Source of the DNA: Chamaesiphon minutus PCC 6605
Lineage (GTDB): Bacteria; Cyanobacteriota; Cyanobacteriia; Cyanobacteriales; Chamaesiphonaceae
Direction: 5' to 3'
Assembly: GCF_000317145.1 (NCBI RefSeq)
Contig: NC_019697.1
Span: 4,600,886 to 4,664,885, forward strand
DNA length: 64,000 nucleotides
The notes under the pieces: model-generated
Database searches by the model: none
Told to the model about the DNA's origin: nothing
What the model saw: only the letters and a program-made list of their open reading frames with translations
Made by a program: the position numbers and the translations under genes
In this document: positions 1-64,000 of the stretch, piece after piece
Layout of the letters: the number at the start of each line of letters is the position of its first letter
Position numbering within the stretch: position 1 is the stretch's first letter

Positions 1-335
1 ATTACTTAGTCTTGCCAACCCCGCCAGCTCCAATGGATCTGGCGGCATTGATTCGCACGGTCAGACAGGTGGTTCTGCCCACGAAAATCGGCCATCGCGT
101 CCTGTTGACTAAAGTGAATGCTCGCGGTTTGAGAGAAGCTCAAGAAGCACAACAAACCTTATTAGAGTGTCAGATTCCGGTTTACTATACAGTAATTCGG
201 AACTTGAAAATTCACGAACGGGCGGCGATGGCAGGCTTGCCCATCAGTCAATTTAAAAGTCAAGCAGCCGCACCCGCAGCCGCAGACTACCGTTGTGTCG
301 TCAATGAAATCTGGAAAGACTGGAGCAAAATATGA
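1..335 (+). CDS. mcdA: McdA-like ParA-family ATPase, C-terminal part (cut by window start)
   Basis: The reading frame is open from the window edge (frame beginning at base 3), so only the last ~110 residues are visible. They contain the ParA/MinD-type C-terminal pattern: a LVLPTPPAPMDLAAL strand-loop, LLTKV, then CQIPVYYTVIR and a closing EIWKDW. The Walker A and switch motifs lie outside the window. The stop codon overlaps the start of the next gene (ATGA), which suggests translational coupling. ParA ATPases of the McdA group bind the nucleoid and, with McdB, space carboxysomes. The McdA assignment rests mainly on the mcdB-like neighbour and the carboxysome shell genes behind it; the fragment alone supports only ParA family. 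Confidence 0.72.
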   Translation, partial: YLVLPTPPAPMDLAALIRTVRQVVLPTKIGHRVLLTKVNARGLREAQEAQQTLLECQIPVYYTVIRNLKIHERAAMAGLPISQFKSQAAAPAAADYRCVVNEIWKDWSKI

Positions 336-784
336 CTGTTAGAAAAAAAAGATCTTCACCTGCTGATGTATTGCGGCAAGAAATGCAGCAACCATTGGTC
401 ATCCCCGAACGGAGTGCTGCCCCCAACAATACTCCTCAAAACCCCCCAACCACTCCTACGCCAACAACTACTAATAATACTACCGACATGACTCCCCCTA
501 ATAACGATGATGCCGCTACCATCGCCCAACTTAAAGCGGCTCAAGAGAAAGAAGCCAAACAGCAACAGCAGCAACTCGAAGCTGTCACTAAAGAATTGAA
601 AGAAGCTCAAGAAAAAATCCTCAAGCTAGTAGAACAAAACCAAGCACCCGCTAAGAACAAGAGTGCGGCAATCGTCAAACAAGATACATCCAGATCCAAT
701 GCTTCAATTACGGCTCGTCCGACCGAATCCCGTGAGGAAACAGCTCGTCGTCGCGCCAACACCGATATCGGCTGGCTCGACTAA
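332..784 (+). CDS. mcdB: McdB-like carboxysome positioning adaptor
   Basis: A 150-residue, low-complexity protein with the three-part layout known for McdB. Residues 1-25 are basic (TVRKKRSSPADVLRQEM). Residues ~30-60 are a Pro/Thr/Asn-rich disordered stretch. Residues ~65-105 are a Gln/Glu/Lys-rich predicted coiled coil (KEAKQQQQQLEAV). A disordered tail ends in a single tryptophan (DIGWLD). A lone C-terminal Trp is a described hallmark of McdB, a protein that phase-separates and links McdA to carboxysomes. It overlaps the ParA-type gene by 4 bases and is followed by ccmK3, ccmK4 and ccmO, which strongly supports the role. Sequence conservation in this family is low, so context carries weight. 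Confidence 0.8.
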   Translation: MTVRKKRSSPADVLRQEMQQPLVIPERSAAPNNTPQNPPTTPTPTTTNNTTDMTPPNNDDAATIAQLKAAQEKEAKQQQQQLEAVTKELKEAQEKILKLVEQNQAPAKNKSAAIVKQDTSRSNASITARPTESREETARRRANTDIGWLD

Positions 785-959
785 TGGCGAACGACTGGTG
801 ACGAACGTAGCAATTCTGCTTTGCAGAGGCTCTGCCAACGACTCTAGCGATTGACTATTGTCACTTTCTGGATGAAAAACACAATCCAGTTAGAGCCTAT
901 TTCTACCTCGTAACCAATTTATGCTGGCTATTTGTCGATCTTTGTAAGGAGTATTTTGT

Positions 960-1286
960 ATGGCTGATGCGCGAAGTTCCGCTCAGGCAGTGGGCACGAT
1001 CGAAACCGACGGATTCCCCCCCGTCTTAGCCGCTGCTGATGCCATGGTTAAAGCCGGAAATGTTACCTTAGTGTACTTTGGTTTAGCAGAGCGCGCTGAG
1101 TTTATCGTAGCGGTTCGCGGAACTGTATCTGAGGTGCAACAAGCTGTTGCGGCTGGCGTCCGCGCGGGTGAAGAAGCTAAACGTGGCGGAGTAGTGAGTC
1201 ACTATATCGTTCCGCATCCAACTGGCAATGTAGATAGCGTATTACCAATTCACTATACATCGGCATCAGAAGATTTTTGGGTGTAA
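960..1286 (+). CDS. ccmK3: Carboxysome shell protein CcmK3 (BMC-H)
   Basis: 108 residues with a single bacterial microcompartment domain from residue ~10: [19 protein letters not shown], then VTLVYFGLAER and SHYIVPHP. The LVYF-LAER and SHYIVP segments are typical of CcmK3 rather than CcmK1/K2, whose motif is LVGYEKIG. CcmK3 is a minor hexamer subunit known to form mixed hexamers with CcmK4, the next gene. An AAGGAG ribosome binding site lies at 946-951, 8 bases before the ATG. The C-terminal tail (SASEDFWV) is short. The 296-bp gap to ccmK4 holds a 94-bp palindromic repeat. Confidence 0.87.
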   Translation: MADARSSAQAVGTIETDGFPPVLAAADAMVKAGNVTLVYFGLAERAEFIVAVRGTVSEVQQAVAAGVRAGEEAKRGGVVSHYIVPHPTGNVDSVLPIHYTSASEDFWV

Positions 1287-1312
1287 TTTGGTGAAGAGTG
1301 GATAGTGGATAA

Positions 1313-1406
1313 CGATTTGCGTAACTCCTACGGAGTGGCTGTGCCTCCGGCAGGCTACGCCAACGCCAACGTCGGGAAACCCGACGGTTTAGCAAATCAA
1401 GACAGT
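1313..1406 (+). repeat. 94-bp palindromic repeat, copy 1 (left of ccmK4)
   Basis: This segment is the exact reverse complement of 2006-2099; all 94 positions match by eye. It contains nested palindromes: ACTCC-TACGGAGT near 1325, a GCCTCCGGCAGGC-like stem near 1343, and CGTCGGG-AAA-CCCGACG at 1370-1386. It begins GATTTGC and ends GCAAATC, like short terminal inverted repeats. It is non-coding, resembles a REP- or MITE-like mobile repeat, and with copy 2 brackets ccmK4. The central CGTCGGG hairpin recurs at 38777-38793. Confidence 0.9.
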
Positions 1407-1582
1407 GGATAGTGAAGCTATCGGTTAGTGTGGGCAACTATGGCAATATCTAAACTGCTAAATCCTGACTAAGTTATTAATCATTTAATTTATTTGTCTT
1501 CTCCCAACTCCCCGCTTCCCGCTCCCCGCTTTTAGTAAATCTAGTATGCGATCGATAATTTATTTTAGGAGTTTATATTTAA

Positions 1583-1930
1583 ATGGCTGATTCCATGAGT
1601 TCTCAACAGGCAGTTGGTTCGATCGAAACCAAAGGGTTTCCCGCTGTCTTAGCCGCTGCTGATGCGATGCTCAAAGCAGGACGCGTCACTCTAGTCGGAT
1701 ACCTTAGGGCTGGTAGTGCCCGTTTCACCGTCAACGTGCGCGGTGATGTCTCCGAAGTCAAGCAAGCAATGGCGGCTGGTGTCGATGTGGTCGAAAAAGT
1801 GTACGGTGGAACCTTAGAATCTTGGGTGATCATCCCGCGTCCGCATCCCAACGTTGAGCGAATTTTGCCAATTGGTTATACTGAAGAAGTCGAAGAATTT
1901 CGCGCTCAAGTTGAAGGTCGCATTAGCTAG
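1583..1930 (+). CDS. ccmK4: Carboxysome shell protein CcmK4 (BMC-H)
   Basis: 115 residues with one BMC domain: [39 protein letters not shown], and [12 protein letters not shown]. The RAGSARFT and WVIIPRPH segments are the CcmK4 signature. CcmK4 hexamers, with CcmK3, are thought to tune metabolite passage through the beta-carboxysome shell facets. An AGGAG site lies at 1567-1571, 11 bases before the ATG. The gene stands alone between two perfect inverted copies of a 94-bp repeat, so it may have its own promoter. A C-rich heptamer tract (CCCCGCT variants) lies just upstream at about 1507-1533. Confidence 0.9.
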
Positions 1931-2005
1931 TAGCTAGCACTCATCTAAAGGATAGTTTCGATGTTAGCCGATCGCCATCGTAGAGCAAGGCTAGGTTCGC
2001 TATCT

Positions 2006-2099
2006 ACTGTCTTGATTTGCTAAACCGTCGGGTTTCCCGACGTTGGCGTTGGCGTAGCCTGCCGGAGGCACAGCCACTCCGTAGGAGTTACGCAAATCG
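2006..2099 (-). repeat. 94-bp palindromic repeat, copy 2 (right of ccmK4)
   Basis: Perfect inverted partner of 1313-1406. The 599 bp between the copies contain ccmK4 and its leader. The identity of the two copies points to recent duplication or gene conversion. In principle they allow inversion of ccmK4, or a very long stem when single-stranded. Confidence 0.9.
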
Positions 2100-2158
2100 C
2101 TATCTACTCTGTTCACTATCCACTAAATTTACCCTTGGGGAGACTCTCACAGCCAGTC

Positions 2159-2926
2159 ATGTCCAATATTCATGCTGAAAGTGCCATCGGGTTAGTATCC
2201 ACTCGCAGCTTTCCGGCGATGGTGGGAACGGCAGATATGATGCTCAAATCTGCTGCCGTCCATTTAGTAGGTTATGAAAAGATTGGCAATGGTTATTGTA
2301 CCGCCGTAATTCGGGGTCGCTTTCCGGACGTGAAATTGGCAGTAGCCGCAGGCGCAGAAGTTGCCGAGCAGATGGATGAATTGATCTCCAAATCGGTAAT
2401 TTCCCGTCCGTTTCCCAATCTCGATGCCGTCCTGCCAATTAGCGATCGATTGCTAGCACAAATTGTCAGCAAAAGCAAACTCAGCAATCTGGCTATCGGT
2501 CTGCTCGAAACTCGCGGTTTCCCACCGATGGTCGGCGCGATGGATGCGATGCTCAAAACAGCAGATGTGCATGTTGCTGGCTATGAAAAAACGGGTGCTG
2601 GCTTTTGTACCGCCATCATTCGCGGTACCGTCTCCAACGTCACGATCGCGCTCGATGTCGGCATGTCAGCCGCCGAGCAGATTGGCGAACTACGATCGAT
2701 CATGGTCATTCCCAGACCCCTAGAAGATTTAGAGCGGACGATTCCGACGGCTAGTTATTGGCTCGAACCCGTACTGACGATTCCCGAACAGCCACTAGTA
2801 CTACCGTTACGCTTGCCACAAGTTGTTAATGTCCCCGTCGTCGAAACTGCACCAATGGTCGAAGTGGAAGTCGTCGAAGCCGAGCCGCTAAAATTAAACG
2901 AAAACCGAGAATCGCTAGATAACTAG
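2159..2926 (+). CDS. ccmO: Carboxysome shell protein CcmO (tandem BMC domains)
   Basis: About 255 residues with two BMC domains in tandem. The first starts IGLVSTRSFPAMVGTADMM with LVGYEKIGNGYCTAVIRG. The second starts IGLLETRGFPPMVGAMDAM with VAGYEKTGAGFCTAIIRG. A Pro/Val/Glu-rich tail of ~50 residues follows (VPVVETAPMVEVEVVE). The domain order and length fit CcmO, an essential beta-carboxysome shell component, better than the shorter CcmP. I chose the ATG at 2159 (MSNIHAES); an in-frame TTG at 2135 would add eight residues with no better ribosome binding site. ccmK1, K2, L, M and N are not in the window, so this is a satellite shell locus. Confidence 0.85.
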   Translation: MSNIHAESAIGLVSTRSFPAMVGTADMMLKSAAVHLVGYEKIGNGYCTAVIRGRFPDVKLAVAAGAEVAEQMDELISKSVISRPFPNLDAVLPISDRLLAQIVSKSKLSNLAIGLLETRGFPPMVGAMDAMLKTADVHVAGYEKTGAGFCTAIIRGTVSNVTIALDVGMSAAEQIGELRSIMVIPRPLEDLERTIPTASYWLEPVLTIPEQPLVLPLRLPQVVNVPVVETAPMVEVEVVEAEPLKLNENRESLDN

Positions 2927-3051
2927 ATGTTGTCGAGCTAATCTACGATTCTCAGTCTTCGTAGCACAACAGTTGCTTGTATCATCACTCATACACTATA
3001 CATACAAGTCGGCTAGGCTTCGTTTTTGGTTGGTTTACACCTAACCCCCCT

Positions 3052-3798
3052 TTAATCGATGCCAAATTTTACCGAGACTACGGCGGTAATATCCTTATCG
3101 ATCGAGCTAGTATCGTATCTACCCTCACCACTAACAGCAGTTGAATAGCGGGGAGTGATTTGAAATACGCCAGTATCGGCACTGCGAACGCGACCGACGC
3201 GGTTGCCAGTGCTTTGGGCGATCGATTCGGCTCTGGCTTTGGCATCTTTGGTAGCTTCAGCCACCATCTCGATCCGCAGTTCGCTGAGTTTGTTGTAAAG
3301 ATACTCTGGTGGTTCGGAGGTAATGCCAATCCCTTCGTTAATTAGGGAGTTAATTTCCTGCGATAGTTTCGCATAACGATCTACTTGATTCGATCGAATT
3401 TCGAGTTGTTGAGTAAGTCTATAAGAAAGCGTTTTACCCGTTTCTCGACCATCGGTCACTTCCGGAACCGAAACAGTTGATAGAGAGCCGAGCGAAATCT
3501 CACTAGCCGGAACGTTTGCGGCTTTGAGATAGGCTTGGACTCGATCGATCCAACCTGTCAGTTGTTGATAAGCAGCCTGAGTAGTCGGTTGTTGACTTGT
3601 CAGCGTTACTCGCCAGACAATGTAGTCTGATTTAATCGGTCGTTTGGCAGAACCAGTAATGACCAAGGCATCATCCACTCGCTTCATATTGCCAATGGCT
3701 CCCGCCCATAAAAATGAGCTGGCGATCGCTGAAGCAGATAATAAGGCTAATCCGGCAAATAACTGAGGAAATCGATCGCGCGATCCAATGCTTTCCAT
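3052..3798 (-). CDS. SIMPL (DUF541) domain protein, membrane-anchored
   Basis: From the ATG at 3798 the protein has 248 residues: a hydrophobic N-terminal anchor or uncleaved signal (LFAGLALLSASAIASSFLWAGAI) followed by a SIMPL/DUF541 fold. Family features are the ITGSAKRPIKSDYIVWRVTL strand, ISLGSLSTVSVPEV, a YRLTQQLEIRS stretch and a helix with EATKDAKARAESIAQ. SIMPL proteins are periplasmic or outer-membrane facing and of poorly known function. The frame stays open 174 bases upstream, but that extension lacks a family match. It converges with ccmO and follows the beta-propeller-like gene on the same strand. Confidence 0.8.
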   Translation of the reverse strand: MESIGSRDRFPQLFAGLALLSASAIASSFLWAGAIGNMKRVDDALVITGSAKRPIKSDYIVWRVTLTSQQPTTQAAYQQLTGWIDRVQAYLKAANVPASEISLGSLSTVSVPEVTDGRETGKTLSYRLTQQLEIRSNQVDRYAKLSQEINSLINEGIGITSEPPEYLYNKLSELRIEMVAEATKDAKARAESIAQSTGNRVGRVRSADTGVFQITPRYSTAVSGEGRYDTSSIDKDITAVVSVKFGID

Positions 3799-3913
3799 TA
3801 ATTGTGACTCACACACACAAAATAAGTTGTTGCAGATGATGAAATTTTCACCATCCTCAATGCCAACTACACTGCGCGAGTAAGGATTCCGGAAGAGTGG
3901 ACGGGTAGGCTTT

Positions 3914-5182
3914 TTAATTAAGATGATTATCCAGATCCAAAATGACGACTTGCTCGATTGAATTATCGACAACTAGCCGCTGGGCGACGCCGCCTGGGAC
4001 GATGCCATAAATGGCACTACCGTTGCTGTAGACAATTTGACCGTCTGCGCCGATATCGAAAGCTAAGACGCCGCGATCGAGAACTTTGGGTTCGCGGTGC
4101 GGAAATTGTTCGACTAATTCCCACGAGCGGGGGACGATGGCGGGAGAGTCGGCATCGCCAAATCGCCGATTGCGCTCGATTTGAGCGGCAGTATCGACCC
4201 AGCGACCCAACAATTGCATTTGCTGTGCTCTACCTCGGCGGGGTTGGGATATTGCCAAAAGCGATTTACCCGTGTGACGGCGGGTAAAAAAATTCAGCCA
4301 TTCAAACACTGCTGTGACTAGACGTGCGGGGATCAGCAAGGTATCTTTGAGCACTTGAGAAAACCGCGCTCGCTGGCGCAAGGGCACGTAGGGACGGCGG
4401 ATATAGTACAAAGTGCCATCGGCAGTCATTTGGGGGCTGAGAAGGTCGTATTTGGGGTCGCTGGCGAGCGTAACAACTTCTTGTCGATCGAGATCTAGTT
4501 GCTCGATGGTCGAATGCTTTTGTTCGATAATACAACCTGACTCATCGCGACTGATGCCAGCAGACTGAAAGACGATCGCCTTGCGGAAACCCGGAATCCA
4601 TTTGGGAGCCAGATCGAGTGAGTCGCCTTCGGTAGCCTGCACCAAATGGACGGAATTTACAGGCATCGTCGCGATATTTGCGCTGCCATCTTTGGCAATG
4701 GCCGCGCAGGCAATTAACTGATATTCGGGATGAAAATCGACTCGATCGACTTTAAAATCTGCACTATGGAATAATCTTTTCTCTCTGGTTCTGGGGCGAG
4801 TATCTAAGGGTGTGGCTTTACCCAAGACATCGATCGTACCAGCAAACCGTTCGAGTGTAAAAATCCCGCCGACTTCTCCAGCTTCGAGGGTGTAAAGTAG
4901 ACGATCGGCACTAGTCGGACAAACACCTTGTACGGCAACAGAAACGCCTGAAGAAGATGAAGATTCACCTCTGGCGGCGCGATGCCGATCTCCATCTGCG
5001 GACATCCCCCCAGACATCAAATTTGCTGTCATACTTTTTTGCTTCCAGCCATTGCGCTGCTGCGTCTGGAACTCTCGTTGCTGTACCGCTTGCCCAAACT
5101 CACTAATAATCGTCTGGACATTGGCTTGACCCAATTTAAGGTAAAGTCTACCTCCCGATAGGTATGCAAAATTAAAACTCAT
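3914..5182 (-). CDS. Conserved cyanobacterial protein, probable beta-propeller
   Basis: 422 residues with no catalytic motif I recognise. Repeated short motifs of the form DxxxRVDFHPEYQLIACAA, ISRDESGCIIEQ, QMTADGTLYYIRR and FDIGADGQIVYSNGSAIYGI look like blades of a WD40- or TolB-like propeller. A low-complexity Ser-rich linker (ESSSSSG) sits near residue 75. There is no signal peptide, so it is probably cytoplasmic. Function is unknown. It lies 115 bases upstream of the SIMPL gene on the same strand, so the two may be co-transcribed. Confidence 0.6.
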   Translation of the reverse strand: MSFNFAYLSGGRLYLKLGQANVQTIISEFGQAVQQREFQTQQRNGWKQKSMTANLMSGGMSADGDRHRAARGESSSSSGVSVAVQGVCPTSADRLLYTLEAGEVGGIFTLERFAGTIDVLGKATPLDTRPRTREKRLFHSADFKVDRVDFHPEYQLIACAAIAKDGSANIATMPVNSVHLVQATEGDSLDLAPKWIPGFRKAIVFQSAGISRDESGCIIEQKHSTIEQLDLDRQEVVTLASDPKYDLLSPQMTADGTLYYIRRPYVPLRQRARFSQVLKDTLLIPARLVTAVFEWLNFFTRRHTGKSLLAISQPRRGRAQQMQLLGRWVDTAAQIERNRRFGDADSPAIVPRSWELVEQFPHREPKVLDRGVLAFDIGADGQIVYSNGSAIYGIVPGGVAQRLVVDNSIEQVVILDLDNHLN

Positions 5183-5323
5183 GTGACGGTCTTCAGTAAG
5201 CGTTAGCTGGTAGGCAGTTCGGGTCTGGTAGAATACCCGATATGCTGTTTATACTGTTCCCCAACTAGTACCAAGAGATCTCATTGTCAGCGAAATTTTT
5301 CCGAATTAGTCGCTAGTTAATAG

Positions 5324-6220
5324 CTAGGATTTAAGATTCAGTGGTGCGATTCCGGCTAAATCGAGAATTTGGGGAATCAGATCTTCGCGCTTGACAGCCA
5401 TCAAATGCACGCCTTGACAGAGCTTACTGGCTAACTGTACCTGTTCGGCTGCAATTTGAATCCCTTCACGCAGTGGTTCTGGAGATCGAGCCAATCGATC
5501 GATAATCTCTTGGGGAATTTCTACTCCCGGGACGTTCCGGTTGATAAATTCGGCATTTTTGGCAGATTTGAGCAGAAAAATTCCGGCGAGTACTGGCTTG
5601 TCATAACCGCTGGCGACGCGATTCATGAATTTATCGAGGATCTCAAAATCAGTAATGAGCTGACTTTGGAAAAATTGGGCACCTGCGGCCACTTTTTGCT
5701 CGAATCGTCGCTGCAAACCCGATATGCTCTTGCTCTGCGGATCTACCGCCGCACCGACAAATAAATCTACAGCCCCGTCAGGAAGGGGCTTGTCGTTGCC
5801 ATCGAGGCCGCGATTGAGGTTATCTACGATTTTTAACAATCTGACGGCTTCTAGGTCGAATACGGCCTTAGCGGTGGGACAATCACCTGCTTTGATCGGG
5901 TCGCCCGTGAGGGCTAAAATATTCTGAATGCCCAAAGCATGTGCGCCCAATAAGTCGCCCTGAAGTCCGATCCGATTGCGATCGCGACAGGCAAATTGGC
6001 ACACTGGTTCGATGCCCTGCTGGAGCAAGATCAGCGACGCCGCAAATGGCGACATCCGCATTACCGCTCGACTCCCATCGGTGATATTGACAGCATGAAC
6101 GCGTCCTTTAAGACAGTTTGCCATCTGCACCATGTGAGCGACATCTCCACCTTTGGGCGGAGCGACTTCCGCTGTAATTAGGAACTCACCAGCAGTTGCA
6201 GCTTGCCGAAAATTGTTCAC
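5324..6220 (-). CDS. metF: Methylenetetrahydrofolate reductase family protein
   Basis: A flavin-dependent reductase of the MTHFR family, which reduces 5,10-methylene-THF to 5-methyl-THF for methionine synthesis. Family signatures are TAEVAPPKGGD (active-site Glu), AVNITDGSRAVMRMS, FACRDRNRIGLQGDLLGAH and NILALTGDPIKAGD. I chose the GTG at 6220 (VNNFRQAATAGEF), giving 298 residues, the usual size for a bacterial stand-alone reductase. The open frame extends to 6316, but that part is translated heptamer repeat and is very unlikely to be real. Annotators may call it simply MTHFR; the metF symbol is by family. Confidence 0.8.
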   Translation of the reverse strand: MNNFRQAATAGEFLITAEVAPPKGGDVAHMVQMANCLKGRVHAVNITDGSRAVMRMSPFAASLILLQQGIEPVCQFACRDRNRIGLQGDLLGAHALGIQNILALTGDPIKAGDCPTAKAVFDLEAVRLLKIVDNLNRGLDGNDKPLPDGAVDLFVGAAVDPQSKSISGLQRRFEQKVAAGAQFFQSQLITDFEILDKFMNRVASGYDKPVLAGIFLLKSAKNAEFINRNVPGVEIPQEIIDRLARSPEPLREGIQIAAEQVQLASKLCQGVHLMAVKREDLIPQILDLAGIAPLNLKS

Positions 6221-6255
6221 GATCGCACCTGGAGAACTACATCTTTTATCATATC

Positions 6256-6412
6256 GGAGATGAGAGATGGGATAGTGAATAGTGAATGGTGGATAGTGAA
6301 TAGTGAGTTTAAACAAGGACGCAGGCGTCCTGGTTGATAGAGCCTAAAATTCAGCAACCAAAAACTACCCTCTAAGCGAAAACTATCCACTATCCACCAT
6401 TCACTACCCTCT
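6256..6412. repeat. Heptamer arrays flanking a GGACGC hairpin (metF/trpS gap)
   Basis: Next to the metF start the + strand reads (ATAGTGA)-type heptamers (about 6272-6307). Next to the trpS stop it reads the complementary (TATCCAC)-type heptamers (about 6383-6412). Between them at 6316-6331 is a perfect short palindrome, AGGACGC-AG-GCGTCCT. Read along the genes, the G-rich strand follows the trpS stop and the C-rich strand precedes the metF start. No gene lies here. Confidence 0.8.
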
Positions 6413-7411
6413 AACCGAAAAACCCATGGCTGCTTTAACATCAGCCAGAGTGCGCTCGGCGATAGTGGCGGCGCGATCTCTGCCGTTGCTAAGGACAGAT
6501 TCTAAGTAGGTTTTGTCTGCCATTGCTTCTTGATACTTGGTTTGGATCGGGCGGAGGTGTTCGATCGTGGCTTCTGTTAATAGGGGCTTAAATTGACCCC
6601 AGCCCAGATCTTGACACTCGGTGGCGACTGCTGCTTTGGTTTTGCCAGACATCAGCATATATAGTGTAAGCAAATTGCGACATTCAGGTCGATCGATCGC
6701 GTCAAAGTTCAAGCCAAGTTCGAGATCGGTTTTGCACTTTTTGATTTTTTTCTGGATTAGTTCTGGCGAGTCTAGTAAATTAATTCGACTCAAATCTGAT
6801 GGGTCGGATTTTGACATTTTTCTAGTGCCATCTGTTAGGCTCATTACTCTAGATCCATCAGCTTGAATGAGAGCTTCGGGTAGTTTTAAAACTGGCTGCT
6901 TTTTGGCAAATTGACGATTGAATCTGGCAGCAATATCGCGCGTCAATTCTAAGTGTTGCTTTTGATCTTCACCAACTGGAACTTTATCAGCTTGATATAA
7001 AAGAATATCCGCAGCCATTAATACGGGATAATCTAAGAGTCCGACGTTGACATTTTCGCCCTGCTTGATTGCCTTTTCTTTGAATTGAATCATGTCTTGC
7101 AACCAATTCAAAGGCGTGATGCAATTTAGGAGCCAAGCTAGCTCGCTGTGGGCGGGAATGTGTGATTGAATAAAAATACTGGCATCTTCAGTATTGATGC
7201 CACAGGCTAAATAGAGAGCCGCGATCGTGTAACTATTAGGAGCTAAAGTTTGCGGATCGTGGGGAGCAGTAATTGCATGAAGATCGACTACGCAAAAATA
7301 GTTTTCATAATTATGTTGCTGCTCGACCCAGTTACGGATCGAACCTAAATAATTACCTAAATGTAGATTTCCAGTTGGTTGAATGCCAGATAAAACACGT
7401 TTCTTAGTCAT
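6404..7411 (-). CDS. trpS: Tryptophanyl-tRNA synthetase
   Basis: 335 residues, the normal bacterial length. The class I signature is present as GNLHLGNYLGSI (HIGH-like) near the N-terminus and KMSKSDPSDLSRI (KMSKS) in the middle. Between them are VVDLHAITAPHDP, DYPVLMAADILLYQ and PVGEDQKQHLELTRDIA, the tryptophan-binding and family-typical segments. The start is the ATG at 7411 (MTKKRVLSGIQPTG); 33 further codons open upstream lack family similarity. It charges tRNA-Trp in the cytoplasm. It ends close to an inverted heptamer repeat. Confidence 0.96.
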   Translation of the reverse strand: MTKKRVLSGIQPTGNLHLGNYLGSIRNWVEQQHNYENYFCVVDLHAITAPHDPQTLAPNSYTIAALYLACGINTEDASIFIQSHIPAHSELAWLLNCITPLNWLQDMIQFKEKAIKQGENVNVGLLDYPVLMAADILLYQADKVPVGEDQKQHLELTRDIAARFNRQFAKKQPVLKLPEALIQADGSRVMSLTDGTRKMSKSDPSDLSRINLLDSPELIQKKIKKCKTDLELGLNFDAIDRPECRNLLTLYMLMSGKTKAAVATECQDLGWGQFKPLLTEATIEHLRPIQTKYQEAMADKTYLESVLSNGRDRAATIAERTLADVKAAMGFSVRG

Positions 7412-7485
7412 AAAAATGGCTCTACCGCAGCCAAGTCGGTCGATTTTTGGTAATGGTGTTTTATTATAGCATTTGCGGCTGGGTG

Positions 7486-9318
7486 CTAGCCTTTTGCTTG
7501 CAAGGAGCAAGAATTGGATGCCGTCTCGGAAAGTTCGCCCGAAGCTAGTCCCAAGTTCTCGATTTTACTTTGCATGATTTGGTGGAAGCTGGGGTTGTTA
7601 AAGCGTTTGGCAGACAATGCGCCTAAGATCAGTACCGTGCGAGCGGCTTCTGATTGGCCGATATGATAGAGTGCCAAACCCTCAGCATAAAATCCAGTTT
7701 CATCGCGATCGACTAATCGTTCTAGCCCGCGATCTTGAATCGATCGAGCCTGCTCGAAGTCAGTCATAGCTTTGCGGGTATCGCCTAAGTCATGATAGAC
7801 GACGCCGCGATGGTAGCGAGCGGAAACATAATTTGGGGCAATCTCGATTGCGGTGGTGAAATTTTTGATCGCGCTATGTTTTAATCCAGATAAACTATCG
7901 ACAACTCCAGCGATATAATTAGCCCAAAAATTATTAGGCTCTATCCCTTTAACTGTCTGACAATCTTGTTTGGCACGACGATAATCATTATGGCGGAAAT
8001 GAATCCAGCTTCTTTGAATATAAGCCTCTGTATGTTGATAATCGAGATCGATGGTTAGATCGAAATCTAATAATGCCAATTCGAGATCGCCTAGCTCGAC
8101 AAAAATTAAGCCGCGTCTAAAATAAGCATTAATAAATTTCGGATTTAATTCGATCGCCAGATCGCAATCTTTCCGGGCTGCTTCTCGATCGCCCAAACAG
8201 CGGTGAACTTCGGCGCGGTCGTCGTAGACTGGGGCTTGGGGTTTGCGGGAGATCGTTAGATTGAAGTCTGCCAATGCACCTTTGAGATCGCCCATTTTTT
8301 GGCGAGTTCGTCCGCGAGCGTGATGAAATACGGGTTGGTTGGCTTGTAATGAAATCGCTCGATCTAAGTCAGCTAATGCTTGCGGCAGTCGATCCAATCT
8401 TTCGTAACAGATGCCCCGATAACAGTAGCCATTGGGATCTTGGGGGTAATTTTTAATATGCAGATCTAAGCTAGATAAGGCAGTTTGATAATTCTCCAGC
8501 TTGACTAGGGCGATGGCATTCAACCAGCGAGCGGGAGCATTTTCGGGATTGCGTTCGAGGATGTATTTACAATCTGCTAAAACTTGATAGTAATTCTTAA
8601 ATAATTTGGAGATCGTGGCGCGCTGATAGTAGAAGTCTAATTGGGCAGGATCGCATTTAATTGCCAAACCCCAGGCGGCTAAAGCACCTTCATAGTCTTT
8701 GGCTTCCAAGTAAATTTGAGCCATCCCACTGTGCGCTGCGGCCAAATTGGGATTCCATTCGATCGCTACTTTATATGACACTCTAGCCTGGGCATAATTT
8801 TTGGCAGCGAGTGCCTTCCGGCCACTTTCGCAGTATTTGAGTGCCAAATCATTGCCAGTAAAGGCTGGGGCATCGATCTCAGGTGCGGGTGCTGTCACCC
8901 GAGCTGACATCGTCGGTGTATCTACGGTTTGTCGAGCTACTTCTGGTTGCGTTGCGGCTGGCTTTGCTTTAGCGGTTGCCGAGGCAGTTGGTGTGGGGCG
9001 TGAATCGCGCTCTTGGGGTGGGTCTTTTTTGGCGGCAGGGGCAGTAGCTACCGATGGCTGGACGGTAGAGCGAGGGCGGATCTGACGCTGTAAAATTACG
9101 GGCGGTGCAGTCGGCGTATCGCTAGCCCAAGGATCTTCATCATCTAAGTCTGGGGCATAACGCTGTTGCAATTCGATTGATGTATCCTCAATCCCCCAGG
9201 GATCTTCACTATGTTCTGCTGGTGGTTTGGTAGCCGGAGTAGAAATACCTAAAATATCTGAGTCATCAGGTTGAGCGGTAAATTCTGGAGCGGTAGAAGG
9301 AGAATGGGGTTTTGACAT
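7486..9318 (-). CDS. TPR-repeat protein with disordered N-terminus
   Basis: 610 residues. Residues 1-150 are acidic, Pro/Ala/Thr-rich and probably disordered (DDEDPWASDTP). About twelve tetratricopeptide units follow, with the usual W-L-G-Y-A-F-A-P spacing (CESGRKALAAKNYAQARVSY, YCYRGICYERLDRLPQALAD). The C-terminal block RDETGFYAEGLALYHIGQSEAA also occurs in the next gene (9719-11200), so the two are tandem paralogues. TPR arrays are protein-binding scaffolds; the partner is unknown and no signal peptide or membrane segment is seen. Confidence 0.85.
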   Translation of the reverse strand: MSKPHSPSTAPEFTAQPDDSDILGISTPATKPPAEHSEDPWGIEDTSIELQQRYAPDLDDEDPWASDTPTAPPVILQRQIRPRSTVQPSVATAPAAKKDPPQERDSRPTPTASATAKAKPAATQPEVARQTVDTPTMSARVTAPAPEIDAPAFTGNDLALKYCESGRKALAAKNYAQARVSYKVAIEWNPNLAAAHSGMAQIYLEAKDYEGALAAWGLAIKCDPAQLDFYYQRATISKLFKNYYQVLADCKYILERNPENAPARWLNAIALVKLENYQTALSSLDLHIKNYPQDPNGYCYRGICYERLDRLPQALADLDRAISLQANQPVFHHARGRTRQKMGDLKGALADFNLTISRKPQAPVYDDRAEVHRCLGDREAARKDCDLAIELNPKFINAYFRRGLIFVELGDLELALLDFDLTIDLDYQHTEAYIQRSWIHFRHNDYRRAKQDCQTVKGIEPNNFWANYIAGVVDSLSGLKHSAIKNFTTAIEIAPNYVSARYHRGVVYHDLGDTRKAMTDFEQARSIQDRGLERLVDRDETGFYAEGLALYHIGQSEAARTVLILGALSAKRFNNPSFHQIMQSKIENLGLASGELSETASNSCSLQAKG

Positions 9319-9718
9319 AACCGGGGCATCTTTTTAAAAAATCAATTTAAGTAAATGTCATGCTGCTAGTTAATAACTTCAGCAATACTCGTTCCACTAC
9401 TAAGAATCTTTACTCTAATAGGGTTGTACGTTTGGAAATTTACTGTGAATATTCTGCGGTAGTTTAAGATACATATCCGACACACAAGCATCGAGCGGGA
9501 ACTTTTTTTTAATCTTAACTAAAGAATCGATAAATCGGCTCCGTATTTACACGACTATTTAGAATTTTAATATCCAGTAGCCGTCTTCTGAACTCTGAAA
9601 AAGTCTGAGGAAAATAGGCTGTCGCTTATCGATCGTCGCGATCGACGGCTATGGCGATCGGTACTGTGGAAAATACTGTTAACTACGGTTCGTTGCGAGA
9701 ATCCATTTTAAAATTCAT
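9319..9718. other. Intergenic, 400 bp, no gene seen
   Basis: AT-rich stretch between the two TPR genes. It holds several CGATCG words and an imperfect palindrome near 9629-9650 (TCGATCGTCGCGATCGAC). It may contain the promoter of the downstream TPR gene, but I could not pick one out. Confidence 0.5.
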
Positions 9719-11200
9719 TTACTCCATCCCCAAAGCTTCGATCGTAAATGCGATCTGACGGTGAAAAACAGCACTTTTTAGCTTTTGGGCGACTAAGGCT
9801 GCTTGATGGAGAATAACTTTTGCCGTATCGGGTTGTCCCATATGATATAGAGCTAAACCTTCAGCATACAATCCCGTCTCATCTCGGTTTACGGTACTGT
9901 CTAAACCGAGATTTTGAATTTCTTGGGCGAGCGCAAAATCACTCATTGCTTTACTCTCATTCTTAAGATCGTGATGTAATAAACCGCGATGATACAGGGC
10001 GCAAATAAAACTAGGCTGATAATCCATCACCTTTGTCAAGCTAAAAATTGCTTCTTGCTTGAAACCGGATAGAGATTGCACTACTCCCATTAAATAATTC
10101 GCCGGGATCGAGTTGCGATCGAGTGAGAGCACGCGTTCGCAATCTTCCATCACTGCGGGATATTCACCATGGCGAAAGTAGATCCAGCTTCGTTGAATAT
10201 AGGCATTAATGTCTTGAGGATCGATCTGCACTAGTCGATGATAGTCAGCCAATGCCGCATGAAGATTGCCCACTTCGGTATTAATCACTCCGCGCTGATA
10301 GTGAGCCGTGGTAAGCCGGGGATTCAAGCGGATAGCTTGGTTGCACTGAAGCAGTGCGCGGGGATAATCGCCGCGATTGATATAAATATCGGCACGATTG
10401 CTATAAGCTTGAGCCATTTCCGGATCGAGTTCGATCGCCCGATCGTAATCTGCCATCGCGCCTGTAAAGTCTCCCAACTGTTGGCGAATCCGTCCGCGTC
10501 GGCGATATAAAATTGCTAAATCATCCTCGATGGCGATCGCCCGATCGAGATCGATCGTGGCTTGGGTGAAATTACCCAATCGCTCGCAACAAATCCCGCG
10601 ATAATAATAAGCGTAAAAGTCTTCAGTTTGGAGATTGAGGTACCGATCGAAATTAAAGATTGCCAGTTGATAACTACCGAGCTGAAAATGCGCACGCGCA
10701 TTCAACCAGCGTGCGGAAATATCGCTAGGTTGCTGTTCGAGAATAAATTTACAATCGACGAGGATGGCTCGATCGTCGCCGAGTTTTTTGTTAATTAGCG
10801 CGCGCGAGTGATACAAATCCAAATTTTCGGGATCTCTATGGATGGCGCGAGTACACGCCTCTAGTGCTGCGGGATAATCTTTTGTTGCATAATACACTTT
10901 TGCCAATCCCCCATTAGCAACCGCCAGCACTGGGCTGAGTTTGAGTGCAGTTAGATAGTCAGCCTCAGCTTGTCGATAATTTTTGCGCTCTAGCCATGAA
11001 TCACCTCTGGCACAATAAGCAGGTACGCAACTGGCATCGAGCGCGAGTGCGCTAGTATAGCAATCGATCGCGCGCTCGTGCTCGCCCCTGAAGGCACTGT
11101 CGTTACCCTGTTGACACAATTTTTGAACTTGGGTATCGATCTGCTGCTTGGGCAAGTAAAGTGTTTGTCCGGTTGTCAACTTGGTGAGAGAGTCCGACAT
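9719..11200 (-). CDS. TPR-repeat protein, paralogue of the neighbouring gene
   Basis: 493 residues from the ATG at 11200 (MSDSLTKLTTGQTLYLPKQQ); an upstream in-frame ATG would add 13. About twelve TPR units run from residue ~30 to ~440, for example NDSAFRGEHERAIDCYTSAL and DFTGAMADYDRAIELDPEMA. It ends with the block RDETGLYAEGLALYHMGQ that is shared with the 610-residue paralogue, but it lacks that protein's disordered N-terminal extension. It is probably a cytoplasmic scaffold; no specific function can be assigned. Confidence 0.85.
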   Translation of the reverse strand: MSDSLTKLTTGQTLYLPKQQIDTQVQKLCQQGNDSAFRGEHERAIDCYTSALALDASCVPAYCARGDSWLERKNYRQAEADYLTALKLSPVLAVANGGLAKVYYATKDYPAALEACTRAIHRDPENLDLYHSRALINKKLGDDRAILVDCKFILEQQPSDISARWLNARAHFQLGSYQLAIFNFDRYLNLQTEDFYAYYYRGICCERLGNFTQATIDLDRAIAIEDDLAILYRRRGRIRQQLGDFTGAMADYDRAIELDPEMAQAYSNRADIYINRGDYPRALLQCNQAIRLNPRLTTAHYQRGVINTEVGNLHAALADYHRLVQIDPQDINAYIQRSWIYFRHGEYPAVMEDCERVLSLDRNSIPANYLMGVVQSLSGFKQEAIFSLTKVMDYQPSFICALYHRGLLHHDLKNESKAMSDFALAQEIQNLGLDSTVNRDETGLYAEGLALYHMGQPDTAKVILHQAALVAQKLKSAVFHRQIAFTIEALGME

Positions 11201-11667
11201 AAATGGTAGATTTGTCAAGATTGCTATAACAGAAGACAATTTGCCAGGGCACAGTAGCGATCGCGGCTGACCATCGAAGTTCGATTTGGTCTGATTTGTC
11301 GCTCGAAATCCAATTGCGCCGACGGGTGAGATCGCAGGCAGAAGAAGAGCACATTCGACAAATCACCATGTGAATCGCTCCAAATCCGTACACTTTTGGA
11401 GTTGTGCGTCGCCACCGACCATTTCGGTGCGATTCCCATTCCGGGAAGCTGCACCAACGAGCGATAGGATCGCCCGCAAAAACTATCGCACTGCCAGAGT
11501 GTATTTTTAGACAAGACTTGGCTGGTCACTTACTTACTATGCCCAACGATAGATAAATTCTTGCTACTGTTGTGCTAGTTTTTCTAGTATTTAATTTTCA
11601 CTCATCCAGTAGTTTGTAACCTTACAATAAGTATTTGGTACGTCGAATTACATTTAGCTATAATCAC
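11201..11667. other. Intergenic, 467 bp, no convincing gene
   Basis: A 101-codon frame exists on the minus strand here (11224-11529), but its translation shows no family resemblance and has an odd composition. There is no ribosome binding site or obvious terminator. I leave it unannotated. Confidence 0.45.
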
Positions 11668-12516
11668 TTAAAATTCGTAGTCAGGATTTCCAACCTGAAA
11701 AACGCTCAAGCCCAGATCTCGCCACATTCTACACACTTTTGGTCGATCGTCGATGACGGCGATTACATTGTATCGATCTCGAATGTGAAAATAGTATAAT
11801 TCTGATTTCAGAATATCATCTGGACGGTTGTCGTCAGCCGGACGCATGAATAGATCTTTGTAGTTAATATTGTGTTCTTTTAACCACGCTACAGTCAGGT
11901 CGTAGCAGACACTCGATCGACCGGATAAGAGTACGATATCGGTATCTCGTCCTAATTTTGCGATCGTCTGTGCCACTGTCGGATTGAGTCCATCTTCACC
12001 GACGCGCTCCCATGCAAACGGCGAACGACTCAGATTGATGGCTAAGGTACCATCGATATCGACTAAATAACAATCGGGTAATTGCGGATCTCGCGGTGGT
12101 GGCGATGCGGGTGCGTGTAAATAGTCATAATACATCTGCTCGATCGCTTGTTTCCCTACCGAATTCGATCTGACTAAATCGCGGCGGATACACTCAGCTA
12201 GCGGTACGTCAGTAAAATCTTGGATCTTCAGTTCGGCTCCATATTGCGCGGCTAATTCCGTCGCTCGGCGCAGATGGACGGGATTGAGATTGGTATCCGA
12301 CCAAATTACCGAATAACCTTGCTCGAAGTAATGCTCCGTCAATAAATCGCGGACTTTAATAATCCGTTTTTCGCGTTTATTCGTACCGCTCAACTGCAAT
12401 CTCAGATCGTCTTTGCACAAGTTCGCAGTCTCAGGATATTTCTGGATATATTCTTTCGCCCAAGTGGTCTTTCCGCTTGCGGGTAAGCCTTTGGTCAGGA
12501 TAAGTTTAAGGGACAT
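11668..12516 (-). CDS. T4 Pnkp-like polynucleotide 5'-kinase/3'-phosphatase
   Basis: 282 residues with two catalytic modules in the same order as phage T4 PseT/Pnkp. The kinase module has a P-loop GLPASGKTTW (Lys16, Thr17), the KDDLR segment (Asp36-37, Arg39) and SDTNLNP. The phosphatase module is of the HAD type, with DIDGTLA (Asp153, Asp155), a later LLSGRSS and IDDRPKVCRMWRDLG. In T4 the enzyme heals tRNA ends cut by a host anticodon nuclease, converting 2',3'-cyclic phosphate and 5'-OH into ligatable ends. The partner ligase is the next gene upstream on the same strand, so this is a two-gene RNA repair module. Motif match is strong throughout. Confidence 0.9.
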   Translation of the reverse strand: MSLKLILTKGLPASGKTTWAKEYIQKYPETANLCKDDLRLQLSGTNKREKRIIKVRDLLTEHYFEQGYSVIWSDTNLNPVHLRRATELAAQYGAELKIQDFTDVPLAECIRRDLVRSNSVGKQAIEQMYYDYLHAPASPPPRDPQLPDCYLVDIDGTLAINLSRSPFAWERVGEDGLNPTVAQTIAKLGRDTDIVLLSGRSSVCYDLTVAWLKEHNINYKDLFMRPADDNRPDDILKSELYYFHIRDRYNVIAVIDDRPKVCRMWRDLGLSVFQVGNPDYEF

Positions 12517-12653
12517 AAGGGAGATTGGATTTTGGATTTTGGATTTTGGATTGCGGATTGCGGATTGCGGATTTGAGAGTAGAGAAGAGCCTAAAGCCTA
12601 AAGCCTAAAGCCTAAAACCTAAAGCCTAAAGCCTAAAGCCTAAAACCTAAAGC
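12517..12653. repeat. Two heptamer arrays between the RNA repair genes
   Basis: Next to the kinase start the + strand carries GATTTTG and GATTGCG heptamers (about 12526-12575). Next to the ligase stop it carries CCTAAAG heptamers (about 12588-12650). Read along the genes, the G-rich strand (TTTAGGC) follows the ligase stop and a C-rich strand precedes the kinase start. The arrays fill the whole gap of the operon. Confidence 0.85.
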
Positions 12654-13619
12654 CTATTCCCTATCCCCTAACTGAAACGGACGCTCATAGCTGGGTTTGA
12701 TGAGTTTCCAGATGACTTGGCTGTAGTCTCTACCGTCTAACATCAGAAATAAGACGCCAGGATATTTCTGGGTTTGAAAATACATGGCTGTTTGGCGTCT
12801 GTCACCTAGATCTTTGAAGGCTTGCTGGCATTCGGTTTCAATTTCGCGATACTTTGTCTCTAATTCGAGTTTGGTATCTTTGACCCAGTTGTAGAATTCA
12901 TCGGGTACGGAATCGAGAAACTGTTCTATGTTCTGGTTTTGGCTGAGGCATTCCCAAATATCTTTGGCTTGAACTCGGGTAATAATCCGATGCAGTCGGA
13001 CATAATCGGCGAGTTTGTATTTGAGCCGAAAGCCATTTGGCCATTTGAGAATGAAACCCTCTTGGTTGGCTAGTTCGGATTGATTTGCCTCTACAGATTC
13101 AATCCATTCGGGTAAAGTCGTCGCTGGATAAGTTTGCGATCGATCGATCCAGTTTACCTGCGCTAGGTCTAATTCCGCGCCCGTGTGAGTATTAACAGCC
13201 GCTAATAAGACTAATCGCTGCGCCGTGCCATAATCTACAACGATCCGATTGCTAGGGTAAATAATTTCAAATAAATAGGTATGCGCTCGATCGAGTTTAT
13301 CTAAATCGGCTGCATAATTAGCAAATAATACCCGTGCCATTTGTGCTTGTTCTGAGGCAAAACTGCCTCTTGACGCCACTTCCCATCGACCTTGATAGTA
13401 AAACAGAATAATTAACGATCCATCGAGCTTCTCGTAGATATCTGGTACGCCATCTGGCAGCCGACCCTGATGTTCGCTGAGATTAAAAAACTTTGGTAAA
13501 GGTCTAGCGATCGGGTGATAATTATCATCTAATACTAACCCCCGACAGTGCAGTGTCGCAGCCACCCAATAGCGATCGAATTGCGCCTTGGCGGTATAGT
13601 TATAAATCGTCAGCGGCAA
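12654..13619 (-). CDS. T4 Rnl1-type RNA ligase, 5' end disrupted by an IS element
   Basis: The visible 321 residues match T4 RNA ligase 1 block by block: LHCRGLVLD, LPKFFNLSEH, the nucleotidyl motif KLDGSLI (the Lys becomes adenylylated), ASRGSFASEQAQMA, FEIIYPSNRIVV, EGFILKWPNG and RLKYKLADYVRLH. It seals 3'-OH/5'-phosphate RNA ends and is paired with the kinase/phosphatase downstream. The natural N-terminus is missing. The frame continues upstream only to 13691, where sequence of the inserted element brings a stop. Removing the element (13672-14815) and one AAT joins it to 14818-14847 and restores a 348-residue frame. The TTG at 13619 is only the first usable start inside the remnant. It may be inactive, or made as an N-truncated protein. 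Confidence 0.85.
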   Translation of the reverse strand: MPLTIYNYTAKAQFDRYWVAATLHCRGLVLDDNYHPIARPLPKFFNLSEHQGRLPDGVPDIYEKLDGSLIILFYYQGRWEVASRGSFASEQAQMARVLFANYAADLDKLDRAHTYLFEIIYPSNRIVVDYGTAQRLVLLAAVNTHTGAELDLAQVNWIDRSQTYPATTLPEWIESVEANQSELANQEGFILKWPNGFRLKYKLADYVRLHRIITRVQAKDIWECLSQNQNIEQFLDSVPDEFYNWVKDTKLELETKYREIETECQQAFKDLGDRRQTAMYFQTQKYPGVLFLMLDGRDYSQVIWKLIKPSYERPFQLGDRE

Positions 13620-13671
13620 GCTCGGATGAGTTTGGCGAGTAATATATCCTTGCTCGATCAGAGTCGGTAAT

Positions 13672-14815
13672 AGACCTATCCGAAATATAATTCATGGACA
13701 AAAAAGGCACTAAAATCGTAAAATAGTATTTTAGCCATAATGAAAAATCCACTAGAATATATTGAAAACTATCCAGAACGAACAAAGCAAATTATCGGAA
13801 TTAATTACGAGCAGTGGTCGGCATTAGTAGAGATTGCAAAAATTGAGGAAGAAAGATTAAGATTGGCACATGAAAAACAAAAGATTAGGATTAATAAAAA
13901 AGGAGGAGGGAGACCTAAAAAACTCACCTTAGAGGAAGAAATATGTTTGTGTGTATTTTATCTAAGGCATTTGCCGACATTTGAAATCCTAGGGTTGCAA
14001 TTTAGTGTTTCCAAAACAGAAGCGAATGATACATTTAATTACTGGATAAAAATCCTGAGAAAAATACTACCATCTAGCCTAATAGAGGGAGCAAGAAAAG
14101 ACCGAGAAGAATTGGCAGTGGTGAAAGAAATGCTCGCCGAGTATGAGTTGATTGTAGATAGTTGGGAACAGCCGAGAGAAAGACCTGAAGACAATCAGGT
14201 GCAGAAAGAATATTATTCAGGAAAGAAAAAGCAACACACATTTAAAGGGCAGGTAATTACATTACCATCAGGAAAAGATTTAGTCGATGTAGAGGTGGGC
14301 AAACAAGGTAAGACTAGTGATATTAGTATATTTAGAGAACAGCAAAAGAAATTTAATATTGAGCAGAAATTTACCGGAGACAAAGGATATCAAGGTGGTA
14401 TTAATATCAAAATTCCTCAGAAGAAGCCAAGAGGAAAAGAATTAACAGATCTACAAAAAGAGGTGAACAAGGAAATATCTAGTGAAAGAATATATGTAGA
14501 ACATGTCATTCGCCTAATCAAGATATTTAGGGCGGCCAAAGAAAGATTCCGGATGAAGGGGAATAAATATGAAGAAGTAATACTAACAATATGTGGATTA
14601 GTTAGATTGCGACTGGGAACATTGATTTTAGCAGTTTGACGATAGTAAAGAAGCTCGTAAATACAAAAAATACAAAATGGCAATTAATGGGCTAGTTTTT
14701 AATAGTAATTAGCTGGACTCCTAGAACTGATTGGGGAAACATATAGAATACACTGTGAAGTGTCTATCGTTCGGAACCTATGCTGAGTCTGCTACACAGG
14801 TTTTAGGATAGGTCT
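13672..14815 (+). mobile_element. IS5-family (ISL2-like) insertion sequence
   Basis: 1144-bp element with terminal inverted repeats AGACCTATCC (10 bp perfect, about 13/16 overall). The flanking target duplication is AAT (13669-13671 and 14816-14818), which fits the ANT targets described for the ISL2 group. It carries one transposase gene. Inserted in the 5' end of the RNA ligase gene, opposite in orientation. Confidence 0.88.
13740..14639 (+). CDS. IS5/ISL2-like DDE transposase
   Basis: 299 residues. The N-terminal half has a helix-turn-helix of the HTH_Tnp_4 kind (KKGGGRPKKLTLEEEICLCV, FSVSKTEANDTFNYW). Candidate catalytic residues are Asp in IVDSWEQPRERP, Asp in FTGDKGYQGG and Glu in ISSERIYVEHVIRLIK. 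It is full length with no frameshift, so the element could be active. Base composition is more A-rich than the surrounding genes, as expected for an acquired element. Confidence 0.88.
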   Translation: MKNPLEYIENYPERTKQIIGINYEQWSALVEIAKIEEERLRLAHEKQKIRINKKGGGRPKKLTLEEEICLCVFYLRHLPTFEILGLQFSVSKTEANDTFNYWIKILRKILPSSLIEGARKDREELAVVKEMLAEYELIVDSWEQPRERPEDNQVQKEYYSGKKKQHTFKGQVITLPSGKDLVDVEVGKQGKTSDISIFREQQKKFNIEQKFTGDKGYQGGINIKIPQKKPRGKELTDLQKEVNKEISSERIYVEHVIRLIKIFRAAKERFRMKGNKYEEVILTICGLVRLRLGTLILAV

Positions 14816-14847
14816 AATGTTTCGGGATCGAATGGTAAATTAGTCAA
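14816..14847 (-). pseudogene. 5' fragment of the RNA ligase gene
   Basis: Beyond the insertion, the minus strand reads TTG-ACT-AAT-TTA-CCA-TTC-GAT-CCC-GAA-ACA. In frame with the remnant across the AAT duplication it gives the N-terminus MTNLPFDPET, leading into LPTLIEQGYITRQTHP. An in-frame stop lies at 14854-14856, so the start is within this stretch; the TTG at 14847 is the only candidate. Confidence 0.7.
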
Positions 14848-15165
14848 GCTACTTTAAATGTTAGATTTTTGGATACATCTAACTTACTCGATCGACCTTC
14901 CCCCCAGCCAACCTTCGATTTAATCGCTCAAATACTTGCCGTAACTGGGATACAGGCAAGAGCGATCGTTCCACTCAGGGGATACCCCGAACTATTCACA
15001 ATTTAAGGTGGAGCCTCCGATTAAAATCGGGACTGGTGATGCAAAGTCCGCCTACGCGGACTGATTAATTAGTCCGCGTAGGCGGACTTTGCAACATTAG
15101 CGGGGGTTTCCAACCCCACGACAGCATCAACTATCAACTATCAACTATCAACCATCAACTATCAA
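14848..15165. repeat. Intergenic with 22-bp-arm palindrome and CAACTAT heptamers
   Basis: 15041-15092 is a perfect inverted repeat with 22-bp arms (GCAAAGTCCGCCTACGCGGA...) and an 8-base loop GATTAATT. A closely related copy with 19-bp arms is at 61814-61859, and both are preceded by GCCTCCGATTAAAATC. From 15123 to 15168 six CAACTAT-type heptamers run into the moxR stop codon. No gene seen. Confidence 0.85.
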
Positions 15166-16110
15166 CTACCTTGGCACAGGCACTCGATCGATCGCACCTG
15201 CAATCACAGTATCTATTTCCAAACCATCTAATTGAGCTTCGGGACGTAATACTAACCGATGGCGCAATAAGGGGATAGCAACTTGTTTGAAATCATCGGG
15301 TACTACCATCTGACGTCGATCGAGCCATGCGGCAGATTTACTAGCATGTAACCAGGCAATAGCAGCGCGGGGAGAGGCTCCCAGACTGAGATCGGGGTGT
15401 TGGCGCGTTTGTTGAACTAGTGCGAGCAGATAATCGATCGCATTTTCGTTGACGGTGACTTGTTGTACCGATTTGCGTGCAGCCAGACAGTCGGCGACGG
15501 TGGCGACAGGTTGCAATTTTTTGGCGTCTACTCTGGCTCCTGGCTGAGTCAGTCGTGCGCTGGCTAGCAATTCGCGTTCGGCACTTGCGGCGGGATAATC
15601 GACGATGAGCTTAAATAAAAATCGATCGAGTTGCGCTTCGGGTAATGGATATGTGCCTTCAAATTCGAGAGAATTTTGAGTCGCGAGCGTCCAAAATAGC
15701 TCTGATAACACCATCGTCTCGCCATCTAGGGTAACTTGCCCTTCCGCCATTGCTTCGAGTAGTGCCGATTGGGTTTTGGGTGGGGTGCGGTTGATTTCGT
15801 CAGCCAGCAGAATCTGCGTAAAAATTGGCCCTTTTTTCAGGATAAATTCTTGACTCTTAAGATCGAAAATATTCGTACCCAAAATGTCTGCGGGTAAAAT
15901 ATCTGGAGTGAGTTGAATCCGCCTAAAGTCTGCCTGAATTAGTTGCGATAGTACCCTGGCAAGCATCGTTTTTCCAGTTCCAGGTACTCCTTCCAAAATA
16001 ACATGACCGCCCGTTAGCAGAGCAATAAGAAGTTGTTTTGTCGTCTCTTCTTGTCCGAATACAACTTCTTGTAAAGCATTGCCGAGTCGATCGAATATTT
16101 CGTGTGTCAT
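15166..16110 (-). CDS. MoxR-family AAA+ ATPase
   Basis: 314 residues with the complete MoxR architecture: Walker A GVPGTGKT, Walker B ILLADEINR, a PPKTQSALLEAMAEGQVT segment, sensor 1 in WTLATQNSLEFEGTYPLPEAQLDRF and sensor 2 in LGASPRAAIAWLHASKS. MoxR ATPases act as chaperones that mature membrane or metal-containing protein complexes. It is the third gene of a minus-strand run DUF4129, DUF4350, MoxR, a combination often seen with membrane-associated DUF58 proteins; no DUF58 gene is present here. The target is unknown. Confidence 0.92.
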   Translation of the reverse strand: MTHEIFDRLGNALQEVVFGQEETTKQLLIALLTGGHVILEGVPGTGKTMLARVLSQLIQADFRRIQLTPDILPADILGTNIFDLKSQEFILKKGPIFTQILLADEINRTPPKTQSALLEAMAEGQVTLDGETMVLSELFWTLATQNSLEFEGTYPLPEAQLDRFLFKLIVDYPAASAERELLASARLTQPGARVDAKKLQPVATVADCLAARKSVQQVTVNENAIDYLLALVQQTRQHPDLSLGASPRAAIAWLHASKSAAWLDRRQMVVPDDFKQVAIPLLRHRLVLRPEAQLDGLEIDTVIAGAIDRVPVPR

Positions 16111-16251
16111 TTTAGGGGATAGGGGATAGGGGATAGGGGATAGGGGTTAGAGGAGAGGTTAATGGGTAATGGAATGGGTAATGGGTAATGGAATTTGGAC
16201 GCAAGCGTCCTCTTATTCCCTATCCCCTATCCCCTATCCCCTATCCCCTAA
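16111..16251. repeat. Inverted heptamer arrays with central GGACGC hairpin
   Basis: By the moxR start the + strand reads AGGGGAT heptamers (16113-16146) and ATGGGTA heptamers (to ~16190). By the DUF4350 stop it reads CCCTATC heptamers (16212-16251). A perfect GGACGC-AA-GCGTCC palindrome sits between them at 16197-16210. The C-rich array overlaps the last codons of the DUF4350 gene. Confidence 0.85.
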
Positions 16252-17425
16252 GCTGTCGATCGATCGTGCGGACTTTTGTCAACCAGCTTGTTAATTCGGC
16301 AGGTGTCAGGCGTCGTGCTGCCGTGGTTAATTGTAAAACAAAGCGGAGATCTTCGGTCGGTAATTTAGTCTGATTTTCCCAGGCGGTAATTAATGTCTGT
16401 GGTTCTACCAATCGATCTTTGCCCAACCCTAATTTTTGTTGCCAAGCCAAGCGTTCGGCTCTACCGATATTTTGGACTACAAATTCACTGCTGTTGGCTT
16501 GGCTGAGGACTCCAGCAAGTGCTTGAATATATGCTTCGCTATTATCAATTTCTGGCTGTTTGGGGATAATAACTTTACCAAATCTACGATTTTGCTGCCA
16601 CACTAATATTAATATACCCAGCAGGATATTCATTAAGACAACAATTAAGGGCGTACCAGCTAGATATTCTAGAGCATCGCCATCTGTTTCGCGATCGAGC
16701 GATTCCGTTCGATCTTGTCGAGCATTAGTCGCTGATTTGGGTTTGCGTTCTACATAGCCATGAATATATTCATCTACCAATACTTGCTTCTGCTCTTTAG
16801 TAACTAGTTCGGCGAGTAATTCATAATTCGGTCGAAAATCTTGATAGGCATTGGCTGCTAAATATGATGTCGTTGCTATATAAAGCGACCCTTTACCGAT
16901 TCTAAATCCATAAACAACACTACCAGCACGATCTTTCAAATTTGCCTCGCCAAAAGCATCTTTAGGCAAGCCAATTCTGGCAAGATCGGCTCTAAATCTC
17001 CGAGTAGTTTCAATTCGCACATTGCCTTGAGGACTCTCTAGATCCGATCGAAATGGAATTTCCCAAGCTGGTGCTGTTACACCTAAAATAACGAGCGTGT
17101 TGCCACTACCGATCCATTTTTTCTGGAGATCGCTTAGTTCCAATCGTTCTAATTGAGGATTGACTTGCAGGAGTGTTGTTTCCGATTGGTATTGAGGCTC
17201 GCGTGTAAGTTGGAGAAACGATCGTTGCCAACGTTGGATTTTAATCCCACGTTCGGACATCATGCCATACCATTCACTATAACCATTTGCCGCGATACTA
17301 TAACTCGATCCTTGCTGTCTGCCATCCCCACTCATAGCACTGACGATCGTAATTAAAACGATCGCGATCGTTCCTAGCAACAATAATTGCCAATACTGTT
17401 TTAATAACTTCTTAAAATCTGTCAT
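16241..17425 (-). CDS. DUF4350 domain membrane protein
   Basis: 394 residues. One membrane segment lies at residues ~12-31 (QLLLLGTIAIVLITIVSAM) and a second near ~255-275 (IVVLMNILLGILILVWQQ), with a globular DUF4350 domain between them (LVILGVTAPAWEIPF, DRAGSVVYGFRIGKGSLYI). The C-terminal ~110 residues are cytosolic and helical. It sits between DUF4129 and MoxR genes on the same strand, as is usual for this set. The role is unknown but presumably in a MoxR-dependent membrane complex. Confidence 0.82.
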   Translation of the reverse strand: MTDFKKLLKQYWQLLLLGTIAIVLITIVSAMSGDGRQQGSSYSIAANGYSEWYGMMSERGIKIQRWQRSFLQLTREPQYQSETTLLQVNPQLERLELSDLQKKWIGSGNTLVILGVTAPAWEIPFRSDLESPQGNVRIETTRRFRADLARIGLPKDAFGEANLKDRAGSVVYGFRIGKGSLYIATTSYLAANAYQDFRPNYELLAELVTKEQKQVLVDEYIHGYVERKPKSATNARQDRTESLDRETDGDALEYLAGTPLIVVLMNILLGILILVWQQNRRFGKVIIPKQPEIDNSEAYIQALAGVLSQANSSEFVVQNIGRAERLAWQQKLGLGKDRLVEPQTLITAWENQTKLPTEDLRFVLQLTTAARRLTPAELTSWLTKVRTIDRQLRG

Positions 17426-17490
17426 AAATAACTAGTTATTAATTCTTAAGTAAGGCAACGCCAGTCGAACATGATAAGTATCATCTGAAA

Positions 17491-18114
17491 TTACAAGCAA
17501 CCAACTCCTAACTCTAAACTATCAACTATCAACTGATTCTCAACTTGTCGATAAGCTTGTTGACATCGATCGAAATCGGCACTTGAAACTTGTCGATCGC
17601 CAAAATGCAGTTGTTCGTGAAGCAATACTAAGACCTCTCCCACATTTGCAACTGGAACGGCACTTAATAGCTGAAGATATTCGCGATCGGTGCGGCTAAA
17701 TTGATGCGGAATTAACTTGGCGTCATTCAATCTTTGCAGCAGTGCCAAATACAGCCATCTACTCGCTTGAGTATAGTCGCCATCTTGCTGAAACTGTTGG
17801 GACTGAGCTAGTAACTCTGCTACCGTGTAGACTTTTGCTGGCGAGCGATCTAACGTCGAGTTCGATCGATCTTTTTGTTGCTGCAACCAATTTTGCCAGT
17901 AGGGATAGATGATGCGATAGCCGATCCAAATGACTAATCCAGCTAAGATCAACCACACAATTTGGACTAATAATGGCCCCAACCAGGGTGGAAAGATATC
18001 GAGATTTAAATCTCGATCGTCCGATCTCAACTTGACTTCAATCCATTCTCCCAATTGCTGTTGGAGTTGTTCCAACTGCCATCGCCAACTTGTTTTTTCA
18101 GCCGCAGTGGACAT
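17491..18114 (-). CDS. DUF4129 domain membrane protein
   Basis: 207 residues from the ATG at 18114 (MSTAAEKTSWRW). A single membrane helix at ~46-68 (GPLLVQIVWLILAGLVIWIG) is followed by the DUF4129 domain (VAELLAQSQQFQQDGDYTQASRWLYLALLQRL, SRTDREYLQLL). An upstream in-frame start would add 28 residues with no family match. It is the first gene of the DUF4129, DUF4350, moxR run. The last 15 codons (around 17507-17535) coincide with CAACTAT-type heptamer repeats, so the C-terminus may have been altered by repeat expansion. Confidence 0.82.
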   Translation of the reverse strand: MSTAAEKTSWRWQLEQLQQQLGEWIEVKLRSDDRDLNLDIFPPWLGPLLVQIVWLILAGLVIWIGYRIIYPYWQNWLQQQKDRSNSTLDRSPAKVYTVAELLAQSQQFQQDGDYTQASRWLYLALLQRLNDAKLIPHQFSRTDREYLQLLSAVPVANVGEVLVLLHEQLHFGDRQVSSADFDRCQQAYRQVENQLIVDSLELGVGCL

Positions 18115-18396
18115 ATATTTGTGGTAGCTACGCTGGTTCGCAACACATTGTATCTCGTCCATCATATTAGATGGGGAGGAAATTGTACAACCAGTCAATT
18201 TGGAAGATGGGGAGATGGGTGGATGTGTAATGGGTAAAAGAACGATTCCCTCTCCACCTGTCTCTTGGTTCCTTCGTCTCCTCGTCCCCCCCTCTTCCCT
18301 GCTCTCTAGAACCTAAAGCCTATTTAAAGCCGAAGGGACGATCGAAAGGATAGAATAGCGATCGGAGTTAGCTTACATTCACAACTGCATCAGCCA
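18115..18396. repeat. Divergent intergenic region with G-rich then C-rich heptamer-like tracts
   Basis: Upstream of the DUF4129 gene the + strand is G-rich (GGGGAGATGGGTGGATG, about 18205-18238). Upstream of the Hpt gene it is C-rich (TCTCCACC to CCTCTTCCC, about 18248-18300) and ends with a CCTAAAG word. The promoters of both genes should lie here; I could not fix them. Confidence 0.6.
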
Positions 18397-18723
18397 ATGA
18401 ACGATCTCATAGATATTGACTGGGAACAATTACATCAAGTTTCGGAAGATGACCCGGAATTTGAATTAGAATTACTCACAATGTTGGCAGAAGATGTCAA
18501 ACTGCATATCACAGATCTTCGCCAAGCCGTGCTCGATCGCGATGTAGTGGCGATCGCTCATGAAGCTCATTACATCAAAGGTGCCAGTGCTAATGTAGGC
18601 GTCGTAAGTATTACAGCACTAGCCAAACAAATCGAGCAGCTAGCCAAAGAGCAAACGACGACTGATACGGCTTCGCAGGGTGAACGCATCAAAATCGGGT
18701 GTAATTCGATCGATCAAAACTAG
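18397..18723 (+). CDS. Hpt-domain phosphotransfer protein, C-terminus replaced by IS sequence
   Basis: A stand-alone histidine phosphotransfer protein. The phospho-acceptor His is in EAHYIKGASANVGV, and the preceding DPEFELELLTMLAEDVKLHI and following ITALAKQIEQLAKE helices complete the four-helix bundle. An ISAs1-family element is inserted after codon 93. The present frame reads 15 foreign residues (QGERIKIGCNSIDQN) before a stop. Removing the element and one 10-bp duplication restores an in-frame 113-residue protein ending LGRLESYLASKN. The His and most of the bundle are retained, so the shortened protein may still work in a phosphorelay; no partner kinase is adjacent. Confidence 0.82.
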   Translation: MNDLIDIDWEQLHQVSEDDPEFELELLTMLAEDVKLHITDLRQAVLDRDVVAIAHEAHYIKGASANVGVVSITALAKQIEQLAKEQTTTDTASQGERIKIGCNSIDQN

Positions 18724-20160
18724 AATAGCTAACTCAATCGTACTTACTAACTAATTGCACTTATTACAATGCCAATTGAAACTAAAATCAAACATGAGAT
18801 CCGATTAATTTAATTTAGTGTAGCAGAAAGCTCGACCAACTCATTAGTCAAGCCGAGATTAATTAGTGCAAATAAATTACAAAATAGCTTCTAAAAGTTC
18901 AGTTGAATATTCTTCGTCAAGTGTCGCCAAGAATCTCTTACTTCTAACACTTAACTTTCGACTTTTATTTTCACTAATTATGTTAACTGCTATATGTCGT
19001 AAAATCGCAAAATTAGCTGGAGCATTATCTTTCCTAATTCGACTATCATCTTCTTTAAAAGCAACATCAAGCACCCAGTGAAGAGAATTTTCTATCGACC
19101 AATGACTTCTAATTCCCTCTGCTAATTTTTGAGCATCGCTCTCTAGACTACTGATAAAATAACGAGTTTCTACACTCGTCTTTCCGCCGACAACTCGAAC
19201 TGATTCTACCATGCCAATACTAGTTAACTTTTTCCATTTTTGCAGTGGATCTATTTGCTCCGCAACATCTGTTATCATTAAATAATTACGAATTTCTTCT
19301 CTACCTCTATTCATCTCTCTACTGTTGAAGCTACTCAGGTTGAGGTCTTTTCCCTGAGTTTCAATTGCTTGTTTAAATAGCTGCTTTACTTGTTTGTACA
19401 AGGTCGGTTGATTCTTTTTTACAGCAATTACATAATCTGCATCTTTTTCGACGATTTTTTTGACTATTTCTCTTTGACATCCCATTGCGTCGATGGTAAC
19501 GATACATCCTGCTAAATCCAAGATTTGAATCAGTTCGGGAAGTGCTGTGATTTCATTAGATTTTCCTTCTACTTTCTTTTGACCTAATACTAATCTATTA
19601 CTTGCAGCCCAGGCACTGACTGTATTAATTACACCTTGACCATTCTTTTCATCTCCTGAGTTTCGAGATTGTTTTCCATCAAAGGCAATTATTTCTCCTG
19701 CGGTTATTTTACTTATTCCTTTAATCCAACTCAGGAATGATTTATTAAATTCATCAGGATTAATTTGTGAAAATACTCTAGCAAATGTATCATGAGATGG
19801 GATTCCATTCGGTAGTTCTAGGAACTTTTCTAACCATTTTTTTCTGGCTATACCATACATTTCTATATCTATCCATCCGTCCGCCCCACATACTACAGCA
19901 CAAATGGAGATCGTGATGATGTCGATTAGTTTATGTTTTTTTCCACGTTCAATCCTAATGTCTTCTATGTCGTCAAAGTGTTCTGCGATACTATGCTTAG
20001 GCTTCAGCTTCATTTTACATGATATTAGTTCCAAATCAACTTAACACAATTAATTAGCTAAAGCTATCGACGGGTATAGATTTCACATCTTTGATGAATC
20101 AAATTTACATCTAGTTTCTAAGTGTTTTTAATAATATAAGATTTAAGTGCGTTCACCCTG
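18676..20160 (-). mobile_element. ISAs1-family insertion sequence
   Basis: 1485-bp element bounded by terminal inverted repeats CAGGGTGAACGCA (13 bp perfect, 18/21 overall). It is flanked by the 10-bp target duplication TACGGCTTCG (18666-18675 and 20161-20170), typical for this family. One transposase gene fills most of it. It interrupts the Hpt gene. Confidence 0.95.
18877..20013 (-). CDS. ISAs1-family transposase
   Basis: 378 residues from the ATG at 20013 (MKLKPKHSIAEHFDDIEDIRIERGKKH); a TTG at 20034 would add seven. It has the N-terminal DDE_Tnp_1-associated domain and the ISAs1 core: IIAFDGKQSRNSGDE (first Asp), IVTIDAMGCQREIVKKI (second Asp) and IRSHWSIENSLHWVLDVAFKEDDSRIR (Glu region). 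No frameshift or internal stop, so it is likely functional. Confidence 0.95.
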   Translation of the reverse strand: MKLKPKHSIAEHFDDIEDIRIERGKKHKLIDIITISICAVVCGADGWIDIEMYGIARKKWLEKFLELPNGIPSHDTFARVFSQINPDEFNKSFLSWIKGISKITAGEIIAFDGKQSRNSGDEKNGQGVINTVSAWAASNRLVLGQKKVEGKSNEITALPELIQILDLAGCIVTIDAMGCQREIVKKIVEKDADYVIAVKKNQPTLYKQVKQLFKQAIETQGKDLNLSSFNSREMNRGREEIRNYLMITDVAEQIDPLQKWKKLTSIGMVESVRVVGGKTSVETRYFISSLESDAQKLAEGIRSHWSIENSLHWVLDVAFKEDDSRIRKDNAPANFAILRHIAVNIISENKSRKLSVRSKRFLATLDEEYSTELLEAIL

Positions 20161-20170
20161 TACGGCTTCG

Positions 20171-20233
20171 TTGGTGGAGCAAATGGAGATCGATCTGGGT
20201 CGGTTGGAAAGTTATTTAGCAAGTAAGAATTAA
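20171..20233 (+). pseudogene. 3' fragment of the Hpt-domain gene
   Basis: After the second copy of the TACGGCTTCG duplication the frame of the upstream Hpt gene continues as LVEQMEIDLGRLESYLASKN and a TAA at 20231-20233. This is a normal Hpt C-terminal helix. It cannot be expressed from the Hpt start while the element is present. Confidence 0.85.
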
Positions 20234-20419
20234 ATTATAGTCGAGCGGGTTGTTAACTAGGCTGGCGCAGACAGTTATAGTTAAATAGCAAATAGCAAGC
20301 TTGCAATCTAGGTTTTCAGCCAATAATTTGTCCATGCGATCTTGCCATCCTAATCGCTAGTGTTGTTGGGTTACTAATAATTATTGTTGGCTACTGTTAG
20401 CAGTCGATATGTCGAGATC

Positions 20420-21121
20420 GTGCTTTATACCTATCCTCAACTCTATTCCGGCATTCTCGTCAAACGATACAAGCGATTTTTTGCAGATATAGAGCTAGCG
20501 ACAGGCGAACTCATCACCGCTCATTGTCCGAATACTGGCCCCATGACTGGAGTCTGTCAAATTGGTGCGCCCGTGCAGGTATCGTTTCACGATAATCCTA
20601 AGCGTAAACTAGCTTACACTTGGGAAATGATTGAAATCGATCGCGTGTGGATCGGCATTAACACTGCATTGCCCAACAAGCTCATCAAAATCGCTCTAGA
20701 ACAACATTTATTTCCCGAACTCGAAACATATCAAACCATTCGATCGGAAGTAGTCTACGGTCAAAATGGGGGCAGCAGGATCGACTTTTTGCTGTCTGGT
20801 GGAGATCGATCGATCTATCTAGAAGTGAAGAATACTACTTGGTCGATCGGGGATATGGCAGTTTTCCCCGATACCGAAACTACTAGAGGTCAAAAACACC
20901 TGCGCGAACTCATCGATGTCATGCCCGAATATCGGGCGGCGATGCTCTATTTGATAAATCGCGGCGACAAGACCAAATTCTCTCCTGGCGATACTACCGA
21001 TCCCGTTTATGGTCGATTGCTACGGACGGCAGTAGCCAAGGGTCTAGAAGTACTGCCTTGTCGATTCAATATTACACCTGAAGGGGTGGAATATTTGGGA
21101 TTAGCAGAACTAATCCTCTAA
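20420..21121 (+). CDS. sfsA: SfsA family DNA/RNA nuclease-like protein
   Basis: About 233 residues from the GTG at 20420. Signatures are LVKRYKRFFADI (OB-fold start), AHCPNTGPMTGV, NPKRKLAYTWEMIEID, SEVVYGQNGGSRIDFLL and the nuclease-like core YLEVKNTT with TTRGQKHLRELI. SfsA was named for stimulating sugar fermentation in E. coli; its structure combines an OB fold with a restriction-like nuclease fold. The frame is open to a TTG at 20384. The start at 20420 gives the N-terminal length usual in cyanobacterial homologues but has no clear ribosome binding site. Confidence 0.88.
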   Translation: MLYTYPQLYSGILVKRYKRFFADIELATGELITAHCPNTGPMTGVCQIGAPVQVSFHDNPKRKLAYTWEMIEIDRVWIGINTALPNKLIKIALEQHLFPELETYQTIRSEVVYGQNGGSRIDFLLSGGDRSIYLEVKNTTWSIGDMAVFPDTETTRGQKHLRELIDVMPEYRAAMLYLINRGDKTKFSPGDTTDPVYGRLLRTAVAKGLEVLPCRFNITPEGVEYLGLAELIL

Positions 21122-21125
21122 CTTA

Positions 21126-21293
21126 TTACAGTTTTACTAACATCAGGACGTTTTGGATCGAGACCGATCCTGTTAATGGTGCTGGACCTGACATGTCTGA
21201 AGGTAAGAAGATCCGCGCGCTTACAGCTACTAGGGCAAAAAGAAATACTAATAAAATGAGGAACGGCGCGACATTTTGACGAAAGAAAGTCAT
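21126..21293 (-). CDS. Small single-span membrane protein (55 aa)
   Basis: A short frame opposite the sfsA end. Translation begins MTFFRQNVAPFLILLVFLFA and continues LVAVSARIFLPSDMSGPAPL, ending MLVKL. There is one clear transmembrane helix (residues ~10-30) with a positive N-terminal side, then a Pro-rich soluble tail. The composition, and the way it ends five bases from the convergent sfsA stop, look like a real gene. I think similar short proteins occur in other cyanobacteria but cannot name a function. It is not one of the photosystem or NDH small subunits I can recognise. Confidence 0.65.
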   Translation of the reverse strand: MTFFRQNVAPFLILLVFLFALVAVSARIFLPSDMSGPAPLTGSVSIQNVLMLVKL

Positions 21294-21512
21294 AGCTTTA
21301 GGTACGCAGACAGAATTATGGATATATTTAGCGATTGTAACAAAAATTAACTTAGATATCTTTAAAATCTGGTTCTCGATCTAGTCCTCTGACTCACTTG
21401 GTTTGTATCGAACACTTTGAACTACGATTGTTCTAAGCATTGTCTATTTGAGAGATTACCTAAAAATAGGACGATCGCTGCGAGTTCAATTAACTAAATT
21501 AAGGAATGCATC

Positions 21513-22847
21513 ATGAAGTCAATTTCTTCATACTTGGCAGTATTTAACAGTCGAAAAATGGTAGCAATCTTGCTACTTGGCTTTGCCTCTGGTTTACCAT
21601 ATGCTCTAGCTGATGATGCTTTTAGAGCATGGCTGACCAAGACTGGATTTGACGTCAAGACCATTGGTTGGTTGAGTTTAGTGGGTCTACCTTACTCGCT
21701 CAAATTTCTCTGGTCGCCATTAATTGACTATCTTCGACTACCTTTGTTGGGACGTCGGCGGGGCTGGATTTTGGCTGCTCAAATTGGGCTAATTGTCACA
21801 ATTATGTTTTTGGCCAGTCAGATGGGGGTAATTGCGGGATTAGATGCCGCAGGTAAAAATAATGCCCTGCAATTAGTTTCGATTACCGCCGTGGCAATGG
21901 CGTTTTTAAGTGCTACCCAGGATATCGCCGTTGATGCCTACCGAACTGATGTCGTTAGCACCTTAGAAGTGGGAGCTGGCGCATCTGTGGCTCTGTTGGG
22001 CTATCGAGTGGCTTTACTGCTAACGGGTTGGATTGCCTTCGTTTTGGCGGATCGGATTGGCTGGGCATCGGTATATGGTGTCATGGCGATATTTTTGGGG
22101 ATTGGGATCGTGGGTTCTTTCATCGCGCCCAATGAAAAAGCCCATGTTACCCCAAAAAATATTGGCGAAGCTGTCGTGCAGCCTTTTCTGGAATTTTTCC
22201 GCCGCTTGGGTACCCAACAAGCTATTTTAGTTTTAATTTTTATTGTGGTGTTTCGGCTCGGCGATGCCATGGTAGCTAAAATGGCGGTTCCTTTTCTCGG
22301 TGCCAAAGGGCTGACCTTTAGTGATACAGATATCGGGAATATTCGACAAGGGATGGGTCTAATTGCGACGATCGTTGGTACGCTGGCTGGCGGCTCCTTC
22401 TTAAGTAAATTAGGCATCAATCGCTCCTTATGGATTTTTGGCGGTTTACAAGCTGCGAGTAATTTGGCTTATTACGCTTTGGCCTTAAGTGGCAAGAATC
22501 TCTCGGCGATGGTAGTGGCGATTAATGTCGAAAATTTTTGTAGTGGTCTAGCTGTTGCAGGTTTTGTGGGATATCTAATGAGTCTATGCAATCCCGAATT
22601 TTCAGCTACTCAGTTTGCACTGTTATCCAGTTTGATGGCGGTAGGTCGAGATCTAATTGCTGGGCCAGCAGCGGGGGAACTGGCAACTAAGCTCGGAGTT
22701 GGGACTGACGTAGCTGGATTAACTGGCTGGGGAGGATTCTTTTTGGTTACGTTAGCAATAGCATTACCAGGGATGGTGATGCTGCTTTTCATGGCACCTT
22801 GGAATACGAATAGTCCTGAAGATGCTATCTCCAGGCAAGATAAGTAG
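21513..22847 (+). CDS. AmpG-like MFS permease
   Basis: 444 residues with 12 predicted membrane segments. The N-terminal block LLLGFASGLPYALADDAFRAWL, then IGWLSLVGLPYSLKFLWSPLID and LLGRRRGWILAAQ, is the AmpG signature of inner-membrane permeases that import anhydromuropeptides for wall recycling. TQDIAVDAYRTDVV in segment 4-5 is also typical. A GGAATG-type ribosome binding site sits 6 bases before the ATG. No other wall-recycling gene (nagZ, ampD) is adjacent, so the actual substrate is inferred. Confidence 0.85.
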   Translation: MKSISSYLAVFNSRKMVAILLLGFASGLPYALADDAFRAWLTKTGFDVKTIGWLSLVGLPYSLKFLWSPLIDYLRLPLLGRRRGWILAAQIGLIVTIMFLASQMGVIAGLDAAGKNNALQLVSITAVAMAFLSATQDIAVDAYRTDVVSTLEVGAGASVALLGYRVALLLTGWIAFVLADRIGWASVYGVMAIFLGIGIVGSFIAPNEKAHVTPKNIGEAVVQPFLEFFRRLGTQQAILVLIFIVVFRLGDAMVAKMAVPFLGAKGLTFSDTDIGNIRQGMGLIATIVGTLAGGSFLSKLGINRSLWIFGGLQAASNLAYYALALSGKNLSAMVVAINVENFCSGLAVAGFVGYLMSLCNPEFSATQFALLSSLMAVGRDLIAGPAAGELATKLGVGTDVAGLTGWGGFFLVTLAIALPGMVMLLFMAPWNTNSPEDAISRQDK

Positions 22848-22879
22848 GTGCTTAACAATCGCTAGTGTCATCGATCGAC

Positions 22880-23320
22880 TCAACCCGCAATCTCAGCTTC
22901 AATAAAACGATTTTCACTATTCATAGTCACTAAAATACAATGTCCCCAAAACAGATCGCCATCATTATGATAGAAGGATACTTCACCATCTGAATCGATA
23001 CAAATAGACTCAAGTGTCATCCGTTGCTGAAATTGTTCGGGTGTTAATGGCTCTTCATCTTCATCATCAATCCACGTCTCATTCTTAACTTGTAGCAACC
23101 CTTGAGCCGCGTACTCTTTAGCTAACTGGGCATAGTTTTCTAACTCCCCCACTAGATTAGTAGCCCTTGTAAGTGCAGAGGTTACGGAATTCTCTGCATC
23201 AGTTGAAAGCTGAATCGAAATATCCGATTGTTGAATTTTAAACTTTCCTTTATACCAGTCATAGTCTTCCTCGTAGCGCAGCACTCCTAATTCTGGGCAT
23301 TCAATATCGGGATATTTCAT
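22880..23320 (-). CDS. DUF2262 domain protein
   Basis: 146 acidic residues matching the DUF2262 pattern: ELGVLRYEEDYDWYKGKF at the start, a helix KEYAAQGLLQVKNETWIDDEDE, LTPEQFQQRMTLESICIDSDGEVSFYHNDGDLFWGH, and a final EAEIAG. The family is found in bacteria and some eukaryotes without an assigned activity. It is probably soluble. It lies 23 bases downstream of the ATP-grasp-like gene on the same strand, so the two may be co-transcribed. Confidence 0.78.
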   Translation of the reverse strand: MKYPDIECPELGVLRYEEDYDWYKGKFKIQQSDISIQLSTDAENSVTSALTRATNLVGELENYAQLAKEYAAQGLLQVKNETWIDDEDEEPLTPEQFQQRMTLESICIDSDGEVSFYHNDGDLFWGHCILVTMNSENRFIEAEIAG

Positions 23321-23343
23321 TAATTTTAGGTGCTTGACGAGCT

Positions 23344-24156
23344 TTAAATAACAGATATTACCGATCGATTAATCCAATCTATTGCATAATCTCGATAGGC
23401 TGCCCAAATCTCCGGAAAACGACTGACATTAGGAACGTGGTTGACTTCGAGTAAATGCTTGGTACCTCGATCGGTCACGATATAATCGTTGGCGACAAGT
23501 TCTAATCCGAAAGCTTTCGCAATATTCTGGGTATCTGCTAATAACTCTCGATCGATCTCCATAAATTTAGCATTAGGAGCGTGAATCGACTTGAGCCAAC
23601 TATCTCCTTCTAGTTTAATTTGCCAGTACTTATCCCCAATCAGGACGATTCGCACCGATTGTCCAGGGATAAAATCTTCCACGATACAAGGCTCGTCGCT
23701 TTGCCAGACTCCTTCAAATCGTTCTTTGTTCTTGCCACAATGCCAGTTACCCCATTTCGCAACTCGTTCGGCTTCGGTATGAAATTCGGCTTTTGGCGAA
23801 GCGTATCCTCTCAATGGCAACCCAAAGCGAGTATGTTCGAGGGCGCGAACTAGCCCTGGTAGACGCAACCGCAGATCCATCATCCCGCGCGGACTGGGCA
23901 AACAAGACCCACCCCATAATGCTAATGCTGCCAGAAATTCGAGATCGTCTTCATAAATACCGTGAAATACCACTCGCGTTACCTCGACTAAGCCAGGTTT
24001 TTGGCGAGATGCCACCAACAGCTTGCCATCTCTAACGACGATCTGAGGTAAAGCTTGATGGGCGACAATCCCAATGCCAAACTCTAGCGCAGACTGGATC
24101 TCACTGACCTCATGTTCTTCTAAACCAACGATACAAACTCTTTGAGTGACAGCCAT
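23344..24156 (-). CDS. ATP-grasp-like protein of unknown substrate
   Basis: 270 residues. The C-terminal half resembles the ATP-grasp core: CIVEDFIPGQSVRIVLIGDKYWQIKL (nucleotide-binding strand pair), ELVANDYIVTDRG and LLEVNHVPNVSRFPEIW, which supplies the Glu-x-Asn metal ligands. The N-terminal part begins with a hydrophobic strand VCIVGLEEHEVSEIQSAL. ATP-grasp enzymes join carboxylates to amines or thiols; the substrate cannot be deduced. It could be RimK/glutathione-synthetase-related. No biosynthetic partner is nearby. Confidence 0.65.
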   Translation of the reverse strand: MAVTQRVCIVGLEEHEVSEIQSALEFGIGIVAHQALPQIVVRDGKLLVASRQKPGLVEVTRVVFHGIYEDDLEFLAALALWGGSCLPSPRGMMDLRLRLPGLVRALEHTRFGLPLRGYASPKAEFHTEAERVAKWGNWHCGKNKERFEGVWQSDEPCIVEDFIPGQSVRIVLIGDKYWQIKLEGDSWLKSIHAPNAKFMEIDRELLADTQNIAKAFGLELVANDYIVTDRGTKHLLEVNHVPNVSRFPEIWAAYRDYAIDWINRSVISVI

Positions 24157-24367
24157 ATTCAGTAATTAATGCAGTATGTAAGTTTGAGAGACTCGAACCT
24201 AAATAACCACTCCTCTACCAATGCGTTAGGCTCGGCGGTCATTCTGCGGACAATCGGGGCAGAGATTTTCGATCGTCATCATCTCCCAGAAGTATACCCA
24301 GCCTCAGCCGATCGATAAACATTAGATAAGCTGATGACTCCCATCAGGGCTACAAACCTGAGAAAGG

Positions 24368-24396
24368 TTTACAAACGTTAACAATCGAGTTAAATT
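24368..24396 (+). promoter_or_regulatory. Candidate psbA promoter
   Basis: TTTACA (24368-24373) and TAAATT (24391-24396) are separated by 17 bases and lie 57 bases before the psbA ATG. TTTACA is the usual -35 of cyanobacterial psbA promoters recognised by the principal sigma factor. The leader would be about 50 bases. Confidence 0.6.
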
Positions 24397-24452
24397 AGGT
24401 ACATACATCAAAAACATTCCGTTCCACCAGGAACACAAGCAATCATAAAACC

Positions 24453-25535
24453 ATGACCACAACCTTACAACGCACCCAGAACGCGAACGTCTGGGATCGC
24501 TTCTGTAGTTGGATTACCTCCACCGAGAACCGCATCTACGTCGGTTGGTTCGGCGTCCTGATGGTACCAACCCTCCTCTCCGCAACAATCTGCTTCATCA
24601 TCGCCTTCATCGCCGCTCCTCCAGTAGACATCGACGGCATCCGCGAACCAGTAGCAGGTTCCTTAATGTTCGGCAACAACATCATCTCCGGTGCTGTTAT
24701 TCCTTCCTCCAACGCTATCGGTCTTCACTTCTACCCCATCTGGGAAGCAGCTTCCTTAGATGAATGGCTATACAACGGCGGTCCTTACCAACTAGTAGTA
24801 TTCCACTTCTTAATCGGTATCTTCTGCTACATGGGTCGTGAATGGGAACTCTCCTACCGCCTCGGTATGCGTCCTTGGATCTGCGTCGCTTACTCCGCTC
24901 CCGTAGCAGCAGCAACCGCAGTATTCTTAATCTACCCCATCGGTCAAGGTTCGTTCTCTGACGGTATGCCTTTAGGTATCTCCGGTACGTTCAACTTCAT
25001 GATCGTCTTCCAAGCAGAGCACAACATCTTAATGCACCCCTTCCACATGCTCGGCGTAGCAGGTGTCTTCGGTGGTAGCTTGTTCTCCGCAATGCACGGT
25101 TCCTTAGTAACTTCCTCCTTAGTTCGGGAAACAACTGAAGTTGAAAGCCAAAACTACGGATACAAATTCGGACAAGAAGAAGAAACATACAACATCGTCG
25201 CAGCACACGGCTACTTCGGTCGGTTAATCTTCCAATACGCTTCCTTCAACAACAGCCGCGCACTACACTTCTTCTTAGGTGCATGGCCTGTAGTCGGCAT
25301 CTGGTTCACCTCCTTGGGTGTAAGCACCATGGCGTTCAACCTCAACGGTTTCAACTTCAACCAATCGGTAGTTGATTCACAAGGTCGCGGCATCAACACT
25401 TGGGCAGACATTATCAACCGCGCTAACTTGGGTATGGAAGTAATGCACGAGCGTAATGCTCACAACTTCCCGCTCGACTTGGCTGCTGGTGAAGCTACTC
25501 CTGTTGCTTTGACTGCTCCTACCATCAACGGTTAA
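24453..25535 (+). CDS. psbA: Photosystem II D1 protein, Glu130 (high-light type) form
   Basis: 360 residues, standard D1 length, five membrane helices in the thylakoid. Key residues are all present: Tyr161 (YZ, in LIYPIGQG), Asp170, Glu189, His190, His195 and His198 (P680 chlorophyll ligand), and the C-terminal ligand region ending at Ala344. The 16-residue tail ([16 protein letters not shown]) is removed by CtpA. Residue 130 is Glu (GREWELS); in cyanobacteria with several psbA copies Glu130 marks the high-light or stress D1 form, while Gln130 marks the low-light form. Codon use is strongly biased to C-ending codons, as expected for a very highly expressed gene. A strong terminator follows. 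Confidence 0.99.
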
Positions 25536-25562
25536 TCCTGAGTTGAATTCGAGATAGATAAG

Positions 25563-25591
25563 AAACCCCCTCACTAATGAGGGGGTTTTTT
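25563..25591 (+). terminator. Rho-independent terminator of psbA
   Basis: Perfect 11-bp stem AAACCCCCTCA / TGAGGGGGTTT with a 4-base CTAA loop and a run of six T, 27 bases after the psbA stop. Confidence 0.93.
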
Positions 25592-25781
25592 CATAGGACA
25601 CTCAGGTAATAAAAGTCAAGCAATTTGCAATATTGTCTAGTTTTTGTTACAATACTTAATAGCAGAAAAAGAACTGCTTCGATCGACTCGGTAAAATCGG
25701 ACTTAATCGTAGGTAGTGAACCTGAGGATTGAACTAATAAATTTTAAGACGTTCGTGTGACGTCTGTGGAGAGAATCGAGA

Positions 25782-26363
25782 ATGAATACCGATGAATTGC
25801 TCAGACAGTACGACAATGGCAAGCGAGACTTTATTCTGGCCAATTTATCGGATGCCTGTTTGACAGAAAGATGCTTGGTACAGATCGATCTGAGTCAATC
25901 TCAACTAATCGATGCTAACCTATCCCGATCGAATTTGCGGTGTGCAAATTTGTCAGCCGCTGTGCTGACTAGAGCGACTTTGTGGAGATCTAACCTCACC
26001 AGTGCGAGTCTGATGTCGGCCAACCTCAATGAAGCAAGATTGATTAGAGCTATTCTGACTGGCATTGATGGCGATCGAGCATCGTTACACAAGGCCGACT
26101 TACGCTTGGCAAGTTTACAAGGAGCCAATCTCAGTCAAGTTAATTTAGTCGGTGCGGACTTGCGATATGCCGATTTAACTGGAGTCAATTTAACTGGGGC
26201 AAATTTGAGCAGAGCCAACCTTACCGGAGCCAATCTCACTAAAGCCGATCTGCGTGGCGTGACGCTCGCACAAGCTATCTTAGAGAATACAAATCTATGT
26301 GAGGCATCTTTAATCGATGTAGATCTCAGTTGTGTCGATTTGCGTCATGCCATTTTGGGATAA
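25782..26363 (+). CDS. Pentapeptide-repeat protein
   Basis: 193 residues, made mostly of A(D/N)LXX pentapeptides from residue ~35 on (LIDANLSRSNLRCANLSAAV, ADLRYADLTGVNLTGANLSR). Such repeats fold as a right-handed quadrilateral beta-helix. The family is greatly expanded in cyanobacteria; most members have no known function. No signal peptide, so cytoplasmic. The first ~30 residues (MNTDELLRQYDNGKRDFILA) form a short non-repeat cap seen in many cyanobacterial members. Confidence 0.9.
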   Translation: MNTDELLRQYDNGKRDFILANLSDACLTERCLVQIDLSQSQLIDANLSRSNLRCANLSAAVLTRATLWRSNLTSASLMSANLNEARLIRAILTGIDGDRASLHKADLRLASLQGANLSQVNLVGADLRYADLTGVNLTGANLSRANLTGANLTKADLRGVTLAQAILENTNLCEASLIDVDLSCVDLRHAILG

Positions 26364-26594
26364 ATTAAGGCAGAGAGCAGAGAGCAGAGAGCCGAAGGCA
26401 GAAGGCAGGCTTTAGGCTTGAGGAGATAGGAAGTAAGAGCGACCAAACAGAGGTCAGCACCGATAACCCAATCCTGTAAATCCTGTAAATCCTGTAAATC
26501 CTCTCAATCATAGTCTGCCGTTAGGATCGACACAGGTCAGCACCGACAACCTAATCCTGTAAATCCCGTAAATCCTCTAAATCATAGTCTGCCT
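26364..26594. repeat. Tandem repeats: GCAGAGA heptamers and a duplicated block with 9-mers
   Basis: After the pentapeptide gene come GCAGAGA heptamers (about 26371-26392) and a TTTAGGC word. A block at 26451-26519 is repeated at 26534-26593. Each copy holds tandem 9-mers TCCTGTAAA (three in the first, two in the second), so copy number differs. This is the only non-7-bp tandem repeat I see among the intergenic arrays. No gene. Confidence 0.8.
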
Positions 26595-27737
26595 TTAATT
26601 GAGTGGGAATAATCTTTGACCGCTAGTAGGATCGAAGACAAATAGCCACTCGGTGGCTATTTGGATGGTTAATTGATTACCCAGTCGTTCGACAGCACGA
26701 GGCTCGCCAATTTGTTGCGACCAGTAAGGGGAGACGAGGAGATTAATTTGGGTAGAAGTGCCAACAATCTGCACTTTGAGTAGAGTTTCGCGCCCTAGCG
26801 TTTCGATGCTCTCAAGGGTGGCTAGCAGCGAATTTGGAGTGTCATCGGGGACAATCGACAGATATTCGGGACGAATGCCTAAATTGAAGCCTTGGCGATC
26901 GCGGAGCCGCAATCGATCGATGATGTCGGGGTCGCAGGAAATCTGTCGCTCGCCGATCTGCCAATACCCATCATGATAGCTAGCGGGGAATATGTTCATC
27001 GGCGGCGTACCCATAAAGGTGGCAACCATCCGATCGATCGGGCGATGATAAATTTCGGTAGGGGTGCCGATCTGTTTGATGTAGCCGCGATCGAGAACGA
27101 CGATGCGATCGGCCAGCGTCATGGCTTCGACGCAATCGTGAGTCACATAAATTGTCGTAATTCCAACTTGTTGGTGGAGCTGTTTGAGTTCGGCGCGGGT
27201 ATCGTCGCGCAGTCCGGTATCCAGATTGGATAGCGGTTCGTCTAATAAGAATACTTGGGGCGAACGGGCAATCGCGCGACCGAGAGCGACGCGTTGCTGT
27301 TGTCCGCCAGATAATTGTTTGGGTTTGCGATCGAGCAAGGTGTCAATTTTGAGGAGTTTGGCGATCTCCTGAATCCGGCGCGAGATAATCGATCGATCCG
27401 TCCCGCGCATTTGCATCCCAAATCCTAAGTTTTCGGCAACTGTCATGTGCGGATAGAGGGCATAATTTTGGAAGACCATCGCCACATCTCGTTGTCTGGC
27501 GGGGACTTTGTTTACCAATCGATCGCCGATATAGACACTGCCGCTAGTGGCTGTCTCTAAGCCAGCAATAATCCTGAGTAAAGTCGATTTGCCGCATCCC
27601 GATGGCCCCACCAGTACCCAAAATTCACCGTCGGGAATCTCGAAGGAGATATCGTCGATGCCGATAAATCTCTGCTCTGGCTGGGCGGTAGTGCTGGTAA
27701 ATTTCCGGCTGATGCGATCGAGTTTGACGCTAGACAT
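26595..27737 (-). CDS. ABC transporter ATPase, MalK/UgpC type
   Basis: 380 residues. Nucleotide-binding domain: Walker A GPSGCGKSTLL, Q-loop VFQNYALYPHMTV, signature LSGGQQQR, Walker B VFLLDEPLSNLD and the His switch YVTHD. The C-terminal ~140 residues are an OB-fold regulatory domain (TOBE type; GIRPEYLSIVPDD) as in MalK and UgpC, which energise import of sugars or glycerol-3-phosphate. No permease or binding protein is nearby, so it is an orphan ATPase that probably serves transporters encoded elsewhere, as GgtA or MsmK do. Confidence 0.9.
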   Translation of the reverse strand: MSSVKLDRISRKFTSTTAQPEQRFIGIDDISFEIPDGEFWVLVGPSGCGKSTLLRIIAGLETATSGSVYIGDRLVNKVPARQRDVAMVFQNYALYPHMTVAENLGFGMQMRGTDRSIISRRIQEIAKLLKIDTLLDRKPKQLSGGQQQRVALGRAIARSPQVFLLDEPLSNLDTGLRDDTRAELKQLHQQVGITTIYVTHDCVEAMTLADRIVVLDRGYIKQIGTPTEIYHRPIDRMVATFMGTPPMNIFPASYHDGYWQIGERQISCDPDIIDRLRLRDRQGFNLGIRPEYLSIVPDDTPNSLLATLESIETLGRETLLKVQIVGTSTQINLLVSPYWSQQIGEPRAVERLGNQLTIQIATEWLFVFDPTSGQRLFPLN

Positions 27738-28288
27738 AGTTTACAGGCGATCTTTGCCGATACTATTTTTATTTTACTGCTGTTATTGACTGAAGCGGTT
27801 GGCAGCTTGGCAAATATAGGCTAGACTCCCTAAATTTTGACGACCTTGGCTGCGATCGTTCGGTCAGAAATTAACTTCATTTTCTCTAAATTACTACTAC
27901 AGCGGATGCGCAATCCGGATACATCAACTGCGTATTGGTTGAATAGGACAGGATTGTATTTAAGGAGGTTTAGCAACTCTCAGTCGAGCGATGGATGAGT
28001 ATTGAGAGAAAATCTAAAGTAGTATTAGAAATTGCGATCGAGTCTATCTTGTGATGGTTGGAGTAATGGTAAACATTAATTTATGATTGTTACATCAAGG
28101 CTCATCGGCAGTTTGTAAAGTGTTATCTTTCATCCAGATACCGCAGCACAAATACATCTAACGCATAATTTTCTGTAGCTCTGGTTGAAAGCGAGTGCGA
28201 ACTAAATCGTTACTCACAATTCGAGTGCGGAATTCATGAGAGCGAGTGCAGCTTAGACAGCAACGTCTATATTTATATCGAGAATCGA
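27738..28288. other. Intergenic, 551 bp, no gene seen
   Basis: Divergent region between the ABC ATPase and the DUF2294 gene. I see no ORF with family resemblance, no tRNA and no clear hairpin. Promoters for both genes should be here. Confidence 0.45.
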
Positions 28289-28714
28289 ATGGTGAATGCA
28301 GAACTAACTGTCGGACAACTAGAAAGAAAACTATCCCAAAAGCTCCAAGCCCTTTATAAGGAAAAACTCGGACACCGACCCAGTCAAATTACTTGCAAAC
28401 TATTCGACCAAAAAGTTGTAATTATAATTGAGGATTCGATTACCCCTACCGAACAATTATTGCTAGCAACTGGCGACAACCGACTTGCCGAACAAGTCCG
28501 ATCGAATTTAGATGAAGCGATCGCTCCTTACATCCGCGAGACGATCGAACAAATTTTGGAGGCAAAAGTGGAAGATTTGCTCATTGATGCCACCATTGAA
28601 ACGGGGAGAATGGCAATTGTGACAGTTTTGGCAGACAATCCGATCGCCAGAAAAATCGAGGCGACCCCCAAGGGCAAAAAGTTACCTAAAGCTTCGGCGA
28701 TACCATTTTCTTAA
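28289..28714 (+). CDS. DUF2294 domain protein
   Basis: 141 residues matching DUF2294: TVGQLERKLSQKLQALYKEKLGHRP near the start, then CKLFDQKVVIIIEDSITPTEQLLL and IRETIEQILEAKVEDLLIDATIETG. In some bacteria similar domains are linked to bicarbonate or sodium-dependent transport, but no firm role is known. Soluble, single domain. It converges on the pseudo-kinase gene. Confidence 0.78.
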   Translation: MVNAELTVGQLERKLSQKLQALYKEKLGHRPSQITCKLFDQKVVIIIEDSITPTEQLLLATGDNRLAEQVRSNLDEAIAPYIRETIEQILEAKVEDLLIDATIETGRMAIVTVLADNPIARKIEATPKGKKLPKASAIPFS

Positions 28715-28852
28715 CTTTTGCATGAGATGTGAAATCCTTGATGAAGTGGAGCGATCTGGCAAAGGGCAGAGGGGACGGGATGACATGTGTCCGATTTTCC
28801 GTTTCTTTACCCTTTATTCCTCAACAGGAGTCCCACGCGCCAGATTTTCAGG

Positions 28853-30088
28853 TTAGGGAGACCACATCATCGAACTCGGATCAGGCCAGGTAAAACTAAA
28901 TTTCGAGCCGACTCCGGGAGTAGAATCGATCCAGATCTTACCGCCTTGAAGTTCGATTTTCTTTTTGGCGATCGCGAGTCCCATTCCCGTACTTAGGTTA
29001 TCTTGTTTTAGCGATAATTTTTGAAACACTTCAAAGATCCGCTCTCGATCTTGGCGCGCAATCCCCGGCCCATCGTCGCTAATCTCGAACAGGTAGCCAG
29101 TGCGCTGCGGCTGGGCGACAATTCGCACTTTTCCGTCGGGTCGATCGTGATGTCTCACACCATTATCGATCAGATATGTCAAAACCTGCTGGAGCGCAAC
29201 GCGATCGGTTCTGAGCCTCGGCATCGGGGAGGCAACCTCGATCGTAAATTCAGCCCCCAAACTAAACGAACCGATAATTTGGGTTAGTAGTTCGCTAACA
29301 TTGAAAACCGATCTGGCGATCGGTTGTCGATCTGCTTGGGTATACGCTAGTAGATCTTGAATTAGCAACTGCATCTTGCGGACGCAGACTTGGAGCAGAT
29401 CGAACTGTTTGCGGGTATCTGGCGTCAAGCAAGACTCTAAATCTTCAGCTAGCCAAGTGGCTAAATTAGCAATCCCTTTGAGGGGCGCGCGCAGAGCGTA
29501 AGAAGCCAGAGCCGTAAAAGCCGCTAGTTCGCGATCGCGTTGTGCGAGGAGTCCCTTAGTCTTGGCTATTTCTTCGCGCAGCGAGACGATCTCTAATTCT
29601 CGTTCTGGCGGTTGTGGTGCGACACTCTGTCGATCGACAATCGATAGTGGCGTTAGGAATAATTCTGCTGGTGCCAATTCGCGCTCTAATTCATCTGCTA
29701 AATCGCACTCGCGATTGGTTAGATCTGGCACGATCTCTACCGACGGCAAGTTGGCTGGTATGAGTTTGCGATCGAATAGATTTGCCCAATCACGTTCTCG
29801 ATTGGCTAGATCTGGCAAAACCCAGATCGGTGGTAAGTTTGAATCCTCAGCTACGAGTTGGAGATCGGCAATGAATTTTAGATCTTGATTGTTGCCGCGA
29901 GCAAAATTCAGTAAAACCAAATCCGGCGATCGTTCTTGGCAGATCTCGAGCACATCTCCAACGCCACCGATCGAGTGTGTTGGCTCTGCAAAACTATGAC
30001 GATCGAGAATGTAGGCACTATAGATGCCACAATCGAATGAGGAATCATCTACGATCAAAATAGTCAATTTCTGAAAATTGGTATTCAC
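28853..30088 (-). CDS. Degenerate receiver/histidine-kinase protein (both phospho-sites lost)
   Basis: 411 residues. Residues 5-110 form a receiver-like fold with the acidic pair Asp14-Asp15, but the phospho-acceptor is Asn61 (PDLVLLNFARG instead of an Asp). A Glu-rich coiled linker follows. The dimerisation helix reads ASYALRAPLKGIANL, with Tyr197 where the H-box His should be. The ATPase domain (~270-400) looks intact: N-box LTYLIDNGVRHHDRPDG, G1 ISDDGPGIA, G2 GMGLAIAKKKIELQGG. The fold is of the phytochrome-type kinase (HisKA-HATPase). It can probably bind ATP but cannot autophosphorylate or receive phosphate in the usual way. It lies downstream of cheA on the same strand, across a 283-bp gap. 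Confidence 0.85.
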   Translation of the reverse strand: MNTNFQKLTILIVDDSSFDCGIYSAYILDRHSFAEPTHSIGGVGDVLEICQERSPDLVLLNFARGNNQDLKFIADLQLVAEDSNLPPIWVLPDLANRERDWANLFDRKLIPANLPSVEIVPDLTNRECDLADELERELAPAELFLTPLSIVDRQSVAPQPPERELEIVSLREEIAKTKGLLAQRDRELAAFTALASYALRAPLKGIANLATWLAEDLESCLTPDTRKQFDLLQVCVRKMQLLIQDLLAYTQADRQPIARSVFNVSELLTQIIGSFSLGAEFTIEVASPMPRLRTDRVALQQVLTYLIDNGVRHHDRPDGKVRIVAQPQRTGYLFEISDDGPGIARQDRERIFEVFQKLSLKQDNLSTGMGLAIAKKKIELQGGKIWIDSTPGVGSKFSFTWPDPSSMMWSP

Positions 30089-30371
30089 GGTATTATTTTT
30101 TCTGTAACTGTAGGTTTCAGAGGAATAGACCGGAAGTTATTAGAAAGAGTTGAAGCTGTTTCGTAATTTCTTGCTCTGCGATTGACAATGGAGCTACCGC
30201 AACTATTCTAGAAAAATTTGTAGATAGGGGTAGGTCGCTGTTTATTTCCAAGAAATGTAACGTTGAGTTAATTTCTGCTCTTAACTAGGTTACCATATTT
30301 GGAAAAAATTGACAGTCATCTACACTACAAAATCGAACCAGATTGATGCTTGAATGCGATCCGAATTGAGT

Positions 30372-33300
30372 TTATTTATTCACTAATTGCGTCAAGGTAG
30401 CAAGTAATTCTTGTTCCTTAAACGGTTTGGCGAAGTAGCCGCTGGCACCGAGATTCATCGCAATTTTGCGGTGTTTATCGCCACTGCGGGAAGTTAGCAT
30501 CAACACGGGGATATTCTTGAGATGGGAAATACCTTTGACGGTTGCCAGGAAGCCATATCCGTCCATTCGAGGCATTTCCACATCGCAGACAACCGCTTGG
30601 GCTTGGAGACCAGCTTGGAGTTTTTCGATCGCTTCTTGACCGTCTTTGGCTTGCTCGACTAGATATCCGGCTTTTTCGAGCGTCAAAGCGACAAAGCGAC
30701 GGACGTTGATCGAATCATCGACGACGAGAATGCGCGGTTTTTGGACGGGAGCTGCGGCAGGTGCGGATGGGGTAGAGTCATCTGTGCGGAAATTGAAATT
30801 ACTGACACTCGGTTTAGGCACTGCAAAATCGCCATCGATCCACCGGATCAAATCAAGTGCATCGACTAGGGGCACGATCCGGCCATCGCCGAGAATCGTG
30901 CAGCCAGTAAATCCGGGCGGCATTTGGATATTACCTTGAGGTTGGCGAATGGTGACCTCTTGTTCGCCCCAGAATTTATCGATGACGACAGCGACAACAT
31001 CGTGTCCTTGGTCGATCGTCAGGACAGTTTGACGATCGATCGTGGGGATTTGGGAAGTGGCGACCTGAGGACTAACGGGGGGTAAATGTAGATACTGAGC
31101 GGGTTCGATCAGGCGCATGGTAAAGTTTTCCCATTGCAGCATTTTTTGTCCGGCAGTACTGATAATGCGATCGGGATCGAGAAGGACGATTTCTTCGACG
31201 ATGTTGCTCGGAATTGCCAGCCACAAACCGTTGACTTCGACGATTAAGACGCGAACGACAGAGAGAGTGAACGGAACGGTGATGGTAAACGTACTGCCTT
31301 TGCCGAGCTTAGTATCGACAAAGACATCCCCCCGCAGGGCGCGAATATTGGTACGGACGACATCCATCCCCACGCCGCGCCCAGATAAATCGGTGAGCTT
31401 GTCAGCGGTACTAAAACCGGGTTCAAAAATCAGATCGATCAGTTCGTTGTCTTTGAACTTGGCAATTTCGCGATCGTCGATGCCCATTTTCTTGACTTTG
31501 GCACGAATTTTATCGAGGTCGATACCGCCGCCATCATCTTTGATGGTAATCACGGTTTGGTTACCGCGATAGGTCGCACTAATTTCGATCGTGCCCATAT
31601 CTGGTTTATTATTGGCCCGACGGACGGCACTGGGTTCGATACCATGATCGAAGGCATTGCGGACTAGATGCATCAACGGGTCGTTGAGAGCTTCGAGGAT
31701 ACTGCGCTCGATTAAGGTCGTACCGCCTTTGAGCTGGAGATCGATCGGTTTGGCATGTTCGATCGACAGGTTCCGAATCGCTCTGGGAAAGCGATTGAAC
31801 AGTTCGGAGATCGGGCGCATCCGCACTTGCGTTAAGCCCGTTTGGAGCTGTTTGGCCGTCCGATTGAGATCGCGGTTGGTACGCTCGGTATCGTTGAGCT
31901 GGAGATCGAGGTCGGTGGTGAGTTCTTCGATTTGGACGATATTGTCCATCACTTCCTGAGAGAGGATGTGCAAATCGCTATATCGATCGAATTCCAGGAT
32001 ATCTAGTTGACTGGTAAAGTTGGCCGAAAGGCTAGCCTCTTCTTGAATCCAAGTTGCTGCCGGATCTCGATTTGTGGTATTGCTAATGCTACTGCTAATG
32101 TCATAAGCTTCGGCCAGCTTGAAGTTGGACTGCTCTAGTTGTTTGACTTTGGCTTGGAGATTGAGAACTAATTGGCGCAGTGCTTGAAGATTGAGATTTA
32201 GACCATTACGATCGATCGTCAGTTCGCCAAATAAGTCGCCAATTTCTTCGAGTTGTTTGGTGGCGACCCGAATGCTTTGTTCGACTGCTGGAGCTGTGGA
32301 TTTGGAGCTGGCGAGGCCAGATTTGTCGCTGTTGTGGTGGGGGAGATCGTCGATGACTTCCGGTGCGGCATCCAAAGCACTGAGAAGATCTGCGGCTTCT
32401 TGCGCGAGCCGATCTGATTTGGGTTTGGGATCGATCTTAAATACAGCAGATGAGATATCGGTGGGACTATCTTCTGCTAAAAAGCCAGATAGAGCTGATA
32501 ATAACTCTGGCGCATCGGTATCGATCGAGAGATCGCCACTGAGGTCGAGCATCTCAAAAGCATCGACGATCTCTGATTCTGGGTCGGGGACGAGCGTGAT
32601 TTGGGTGTGGATCGAGGAATATTGTTCGCTGGTGTCGAGTTCTTCGATCGTAATGCTATTGGCGATCGTGTCAAAGTTCGCTGCTTTGACGATCGACAGA
32701 TCTTCGCCGCTGAATCCAGCCGATTTTTGCTCGTTGGTCTCGAATTGGTCTAGCTCGCTACTGTCGGTGATTGTCGAGAATGCTGGCGGTGTCAACGTAT
32801 TTACATCGCCAAAGGGATCGGTCAAGGTCGGCAGATCGTTCGCACTCATATGCTCTTCAAAGAGCATCGCATATTCGCTGGCTGCCCCAGGATCGCCACC
32901 GAGATCGGCCAGTGTCACTGGCGGATCGAATGCAAAATCTTGGAGGTCGATGGAGTCGCGATCGGTTGTTGCTGGCTGAACCTCAAAATCGTTCCATTCG
33001 GGAATGGTTTCCGCATCGCTTAGAGCCATGATGCCCGAACCAGGTAGCTCGATTTCGCTGGGCAGATTGGTAGTTTGCCCGATTAAAACCATTGCTTGAG
33101 TGCGTCGCCAAGCCGCTAAAGCTAGTGCGGCGATCGATCTCAATTGATGGGGTTGGGACTTGAGATGATGGAGGATCGACGCCGATAAGCTGCCTAAAGC
33201 AGGCAATTCGACCATTTCGGCCAATCCGCCCAAATCTTCAGCACCGATCGTCAGCTCGTCATACAAGCTGCTGGAGTCTTCGCCATTGACAGATATTTCT

Positions 33301-33809
33301 AATTGTGCGATTACACGCTCTACTTCAGTCTCGAACAAAAAGGTGAGGACATCTTCACCCGATTCTGAGGCAAGCATATTCGCTTCATCTTCAGGATTGA
33401 ATTCGCCCAATCGCTCTCTGAGGCTGGCAAACAGCGGCTCCACCTCAGTCTGTAACCAATCGGGCGCGGCATCTTGCCCCTGACGATTGAGCGCGACGAT
33501 CTGCCGCAACTTATCGATCGTCGCTAGCATTAATTGCTCGACGCGAGCATCGGCTGGCTCGGATTTACCATACTGGATAATCTTGAAATAATCCTCCAGA
33601 TGGTGCCCCAAACCAGCTAGGGTCGTATATCCCATCATCGCGGCACCACCTTTGATCGAGTGTGCCGCCCGCAGCAACGCGTCCAACTGCTTGCCTGTGA
33701 CTTTACCAGTACCCAGTCCCAGCAGTCCCGATTCGATCGTATCTAAATAATCCGTCGCTTCGTCCAAAAACTGGAGTTTGACTTGTTGTTCTTGATCTGA
33801 AGTAATCAT
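30372..33809 (-). CDS. Hybrid CheA histidine kinase (Hpt-HATPase-CheW-REC), cluster A
   Basis: 1145 residues. Hpt domain with His50 in AAHSIKGGAAMMGY; a long acidic, low-complexity linker (~130-500); dimerisation helices; kinase domain ~700-850 with N-box HLVRNAFDHGIE, IKDDGGGIDLDK and GRGVGMDVV; CheW-like domain ~850-990; receiver ~1020-1140 with the phospho-Asp in VVCDVEMPRMDGYGF. This order is that of PixL (TaxAY1) and PilL-type kinases that control phototaxis and type IV pili. It is the last gene of the five-gene operon 40095 to 30372. The + strand here also opens long antisense frames, which are artefacts of GC-rich codon positions. Confidence 0.93.
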   Translation of the reverse strand: MITSDQEQQVKLQFLDEATDYLDTIESGLLGLGTGKVTGKQLDALLRAAHSIKGGAAMMGYTTLAGLGHHLEDYFKIIQYGKSEPADARVEQLMLATIDKLRQIVALNRQGQDAAPDWLQTEVEPLFASLRERLGEFNPEDEANMLASESGEDVLTFLFETEVERVIAQLEISVNGEDSSSLYDELTIGAEDLGGLAEMVELPALGSLSASILHHLKSQPHQLRSIAALALAAWRRTQAMVLIGQTTNLPSEIELPGSGIMALSDAETIPEWNDFEVQPATTDRDSIDLQDFAFDPPVTLADLGGDPGAASEYAMLFEEHMSANDLPTLTDPFGDVNTLTPPAFSTITDSSELDQFETNEQKSAGFSGEDLSIVKAANFDTIANSITIEELDTSEQYSSIHTQITLVPDPESEIVDAFEMLDLSGDLSIDTDAPELLSALSGFLAEDSPTDISSAVFKIDPKPKSDRLAQEAADLLSALDAAPEVIDDLPHHNSDKSGLASSKSTAPAVEQSIRVATKQLEEIGDLFGELTIDRNGLNLNLQALRQLVLNLQAKVKQLEQSNFKLAEAYDISSSISNTTNRDPAATWIQEEASLSANFTSQLDILEFDRYSDLHILSQEVMDNIVQIEELTTDLDLQLNDTERTNRDLNRTAKQLQTGLTQVRMRPISELFNRFPRAIRNLSIEHAKPIDLQLKGGTTLIERSILEALNDPLMHLVRNAFDHGIEPSAVRRANNKPDMGTIEISATYRGNQTVITIKDDGGGIDLDKIRAKVKKMGIDDREIAKFKDNELIDLIFEPGFSTADKLTDLSGRGVGMDVVRTNIRALRGDVFVDTKLGKGSTFTITVPFTLSVVRVLIVEVNGLWLAIPSNIVEEIVLLDPDRIISTAGQKMLQWENFTMRLIEPAQYLHLPPVSPQVATSQIPTIDRQTVLTIDQGHDVVAVVIDKFWGEQEVTIRQPQGNIQMPPGFTGCTILGDGRIVPLVDALDLIRWIDGDFAVPKPSVSNFNFRTDDSTPSAPAAAPVQKPRILVVDDSINVRRFVALTLEKAGYLVEQAKDGQEAIEKLQAGLQAQAVVCDVEMPRMDGYGFLATVKGISHLKNIPVLMLTSRSGDKHRKIAMNLGASGYFAKPFKEQELLATLTQLVNK

Positions 33810-33837
33810 CTAGGGTTAGGGTTTAGTAAGGCTCTAG

Positions 33838-34078
33838 GGAGAAGGGAGGCTTTAGGCTTTAGGCTTTAGGGCGGAGGGAGGCTTTAGGCTTGGGGGAGGC
33901 TTTAGGCTTTAGGTGTTAGGCTTTAGGGTGGGAGGAGGCTTTAGGGTGGAGGTTTTGAGATTGGGGATGAAATTGTCTCTCTAAACCCTAACCCCTTATG
34001 CTTAACCCCTAACACCTAACACCTAAAGCCTAAAGCCTAACACCTAAAGCCTAAAGCCTAAGGCCTAACACCTAATTC
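33838..34078. repeat. Inverted TTTAGGC / GCCTAAA heptamer arrays (cheA/MCP gap)
   Basis: The half next to the cheA start is TTTAGGC-type on the + strand (33843-33950, interrupted by G-rich variants). The half next to the MCP stop is the complement, CCTAAAG and CCTAACA (33990-34075). The two halves could pair into a long stem. The array runs into the last codons of the MCP gene. Confidence 0.88.
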
Positions 34079-37000
34079 CGATCGGCATTAACTTTAAACT
34101 TACCTACCGAAGCTTGGAGTGCTTGGGCGATAGTAACGGTTTGTTGGAGGGAGTTGGATACTTGTTTGGAGGAGTCGGAAGTCTGCTCGGAGATGAGCGC
34201 GACGGCGGCCATATCGAGTTTGACTGCTTGAGAGGTTTCGACCTGATCGATCGTGGCGGTGGAAATCGATTGGAGGAAGGTATCCATTTGATTGGACAGG
34301 GCGATAATCTGTTTTAAGCTGGTTTTGGTCTGTTCGACGGATTGGGTACCTTCGACTACCTGAGCGGTACTCAGTTCCATTGCTTGAGCTACCGCGCTGG
34401 TTTCTCTTTGAATGGTTTCGACGATTTTTTCGATTTCTTTGGTGGCGGCGGCTGATTGGGCGGCTAGTTCCCCAACTTCTTCGGCTACGACTGCAAAACC
34501 GCGTCCTTCTTCACCCGCACGCGCCGCCTCGATACTGGCGTTAATCGCCAGCAGGTTGGTTTGGAGGGCGATTTGGTCGATCAGTCCAGTAACTTTAGAA
34601 ATCTGTTGCGAGGACTCACCCAAGCGTTTTACTTTCTTAGCAGTTTCCGAAATTGTTTCGCGCAGTTGGACGATACTTTTAACGGTACGTTCCATGGCTT
34701 GTCCGCCCACTTCCGCGCTGGATGCCGCCGATGTCGCGACATTTGCTGCTAGACGGGCATCGGTAGCTACTGACTCGATCGATATGGTCACTTTTTCGAT
34801 TTTGGTCAAAGTCTGCTGGATTTGGTCGGCTTGCTTGGTTGCTGCCGCAGTTAGCAAGCGGACTTCCGATTCGTTTTCACCAACCGAGCCGTTGACTTGT
34901 CCGGCAGCTTCTTTTACCTTAGTTACAATATCGCGCAGACTTTCAATAATCGAGTTAAAGAAGTCACCGACGATCGCGATTTCCCCGTCGCTGATTTCCG
35001 ATCGAACTGTTAAGTCTCCCTCAGAAGCCCCTTCAATCTCCATGAGCAACCTTAGCAATTCTTTTTGACGACCTTCGTTTTCTTTCTTAGCTGTTTCGGC
35101 ACGTTGGCGAGATTGCTCAGCTTCGTACTGACTCCGCTCGGTAGCGGCATAACCGCCCAAACTGGCTGCGATCGGCAGGGAGAACGCCTGTAAATAGTCG
35201 ATTTCTGACTGCTGCCACTGGTGGATCTCCGCACAGTGGTGGGCGATGATTAAACCGATGACGTTGGTACCTTGTAGTAACGGTACGATCAAATTGGACT
35301 TAATTTGGAGTTTGTTAAGTAGCTGATTGTGTTCGGGATGGTAATTGGTAGCGCGCAAATCGTTGTTAACAACAGCTAGCCCTTTGGCATATCTGTCTTT
35401 ATCTGAAGATGTGCTACACTCGCCTACCTCATTATTAGCACTGGCATCCCCTTTAGCGTATTTGTCAATGTATGTTTGTGGAATGCAAGCATCTTCGACT
35501 TTATTGTCTAAAGCACTCACAAACCCTGGTAAAACTGCTTCACCAACGATGTGACCTCTGAGATCGGGGAAAAAGCGATAAATCACCAATCGATCGGCAC
35601 TGAGTTTAGCACGTCCTTCTTCGAGGATATAAGCTAATGGTGTAGTCATATCTTCGGTAGTTTGCGCACGGGAGATAGTTGATAGCAACTGTTCGCGGAC
35701 GGCTTTGTCTCTTTGTCTGGCGGCTTCGAGTTGTCCGCGTTCGGAGATAGTAAAGCCACTGAGCGAAATACCAACTTGCTCGGCAAATTTAGTCAGATAA
35801 ATGCTCTCCCACTCCTGCCAAGCGTGAGTTTGTTGGCAATGGTGAGCGACGAGTAATCCCAAAAGGTTACCATTTTGAACGATCGGGACGATCAGGTTCG
35901 CTTTGATATTCAGCCGCTCTAACAAGCGTTTGTGGTCGGGATGGTAGTTGCTGTCGGCGACGTTATCATTAGCAATGATCCGGCCTTTGGCGTAAGCTGC
36001 GAGTAATTCTTCGGGGATACAAGGGTCGTTGACTTGTTCGGAGATCGCACTGCTACCGCCAGCACCGAAAGACTCACCCGCAATATAACCGCGATTGTCA
36101 GCCATAAACCGATAGACGACCAGGCGATCGGCTTTAATGATTTCGCGAGCTTCGATCAGTACTTGAGATAGTGGTGATTCTAAATCTTCGGTCGTCCGCG
36201 CGCGGGAAATTTCGGCGTATAATTCTGTGCGCTTGGTTTGTTCGGACTGAGCGAGCAAGAGTCCTTGAATTTGCCCAGCCATCAAGTTGATGTTACCGCC
36301 CAATTTGCCGATTTCATCTTCGCTGGCAACTTGGACTCGCGTATTAAAGTCACCTTGACCGATTTTTTCAACCACTTTAGCTGCATCCACGATCGGTTGG
36401 GTGGCGCGATTGGCAATTAAGGTCGATAAAGCGACTGTAAATAAGGCTGTCAAACCAGCTCCAGACAGAATTGTCAAGAGCAGTCCGCTGAGGGTGGCGT
36501 AGGCCGCCTCTTCATCGATCGCAGTCACGGCCACCCAGGGTAATTGTGGCATTCCCTCAATTTTCTCAAAGGGCGCGGCACTCAATAGTTCGGCGTGAGC
36601 TTGAGACTCGCCCCGATCGTCGCCAGCAGCTTTATTTGATGCGGCTTTGGCATGTCTGACTAGTTCCCCTTTGGTAATTGCAGCCGTGATGTCAGCATCT
36701 GCTGGTTTGCCACCATAATCACCATTAGAACTGATAAATACTTTATTAGCTTGACGATCGAGAATATGGAAATCTTGAATTTTTGTCGCAAAAGATTCGA
36801 TCGGTGTTTGCAATCGTTCGATCGGTGTTCTCGTCCGCATCAAACCGATAATTTGACCTGTGGTAATGTCTTTAATTGGCGCGGCAAAATGTACGACCAT
36901 TTTACCGAGACTCTTAGAAATTTCTGGTTCGGAGATAACAGTTTTACCTGTTTTAAGAACTTCTTGAAAATATTTACGACTTAGATGATTGTAAGATGGT

Positions 37001-37452
37001 TTACCCTTACTTTGGGCGATCGGATCGCCTTTGATATCGAAGACAATAATGTTGTCATATACTTGATAGCTAGCTACATATTGGTCTAATAGCCTCTGTT
37101 TAGACTCCAATGAAGTGATTGCTGATAGTTTAGCATCAGCAAAAATTGGCTGTGCTGCTAAAACTTCTACATCTCCATAACGCTCGAAGACAAAGCGATT
37201 GAGTTTATCAGCGATCGCAGTAGCGCGGACTTTTTGATCTTGAGCTGTTTGTTCTTTAAGTGCGTTGTTAATCTGGACATAACTGAGCGCACCAATGGCA
37301 GCTAGTGGTGCTAATCCTAGTAAGGTTGCAATTAAAGTTACTTTTGTTTTAAGGGTTAGCTTATTCCATTTAGATGTAGATTGCGATCGATTTATAACTG
37401 TATTTCCTCGATCGATGGTATTGATTTGAGCTGGCTCGTTATACTGATTCAT
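34072..37452 (-). CDS. PixJ/PilJ-like methyl-accepting chemotaxis protein with two GAF domains
   Basis: 1126 residues. Membrane segment ~35-60; periplasmic dCache sensor ~60-315 ([20 protein letters not shown]); second membrane segment ~318-345; HAMP ~350-400; GAF1 ~415-560; GAF2 ~590-770; MCP signalling domain ~860-1110 with tip [20 protein letters not shown]. Both GAFs resemble the bilin-binding type (DPCI and DACI at the DXCF position), but at the canonical Cys-His site they read YHPDH and YHPEH, so the chromophore cysteine is absent. GAF2 also contains an internal duplication ([12 protein letters not shown] / [12 protein letters not shown]). It is likely a receptor for a small ligand or redox cue rather than a photoreceptor. 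Operon with cheW and cheA. Confidence 0.9.
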
Positions 37453-37607
37453 AGGTAAATTATGAGATTTAATATAATTGAAAATGGCTGATGTATGGCG
37501 ATCTTGATTAGCTCGTAACTTAGCGATGAGTGAGTGATTACTAATTGTTATGAGCTAAAACTTAATGTGGGTTTAAATTTTTGGTGGTGGGAATCGATTA
37601 TCGATTA

Positions 37608-38105
37608 TTATCCGTTCTGACCGAACATTTTGGCATTAATGATTGCTTCTGGATCTAGCACCAATACCAATTCTTGCTCTTGCAAGATCCAGCCGCTGAG
37701 GTAGGGCGTAAAAGCAGGATTGAAACTGCCGATAGGCGATCGAATTTCTTCTTTGTTGAATCTCACGACTCCTTGGATCGATCGAACTGCTACCGCCAAG
37801 GGTGTTTGCCCGACTTTGAGCAAGGCGACATCATAACTATGAGCGTATCTATCGATCGGTTCTAGCCCCAAAATTTCTGGCAAATCGACCAACCACAACA
37901 AGCTACTTCGGCGGTTGAATAAACCCAATACGCAAGACGGGAGATTGGGAATGACCGAAACTCGTCCCGCAGGGATAATAACTGCCTCTTGGGTTTGGAG
38001 CATGGGCACGACAGCACAAGTCTGTTTGTCCAGTTGAAATCGCAAAAACATCTCACCAGTCGTTCTGGTCGATCTTTTAGTTGGTAGTGAGGTAGTGACG
38101 CTCAT
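37608..38105 (-). CDS. CheW-like coupling protein, cluster A
   Basis: 165 residues with one CheW domain from residue ~18: FLRFQLDKQTCAVVPMLQTQE, IPNLPSCVLGLFNRRSSLLWLVDLPEI and LAVAVRSIQGVVRFNKEEI. It links the MCP to CheA at the membrane. It is third in the operon (PatA-type, CheY, CheW, MCP, CheA), the same order as Synechocystis pixG-H-I-J-L. The last residues (AIINAKMFGQNG) are typical of cyanobacterial PixI/PilI homologues. Confidence 0.9.
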   Translation of the reverse strand: MSVTTSLPTKRSTRTTGEMFLRFQLDKQTCAVVPMLQTQEAVIIPAGRVSVIPNLPSCVLGLFNRRSSLLWLVDLPEILGLEPIDRYAHSYDVALLKVGQTPLAVAVRSIQGVVRFNKEEIRSPIGSFNPAFTPYLSGWILQEQELVLVLDPEAIINAKMFGQNG

Positions 38106-38230
38106 GAGGTAGTGGCTAGTGGATAGTAGATAGTGGATAGTGAATAGTAAATAGGATTTGCAGGTTAAGATAAGTTTCGATCGCTTTGCGAGCCACTATC
38201 CACTATTTTCACTATTCACTATTCACTAAT
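38106..38230. repeat. Inverted heptamer arrays (cheY/cheW gap)
   Basis: Next to the cheW start the + strand has GTGGATA/GTAGATA heptamers (38106-38150). Next to the cheY stop it has the complementary CACTATC/TCACTAT heptamers (38193-38226). The centre (38155-38190) is unique sequence. Confidence 0.82.
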
Positions 38231-38593
38231 TCAATTAGAAACAGATTTAACAGCTTTAATAATGTCTTCCTGAGAATAAGGTTTAGTCACATATACATCC
38301 ACACCTTGTTTTTTGCCCCACAATTTATCTAAGTCTTGATTGCGCGACGTACAAGCAATCACGGGGATACTTTCGGTGTCGGGATTTTTTTTCAAAGTCC
38401 GGCAAAATTCAAAACCGTTCATGCCTTCCATTACCACATCAGTGATCACGATATCGGGTTTCTCTTTGTCAACCATACTCAAGCCATCTTTGGCATTATC
38501 TGTAGAGACAACTTGATAGCCATTGTCTTTGAGATATAGGGTCATCAATTGCATTTCCGAAGGGGTATCTTCTACAACTAAAATCTTAACCAT
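38231..38593 (-). CDS. CheY-like response regulator (PixH/PilH type), cluster A
   Basis: 120 residues, a single receiver domain: acidic pair in VVEDTPSEMQ, phospho-Asp in IVITDVVMEGMNGFEF, Thr/Ser switch in VIACTSRNQDLDK and Lys in YVTKPYSQEDI. It matches the PilH/PixH group, which acts as phosphate receiver or sink for the hybrid CheA. No output domain. It sits between the PatA-type regulator and cheW. Confidence 0.93.
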   Translation of the reverse strand: MVKILVVEDTPSEMQLMTLYLKDNGYQVVSTDNAKDGLSMVDKEKPDIVITDVVMEGMNGFEFCRTLKKNPDTESIPVIACTSRNQDLDKLWGKKQGVDVYVTKPYSQEDIIKAVKSVSN

Positions 38594-38776
38594 CTTGCTT
38601 ACTCTTCCTTAAATTTGTAGTCTGTTATACATTTATTATTCCCATGACTTAGGCAATAAGTCATATCTTAAGTCTCTAGTCGATGTATCTATCTGGATGA
38701 CCAGAAAAAGGACGAGCTGTCCAGGGCATCAGCCATGGCGATTTCAATCGCAACTTTCTGTCTTGTCGCGTTAAAC

Positions 38777-38793
38777 CGTCGGGAAACCCGACG
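38777..38793. repeat. CGTCGGG hairpin
   Basis: CGTCGGG-AAA-CCCGACG, preceded by TTAAAC. The same 17 bases form the core of the 94-bp repeat around ccmK4 (1370-1386). A dispersed element core between the PatA-type gene and cheY. Confidence 0.75.
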
Positions 38794-38826
38794 AGCACGC
38801 ACCGCAACTATTAACTTTTTACTAAA

Positions 38827-40095
38827 TTATTGATGCTCTGCCATGAGATGTCGAGATACCATTTCGATTAAGCCTGCTTGAGTAAATGGTTTAGTCATGT
38901 AATCGGTAGAACCTGCCATTTTGGCTTTAGCTCGATCGATGATGCCCGTATTTCCGGTTACCATGACGATCGGTGTCTTTTTAAAGGCTGGATGTTTCCG
39001 CAACATCGAGCATAATTTGTAACCATCGATCGTTGGCATCCCTACATCTAATAAGATGATGTCTGGATTGATGCGGATAATCTTCATCAAAGCAGTACCC
39101 GAATCGACGATCGGAAATACCTTGAAGCTATCACCATCTAAAAAGCGATTGATTTCGCGTAAAATTGTCGGACTATCGTCTACACAAGCAATCTTGTAAG
39201 TAGCTTGTTCGATCAATTCGCCCGTACTTGGGGACGCAGATCCGGTACTAGAATCGACAGCAGCCAGTGTGGCGGTGATGGATTGCTCTTTGTCATTAAA
39301 GCGATCGCTTTCCATCCCAGCAGTATACAGTCGATGCAGTCGCTCGAATGGTGGCTGTGGCGGACGTAAGCCGACAATCCGATTGTTGATCAGTCGATGG
39401 AGATTATTGGCAACTGTTAGTTCATCTTGTTTGAGCAATAGCGACAACTGCCGAAAGCTAAACCCAATCAGGATTTTACTCAACTTAACCTTGACATCTG
39501 GTGTCAGCAATGGGTGCTCGACATTCATCAGATAAGGACGTTGGTAAGGCGACTGGATTGCTGGTTGCAATGCCTGCCAAGCCTGTAGCTCTGTTTGACA
39601 TTCCTTGGTCACAAATAAGAAATTGCCACTCCACCAGATTGGAAAGGCCGTATCTCGTGACACCAATTCACTAGTGCCTGACGTAATCAGCAAATAGGGC
39701 TGAAGTACTTCTTTGGTAATGCTTTTGACTAATGTCCCCGCAGTTTGCTCGCTGATATGGCCTTGGGCGATCAACCATCGAATTGCTTGATAATCCAAAC
39801 TGGGATATGTTGCCTCCAAGTTTGCCTCTTTCAACTGCTCTCGCAAATCTGTATAGACCTGATTTGCTAAGATAACTGGGCTAATTCGCCGCAGATGTTG
39901 TTCGAGTCGCTCGATCGGTTCGAGCGAGTGATTAGCATAAAATAGCTTACCTTCGTAAAAATAAAGTAACCAAACAATGTCATTGGCAGTAATGCGCAAA
40001 CAACCTTTAGCCTGGGAAGTAGCTAACTGTTCTAATAACTTAATGGGGTTTAGTGTTCTTTCGGTGTCAGCAACGCTGCTAGAACCCTGGTTCAT
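38827..40095 (-). CDS. PatA-type response regulator (PixG-like), cluster A
   Basis: 422 residues. The N-terminal ~270 residues are the PatA/DUF4388 region (LLEQLATSQAKGCLRITAND, WLLYFYEGKLFYANHS). A receiver domain follows at the C-terminus: KIACVDDSPTILREINRFL, phospho-Asp in DIILLDVGMPTIDGYKL, VMVTGNTGIIDRAKAKM, TDYMTKPF. PatA-type regulators act in heterocyst patterning in Anabaena and in phototaxis (PixG) in Synechocystis; they lack a DNA-binding domain. First gene of the cluster A operon, with a purine-rich heptamer tract upstream (AATAGTC repeats, 40274-40306). Confidence 0.9.
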   Translation of the reverse strand: MNQGSSSVADTERTLNPIKLLEQLATSQAKGCLRITANDIVWLLYFYEGKLFYANHSLEPIERLEQHLRRISPVILANQVYTDLREQLKEANLEATYPSLDYQAIRWLIAQGHISEQTAGTLVKSITKEVLQPYLLITSGTSELVSRDTAFPIWWSGNFLFVTKECQTELQAWQALQPAIQSPYQRPYLMNVEHPLLTPDVKVKLSKILIGFSFRQLSLLLKQDELTVANNLHRLINNRIVGLRPPQPPFERLHRLYTAGMESDRFNDKEQSITATLAAVDSSTGSASPSTGELIEQATYKIACVDDSPTILREINRFLDGDSFKVFPIVDSGTALMKIIRINPDIILLDVGMPTIDGYKLCSMLRKHPAFKKTPIVMVTGNTGIIDRAKAKMAGSTDYMTKPFTQAGLIEMVSRHLMAEHQ

Positions 40096-40428
40096 GGCTC
40101 AAACTCATAGCTTAGTGGACTTAATTAACAAATGCACAGCAAGATCGACAATCGATGTGTTCTTTGGCACAGCCTCTACGGGAGAGAGAGTTGACAGTTA
40201 GTCATGTTATGTCCTCCTTATATTTCCCTACTTAGATCTAAAAAACGACATTTGGGAAATTAAGATTGGTTTGAATAGTCAATAGTCAATAGTAGATAGT
40301 AAATAGATAGAGCTGGCTGAGATATTCAGCAAGCCAGTCGCAGCAAGAGGTTTGAGCTATTTTCCAGGAATGAAGTATAAGGAAAATGAGTAAAATAAGT
40401 CAAAAAGCAAGGATTTGAGGAGCGGAGT
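40096..40428. other. Intergenic, 333 bp
   Basis: Holds the leader of the PatA-type gene and the AATAGTC/ATAGTAG heptamers (40274-40306). No gene seen. Confidence 0.5.
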
Positions 40429-40488
40429 ATGTACAGACAAAAGGAAGTACCAGAAGTTACAGCAGCGGCGTTCGGGCTACCGTGGTAA
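40429..40488 (+). pseudogene. Transposase N-terminal remnant
   Basis: A 19-codon frame, MYRQKEVPEVTAAAFGLPW followed by a stop, with a good GAGGAGCGGAG ribosome binding site. The start resembles the N-termini of some cyanobacterial IS transposases (MYRxxE...ELPF...). The rest is gone. I read this as a decayed insertion; the match is short and from memory. Confidence 0.4.
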
Positions 40489-40505
40489 GGATTATTAACA
40501 AAATG

Positions 40506-40790
40506 GGCGTTGCTGATTTCAAGTATGATTTCTTACTTTGGCAATCTCTTCTCCCCGCTGTCTTGTCTTGTCTTGTCTCGCATAATCCGGGAGGGAACCT
40601 CTAGGTCGATGCGTCGCTGATGCGCGCTCGTCGCTCCTCGCTTTCCTGCCTAGTATTATGCGGTAGAAGTTAACCAACTATTTTTTTCCCCGCTGCCCGC
40701 TCTCCGCTCTCCGCTCTCCGCTCCCCGCAAAATAGTAACCTTATTTACGCCGTAGACTACTAGCCTTTCATACATCAATCCAGCAACGCC
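40506..40790. mobile_element. MITE-like element with IS1-related ends
   Basis: A 285-bp non-coding stretch begins GGCGTTGCTGA and ends CAGCAACGCC. The right end matches 22 of 23 bases of the terminal repeat of the IS1 element at 48568-49451; the left end is more diverged. The flanks ACAAAATG and AGAAATTG agree at 6 of 8 positions, like an aged 8-bp target duplication. Inside are C-rich CTCCGCT heptamers (40693-40725) and an internal inverted repeat (CGCATAAT ... ATTATGCG, 40579-40662). It has no transposase. Confidence 0.7.
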
Positions 40791-41103
40791 AGAAATTGCA
40801 TTGAGGGTAAACTCGATCGAGGGAAAAGAAGATTTAGTCTAGGTCGAGTCATGACTAAATTAGATCGTACTTTGGAGAGTGCTATTGCCTTCTCCTTTTT
40901 GAGGATGAATTTAGAGACACTGCTGCGGCAGTTTTTTACCAATTTTCATATATTGCTATTAATTCGACATTTTTCATCCCATTTTGATTGTAAATAAAAT
41001 TATCTGTGCTTGAGACAATTCAATCACAGTTTGTATGTTAATATTTTTCAATCGATCGTTCACTTGTTGAGTCACTTTTTTAACAAGACCTAACTACTGT
41101 TTT

Positions 41104-42753
41104 ATGCCACATCAACTCTCACAATTGACGGGAATAATCGCCACTATTGCCACGATCGCACTCGTACAGCCAACAATCGCATCCGCTAAAACTTCAGTCG
41201 AGATCGGCGAGACAGCCAGAGCAATTACCGTTCTAATTAACGAACCTGATAGCGTTGGTTCGGGCGTTATCCTGCAACAACAAGGCGATATTTACACCGT
41301 TCTCACCGCCGCGCATGTGGTAAAGAATAAAGTTAGTTATCAAATTACCACCTCAGACGATCGATCCTATCAAGTTATTAGTAACTCGATCCGATCTGCT
41401 CCTGGCAATATCGATCTGGCTGTCATCAAATTCAAGTCAACAACTAAATATCCAACTGCTAAACTAGGCAACTCTAATGTGCTCAGATCGGGAATGGATC
41501 TCTATGTCGGTGGATTTCCAAGTACGAGTAGAGCCATCACCGAGCTAGTATTTGTGTTTAGAGAAGGGAAGGTTTCCGCAAATAGTAATAAAACCTTCGA
41601 CAGAGGTTATTCCCTCGTCTACAGTAATGATACGCTGCCGGGAATGAGTGGTGGAGCTGTATTAAATAGCGAAGGGGAATTAGTTGCTATTCACGGTAGA
41701 GGAGATCGCGATGAAAATAACGTCAAAACTGGATTTAATCTCGGTATTCCGGTCAATCGCTTTGCGACGATCGCCAGTAACATGGGAGTCGATCTCGGCG
41801 GACAAGTAGCCACCATTCCCCCAAATACGTCACCGAGAGCGGATGATTACTTTGCATCCGCAGCGCAGAAATACGCGACAGGAGACTATCGGGGCACACT
41901 TACTGACTTAGATCGAGCGATCGCCCTCAACCCTCAATCTGTCAATGCTTACATCGGTCGCGGCATGGTCAAATATCAACAGCTCAACGACCCGCAGGGC
42001 GCACTTGCGGACTTGAATAGAGCGATTGCCATCGACTCTAAAGTTGCCAATGCCTATAACAATCGCGGCGTTCTTAAAGCTCAAAAGCTCAACGATGCGC
42101 GGGGCGGACTTGCTGACTTGGATCGCTCGATCGCCATCGATCCTAAATTTGCCCTCGCATACAACAATCGCGGTAATCTTAAATATCAACAGCTCAACGA
42201 TGTGCAGGGCGCGCTTGCTGACTTAGATCGCTCGATCGCACTCGATCCTCAAGTTGCCAATACCTACTATAATCGCGCTGTTCTTAAAAGTGAAAAGCTC
42301 AACGATGTGCGGGGTACACTTGCGGATCTCGATCGAGCGATCGCCCTCAATCCCAAATATACTTTTTTTTACTACTATCGCGGTAATCTCAAAGCTCAAA
42401 AGCTCAACGATGTGCAGGGCGCAATTACTGACTTGAGCCAAGCGATCGCCCTCAACCCTAAATTTGCCAATGCTTACAACAATCGTGGTTTTCTGAAAGC
42501 TCAAAATCTCAACGATTTTTCTGGCGCACTTGCTGACTTAAATCGAGCCATCTCGATCGATCCGCAATATGCTAGTGCTTATTTTAATCGAGCAATGATT
42601 AAAGCCAAACAAAACAATATTAAAGGTGCGATTTCAGATATGCAGCAGGCGGCGAAATTATACCAACAACAGGGCAAACAACAAGATGCTCGGGATGCGA
42701 TTGCCCGAATCAAACAATGGCAACAAACTAGCAATAATTCTGGTTCATTTTAG
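41104..42753 (+). CDS. Trypsin-like serine protease fused to TPR repeats
   Basis: 549 residues. Signal peptide (residues ~1-28, ends SASAK-like ASAK). Chymotrypsin-fold protease domain ~35-240 with the triad His in LTAAHVV (~71), Asp in GNIDLAVIKF (~104) and Ser in PGMSGGAVL (~182). C-terminal array of eight 34-35-residue TPRs (~250-545), each with the near-identical core QLNDVQGALADLDRSIALDP. The repeats are also similar at DNA level, which suggests recent internal duplication. It is probably periplasmic; the TPRs would select substrates or partners. Similar protease-TPR fusions are common in cyanobacteria. Confidence 0.88.
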   Translation: MPHQLSQLTGIIATIATIALVQPTIASAKTSVEIGETARAITVLINEPDSVGSGVILQQQGDIYTVLTAAHVVKNKVSYQITTSDDRSYQVISNSIRSAPGNIDLAVIKFKSTTKYPTAKLGNSNVLRSGMDLYVGGFPSTSRAITELVFVFREGKVSANSNKTFDRGYSLVYSNDTLPGMSGGAVLNSEGELVAIHGRGDRDENNVKTGFNLGIPVNRFATIASNMGVDLGGQVATIPPNTSPRADDYFASAAQKYATGDYRGTLTDLDRAIALNPQSVNAYIGRGMVKYQQLNDPQGALADLNRAIAIDSKVANAYNNRGVLKAQKLNDARGGLADLDRSIAIDPKFALAYNNRGNLKYQQLNDVQGALADLDRSIALDPQVANTYYNRAVLKSEKLNDVRGTLADLDRAIALNPKYTFFYYYRGNLKAQKLNDVQGAITDLSQAIALNPKFANAYNNRGFLKAQNLNDFSGALADLNRAISIDPQYASAYFNRAMIKAKQNNIKGAISDMQQAAKLYQQQGKQQDARDAIARIKQWQQTSNNSGSF

Positions 42754-42873
42754 TGAAGAAAAGATCCTTCAAGTCTTGAAGTGCCGATCGAGGATTCCAG
42801 CTCTACCCACATCCGCCCCGACCCTGCGATAATATCGATAGTCAAACCCTACCGAGCTAGGGTGAGTAAACTA

Positions 42874-44685
42874 ATGCAAAAAAATCCGATGAGACTGTCC
42901 AAAAGCTTATTTGTCACACTTCGCGAAGAACCCGCCGAAGCCGAAATTCCCAGCCATAAATTGCTATTGCGGGCGGGATACATTCGCCGGATTGGGAGTG
43001 GCTTGTATGCTTATTTACCCCTGATGTGGCGCGTATTGACGAAGGTACGGCAGATTGTCAAAGAAGAAATGGATGCGACAGGCGCGCAAGAATGTCTGCT
43101 CCCCCAACTGCAGCCCGCCGAATTATGGCAACAGTCGGGACGCTGGGATACATATACCCAGGCGGAGGGAATTATGTTCGCCTTTACCGACAGACAAAAG
43201 CGGGAAGTGGCTTTAGGGCCGACGCATGAGGAAGTCGTGACGGCTGTAGCGCGCGATCTGATTAAATCTTATCGTCAGTTGCCCCAACATCTGTATCAAA
43301 TTCAAAGCAAATTTCGCGATGAAATTCGGCCTCGGTTTGGGTTGATGCGCGGGCGAGAATTTATCATGAAAGATGGTTATTCTTTTCATGCCGACGCTGA
43401 GAGTCTCAAGGCTACTTATAATGACATGCACGATGCTTATTGCAAGATGCTGACGCGCTGCGGCTTGAAATATCGGGCTGTAGATGCAGACTCAGGCGCG
43501 ATCGGGGGTTCCGGTTCGCAGGAATTTATGGTGCTGGCGGCTGCGGGTGAAGATGATGTAATGTTTACGGCGGATGGTGAATATGCCGCCAATGTGGAGA
43601 AGGCTGTTTCGCTAGCTCCTGAAGCTGTGGCGTCACCTTTTACTAGTTACGAAATCAAGGATACACCCAATACCAATTCGATCGATAAACTTGTTAAATT
43701 TCTCGAATGCGATCGAACATCGATCGTCAAGAACCTGATTCAGCAAGCTGTTTATGACAATGGCAAGACAGTTTTAGTATTAATTAGCATTCGGAGCGAC
43801 CGCGAGGTCAATCAGGTTAAATTAACCAATGAATTAGTTAAATTAGCTCCGAATTATGGAGCTAAAACAGTCATTGCCTTAGAAGTACCAGATGGCGTCG
43901 CGATCGACAAATGGGCATCCAAACCATTACCCCTCGGTTATATCGCTCCCGATTTGAGCGATGAATATATCCAATCTAGTCCTAACGTCCATCCGCAGTT
44001 CCTCCGCATCGTCGATGAAACCGCTGCCAGTCTGACGAACTTTATCACCGGGACGAACGAACCTGGCAAGCATGTTGTCGGTGCGAATTGGAATACCAAT
44101 TTCCCCATCCCAGCAGTTAAAGTCGATATTCAGAAGGCTCTAGTTGGCGATCGCGCCATTCACGATCCGACTCAAGTCTTAGAAACCGCACGCGGTATCG
44201 AAGTCGGCCATATTTTTCAGCTCGGAACCAAATATTCCCAAGCCATGGGTGCCACCTTTACCAACGAACAGGGCGAGGAGCAGCCATTAGTGATGGGCTG
44301 TTATGGCGTGGGCGTATCGCGTCTGGCCCAAGCTGCCGTCGAACAATCTTACGATAAAGATGGGATTATTTGGCCTGTAGCGATCGCGCCTTATCATGCG
44401 ATTATCTGCGTGCCCAATATTGCCGATGCCCAACAAATGGAGGTCGCAGAACGCCTCTACAGCGAGTTAAATCAACTAGGGGTCGAAACTATCCTCGACG
44501 ATCGCGACGAGCGAGCTGGGGTCAAATTCAAAGACGCAGATTTAATCGGCATCCCCTTCCGGATCGTCACTGGTCGATCGCTTAAGGATGGTAAAGTAGA
44601 GGTCGTCCAACGCGCTACGAAACAATCGCAAGATATTGCCGTCGAGAATGTTGGAGCGACGATTAAAGACTGGATCGGGAATTAG
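42874..44685 (+). CDS. proS: Prolyl-tRNA synthetase (bacterial type)
   Basis: About 603 residues. Class II motifs: [21 protein letters not shown] (motif 1 region), [25 protein letters not shown] (motif 2), and [15 protein letters not shown] (motif 3). The YbaK-like editing insertion spans ~220-385 (YVDR-free segment with VSLAPEAV to ILLSIRSD-like sequence). The anticodon-binding domain closes the protein ([18 protein letters not shown]). I chose the ATG at 42874, which has GGTGAG upstream; the ATG at 42889 ([21 protein letters not shown]) is equally likely. It charges tRNA-Pro. Confidence 0.95.
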
Positions 44686-44885
44686 GCTTTAGGCTTTAGG
44701 CTTTAGGCTTGAAATTTAGAGGGTAAATAGTTTATGGCAAAGTGAATGTACTTTTTCTTGAATACCAACGTCTTGTTTGAGATCGCATCGATTTCTTAGC
44801 CTAGAGCTTAGCACCGAGAAAACACGAAACTAAATCTCAAATCCATCCCCTAAAGCCTAAAGCCTAAAGCCTAACACCTAAAAAA
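44686..44885. repeat. Inverted TTTAGGC / CCTAAAG heptamers (proS/DUF2993 gap)
   Basis: TTTAGGC heptamers (44684-44709) follow the proS stop. CCTAAAG heptamers (44849-44880) precede the next ATG. Between is ~135 bp of unique sequence. Confidence 0.85.
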
Positions 44886-45689
44886 ATGGAACTAATCACC
44901 ATCATCCTCTCCGGTATTACCGCATTATTTTCACTCACTGGAGTAGTGGTCGATAAAAATGTGGAAGCTGCCTTATTGTCCCAGCTCGATCGGGCAGAAC
45001 AACTGCAAGTGAGAACTGATAACGCGCCCCCGCACCAGATTATCAACGGAAAAATTAACAAATTGCGGATTGCCGGACGGGGGTTGTGGGTGACTCGCGA
45101 TCTGCGGATCGATACTTTAGAGATCGAAACCGACCCGCTAGCACTCGATCTTAAAGCACTCCAGGCTGATGGACAAACCCCCCGATCGTCCTCGCTCCAG
45201 CAGCCAATTCAGGCAGGTGTTAAGTTAAAGTTTAATGAGGAGGATTTAAATAATTTTCTAAAGTCTCCGGATGCGATCGCCCAACTCCAGAAAATGACTA
45301 CTAGTACTCTCGGTGGTGCGGCGGCTGGTTCTCTTAACAAAGATTACCAAATTACCAATCCGCAAGTGAGGTTTTTGGCGAACAATCGCATCGCCATTCG
45401 GGCCGAACTCCAAGACCCTGCTTCTAGTGAAAAAATTGCTGTCAATCTCGAAACAGGTGTCAGCGTCATCGGTGGTCGCAAGTTTCAATTAGTGGAGCCT
45501 GCTGCTACAGTTGGTAGCACGCCAGTCCCGCAATTTTTGCTGGCTGGCTTGACTGCTGGAATGGACGAACGGCTGAATGTAGATATATTGGAGCAGCGCG
45601 GTTTGACAGCCAGAATTCTCCAGTTCAAAGTCAACCCCCAACAACTAGAACTAGCTGCTTTTGTCCGCTTAACCGGACGCAAAGAGTGA
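44886..45689 (+). CDS. DUF2993 (LmeA-like) family protein
   Basis: 267 residues. A hydrophobic N-terminus (LITIILSGITALFSLTGVVV) acts as signal or anchor. The DUF2993 domain follows: VEAALLSQLDRAEQLQVRTDNAPPHQIINGKINKLRIAGRGL, then LRIDTLEIETDPLALDL. A long middle segment carries repeated FxxxDLNNFLKSPDAIAQL-like motifs. The family binds phospholipids and is widespread in cyanobacteria; in mycobacteria LmeA acts in mannan synthesis. It is probably periplasmic or lipid-associated; its cyanobacterial role is unknown. Confidence 0.8.
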   Translation: MELITIILSGITALFSLTGVVVDKNVEAALLSQLDRAEQLQVRTDNAPPHQIINGKINKLRIAGRGLWVTRDLRIDTLEIETDPLALDLKALQADGQTPRSSSLQQPIQAGVKLKFNEEDLNNFLKSPDAIAQLQKMTTSTLGGAAAGSLNKDYQITNPQVRFLANNRIAIRAELQDPASSEKIAVNLETGVSVIGGRKFQLVEPAATVGSTPVPQFLLAGLTAGMDERLNVDILEQRGLTARILQFKVNPQQLELAAFVRLTGRKE

Positions 45690-45975
45690 CTTCTGGTAAC
45701 AAGATCGGATGCCTACTGCGATCGATTTAATTATGTACTATTGAATATAGATCGTCGCCGAATGTCTATTCGAGCAGTTAGACTATTAATGGAGCAACAC
45801 GCGATTATCGTAAGTGCTGACGCAAGTAGGTCGATGGACGGGGGAGCATTTACCAATTGCCAATTATCGGTTATTGTTTGGCTTGCCCGAGCAAATAATA
45901 GCTGAGGATCTGGCACCATCTTTCGACCACCGACTGAATGTCGATCGGTTTTGACGATTTATAGGAATTTTAATT

Positions 45976-46746
45976 ATGGAAGAACGAAAATCTATATCTA
46001 AAAATGTAGTTGCTACCATTTCAGCACTAGTTTTAGCGGCGACTGTTACGGGTGGAGGCATTGCCTGGTTTACGATGCAAAATCGCCCCCAAGCGATCGC
46101 CCCCAACACAGTAAATCCATCCAACCCTGCTACAATCGATCCGGCGCAAGTGCAGACGCCTACGGCTACGCCGATTCCGACGCCACCCAGCTCGGTTGAC
46201 ACCCCCACCGTTCCCGACCAAACACCAACCGCTGGCATCAAGACTACCAAGTCTACCACCCCATCGTTCGCTAAAAACACCGATACAGTCAAAATTTGGC
46301 GATTGGATGATGATGGTAAGAAGACTTTTTTGGTATCCCAAGATCGACCCAATCCCGATACTAGTAGTACGGCTTCTAGCCCAGATGCGCGTGTCAAAAG
46401 TTCGCTGTCTACCTTGATCGCCTCCGCAGGTAAGCCCGAGGGTAAACTGACCTCGACAATCCCGGTGGGTACGAAACTATTGAGTGCCAAAGTGATGGCA
46501 GATGGTATTCATGTCGATCTATCCAAGGAGTTTACCCAAGGATATGGAGCGACTTCGATGATTGGGAGGTTGGGCCAAGTCGTGTACACGGCTACAACTC
46601 AAAACCCAACCGCTCCCGTGTGGATTACAGTCGAAGGTAAGAAATTAGAAGTACTAGGCGACGTTGGGGTCGAAGTTAGACAACCAGTCACGCGTGAAAG
46701 TTACAATCGGGATTTCCCAATTACGCCCAGCACGACTAACCCGTAA
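45976..46746 (+). CDS. GerMN domain protein, membrane-anchored
   Basis: 256 residues. A signal anchor at residues ~11-32 (VATISALVLAATVTGGGIAWF), a Pro/Thr-rich linker (~38-95), then a GerMN domain ~100-240 (VKIWRLDDDGKKTFLVSQ, LTSTIPVGTKLLSAKVMADGIHVDLSKEFTQGYG, IGRLGQVVYTAT). GerMN proteins are periplasmic or wall-associated, named after Bacillus germination protein GerM. In cyanobacteria they are common and uncharacterised, possibly acting in wall metabolism. A ribosome binding site TAGGAA lies ~10 bases upstream. Confidence 0.82.
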   Translation: MEERKSISKNVVATISALVLAATVTGGGIAWFTMQNRPQAIAPNTVNPSNPATIDPAQVQTPTATPIPTPPSSVDTPTVPDQTPTAGIKTTKSTTPSFAKNTDTVKIWRLDDDGKKTFLVSQDRPNPDTSSTASSPDARVKSSLSTLIASAGKPEGKLTSTIPVGTKLLSAKVMADGIHVDLSKEFTQGYGATSMIGRLGQVVYTATTQNPTAPVWITVEGKKLEVLGDVGVEVRQPVTRESYNRDFPITPSTTNP

Positions 46747-46778
46747 CCCGAATTGGGGTTCAAAGTGCGATCGATCGA

Positions 46779-47264
46779 CTAGCTAGGATTGACATACATC
46801 AATGGTTGTCCAAATTCGATGGGTTGACCATTTTCTACTAGTACCTGCATGACTTGTCCCGCCGATTCGGCTTCGATTTCATTCATCAGCTTCATGGCTT
46901 CGATGATACAGACAGTTTGTCCCGCCCGAATTCGATCGCCGATCGATGCAAATGGTGGTTCGTCAGGGGCGGGAGAACGGTAAAATGTACCGACCATTGG
47001 TGACTTGATTTCGATCCACTTGCTATCGATAGTCGGCGTCGTAGGCCGCTGCTCGATCGCCGCAGGTTGGTATTCGGGTGTGGGCACAGAGATGACTGTT
47101 GAATTGATATCGGCGATCGTCGTCGAGCTTCCACCCGTGCTAATTAATGGCTGTCCCTTACTGACAGTGAGTTCAAAGTCTGAGTTTTTGAGCGTCAATT
47201 CAGTAATATTATTAGCAGCAATTGCAGCCAACAGTTCGCTAAGTTCTTTAAAATCAATTGTCAT
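46779..47264 (-). CDS. accB: Biotin carboxyl carrier protein of acetyl-CoA carboxylase
   Basis: 161 residues. N-terminal helices (FKELSELLAAIAANNITELTLKNSDFELTV), a Thr/Pro-rich linker, and the biotinyl domain with the biotin-accepting Lys in the classic IIEAMKLMNEIEAE. The thumb segment PAPDEPPFASIGDRI is typical of acetyl-CoA carboxylase carriers. It carries the carboxyl group during malonyl-CoA formation in fatty acid synthesis. It is preceded on the same strand by efp, a pairing conserved in cyanobacteria, though here the gap is unusually wide (433 bp). Confidence 0.96.
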   Translation of the reverse strand: MTIDFKELSELLAAIAANNITELTLKNSDFELTVSKGQPLISTGGSSTTIADINSTVISVPTPEYQPAAIEQRPTTPTIDSKWIEIKSPMVGTFYRSPAPDEPPFASIGDRIRAGQTVCIIEAMKLMNEIEAESAGQVMQVLVENGQPIEFGQPLMYVNPS

Positions 47265-47697
47265 ATTCAGTTATTCGTATTTAACTCTGATTTATTTAAT
47301 ATTGCAATATAACTAACCAACTGAGCTTAATTAATATAAACTACCAATCGTGCATCTAATGTTTCGGCAATTGAGTTTCTCATTCTTCAGCTCCACCTGC
47401 AAAGGTTGTGTATTTTATTGCGCCTGCATATTTAATTGTCGAGCTTAATTAAAATAAGATACTGCAAAATTTGTGTCTTTAGTCAATATTATAAATTGGC
47501 AGATTGCGTAACATCTTAAAATTGTTAAATTATCGACCATTTAGAGCGATCGTCTCAACAAGATTCACTCACAGTTCGCGGCGGTAGCAGCAATGCCTCG
47601 ATCGCGAACCGAGGGAAAATTGGGGTTCGACCCATCGCAATTGTTAGTGGCTACCAACATATTGGAGCCTGCACTGCGATCGACAATCGCTGGACAT
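47265..47697. other. Intergenic, 433 bp, between efp and accB
   Basis: AT-rich. Frames that overlap the efp end (47593-48066 and 47565-47753) have no family similarity. The efp-accB gap is usually much shorter, so an accB promoter or a decayed insert may be present, but I see neither clearly. Confidence 0.45.
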
Positions 47698-48258
47698 TTA
47701 GCTTTCTCTGCCAACATATTGGTCGGTACGGGTATCGATCTTGATTTTTTCACCGATACTGATAAACAAAGGTACCGTTACCTGTGCGCCAGTTTCGACG
47801 ATTGCAGGTTTACTACCACCCGTTGCCGTATCTCCTTTCATGCCGGGATCGGTATCGGTGACGACCAGCACGACGGTATTGGGCAGTTCTACTTCCATAA
47901 TTTGTTCGCCCCAACGAACGATGCTGACTTCCATCCCTTCTTTGAGATACTTAACATTCGGGCCAATTTGGGTGGGAGTGAGATTGGACTCTTCAAAAGA
48001 CTCCATATCCATAAACACAAATTGATCGCCGTCTTTGTATGTATGTTGCATTTTGATTTTTTCTAGCGTTGCTTGGGGCATGGTTTCCCCAGCGCGGAAT
48101 GTTTCTTCCACAACGCTACCACTCTGCACATTTTTGAGCTTCGTTCGTACAAACGCCGAACCTTTACCAGGTTTGACATGGAGAGATTCGACGATCTTCC
48201 ATACGCCTCCCTTCCACTCAATGGATACACCAGGTCTAAAGTCATTACTGGAAATCAT
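47698..48258 (-). CDS. efp: Translation elongation factor P
   Basis: 186 residues, full three-domain EF-P. Domain I has [35 protein letters not shown] with Lys at the loop tip (PGKGSAF), the position that reaches the ribosomal P-site tRNA. Domains II and III follow ([52 protein letters not shown]). It relieves stalling at polyproline codons. Upstream of accB on the same strand. No lysyl-modification gene (epmA/epmB) is in the window. Confidence 0.96.
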
Positions 48259-48567
48259 GAATATTTAGATTGTTACAGAGAATTGTGGGCATCTTATTTT
48301 ATCAGTCTTAGGGACGATGAAGCTATTGGTAGCGACGCACTCATCCCCAGTCCGTCGATTGCCAGTTGCCAAATTGGGCGACTGGATCGGCTCGAACGGT
48401 TCGATCCTATTAACTTGTAACTAGAGTTGGCTGAGCAATTTTGACAGCTATGCCATGGTACGAACGGGTCTTTTGATACTATCGAGTTGGCCGCTACCTT
48501 GGCAATCATCTAGAGCGGATTATACCAATTAGCTTGGCTCTCTCGTACTTATGGTGATAAATAAATC
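48259..48567. other. Intergenic, 309 bp, left of the IS1 element
   Basis: Upstream region of efp, cut by the IS1 insertion. No gene seen; the efp promoter should be in the first ~100 bases. Confidence 0.5.
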
Positions 48568-49451
48568 GGCGTTGCTGAATTGATGTATGATATGGCGACC
48601 GCCGCTTAGGCGGCGCGCAAGCTTCGAGACCAAAAAAATATTCAAAATAGGATGAAATCTTTAGCTACATTTAATAGTTAGCTGAATATGGGATGGGAAC
48701 ATCCCAGAACTTGAGATAGTGAATTAGTAATCTAACTGAATGTGCCAGCATTTCTTTCGACTTAGAATAGCAAAGCGTCTTGCGATGAAGTCTGGCTAAA
48801 TAGTGTCTAAGCCTTGTATTTTCTCCCTCTACTCTAGTCATATAAGTTTTACAAATAATCTGGTCTCCATCTGGAATAAATATCGGGTAGACTGGCCATC
48901 CATCCGTGATGTAAAAGTAGCATTTCCAGCTACTGACTAGTTCCCATAATGGCTGAAAAGTTTTTGCACTGTGGTCGCCCAGTACCCATCCTAAAATTCC
49001 TGGGTGAAAGTGATTTACTGCCGTCCAGAGCCAGATTTTGTTTTTTTTGAGCCAACAAATGTTTCTAGTTCATCCAGCTCTCCTACTTGTGGAATTATTT
49101 CTGGTGCATAAGCATTTGGGAGTAATTCACCGACTTGCTTAACCCAATTAATAATACTTGTATGATGTACTCCCTTAATTCGCTCAATTGCTCTGAAACC
49201 CATCCCATTTACATACATGAGGAGACATTCTTTTTTAATTTCTTCTCCATAACCTTGATCAGTTTGATAACAATCTATGAATTGTCTGCCGCAATCAACA
49301 CAGATATGATTCTGTTTGCCTGCTTTATGCCCATTTTTATTAACACGAGTTGACTTACACTCTGGACATTCGATCGACTCTAATTTACTGTTCATTGTTT
49401 TTAGTCAACTTTACACTCGATCGTTATATCATACATCAATTCAGCAACGCC
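48568..49451 (-). mobile_element. IS1-family insertion sequence
   Basis: 884-bp element with perfect 26-bp terminal inverted repeats (48568-48593, starting GGCGTTGCTGAATTG, and 49426-49451). The 8-bp target duplication is AATAAATC (48560-48567 and 49452-49459). Transposase is made by frameshifting. The element is intact. Confidence 0.95.
48671..49395 (-). CDS. IS1-family transposase, InsA-InsB' by -1 frameshift
   Basis: The upstream frame (49395 to 49015, 126 residues) is an InsA-like zinc finger plus HTH protein (IECPECKSTRVNKNGHKAGKQ, ICVDCGRQFID, FRAIERIKGVHHTSIINWV). It ends GSKKTKSGSGRQ-stop. At the A8C run (49040-49048), a shift of -1 continues as KNKIWLWTAVNHFHPG and runs 113 further codons through the InsB catalytic core (GWVLGDHSAKTFQPLW, CYFYITDGWPVYP, MTRVEGENTRLRHYLARLHRKTLCYSKS) to a TAA at 48671-48673. 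The slippery site and organisation match classical IS1. The two parts should be read as one ~238-residue transposase. Confidence 0.92.
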
Positions 49452-49459
49452 AATAAATC

Positions 49460-49823
49460 TTATAGAAGGGGGGAAAGGGGAAAGGGTAAAGGGGAAAGGG
49501 ATGGAGTGAAAGTTAATTTAGTATGGCGTGATACTATTCACCCCAGAATATCGAGAGAGCCGACTACAAATGACAAAAGAGAGAGTAGAGGCTAGCGATT
49601 CGCGCACGCCGTTATTTCCCGAATCAAGACAGAGGGTAGAAGGGATATGTAGTCGAAGTTTAAAGAATTGATATTAATTATCTAAGCTATAAAAATCGGT
49701 GGTCAGAGAGAATTCTCACCACCGATAACAATATCTCTAAGTACTTTAAAATCGCCCACAATCAGGGTTGTGGCATCGATCGATACCATCTTTCTGGATT
49801 AGCCAGACACTGATGCTTACTAG
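49460..49823. other. Intergenic with AAAGGGG heptamers
   Basis: 49464-49501 holds G-rich heptamers (AAAGGGG and AAAGGGT). The rest is unique and non-coding as far as I can see. A 9-bp inverted repeat GGTGGTGAG-like hairpin occurs near 49700-49725 (ATCGGTGGTCAGAGAG ... CTCACCACCGAT) and could be a terminator for the small minus-strand gene. Confidence 0.5.
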
Positions 49824-49973
49824 TTAAGAGGAACGACGATGTTTTTTATCGATTTCTCCTTCAAATGGTTGGAGACCAGTTGCTGGATATTCATTCCGAT
49901 CGAGCGCGAATATTCGTGAGAATGCATCGGAAAAATAACCGATAAAACGTTCTAGCATGGTGGCAATTTGCAT
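49824..49973 (-). CDS. Small protein (49 aa) of unknown function
   Basis: Frame starts MQIATMLERFIGYFSDAFSR and continues IFALDRNEYPATGLQPFEGE, ending DKKHRRSS. The amphipathic N-terminal helix followed by YPATGLQPFEG looks like a conserved pattern of short cyanobacterial proteins, which I recall only in outline. No clear ribosome binding site. It is followed, after ~100 bp, by a hairpin at ~49700-49725 that could be its terminator. Confidence 0.5.
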   Translation of the reverse strand: MQIATMLERFIGYFSDAFSRIFALDRNEYPATGLQPFEGEIDKKHRRSS

Positions 49974-50122
49974 AACTTAGCCCCTGCATTAATATAGGTG
50001 AATAATTCAATCCTTGATAGTTTTAATTATACGCGCTCAATTCGATCGAGCTTGCTAATGTAATAGATCTTTAACGATCCCGCTCTCCAAAGTCAGCAGC
50101 AGAAATATTCCAAATTTAACTT

Positions 50123-50764
50123 TTACAACACCCCTTTAGAGCTAGGAATGCTACCCATCCGCCGCAGGTCGAGTTCTGTAGCCATCCGCATCGCTCTGGC
50201 AAAAGATTTGAATGTAGCTTCGATAATATGGTGGGAATTGATGCCATCTAATTGCCGAATGTGTAGCGTCATCAAACTGTGGTTGACCACTGCTACAAAA
50301 AATTCGCGAACTAATTGTGTATCGTAAGTTCCGACGCGTTGGGTGGGAATCTCTAAACCATAACTGAGGTGGGGACGACCGGAAAAATCTAGAGCCACTT
50401 GGACTAACGCTTCGTCTAATGGTGCAACGAAATGACCGAAGCGGACGATTCCTTTGCGATCGCCTAAAGCTTTGCCCAAAGCCATACCCAAGGTAATACC
50501 CACATCCTCATTCGTATGGTGATCGTCAATTTCGATATCTCCTGTAGCGGTAATGTGGAGATCGAATAAGCCGTGGGACGAGATTTGGTGGAGCATGTGA
50601 TCGAGAAATGGTACGCCTGTCTGCGCGTGACAGACCCCCGTACCATCGAGATCGATCGTCACGGTGACATCGGTTTCACCAGTGCGACGATGAACTGTCG
50701 CAACTCGATGTTCGGGTGGCAAATTAGCAGCAAGTTTGAGGTGAGGAGCGATCTCTGTGGGCAT
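50123..50764 (-). CDS. hisB: Imidazoleglycerol-phosphate dehydratase
   Basis: 213 residues, typical single-domain bacterial HisB. Manganese and substrate motifs: [43 protein letters not shown] and the C-terminal [19 protein letters not shown]. It catalyses the sixth step of histidine synthesis. The start is the ATG at 50764 ([16 protein letters not shown]); the frame extends upstream through translated GGATGGGT heptamers, which is not real protein. No other his gene is adjacent. Confidence 0.96.
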
Positions 50765-51096
50765 AAGGGTGGATGAGTGGATGGGTGGATGGGTGGATGC
50801 TTCGACTTCGCTCAGCAACAGGGTGGATGGGTAGATGGGTAGATAGGTGGATAGGTAGATGGGTAGATGGGTAGATGGGTAGATGGGTGGAAGCTTACGT
50901 TCAAAATTACTATCCCCTATCCCCTATCCCCTATCTACTATTCACTATCTACTATCCACTATCCATTACTAGCCTCTACCCTCTGATTCTATCACTTTGG
51001 CTAATCCTCACTAATTGTCTAGATTCTGGGTGTAAGCTTTAGGCCGAAATTTGGGAATGATAGAAAGGTAATCTTCAGATACAACGGAATCGGTAG
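50765..51096. repeat. Divergent heptamer arrays between hisB and the PatA-type gene
   Basis: G-rich GGTGGAT and GGTAGAT heptamers (50768-50893) lie on the hisB side. C-rich CCCTATC and CACTATC heptamers (50911-50964) lie on the side of the + strand gene. The first array is interrupted by a GCTTCGACTTCGCTCAGCAA unit (50800-50819) whose reverse complement is at 55434-55453. No gene. Confidence 0.85.
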
Positions 51097-52284
51097 ATGA
51101 GTGGAATGTCTATGGGTGATGTCTTAATACCAGGGGAAACATTGCCACTAATTCCCTATCAATCACAGGATCTCGCTCGGCTGATCGAATCTTTTCGACA
51201 ACAGCAGGCGAGTGGAACTTTGCAGCTTGAAGTAGAAGTACAGACTGGCAAATATTGGCAACGAGTTTTGATGTGGTATAAAGGCGAAATTACCTATGGG
51301 GGTAATAAGCTAATCGATCGTGGCGAACTAGTTAGGACGCTCGTTCAAAAATTCAAACCAGAATACGCGCAATCGATCGAGGGTTGGCTGATCCAACAGT
51401 TAGTCTATCCTCATTCTAGTCGCGAACTATTAACATTTTTGGTGCAAAGACAGGTGTTGACGTGGGAACAGATCGATACTTGGGCGCAAGGACAGGTGGT
51501 CTTCGCCCTCGAACAAGCGATCGGGTTTCCTGGTAAATATCGGTTCGTACCGCAGACAGAGGTTGACTTCTATCATGGAGCCGACGGCTGTGGTTTGAAC
51601 TGGCAACAATTGATGATGACAGTCAATACCCGCCAGCAGTATTGGAGCAAAATTACAAATTTAATTCCGAGCATTGCCGCCGTACCGTTGCCCCCGACGC
51701 CAGCGATGCTGGCCAAAATCGCCGAAGCAGCGATCGAGCAACATTCGCGCAAATGGTTTGACGGACAAAGAACGATCGTTGATATTGCCACTGCTTTGGA
51801 GCGAGATCCGCTCCAAGTTGCCCGCTCCTACGCGCAATGGGCGCAAATGGGGTGGATGCACTGCCAAAAGCCGATCGATGTCGTGGTGGAGCCACAAGCC
51901 CCCGCAGAATTGCCGATCGTCTTATCGGTAGACGACAGCCCGATCGTGCAAACGCGGATCAAGCGAGCCTTGAGCGACCATTGTGAGGTCTTGCTGGCTA
52001 ATGATGCGATGAGTGCCTTGCATCTACTCGCGCGGCAGCCTGTGGACTTACTGTTACTGGATGTAACGATGCCCGGTATCGATGGCATCGAGCTATGTCA
52101 GACCTTACGCCGGATGAGTAAATTTACGCAACTGCCGATCGTCATGCTCACCGCCAAAGATAAGAGCTACGATCGCGCTCTAGCCGAGATGGTAGGCGCG
52201 ACTGAGTATCTGACTAAGCCTTTAAATGATGAAAAATTGGTGGCAATTGTGAATCAATACACTAAAGGTGGGCATATTCAATAA
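51097..52284 (+). CDS. PatA-type response regulator, cluster B
   Basis: 395 residues. The N-terminal PatA/DUF4388 region (LARLIESFRQQQASGTLQLEV, RVLMWYKGEITYGGNKLIDRG, FALEQAIGFPGKYRFVP) is followed by a receiver domain ~280-390: VLSVDDSPIVQTRIKRAL, phospho-Asp in LLLLDVTMPGIDGIEL, VMLTAKDKSYDRALAEMVGATEYLTKPL. It is paralogous to the 38827-40095 gene. ATG codons at 51106 and 51112 are alternative starts. First gene of the cluster B operon; 33 bases separate it from the double CheW gene. Confidence 0.9.
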   Translation: MSGMSMGDVLIPGETLPLIPYQSQDLARLIESFRQQQASGTLQLEVEVQTGKYWQRVLMWYKGEITYGGNKLIDRGELVRTLVQKFKPEYAQSIEGWLIQQLVYPHSSRELLTFLVQRQVLTWEQIDTWAQGQVVFALEQAIGFPGKYRFVPQTEVDFYHGADGCGLNWQQLMMTVNTRQQYWSKITNLIPSIAAVPLPPTPAMLAKIAEAAIEQHSRKWFDGQRTIVDIATALERDPLQVARSYAQWAQMGWMHCQKPIDVVVEPQAPAELPIVLSVDDSPIVQTRIKRALSDHCEVLLANDAMSALHLLARQPVDLLLLDVTMPGIDGIELCQTLRRMSKFTQLPIVMLTAKDKSYDRALAEMVGATEYLTKPLNDEKLVAIVNQYTKGGHIQ

Positions 52285-52317
52285 GAGGTCGTCTGTTTTT
52301 TATATTTAATTAACATC

Positions 52318-53352
52318 ATGGTAGATAAGCAGAATCTGATCTTTGGTTTGCATGGTTCGCTGTATGGAATTAATACTACCTTTGTCAGAGAAATCTGCTG
52401 GCTGCCAGAGTTGTACTCGTTGGCAACCGCACCAGCAGATATCATCGGTATTTTTAATTGGCGATCGCATTTAGTACCAGTATTACATTTAGATTTACGT
52501 TTTGGGCGCGGTTTTTCTGGCTGCAATATGACCGATCGAGTCATTGTGGTTGAGGATCGGGGCACTTATATCGGGATTGTCGCCCATCAGGTGTATGACG
52601 TGCGTGAGTTGAAGCCTCAACCGCTCGATCTCGACCTGATTCAAAGTCGCCAATCGGCACTCGATCGCCAGTTTATCATCGGGATCGCTCAAAGTGATGA
52701 CAGTGTGGTTACTTGTCTCGATCTCGATCGCTTGATTCGCGAACCAGATGCGGTTGCCGCTCTAGATAACGAGTCTCCGCCGATCGCTGGAGCCGCAGCA
52801 GACTTTTACAGTCGGTGTTGTCCTGAAGCTACGGTTGACGAGCGAGCTACCTTCGCCACTCGTGCCGCCCAACTCAAAACTTCTGTCATCCAGGCACAGA
52901 GTAACGAACGGGAGGAGGGCGTCTTAGTCGTCCAAATCGGTGCCGAATCGATCGGATTGCCCCTCGAACTCATCATTGATGTCGATACCGTCGATCGATT
53001 TACGATATCGCCAGTACCAGTTGCACCACCCGCTCTGCTAGGACAAATCAACTGGCGGGGCGAAATTTTACCAGTGGTAGAACTAGGCGGCATTTTGCAA
53101 ATTTTGCCCGTGCTACCCCGTCAAGAAATCGTCATCATCCAGCTCGGTGATATCAAGCTGGGGATTGGAGTCGATCGGATTTTTGATGTCTTCTATCTAT
53201 CCACCGCTCGGATTGAGGAGCTACCGCTCTCAGCAAGCGATCGACTGCGCGGTTATTTGCGAGGAGTTACTAAGTATGGTGAGGGTTTAATGTATTTAGT
53301 CAAACTTCAAGATTTGGTAGCACGCGAATTTTTACCTCAGAGCGTAGCTTAA
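52318..53352 (+). CDS. Tandem CheW-domain protein, cluster B
   Basis: 344 residues with two CheW domains. The first (~1-150) has FGLHGSLYGINTTFVREICWLPEL, IIGIFNWRSHLVPVLHLDLRFG and YIGIVAHQVYDVREL. The second (~190-340) has VLVVQIGAESIGLPLELIIDVDTV, LLGQINWRGEILPVVELGGIL and LGIGVDRIFDVFYL. A double CheW can bridge two receptor or kinase arms at once and might fit with the two different MCPs downstream. No receiver domain, so it is not CheV. Confidence 0.9.
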   Translation: MVDKQNLIFGLHGSLYGINTTFVREICWLPELYSLATAPADIIGIFNWRSHLVPVLHLDLRFGRGFSGCNMTDRVIVVEDRGTYIGIVAHQVYDVRELKPQPLDLDLIQSRQSALDRQFIIGIAQSDDSVVTCLDLDRLIREPDAVAALDNESPPIAGAAADFYSRCCPEATVDERATFATRAAQLKTSVIQAQSNEREEGVLVVQIGAESIGLPLELIIDVDTVDRFTISPVPVAPPALLGQINWRGEILPVVELGGILQILPVLPRQEIVIIQLGDIKLGIGVDRIFDVFYLSTARIEELPLSASDRLRGYLRGVTKYGEGLMYLVKLQDLVAREFLPQSVA

Positions 53353-53365
53353 AGGATGAAGGTAG

Positions 53366-53405
53366 GGTTTAGGCTTTAGGCTTTAGGCTTTAGGTTTTAG
53401 GCTTT
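53366..53405 (+). repeat. TTTAGGC heptamer array after the double cheW
   Basis: About five TTTAGGC-type heptamers, with one variant TTTTAGG, starting 14 bases after the stop. Part of the strand-polar repeat family. Confidence 0.85.
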
Positions 53406-53542
53406 CAATCTGCATTCCGCGCCCTGCTCTTTGCCAATAGTAACTAAATTGATACCTTAGACTTTTAGCTCGTTGTATTGAAACCCAATTTTTATATTTA
53501 AAATTTATCCGCTGTCATTCCTCGTCCCGATCGTTAACTTAT

Positions 53543-55336
53543 ATGTTTCAAACTAATCTCCTCAAAAAAGCCACGAATTTTTCGTTCAAAACTAAAGCAA
53601 TTGGTTTGGCAATCTTACTAGCCGTCATTCCGATTTTGGGTACGGGTGCGTTTGCCGCATTCCTATCTGCTCAAAATATTCGCGCTCAAGAAACACAGCA
53701 ACAACGGTTACTAGCCAGATCGTTAAGCCAAAACCTCACCCGGTTTATCGGATTGCGAAGTGTAGATATTCAAAACATTTCAGTTTTGGCTCCAGCTAGC
53801 GACCTGTTGGTATTGGCCAAAACACCGATTGCCGAACAAGAACGCTTGCTCAAAAAAGCAGCCGATCGATATAAATTTTATGACACGATTGCGATTGTCG
53901 ATCTTCAGGGTAAACCGATCGCGGCGTCTAATCGTCTCAATATTCGCCCTAATTATGGCAATCTAGATTACTTCAAAAAAACGATCGCTAGCGGGCAACC
54001 CCAAATATCTAGGGTCGATCTTAATACCACTAACAATCGAGCTTATCTGTACTTCACAGCTCCCACCTTCGATCGTAATGACAAAATGGTAGCGGTGATT
54101 TTGGCGAGAATGCCTGTTGCCGCACTAGAAGTCGTTACCAAAACATTTGGTGACGATCAGAATAATTGGGCTATTTTCGATAGATCCAGTCGCAAAATCA
54201 TCCAAGCTAGCCAGCGTTTGCGCGCCGGACGATCTACCGAGGATCTGTCGAGTTTTCAGCAATATCGATCGATTGAGCTAATGACGGTCGAAGATACAGA
54301 TCGTTACAATAGTAGGCCACAACTCATCTCCTATAAAGCGATCGTCCCACCTCCCGGTGCCGCCGAGATGGATCTGGTGGCAGTCATGTCTGAGGATATT
54401 GAGATACTGTTGGCTAACGAACGACCCATTTGGGTAGCCATCGGACTCGGTAGTTTATTTGCAGGCGCGCTCACTGCTGGTGTGGCCTTCTTCTTGAGCG
54501 ATCGCGTTACTAAATATATCCAACGCGCCATCTCCACAATTACTATTTCTGCGAGTGAAATTATCGATACCGTTCAGACGCAAGAAATTACCGTTAACGA
54601 ACAAGCAAATTCGGCGATCGCTACTACAGATAACGTTAACGAATTAGAGAGTATTTCGACCACTACCGCCGAACAAGCCGCAGCCTCTGCCACAGGAGCC
54701 AGACAAGCTCTCTCCCTGGCCGAAGAAGGCACACAGGCGGTACAAAAAACTATTAATGAAATGTCCGATCTCCGCGAGCGAGTCGATGAAATTGCCGTCC
54801 AAATCGCCAATCTCGGCGAACAAACCGGGCAGATTACTAACGTCTCCGATCTAGTATCTGACTTAGCCAAACAAACCAACATGCTCGCACTCAAAGCCGC
54901 TGTAGAAGCAGCACGAGCGGGCGAGCAAGGTAAAGGATTCGGGGTAGTTGCGGGCGAAATTCGGAAACTGGCAGATGAAAGTAAAAAATCTGCTCAGAAG
55001 ATTAACGATTTGGCTACCGATATTCAAACGTCCATCAATCGTACCGTCATCGTTACCGATCGCGGTACCAAGACAGTTACCGAAGGCATTCAACTAGCGG
55101 AAACTACCGCAGCAACTTTCATCGGTGTGGCAGATGCCGTCAACAATGTGTTCTTGAACTCCCAACAGATTTCTGCTAGTACCCAACGCCAAGCAACCGC
55201 CATTCAACAAGTATTGGGGGCAATGAATACCATTTCTAAAGGTTCTCAAGAAAGTGCTGTTGGTATGCACAAAGTTAAAACATCTACCCGCGAACTCAAC
55301 CTAATTGCGGACGAACTGCAAGCAGTGGTGAATTAG
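53543..55336 (+). CDS. Methyl-accepting chemotaxis protein 1, cluster B
   Basis: 597 residues. Membrane segment ~20-40, periplasmic dCache-type sensor ~40-285 (YKFYDTIAIVDLQGKPIAA), second membrane segment ~290-312, then no recognisable HAMP before the signalling domain. The hairpin tip reads [20 protein letters not shown]; the Asn normally after LAL, a trimer-contact position in E. coli Tsr, is Lys here. The next gene is a close paralogue that keeps Asn. Predicted membrane receptor coupled to CheA by the double CheW. Confidence 0.92.
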   Translation: MFQTNLLKKATNFSFKTKAIGLAILLAVIPILGTGAFAAFLSAQNIRAQETQQQRLLARSLSQNLTRFIGLRSVDIQNISVLAPASDLLVLAKTPIAEQERLLKKAADRYKFYDTIAIVDLQGKPIAASNRLNIRPNYGNLDYFKKTIASGQPQISRVDLNTTNNRAYLYFTAPTFDRNDKMVAVILARMPVAALEVVTKTFGDDQNNWAIFDRSSRKIIQASQRLRAGRSTEDLSSFQQYRSIELMTVEDTDRYNSRPQLISYKAIVPPPGAAEMDLVAVMSEDIEILLANERPIWVAIGLGSLFAGALTAGVAFFLSDRVTKYIQRAISTITISASEIIDTVQTQEITVNEQANSAIATTDNVNELESISTTTAEQAAASATGARQALSLAEEGTQAVQKTINEMSDLRERVDEIAVQIANLGEQTGQITNVSDLVSDLAKQTNMLALKAAVEAARAGEQGKGFGVVAGEIRKLADESKKSAQKINDLATDIQTSINRTVIVTDRGTKTVTEGIQLAETTAATFIGVADAVNNVFLNSQQISASTQRQATAIQQVLGAMNTISKGSQESAVGMHKVKTSTRELNLIADELQAVVN

Positions 55337-55488
55337 GCTTTACGCAGACAAGAGGAACGGGGAAAGGGCGATAGGCTTTGGAACTATGTTCCCCATCCAC
55401 CAATTACCCCTTACCCCTTACCCATTCACCCTGTTGCTGAGCGAAGTCGAAGCATCCACCCATCCACCCATCCACCCCTCTCCCTAAC
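55337..55488. repeat. G-rich then C-rich heptamers between the two MCP genes
   Basis: A TTAGGC word and GGGGAAAGGG follow the first MCP stop (55337-55369). TTACCCC and CATCCACC heptamers precede the second MCP start (55398-55482). A GTTGCTGAGCGAAGTCGAAG unit (55432-55451) is nearly the reverse complement of one near hisB. Confidence 0.8.
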
Positions 55489-57294
55489 ATGCTGAATTCC
55501 TTTAGAACCAATTTTCAAGACAAACTCAACAGCCTGCCTTTTAAAGCCAAAGCAACTGCGATCGCGGTATTGCTCTCACTCTTGCCCGTATTGGGGGTTG
55601 GTGGTTTGGCTTACTTCATCTCTAGCTCCAACCTGATCGAATCAGAGACAGACAACGAAAAATCTTCGGCAACCGCACTGTCGGACGCGCTCGCTCGCTT
55701 TATTGGTATTCGGATTAGAGACGCTAAATCCCTTGCCGATTTGCCATTCTTCAACAACGCAAATATTGCCAAAGTTGTATCTCAGGCCGAACAAGAAGAC
55801 TTTTTGAGTAATTACGTCGATCGATATAAATTTTATGACAGTGCCGTGATTTTCGATCTCAATGGTAATCCGATTGCCGCCTCCAAAGGAAGTAAGCTGG
55901 ATAACCATGCCAATCGCGAGTATTTTCAGGCCGTACTAAAAACTGGTAAACCTTATGTTAGTAAAGTTGAAACTTCTAAATCAACCGAGAAATCATCGAT
56001 TTACTTTGTCGCGCCAGTTAAAGATAGTATCACTGGACAGATGAGCGCGATCGTCAGATTGCGATTGCCAGTTGCTTCGCTCAAACCAATTGCCGAAGTA
56101 TATGGCGTTAACAACGCTCAGTGGCACATTATCGATAAAAACACCAGTAAATTTATTCTGGCCTCGGAAGAAGCGCAAATCGGTCGCGATACTAGTGATT
56201 TTGCGCGCTACGAGCAGTTAAAAAATAGCGATAAACCCCAGTCGGTAGTTGATGTCGATCGGCTGAATAACGCCAACCAGTTAATCTCTGTTGTCAGTCT
56301 TCCTAATAGTGAAGAGTTAGGGCAGAGTAATCTGGGCATCATCATTGCCAAAGATACCAAGTTGATTGAGGCTAAAGCAAACGCAGTTCTGATCGTATTG
56401 CTAGTGGGGATGTTGGTAGCAGGTGGTACGACTGTGGGCTTATCCCTACTGGTGGGAAATCGGGTTACCAAGTTTATCCAACAAATGGCCGAATCGATCG
56501 TCAACTCTTCTAGTGCGATCGTCAATACGGTCGAAGTGCAAGAAGTCAACGTTAACATGCAAGCCAACTCCGCGATCGATACCAGTGCTACAGTCAACGA
56601 GCTAGGTGCGGTCTCCTTCCAATCTGCCGCTCAAGCAGAAGCCGCCGCCAATGGTGCCAGACAAGCACTCGCCCTCTCTGAAGATGGAACTAGAGCGGTA
56701 CAAGAGACACTCCAAGGGATGTCGGGACTTCGCGACAAAGTAGACGCGATCGCCAATCAAATCGTCACCCTCAGCGAACAAACCGGACAAATTACCGTGG
56801 TATCTGACTTGGTGGCAGATTTGGCAAGCCAAACCAACATGCTCGCACTCAACGCAGCGGTTGAAGCAGCTCGCGCCGGAGAACAGGGTAAAGGTTTTAG
56901 TGTAGTTGCCGATGAAATTCGTAAACTAGCCGACCAAAGTAAAAAATCTGCCGATAAAATTAACGCTCTAGCCGAAGATATTCAAACAGCGATCAACCGC
57001 ACGGTAATGGTAACCGATGAAGGTACCAAAACTGTAGACGAAGGGATCGATCTGGCTCGATCGACCGCAGCTACCTTTGCTGGGGTGACAGACGCGGTAA
57101 ATAACGTATTCTTGAACTCCCAACAAATTTCGACTAGTGCCAAACAACAAGCGGTCTCGATTCAGCAAGTACTCAGTTCGATGACCAATATCTCACAAGG
57201 CTCTCAAGAAAGCGCGGTCGGTATGCACCAAGTGAAGATGACCACCAGGGAGTTGACGCAGGTAGCGGATGAGTTGAAGGCTGCGGTGGTCTAA
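55489..57294 (+). CDS. Methyl-accepting chemotaxis protein 2, cluster B
   Basis: 601 residues, collinear with the preceding MCP, so a tandem duplicate. Membrane segment ~23-45, dCache-like periplasmic domain ([39 protein letters not shown]), second membrane segment ~300-322, no HAMP, signalling domain with tip [34 protein letters not shown]. The canonical Asn is present, unlike in MCP 1. Both receptors probably sense small molecules in the periplasm; the ligands are unknown. Confidence 0.93.
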
Positions 57295-57504
57295 GCTTTA
57301 GGCTTTAGGCTTTAGGCTTTAGGCTTTAGGCTTTAGGCTTTAGGCTTTAGGCTTTAGGCTTTAGGCTTTAGGCTTTAGGCTTTAGGCTTTAGGCTTTAGG
57401 CTTTAGGCTTTAGGCTTTAGGCTTTAGGCTTTAGGCTTTAGGCTTTAGGCTTTAGGCTTTAGGCTTTAGGCTTTAGGCTTTAGGCTTTAGGCTTTAGGCT
57501 TTAG
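57295..57504 (+). repeat. 30 perfect tandem copies of GCTTTAG
   Basis: 210 bp made of exactly 30 head-to-tail GCTTTAG heptamers without a single variant, beginning on the base after the MCP 2 stop codon. It is the longest array in the window. Perfect homogeneity indicates recent expansion or strong concerted change. Confidence 0.98.
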
Positions 57505-57564
57505 ATCTTAGTAAAAGAAAACCTAGAGTCTTTTGAGAGAATTCAAGTTGGGTTGAGATGAATT

Positions 57565-57936
57565 ATGAGTATTAGTCGATTTCGTGAATTGAAGGCTTGG
57601 CAGTTGGGGATGGATTTAGCAGAAAAGGTTTATTTACTCAGTGAATCTTTTCCCAAATCAGAAATTTATGGCCTAACAAGTCAAATTCGCCGTGCGGCTG
57701 TCTCGATTCCGTCTAATCTCGCTGAAGGACACGGCAGAACTTCTACTAAAGAGTTTTTACAATTTATCGCAATCTCTTTCGGATCTATCTGTGAACTAGA
57801 AACCCAAATCTTGCTATCTCATCGACTGAAATATATCACTATGGATGATTCAGAGACAGTTTTAGCTCTCCTAACTGAGACTAGTAAAACCATTCGTGGT
57901 TTACAAAGAGCTATCAAAGACAGACTAGATGGATAG
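57565..57936 (+). CDS. Four-helix bundle protein (23S rRNA IVS-protein family)
   Basis: 123 residues matching the S23/IVP four-helix bundle family: FRELKAWQLGMDLAEKVYLL, FPKSEIYGLTSQIRRAAVSIPSNLAEGHGR, EFLQFIAISFGSICELETQI, TSKTIRGLQRAI. Members occur inside rRNA intervening sequences in some bacteria but are mostly free-standing genes of unknown role. It is inserted between MCP 2 and cheA and bracketed by inverted heptamer arrays, so it interrupts an otherwise purely chemosensory operon. It may be a passenger gene. Confidence 0.9.
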   Translation: MSISRFRELKAWQLGMDLAEKVYLLSESFPKSEIYGLTSQIRRAAVSIPSNLAEGHGRTSTKEFLQFIAISFGSICELETQILLSHRLKYITMDDSETVLALLTETSKTIRGLQRAIKDRLDG

Positions 57937-57956
57937 CTATAAAGATTACAAACAAC

Positions 57957-58033
57957 CTAACCCCTAAAGCCTAAAACCTAAAGCCTAAAGCCTAAAGCCC
58001 AAAGCCCCCTCTACCCTCTACCCCCTACCCCCT
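57957..58033. repeat. CCTAAAG and TACCCCC heptamers before cheA
   Basis: CCTAAAG heptamers (57957-57998) and then C-rich CTACCCC/CTACCCT heptamers run up to the cheA ATG. They leave no standard ribosome binding site in the last 20 bases. Confidence 0.85.
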
Positions 58034-60925
58034 ATGTACATCGACGACGAAGAACTCCGAGGACTATACAAAACCTCAGCTACCGAACACATCCAAGCGA
58101 TCGAATCGGCATTGATGCAGTTGGAAAAACAGCCGCAAAATTCGGATGTATTAAAAGAGTTATTACGCTCGGCGCATACGCTTAAGGGTGATTCGCGGAT
58201 GCTAGGGGTTGAGGATGTCGAAACACTCGTTCACCAGATCGAAGAGTGCCTGATGCCGATCGATAAGGGTCAAGGGACGATGACTGAGCAATTGTGCGAG
58301 CGATTGTATTTGGGTTTGGATACCATCAAGAAACTCGCACATACTGCGGTATCTGGCGAACTTAATGATGTCAATATGTTTTATGTATTGGCTACATTAA
58401 TGGGCGATGTCGCTGCCGATGCCATTCCGTCTATCTCGGCATTACCGACAACAGCTACTCTACCCGATCGAGCGGCTAAAACCTTGGGTTTTGAAGATAG
58501 TAGCTTAGATATGGATGCTATTGTCTCTGATGATTGGGTGAATGCGGGTGATGACAGCTCTGTCTTCGATACGCCTAGAGATCTGTGGGTACACGAACGC
58601 CCTGCTCTACCGTTGCCAACCGAAGCAATGGAGATGCCACCTGGGACACCACCAGAGCCATCCCAACTCAAAACCAGCTTCTTGGAGTTAGCCGCAGATT
58701 TATTTCCAGCAGAAGATTCAACTTTACCGCCGTTGGATCGTCAGACAGTCTTAAACGACTTCACTATACTGCCGGGTACGTCACAGAGCGAAGATCTGCC
58801 GAGCCAGACGCCTGCTGACTATCTGCTGTTTGCCCCAGACGATAACTTTACATTAATTCCGAGTACAAACGAGATTGGCGATCGACAGCTCGATCTAGAG
58901 GAGCGGGCTTTGTCCGATACTGGCTTCCCGCTGTTCGATCCTCTCTCTGTAGACTTGCCAACCGCTCGGTATGACTCTAGCACTGAAGATGATGCCTTGT
59001 TCTCGGCTTTTGACAACCTTCTAATGCCACTGGAAGAAGAGATCCCAGCGGAGGAATTCTCCACCTTAGCGGATCGCCCAGAGCCACAGCCACCAGTCGA
59101 GGCGAAGATCGCACCGCCAAGTGTCACCGCACCCAAAGTCCCAACTGCTCCAGCCACCAATCTCGGCGACGAGCGCATCGACACAATTCGAGTCGATGCC
59201 AAACAGTTAGATGCCTTGATGGGGCAATCTGGTGAAATTAATGTCATCAACCAGCAAATTGCTACTAGGTTACTCGATCTAGATACCTTGCTCGAACTTT
59301 GGGAAAATGGCAGCCGCGATTATCAGCATCTGCAAAACTTTATCCAGCAAAATCCTTCCCAATTATCCCTATATCAACAATTGAGTCACCTCGATCGTCA
59401 GTGGGCGCAGATGGGAGCTTTAATTAGTAAGTTCAAAAAATCGATCGGTGCCGACAGTTCTAGATTAGAACTAGTTACCTCCGCCATAGATTCGGGCGTC
59501 CAAAAGCTCAGACTATTGCCGCTATCGACGATTTTGAATCTTTTTCCTCGGATGGTGCGAGACTTAGCCAAAACCCAATCTAAAGAAATTAATTTCGCGA
59601 TCGAAGGTGGCGATCTACTCCTCGATAAACGGCTCTTAGAAGAGATCAAAGACCCGTTGATGCATATTCTACGAAATGCGATCGATCATGGCATTGAGAC
59701 GCCCTTAGAACGCCAGCAGAACGGTAAATTGGCCGCTGCAACTCTGATAATTCAAGTCCGCCAAACTGGCAACCAAACCACGATCGAGATCCTTGACGAT
59801 GGGCGAGGGTTGGACTTACAACGGATTAAAGCGACCGCAATTAAGCGGGGACTGCATACCAAGGAAGAATTAGATGCGATGAGTGTCGATCGCATCCAAT
59901 CGCTAATCTTTGCTTCGGGCTTTTCTACCCGCGCGCGGGTGACGGAGCTGTCCGGACGAGGGGTGGGCTTAGATATCGTCAAGACAAATATCGAACGCAT
60001 TAAAGGCTCAGTCGATGTGGAATCATCACCCGATCGTGGGTGTACGTTCCGCATCGTCCTCAGTCACGCGATCGGTAGCTCGCAAGTGATGATGGTCGAA
60101 GTCCGCCACCATACCTACGCCATCCCCGTTGAATATGTCGATCGGATGTTGCTGGTAAACAAAGCGGAAATCTTTGCGCTCAGTGGTACTCCTACCACTC
60201 AGATTAACGGGCAAACGACGACAGTGGCTTGGTTGGCCGATTTGCTCGACCTCCCCGCGCTCGCCCCCGATTCCCCAGGAGAACTAACTCGTACTAGCAA
60301 ATCGATTGCTTGCCTGCTGCTTCAATCGGGACGACAAAAATTAGCACTGTTGGTCGATCGGATCGAAGATCGCCAACTAGTGACGATCGAGTCGCCCCAT
60401 CCCTTGCTCCACAATGTCCCCCATCTTGCTGGGGCGACAATTTTGGGGACGGGGGAAGTCTGTCTGGTACTCAATCCCCTCGATTTGTTTGCCACTGCTG
60501 GGGGCAATCGTCCGATCGGTTCGACAACCACTGCGGCAACGACACCAATGTTTGCGACTCAAGCTCCTGCCATTCTCTTGGTAGAAGACTCACTTGTAAT
60601 TCGCACGCAGATGACGCGGATTCTCCAGGGGGCTGGCTACCGCGTCACAGTCGCCAATGACGGTTTGGATGGTTGGGAAAAACTCCAAGCCGAGCAATTC
60701 GATCTGGTCGTTTCCGACGTCGAAATGCCGCGCTGGGGCGGTCTCAAACTCACCACTGAGATTCGCAATCATGCTGACTATCAGCATCTCCCAATCGTCT
60801 TGGTGACGACACTCTCCCAATCAGTCGATCGCGATCGTGGCTTTGAAGCTGGTGCCACCGCCTATCTTACCAAAGGCGATTTTGACCAGCAACTCTTGCT
60901 CGATACGCTCAATCGGTTGATCTAG
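58034..60925 (+). CDS. Hybrid CheA histidine kinase (Hpt-HATPase-CheW-REC), cluster B
   Basis: 963 residues. Hpt with His48 in RSAHTLKGDSRMLG; a long acidic linker (~140-380) with no P2 domain; dimerisation helices ~385-500; kinase domain ~530-680 (N-box HILRNAIDHGIE, ILDDGRGLDLQ, GRGVGLDIVK); CheW-like ~680-820; receiver ~850-963 with phospho-Asp in DLVVSDVEMPRWGGLKL and the usual Lys in YLTKGDF. Same architecture as the cluster A kinase but shorter. It should phosphorylate its own receiver, the CheB protein and the stand-alone receiver next to it. Confidence 0.94.
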   Translation: MYIDDEELRGLYKTSATEHIQAIESALMQLEKQPQNSDVLKELLRSAHTLKGDSRMLGVEDVETLVHQIEECLMPIDKGQGTMTEQLCERLYLGLDTIKKLAHTAVSGELNDVNMFYVLATLMGDVAADAIPSISALPTTATLPDRAAKTLGFEDSSLDMDAIVSDDWVNAGDDSSVFDTPRDLWVHERPALPLPTEAMEMPPGTPPEPSQLKTSFLELAADLFPAEDSTLPPLDRQTVLNDFTILPGTSQSEDLPSQTPADYLLFAPDDNFTLIPSTNEIGDRQLDLEERALSDTGFPLFDPLSVDLPTARYDSSTEDDALFSAFDNLLMPLEEEIPAEEFSTLADRPEPQPPVEAKIAPPSVTAPKVPTAPATNLGDERIDTIRVDAKQLDALMGQSGEINVINQQIATRLLDLDTLLELWENGSRDYQHLQNFIQQNPSQLSLYQQLSHLDRQWAQMGALISKFKKSIGADSSRLELVTSAIDSGVQKLRLLPLSTILNLFPRMVRDLAKTQSKEINFAIEGGDLLLDKRLLEEIKDPLMHILRNAIDHGIETPLERQQNGKLAAATLIIQVRQTGNQTTIEILDDGRGLDLQRIKATAIKRGLHTKEELDAMSVDRIQSLIFASGFSTRARVTELSGRGVGLDIVKTNIERIKGSVDVESSPDRGCTFRIVLSHAIGSSQVMMVEVRHHTYAIPVEYVDRMLLVNKAEIFALSGTPTTQINGQTTTVAWLADLLDLPALAPDSPGELTRTSKSIACLLLQSGRQKLALLVDRIEDRQLVTIESPHPLLHNVPHLAGATILGTGEVCLVLNPLDLFATAGGNRPIGSTTTAATTPMFATQAPAILLVEDSLVIRTQMTRILQGAGYRVTVANDGLDGWEKLQAEQFDLVVSDVEMPRWGGLKLTTEIRNHADYQHLPIVLVTTLSQSVDRDRGFEAGATAYLTKGDFDQQLLLDTLNRLI

Positions 60926-61140
60926 GATTTAGGTGTTAGGCTTCAGGTTTTAGGCAGAAGGCTTTACATTTTAAGACGCTAGCGTCTTAAAATCCCTAAA
61001 GCCTAAAGCCTAAAGCCTAAAGCCTAAAGCCTAAAGCCTAAAGCCTAAAGCCTAAAGCCTAAAGCCTAAAGCCTAAAGCCTAAAGCCTAAAGCCTAAAGC
61101 CCAGTCCCTAACCATTAACCCCTATTCCCTAATTAATCAC
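60926..61140. repeat. Inverted heptamer arrays with a 26-bp palindrome at the centre
   Basis: TTTAGG/TTAGGC words follow the cheA stop (60928-60964). A perfect 26-bp palindrome occupies 60968-60993 (ATTTTAAGACGCT and its complement). Fifteen perfect CCTAAAG heptamers fill 60995-61099. C-rich sequence continues to the next ATG. Confidence 0.93.
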
Positions 61141-61569
61141 ATGGCTCCTACTAAAGTTTTGATTGTTGAAGATTCTCCCGTCGCGATGGAAGTACTCCAA
61201 CGTCTATTTAAAAGCACTCCCGAAGTTGAAATTGTCGGCACCGCTCGCAATGGACAAGAAGCTCTGGCAATGATTCCTCGGCTCAATCCGACGGTGATTT
61301 GTACTGACTTCCACATGGAACCGATCGATGGATTGGAACTCACTAAACAAGTCATGGCCAACTACCCACGTCCGATTCTCGTCTTGAGCAACTCTGTCAA
61401 AGCTGACGATACCAAAAATGTCTTCGCACTCTTGCAAGCCGGAGCGTCTGATATTTATCCCAAACCGCTCGGTGGTGAATACGCTGAGTACGAAGCCATC
61501 AAACAAAAGATCCTCTCGAAAATCAAGCTCCTCTCTGGGATGAGTGTCAAAGCTAGACCCCTAAACTAG
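61141..61569 (+). CDS. Stand-alone CheB-type receiver domain
   Basis: 142 residues: a receiver domain (KVLIVEDSPVAMEVLQRLF; phospho-Asp in VICTDFHMEPIDGLEL; LVLSNSVKADDTKNVFALLQAGASDIYPKPLGGEY) plus ~20 residues, and nothing more. It is highly similar along its whole length to the receiver of the CheB encoded next (shared NGQEAL/NGREAL, VICTD, EPIDGLELTK, PKPxGGEY). It is evidently a duplicate of cheB that lost the esterase domain. It could compete with CheB for phosphate from CheA, acting as a phosphate sink or a CheY. Confidence 0.9.
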   Translation: MAPTKVLIVEDSPVAMEVLQRLFKSTPEVEIVGTARNGQEALAMIPRLNPTVICTDFHMEPIDGLELTKQVMANYPRPILVLSNSVKADDTKNVFALLQAGASDIYPKPLGGEYAEYEAIKQKILSKIKLLSGMSVKARPLN

Positions 61570-61951
61570 GCTTTAGGCTTTAGGCTCTAGGCTTTAGGCT
61601 TTAGGCTTTAGGTTTTAGGTTTTAGGCTTTAGGCTTTAGGCTTTAGGCTTTAGGCTTTAGGCTTTAGGCACGAGGTATGAGGTGATGGGTAATAGGCAAC
61701 GTCGCTACCGTGTTGACGAGCAAAAGACGATTGTAGTCTTTCTCTGTTACCCATTACCCATCAATACTTCTCAGTTAAGTTAGCCTCCGATTAAAATCTG
61801 GGCTAACAGTATTAAGTCCGCCTACGCGGACTAATTAACTAGTCCGCGTAGGCGGACTTCGCATCACTAGCTACGACTTCAGTCGTCAGCAGTTCTTAAC
61901 CAAGAAGTATTGCATTCCCCATTACCCATTACCCATCTACCCACCTACCCG
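61570..61951. repeat. TTTAGGC array, palindrome and C-rich heptamers before cheB
   Basis: About fourteen TTTAGGC heptamers with a few variants (61568-61669) follow the receiver gene. 61814-61859 is an inverted repeat with 19-bp arms around AATTAACT, related to that at 15041-15092; both follow GCCTCCGATTAAAATC. ATTACCC and CTACCCA heptamers (61916-61950) precede the cheB start. No gene. Confidence 0.9.
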
Positions 61952-63004
61952 ATGTCTCGTATCAAAGTTATCCTCGTTGACGATTCGCCGATCGCGCTGG
62001 AATTATTGCAACGCTTATTAAGAAGTAGCTCTGAAGTTGAAGTAGTCGGCACGGCTCGGAATGGTCGAGAAGCATTGGCACTCATTCCTCAAGTCAATCC
62101 TAATGTAATTTGCACAGACCTTCACATGTCGCCGATCGATGGATTGGAACTTACTAAAGAAGTCATGGCCAAGTTTCCCCGACCGATTTTGGTCGTGAGT
62201 AATTCCGTTCGAGAAGATGATACCAGAAATATTTTTGGGTTACTACAAGCAGGAGCTGTAGATATCTTCCCCAAACCTAATGGTGGAGAATATAGCGAAT
62301 ACGAGCGCGTTAAAGATCGGCTCTTGGCCAAAATTCAGATGCTTTCGCAGGTAAAAGTCAAAGCCAAAACTGCTGCGACGACAGTACCATCATCTAATTC
62401 GGTTGCCAATGGCAATGATGCTGGCACTTTACGCGCGATCGCCATCGGTGCCTCGACAGGTGGCCCTCAAGCCATTCACAAAATTCTGACCACACTGCCT
62501 CAAGATCTCCCCATACCGATAATTTGCGCTCAACATATCGGCGATGGCTTTTTGACAGGGTTGATTAGTTGGCTCAAAGAAGACTCCAAACTAAATGTCA
62601 AAGTTGCCCAAATTGGCGAAATTCCCGCTCCTAGAACAGTGTATTTTGCCCCAGAACGAGCGCATCTCGAATTTGATACTGAGGGGAAATTTATCTATAG
62701 TAACTTTACTGCGACTACTGGCACTTGCCCGTCGATCGATGCTTTGTTCCGATCGGTTGCGCGTGTCTATGGCCGTTCTAGTGCTAGCATGATTCTCACG
62801 GGTGCGGGTAACGATGGTGTTGCTGGCACTGAAGCGATTGCCGCTGCGGGGGGACTAACCATCGCCCAAGACCAATCGAGCTGCCTCGTCTTTGGCATGT
62901 CCAAAGCAGCGATCGCGACTGGCTCTGTCGGACATATTCTCAACCTATCAGAGATCGCACCTTTTATTTTAAGTAAGATTAATACCAGTGTTCGATCTGC
63001 CTAA
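61952..63004 (+). CDS. cheB: CheB protein-glutamate methylesterase/deamidase
   Basis: 350 residues from the ATG at 61952 (MSRIKVILVDDSPIA); the 14 codons open upstream are translated repeat. Receiver domain with phospho-Asp in VICTDLHMSPIDGLEL. Linker ~130-155. Catalytic domain with the triad Ser (~168) in IGASTGGPQAI, His (~194) in CAQHIGDGF and Asp (~286) in LTGAGNDGVAGTEA. It removes methyl groups from receptor glutamates to adapt signalling. No cheR is in the window, so the methyltransferase must be elsewhere. The last 17 bases overlap the next gene. Confidence 0.96.
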   Translation: MSRIKVILVDDSPIALELLQRLLRSSSEVEVVGTARNGREALALIPQVNPNVICTDLHMSPIDGLELTKEVMAKFPRPILVVSNSVREDDTRNIFGLLQAGAVDIFPKPNGGEYSEYERVKDRLLAKIQMLSQVKVKAKTAATTVPSSNSVANGNDAGTLRAIAIGASTGGPQAIHKILTTLPQDLPIPIICAQHIGDGFLTGLISWLKEDSKLNVKVAQIGEIPAPRTVYFAPERAHLEFDTEGKFIYSNFTATTGTCPSIDALFRSVARVYGRSSASMILTGAGNDGVAGTEAIAAAGGLTIAQDQSSCLVFGMSKAAIATGSVGHILNLSEIAPFILSKINTSVRSA

Positions 63005-63779
63005 ATTAGCTCGCAAGTGGCAACAGTGTTGGCTCGATCGCGATCGCTCGATCGATGATTTCATGCGTTCGGACGCTCTACAAGAGCGCGATTCTCAACA
63101 GGATCGACTCGCTTCCGAGGTTGGGAGCGAGTCAACACAGCCGCCATGCGAACGAGTTTTTCAGTTACTTGTTGCTGCTTATACTCAACCCGATCGGCAC
63201 TACCACAATCTCTATCACATCGAGCATTTGCTGAGTATTCTCGATCGGTTTACAGCCACCGATGGCGATCGATCTTTACATACACTCCAAGACCCGATTT
63301 CTGTCTCATTAGCCGCTTGGTTTCACGATTATATTTATAATTCTCAAGCTTCAGATAACGAACTCCAAAGTGCTAATGCAGCTAGAGAGTTATTAACAAA
63401 TATCGGGACGATCGATGCGTACCAATCGCGGCAGATTTTATCAAGAATCGATCGCATCCAACAGCTTATTTTAGCCACAAGCGGCCATCAAACCGACCCT
63501 AACGATTCAGACTTGTGTATCTTTTTGGATGCCGATCTGGCGATTTTAGGTGTAGATCCAGCAAGATATCAAGCCTACGCGCGAGCCATTCGTCTCGAAT
63601 ATAGTTGGGTATCCGACCTCGATTATCGAGCCGGACGCGTCAGCGTGTTAGAAAGCTTTTTAAAACGCGACAAACTTTATTATACAGATGTTTTATTTGA
63701 TGAACTAGAATCGATCGCTCGTCTCAATCTGGAAAGCGAAATAGTGTCACTTCAAGCTGTAAAAAGTCCCATTTTTTGA
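62988..63779 (+). CDS. HD-superfamily metal-dependent phosphohydrolase-like protein
   Basis: 263 residues from a GTG that overlaps the cheB end. HD-type metal ligands: RHYHNLYHIEHLL (His), SLAAWFHDYIYN (His-Asp) and IFLDADLAILG (Asp). The family includes predicted metal-dependent phosphohydrolases that occur near nucleotide and tRNA metabolism genes; substrates are unknown. The overlap with cheB suggests co-translation, but a signalling role is not established. The N-terminal ~50 residues are poorly conserved-looking and hydrophilic (ALQERDSQQDRLASEVGSES). Confidence 0.8.
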   Translation: MFDLPKLARKWQQCWLDRDRSIDDFMRSDALQERDSQQDRLASEVGSESTQPPCERVFQLLVAAYTQPDRHYHNLYHIEHLLSILDRFTATDGDRSLHTLQDPISVSLAAWFHDYIYNSQASDNELQSANAARELLTNIGTIDAYQSRQILSRIDRIQQLILATSGHQTDPNDSDLCIFLDADLAILGVDPARYQAYARAIRLEYSWVSDLDYRAGRVSVLESFLKRDKLYYTDVLFDELESIARLNLESEIVSLQAVKSPIF

Positions 63780-63902
63780 CAAATCTCTCCCAATTGTCGT
63801 CCTCATATCAGAGTTCAGCAACCAAATTATCTCGATCGGTAATAATAGCAATTTCAAGGCAAGGGGGATCGGACAGTGCCTACCCTATTTTAAAGCATTT
63901 CT

Positions 63903-64000
63903 TTAGAGCTTTTCAAATAAGTCTAATCGATACTTATCGGTAGTCAAACTGTGGAGGTGTGCGAGTCGATTGGGGACGAGTTCGAGAAAAGAATCGTGGA
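63903..64000 (-). CDS. C-terminal end of a gene entering from the right edge
   Basis: On the minus strand the frame from the window edge reads HDSFLELVPNRLAHLHSLTT and then DKYRLDLFEKL before a TAA at 63903-63905. The composition looks coding and the other two frames soon stop. Only 32 residues are visible, too few for identification. A convergent partner to the HD-type gene. Confidence 0.5.
   Translation of the reverse strand, partial: HDSFLELVPNRLAHLHSLTTDKYRLDLFEKL

Follow-up and report, generated by a model that had tools for sequence, protein, structure and literature searches.

A strand rule for tandem heptanucleotide arrays at gene ends of Chamaesiphon minutus, with signs that it persists while repeat units change

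Short tandem repeats of many different sequences stand at the gene ends of a 64,000-nucleotide stretch of the Chamaesiphon minutus PCC 6605 genome (bases 4600886-4664885 of the main contig; hereafter the window), and a sequence-only reading claimed that nearly all of them have a period of 7 bp, with the G-rich strand after stop codons and the C-rich strand before start codons. The question that this locus raises is whether such a strand rule is real, and what could maintain it when the repeat units themselves differ. The genome of 6.76 Mb (6,761,765 bases) comprises three contigs, the main contig having 6,284,095 bases, and was sampled through 40 evenly spread 20-kb stretches of the main contig, which together with the window make up 864 kb. 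The 645 genes of this sample were called by our own hexamer ORF finder, with no annotation used. The main array set was obtained by scanning gene gaps at a score cut-off of at least 14, with shuffled gaps as the control, and each array was compared with itself reversed in place.

The claim of a dominant period was borne out by the sample. In the 864 kb, 100 period-7 arrays are intergenic and 3 are coding; a further 15 intergenic arrays have period 8 and 26 have period 14, which is twice the unit, while each remaining period from 3 to 15 accounts for at most 4, and shuffled gaps gave zero arrays at the same cut-off. The gene gaps hold 103 period-7/8 arrays, which fall into 35 unit families, the largest being AGGCTTT (22/103) and the second of AGGGGAT type (11/103). 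Seventy-four of the 103 are at most 50 bp from an ORF end and 64 at most 20 bp, as against 40.2 (sd 4.3, maximum 55 of 2000 runs) when each array was placed at random in its own gap. As dispersed, mainly intergenic tandem units of 7 bases, these arrays answer to the description of the STRR heptanucleotide repeats of cyanobacteria. The latter, reportedly described by Mazel and colleagues in 1990, are said to share the period of 7, the intergenic location and the many dispersed copies, and to our knowledge no strand rule has been given for them.

Restricted to periods 7 and 8, the search found 27 arrays in the window, 24 of period 7 and 3 of period 8. Those described one by one are as follows (window positions, strand, feature):

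12525..12573, minus: TTGGATT array (sense AATCCAA), 8 bp before the start of ORF 11668-12516 (minus)
12588..12656, minus: AGCCTAA array (sense TTAGGCT), overlaps the TAG stop of ORF 12654-13619 (minus)
15126..15168, minus: ATCAACT array (sense AGTTGAT), overlaps the stop of ORF 15166-16110 (minus), convergent gap
16113..16150, minus: TAGGGGA array (sense TCCCCTA), 2 bp before the start of ORF 15166-16110 (minus)
16214..16250, minus: TATCCCC array (sense GGGGATA), overlaps the stop of ORF 16241-17425 (minus); common unit with 16113-16150, the two inverted relative to each other
26370..26408, plus: GCAGAGA array, 6 bp after the stop of ORF 25782-26363 (plus), convergent gap
33847..33870, minus: AGGCTTT array core, 37 bp before the start of ORF 30372-33809 (minus); degenerate repeats extend to about 33952
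34003..34075, minus: TAACGCC array (sense GGCGTTA), overlaps the stop of ORF 34072-37452 (minus)
38110..38154, minus: TAGTGGA array, 58 bp upstream of ORF 37608-38051 (minus)
38208..38228, minus: TTCACTA array (sense TAGTGAA), 2 bp after the stop of ORF 38231-38593 (minus)
44682..44710, plus: TTAGGCT array, overlaps the TAG stop of ORF 42874-44685 (plus)
44849..44881, plus: CCTAAAG array, 4 bp before the start of ORF 44886-45689 (plus); inverted partner of 44682-44710
50769..50799, minus: period-8 GTGGATGG array, 4 bp before the start of ORF 50123-50764 (minus), divergent gap
50910..50965, plus: CTATCCA array, mid-gap, 145/146 bp from both ends; scored as an exception
53363..53405, plus: TAGGCTT array, 10 bp after the stop of ORF 52318-53352 (plus)
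55453..55477, plus: period-8 CATCCACC array, 11 bp before the start of ORF 55489-57294 (plus)
57295..57504, plus: GCTTTAG array, 30 perfect copies, directly after the stop of ORF 55489-57294 (plus)
57956..58034, plus: CCTAAAG then CCCTCTA arrays, ending at the start of ORF 58034-60925 (plus)
60995..61101, plus: CCTAAAG array, 15.3 perfect copies, 39 bp before the start of ORF 61141-61569 (plus)
61567..61669, plus: TAGGCTT array, overlaps the TAG stop of ORF 61141-61569 (plus)
61913..61936, plus: CATTACC array, 15 bp before the start of ORF 61952-63004 (plus)

A period-9 array, AATCCTGTA, lies beside the GCAGAGA heptamers in their convergent gap (26470-26583), and the 18-base sequence GCTTCGACTTCGCTCAGC, present in 3 copies in the 864 kb, interrupts two separate leader arrays (50799-50816 and 55436-55453).

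The strand rule at gene ends is real, strong and local. A period-7 search proposed for the whole genome, run here on the 864-kb sample with strand recorded relative to ORF ends, found a marked orientation bias: of the 74 arrays no more than 50 bp from an ORF end, 71 are richer in G than in C on the strand leading away from the ORF (p = 7e-18), whereas those farther away divide into 16 with the rule and 13 against (16/29, p = 0.71), namely 8:5 at 50-100 bp and 8:8 beyond 100 bp. "G-rich after the stop, C-rich before the start" thus amounts to a G-rich strand running outward from every ORF end, the direction of the gene being irrelevant. Near arrays obey in convergent (10/10), divergent (5/5) and tandem gaps (56/59), and at stops alone in 39 of 42 cases; 26 of the 29 unit families near ORF ends are without any exception, and the rule is stable at score cut-offs of 10, 12, 14, 18 and 25 and when either the window or the TTTAGGC-like units are left out. 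For the window itself, it had been claimed that there is no clear exception, which stands for 19 of 20 arrays within 50 bp (farther away, 5 obey and 2 are against) and fails for one at 57956-58007; this array, 19 bp downstream of a stop and 26 bp upstream of a start, abuts a start-side array and obeys relative to the start.

The arrays could have copied a base skew already present in gene flanks, and array-free leaders are indeed A-rich and slightly C>G, with a G-C skew of about -0.11 in the last 30 bases before starts. However, the skew is about 0 after array-free stops, where arrays nonetheless divide 39:3, and arrays more than 50 bp away follow no rule; such passive inheritance is contradicted at stops and is very improbable overall.

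The strand rule had been thought undescribed, which does not hold. In its accessible part, the study of Rehm et al. (2015; PMC4692102) states it for two heptamer types, with units GGGAATC and GGGGA(C/T)T, in three genomes (two Xanthomonas strains and Nostoc PCC 7120): G-rich heptamers, with a preference for four units, lie within 50 bp of stops (sense) and starts (antisense), the nearest ORF is the 5′ neighbour whatever its direction, and inverted pairs number 70 in Xcc and 75 in Xac. The arrays reported here agree in their period of 7, their dispersed intergenic location, the strand rule within 50 bp, which 71 of 74 follow in just this form, and the presence of some inverted pairs. They differ in that the own genome has 29 unit families near gene ends rather than the one unit type per genome of that account, pairs mostly differ in unit, orthologous ends keep polarity and not the unit, and a relative, G018, reverses the G sign in its main families (as judged against the same part of PMC4692102). 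Nor do the 35 families, with AGGCTTT (22/103) the largest, conform to GGGNATC or GGGGA(C/T)T units with quadruplex potential.

Other heptamers described so far are less similar. The TAACTGA direct repeats of marine Beggiatoaceae and some cyanobacteria are likewise mostly intergenic and oriented to starts, often ending 1 nt before the start, with the preferred start-facing orientation in 147 of 170 sets of a Beggiatoaceae genome; unlike the own arrays, they have another unit with equal G and C, and 24 Microcystis sets are without clear preference, according to the accessible part of that paper (MacGregor, 2015; PMC4679880). TAACTGA is absent from the 35 own-genome families. The GGGACCG elements of Geobacter metallireducens, at about 49 places, are also tandem heptamers but occur within genes as well, and no gene-end rule is noted in the part of the source available (PMC2700814). 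As far as our search shows, with most subscription literature outside it, the new observation is that many unrelated units obey the rule in one genome; no published account was found of unit turnover with kept polarity or of sign reversal, and these, together with the open-leader account given below, appear to be new within the same limits.

Same-strand genes had been said to be separated by inverted arrays that could fold into stems. Where a G-rich and a C-rich array share a gap in the 864-kb sample, the order is G...C in all 23 pairs, as would be expected if gene gaps were filled by a MITE- or REP-like mobile module whose inverted-repeat ends are G-rich. However, there is one array alone in 54 of the 78 array-bearing gaps; a common unit, at up to 1 mismatch, occurs in just 7 of the 23 pairs (shuffled mean 3.9, p = 0.054), the units of the other 16 being different; and the sequences between paired arrays, when compared, contain no common core such as a MITE or REP would have. 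Inverted arrays are therefore a minority arrangement rather than the usual separator, and stem folding as a general feature is not supported. A hairpin module was rejected on these three observations, and a mobile module, which had also been suggested, is hardly credible, since in addition the species mostly differ in unit at orthologous gene ends.

This last point comes from nine ends of window genes at which at least two of seven genus members carry an array, compared at a score cut-off of 9 (14 in the main set). Start-side arrays there are C>G in 20 of 20 cases, and stop-side arrays are G>C in 13 of 17, with 2 neutral and 2 C>G, one of the latter (in genome G007) having a unit identical to the array before the next gene's start in that genome. 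Units differ in 60 of 64 species pairs. Polarity is kept while units differ, which indicates, from these sequence comparisons, that polarity outlives the repeat unit.

Outside the own genome, the rule was followed through a named-genome set made up of loci around one gene only, trpS (80 genomes/loci, of which 20 hold arrays, all cyanobacterial), and through stretches of relatives. At the trpS loci 37 of 45 arrays near ORF ends obey, 4 are against and 4 neutral, and those far from ends divide into 10, 7 and 1. Near arrays obey in 24 of 26 cases in same-genus stretches; in same-order stretches 15 obey, 6 are against and 2 are neutral, and all 6 exceptions belong to G018. A 397-kb sample of that genome held 90 arrays, its stretches having been chosen around GGACAAA-unit matches, so that this family is over-represented; at near ends 28 arrays were with the G rule, 35 against and 7 neutral (n=70), the sign being mixed at stops (19:19, 5 neutral) and mostly reversed at starts (9 with, 16 against, 2 neutral; n=27). 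G-rich versus C-rich, which had been taken as the essential property, is thus of opposite sign in half of the gene-end arrays of this relative. Nevertheless, the main G018 families each keep one outward strand at starts and stops alike: GTCCTTT in 15/15 cases, GATAATT in 13/15 and GTCATTT in 12/13. Therefore, mirror symmetry per repeat family is the wider rule, and G>C is its commonest form. The outward strand of G018 is G+T-rich at 26 of 27 starts (1 neutral) and 31 of 43 stops. G+T versus A+C was considered as one universal rule and rejected: it holds in 69/74 own and 57/70 G018 arrays but at only 7/12 named starts, where G>C holds at 9/12. GGACAAA-type heptamers are extremely common in G018 (L233, L272-L291), with 1582 matches to three units at up to 3 mismatches, and several called starts read ...GACAA|ATGAC, so that the start codon may be in phase with the array.

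The same families bear on the reading nearest to that of Rehm et al., in which the G-rich strand, as RNA after the stop or as template before the start, would form G-quadruplexes that pause the polymerase, end transcripts or protect 3′ ends. GGGAATC and GGGGA(C/T)T oligonucleotides form quadruplexes in vitro, as the accessible part of the paper reports (Rehm et al., 2015; PMC4692102), and the AGGGGAT type is the second largest own family. Against this, the largest family, AGGCTTT, has only GG, the one-G units AGTTGAT and AATTGAT occur and obey near ends, and the three G018 families are fixed outward without G runs. We regard a quadruplex function as improbable.

At starts, predicted RNA folding separates the two orientations. 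When arrays were folded together with 40 nt of coding sequence, 72 of 77 start-side arrays from four sets were more open as they stand than after flipping (pooled p = 5e-13): 28/28 in the own genome, 9/9 in the named genomes, 21/25 in G018 and 14/15 in other relatives. In 100-nt windows the values are -6.7 vs -23.4 kcal/mol flipped for own array starts and -10.0 vs -18.6 kcal/mol for those of G018; array-free starts differ in like direction by little (own -15.5 vs -17.1, G018 -19.2 vs -20.6), and array leaders are thus predicted to be far more open than ordinary ones. The orientation of G018 starts is predicted by openness (21/25), not by the G sign, and modelled openness is the only property common to genomes of either G sign. 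Real leaders also carry fewer NTG codons than flipped ones (own 0.04 vs 2.14, G018 1.44 vs 4.36). A Shine-Dalgarno-like motif is found at 0 of 25 own array starts vs 106 of 572 others (p = 0.013; on the plus strand only, starts other than ATG were left out), and G018 leaders, also open, carry AAGGA-like motifs (mean match 4.00 vs 2.88 flipped). Some cyanobacterial genes initiate without Shine-Dalgarno, via S1. Start-side polarity is best read, on these predictions, as selection for an open leader; the suggestion of translational insulation accordingly fits the start side, and the stop side is explained only in part.

At stops, 80 of 136 arrays fold more tightly in their real orientation than when flipped (p = 0.002), and among own arrays alone 27 are more closed and 15 more open (p = 0.12). 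Because flipping there also disrupts base pairs with neighbouring sequence, 100-nt flip comparisons overstate the effect at stops. Stop codons themselves are another candidate: arrays that enter ORF ends could survive only on the strand that carries stops in all frames, with the start-side rule being separate. In agreement, TAG is the stop of 20 of 35 array-bearing ORFs vs 198 of 610 others (p = 0.005), 34 of the 39 obeying own stop-side arrays have a stop on the sense strand, own arrays hold 5.90 stops in any frame vs 3.43 when flipped, and sense-strand stops exceed flipped ones in G018 and other relatives as well. The named genomes show the reverse (4.13 real vs 4.90 flipped), 23 of 25 own arrays obey even though stops occur in their units on both strands or on neither, and in G018 GTCCTTT, which is stop-free on both strands as read by eye, is oriented in 7 of 7 cases at stops. 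Stop-codon supply is quite unlikely as the cause, and together with folding it falls short of the strictness seen (39/42).

The likeness of starts and stops, and of convergent, divergent and tandem gaps, is what a direction-blind DNA process would give. In such a process arrays would arise or persist with the G+T-rich strand pointing 5′ to 3′ out of whatever unit is protected, much as telomeres and Chi-like sites are oriented, and extension or processing of 3′ ends where gene gaps break could be one route. The uniform G...C order of the 23 pairs agrees with it, a fixed step of 7-8 whatever the sequence suits a polymerase-step process, and five arrays 45-75 bp from a tRNA, which is untranslated, all read G outward from it in own and relative genomes. 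However, the tRNA is the nearest called feature in only 3 of the 5, the other two having nearer ORF ends (48 and 53 bp) that they contradict; two arrays 152 and 169 bp from tRNAs read the opposite way, and the 40 bp on either side of each of the 54 own tRNAs are free of arrays (p = 0.002 vs the ORF-end rate). With so few arrays and 2 of 5 ambiguous, tRNA ends were discarded as a translation-free control. Outward growth was rejected as well, the gradient of expected sign being absent: the distal half is not more uniform in own (p = 0.16), named (p = 0.99) or other related genomes (p = 0.32), and in G018 it is more degenerate (p = 0.009), opposite to such growth. The start-side folding effect is not predicted by a DNA process either, and we consider it unlikely, though with some residual weight.

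Based on these findings, we propose, at slightly less than even confidence, that slippage makes the arrays and changes their units quickly, and that their orientation is filtered or favoured by the needs of the RNA at each gene end. First, slippage would produce repeats with a 7- or 8-base step and turn their sequence over. Before a start, the sense strand would be the G-poor one (T-poor in G018), which would pair little with itself or with the early coding region, contain few false start codons, and act as an open, mostly Shine-Dalgarno-free leader. After a stop, the sense strand would be G- and T-rich, supplying extra stops, often the stop itself, and giving a somewhat more folded 3′ end. 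The gene ends would be mirror images because openness of one strand precludes openness of its complement, and the whole would resemble one G-outward rule at every ORF. In this account polarity, its confinement to gene ends, the change of units under constant polarity and the predicted openness at starts are observed; we infer both the role of selection on RNA and the cause acting at stops. Several observations weigh against it: in the own genome polarity is no less strict at stops than at starts, yet folding separates the orientations weakly at stops, convergent gaps obey in all cases with no start nearby, G018 has a mixed G sign at stops with 12 of 43 exceptions to its G+T rule, and the Microcystis TAACTGA sample shows no such preference in its 24 sets, in the accessible part of the source (MacGregor, 2015; PMC4679880). 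The mere purging of wrong orientations, judged from array density near to and far from ends (1.39, 0.059 and 0.119 per kb), was set aside because that comparison is confounded by arrays lying mostly in short gaps; random placing within the own gap, which still gives fewer arrays within 20 bp than observed, also weighs against purging alone.

It is possible, though doubtful, that these arrays amount to a gene-end element defined by period and strand composition, not by sequence: a self-renewing open leader replacing the Shine-Dalgarno sequence, plus a closed trailer. Heptamer slippage would rewrite the letters and selection would hold the strand, so that lineages could choose different letters for the same job, with C-rich leaders in most and A-rich GGACAAA or AAATGAC leaders in G018. 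Cyanobacterial heptamer repeats have gone for decades without an assigned function, and a polarity that outlives its sequence is a sign of constraint invisible to sequence conservation. The account predicts that array orientation controls translation start, that copy number tunes it, and that orientation is lost where an open leader is unneeded; a stop-side rule independent of RNA folding would point instead to a direction-blind process at gene borders.

An Rfam scan of the window gave no match at gathering scores. Short intergenic palindrome families, possibly REP- or MITE-like by their sequence, have window sites at 15046, 15072, 61816 and 61842; those of the TGGGCA(C/G)TGCCCA type number 17 each in the 864 kb, and GTCCGCCTACGCGGAC, which forms close inverted pairs in the window, numbers 14, all of them intergenic. 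The ORF at 12654-13619, flanked by heptamer arrays, matches the T4 RnlA RNA ligase model at a score below its cut-off (72 bits, the cut-off being 242; E 3.5e-20). Finally, a 105-bp repeat of 6.6 copies, with 35 codons per unit and perhaps TPR-like, occupies 41892-42581 within ORF 41104-42753.
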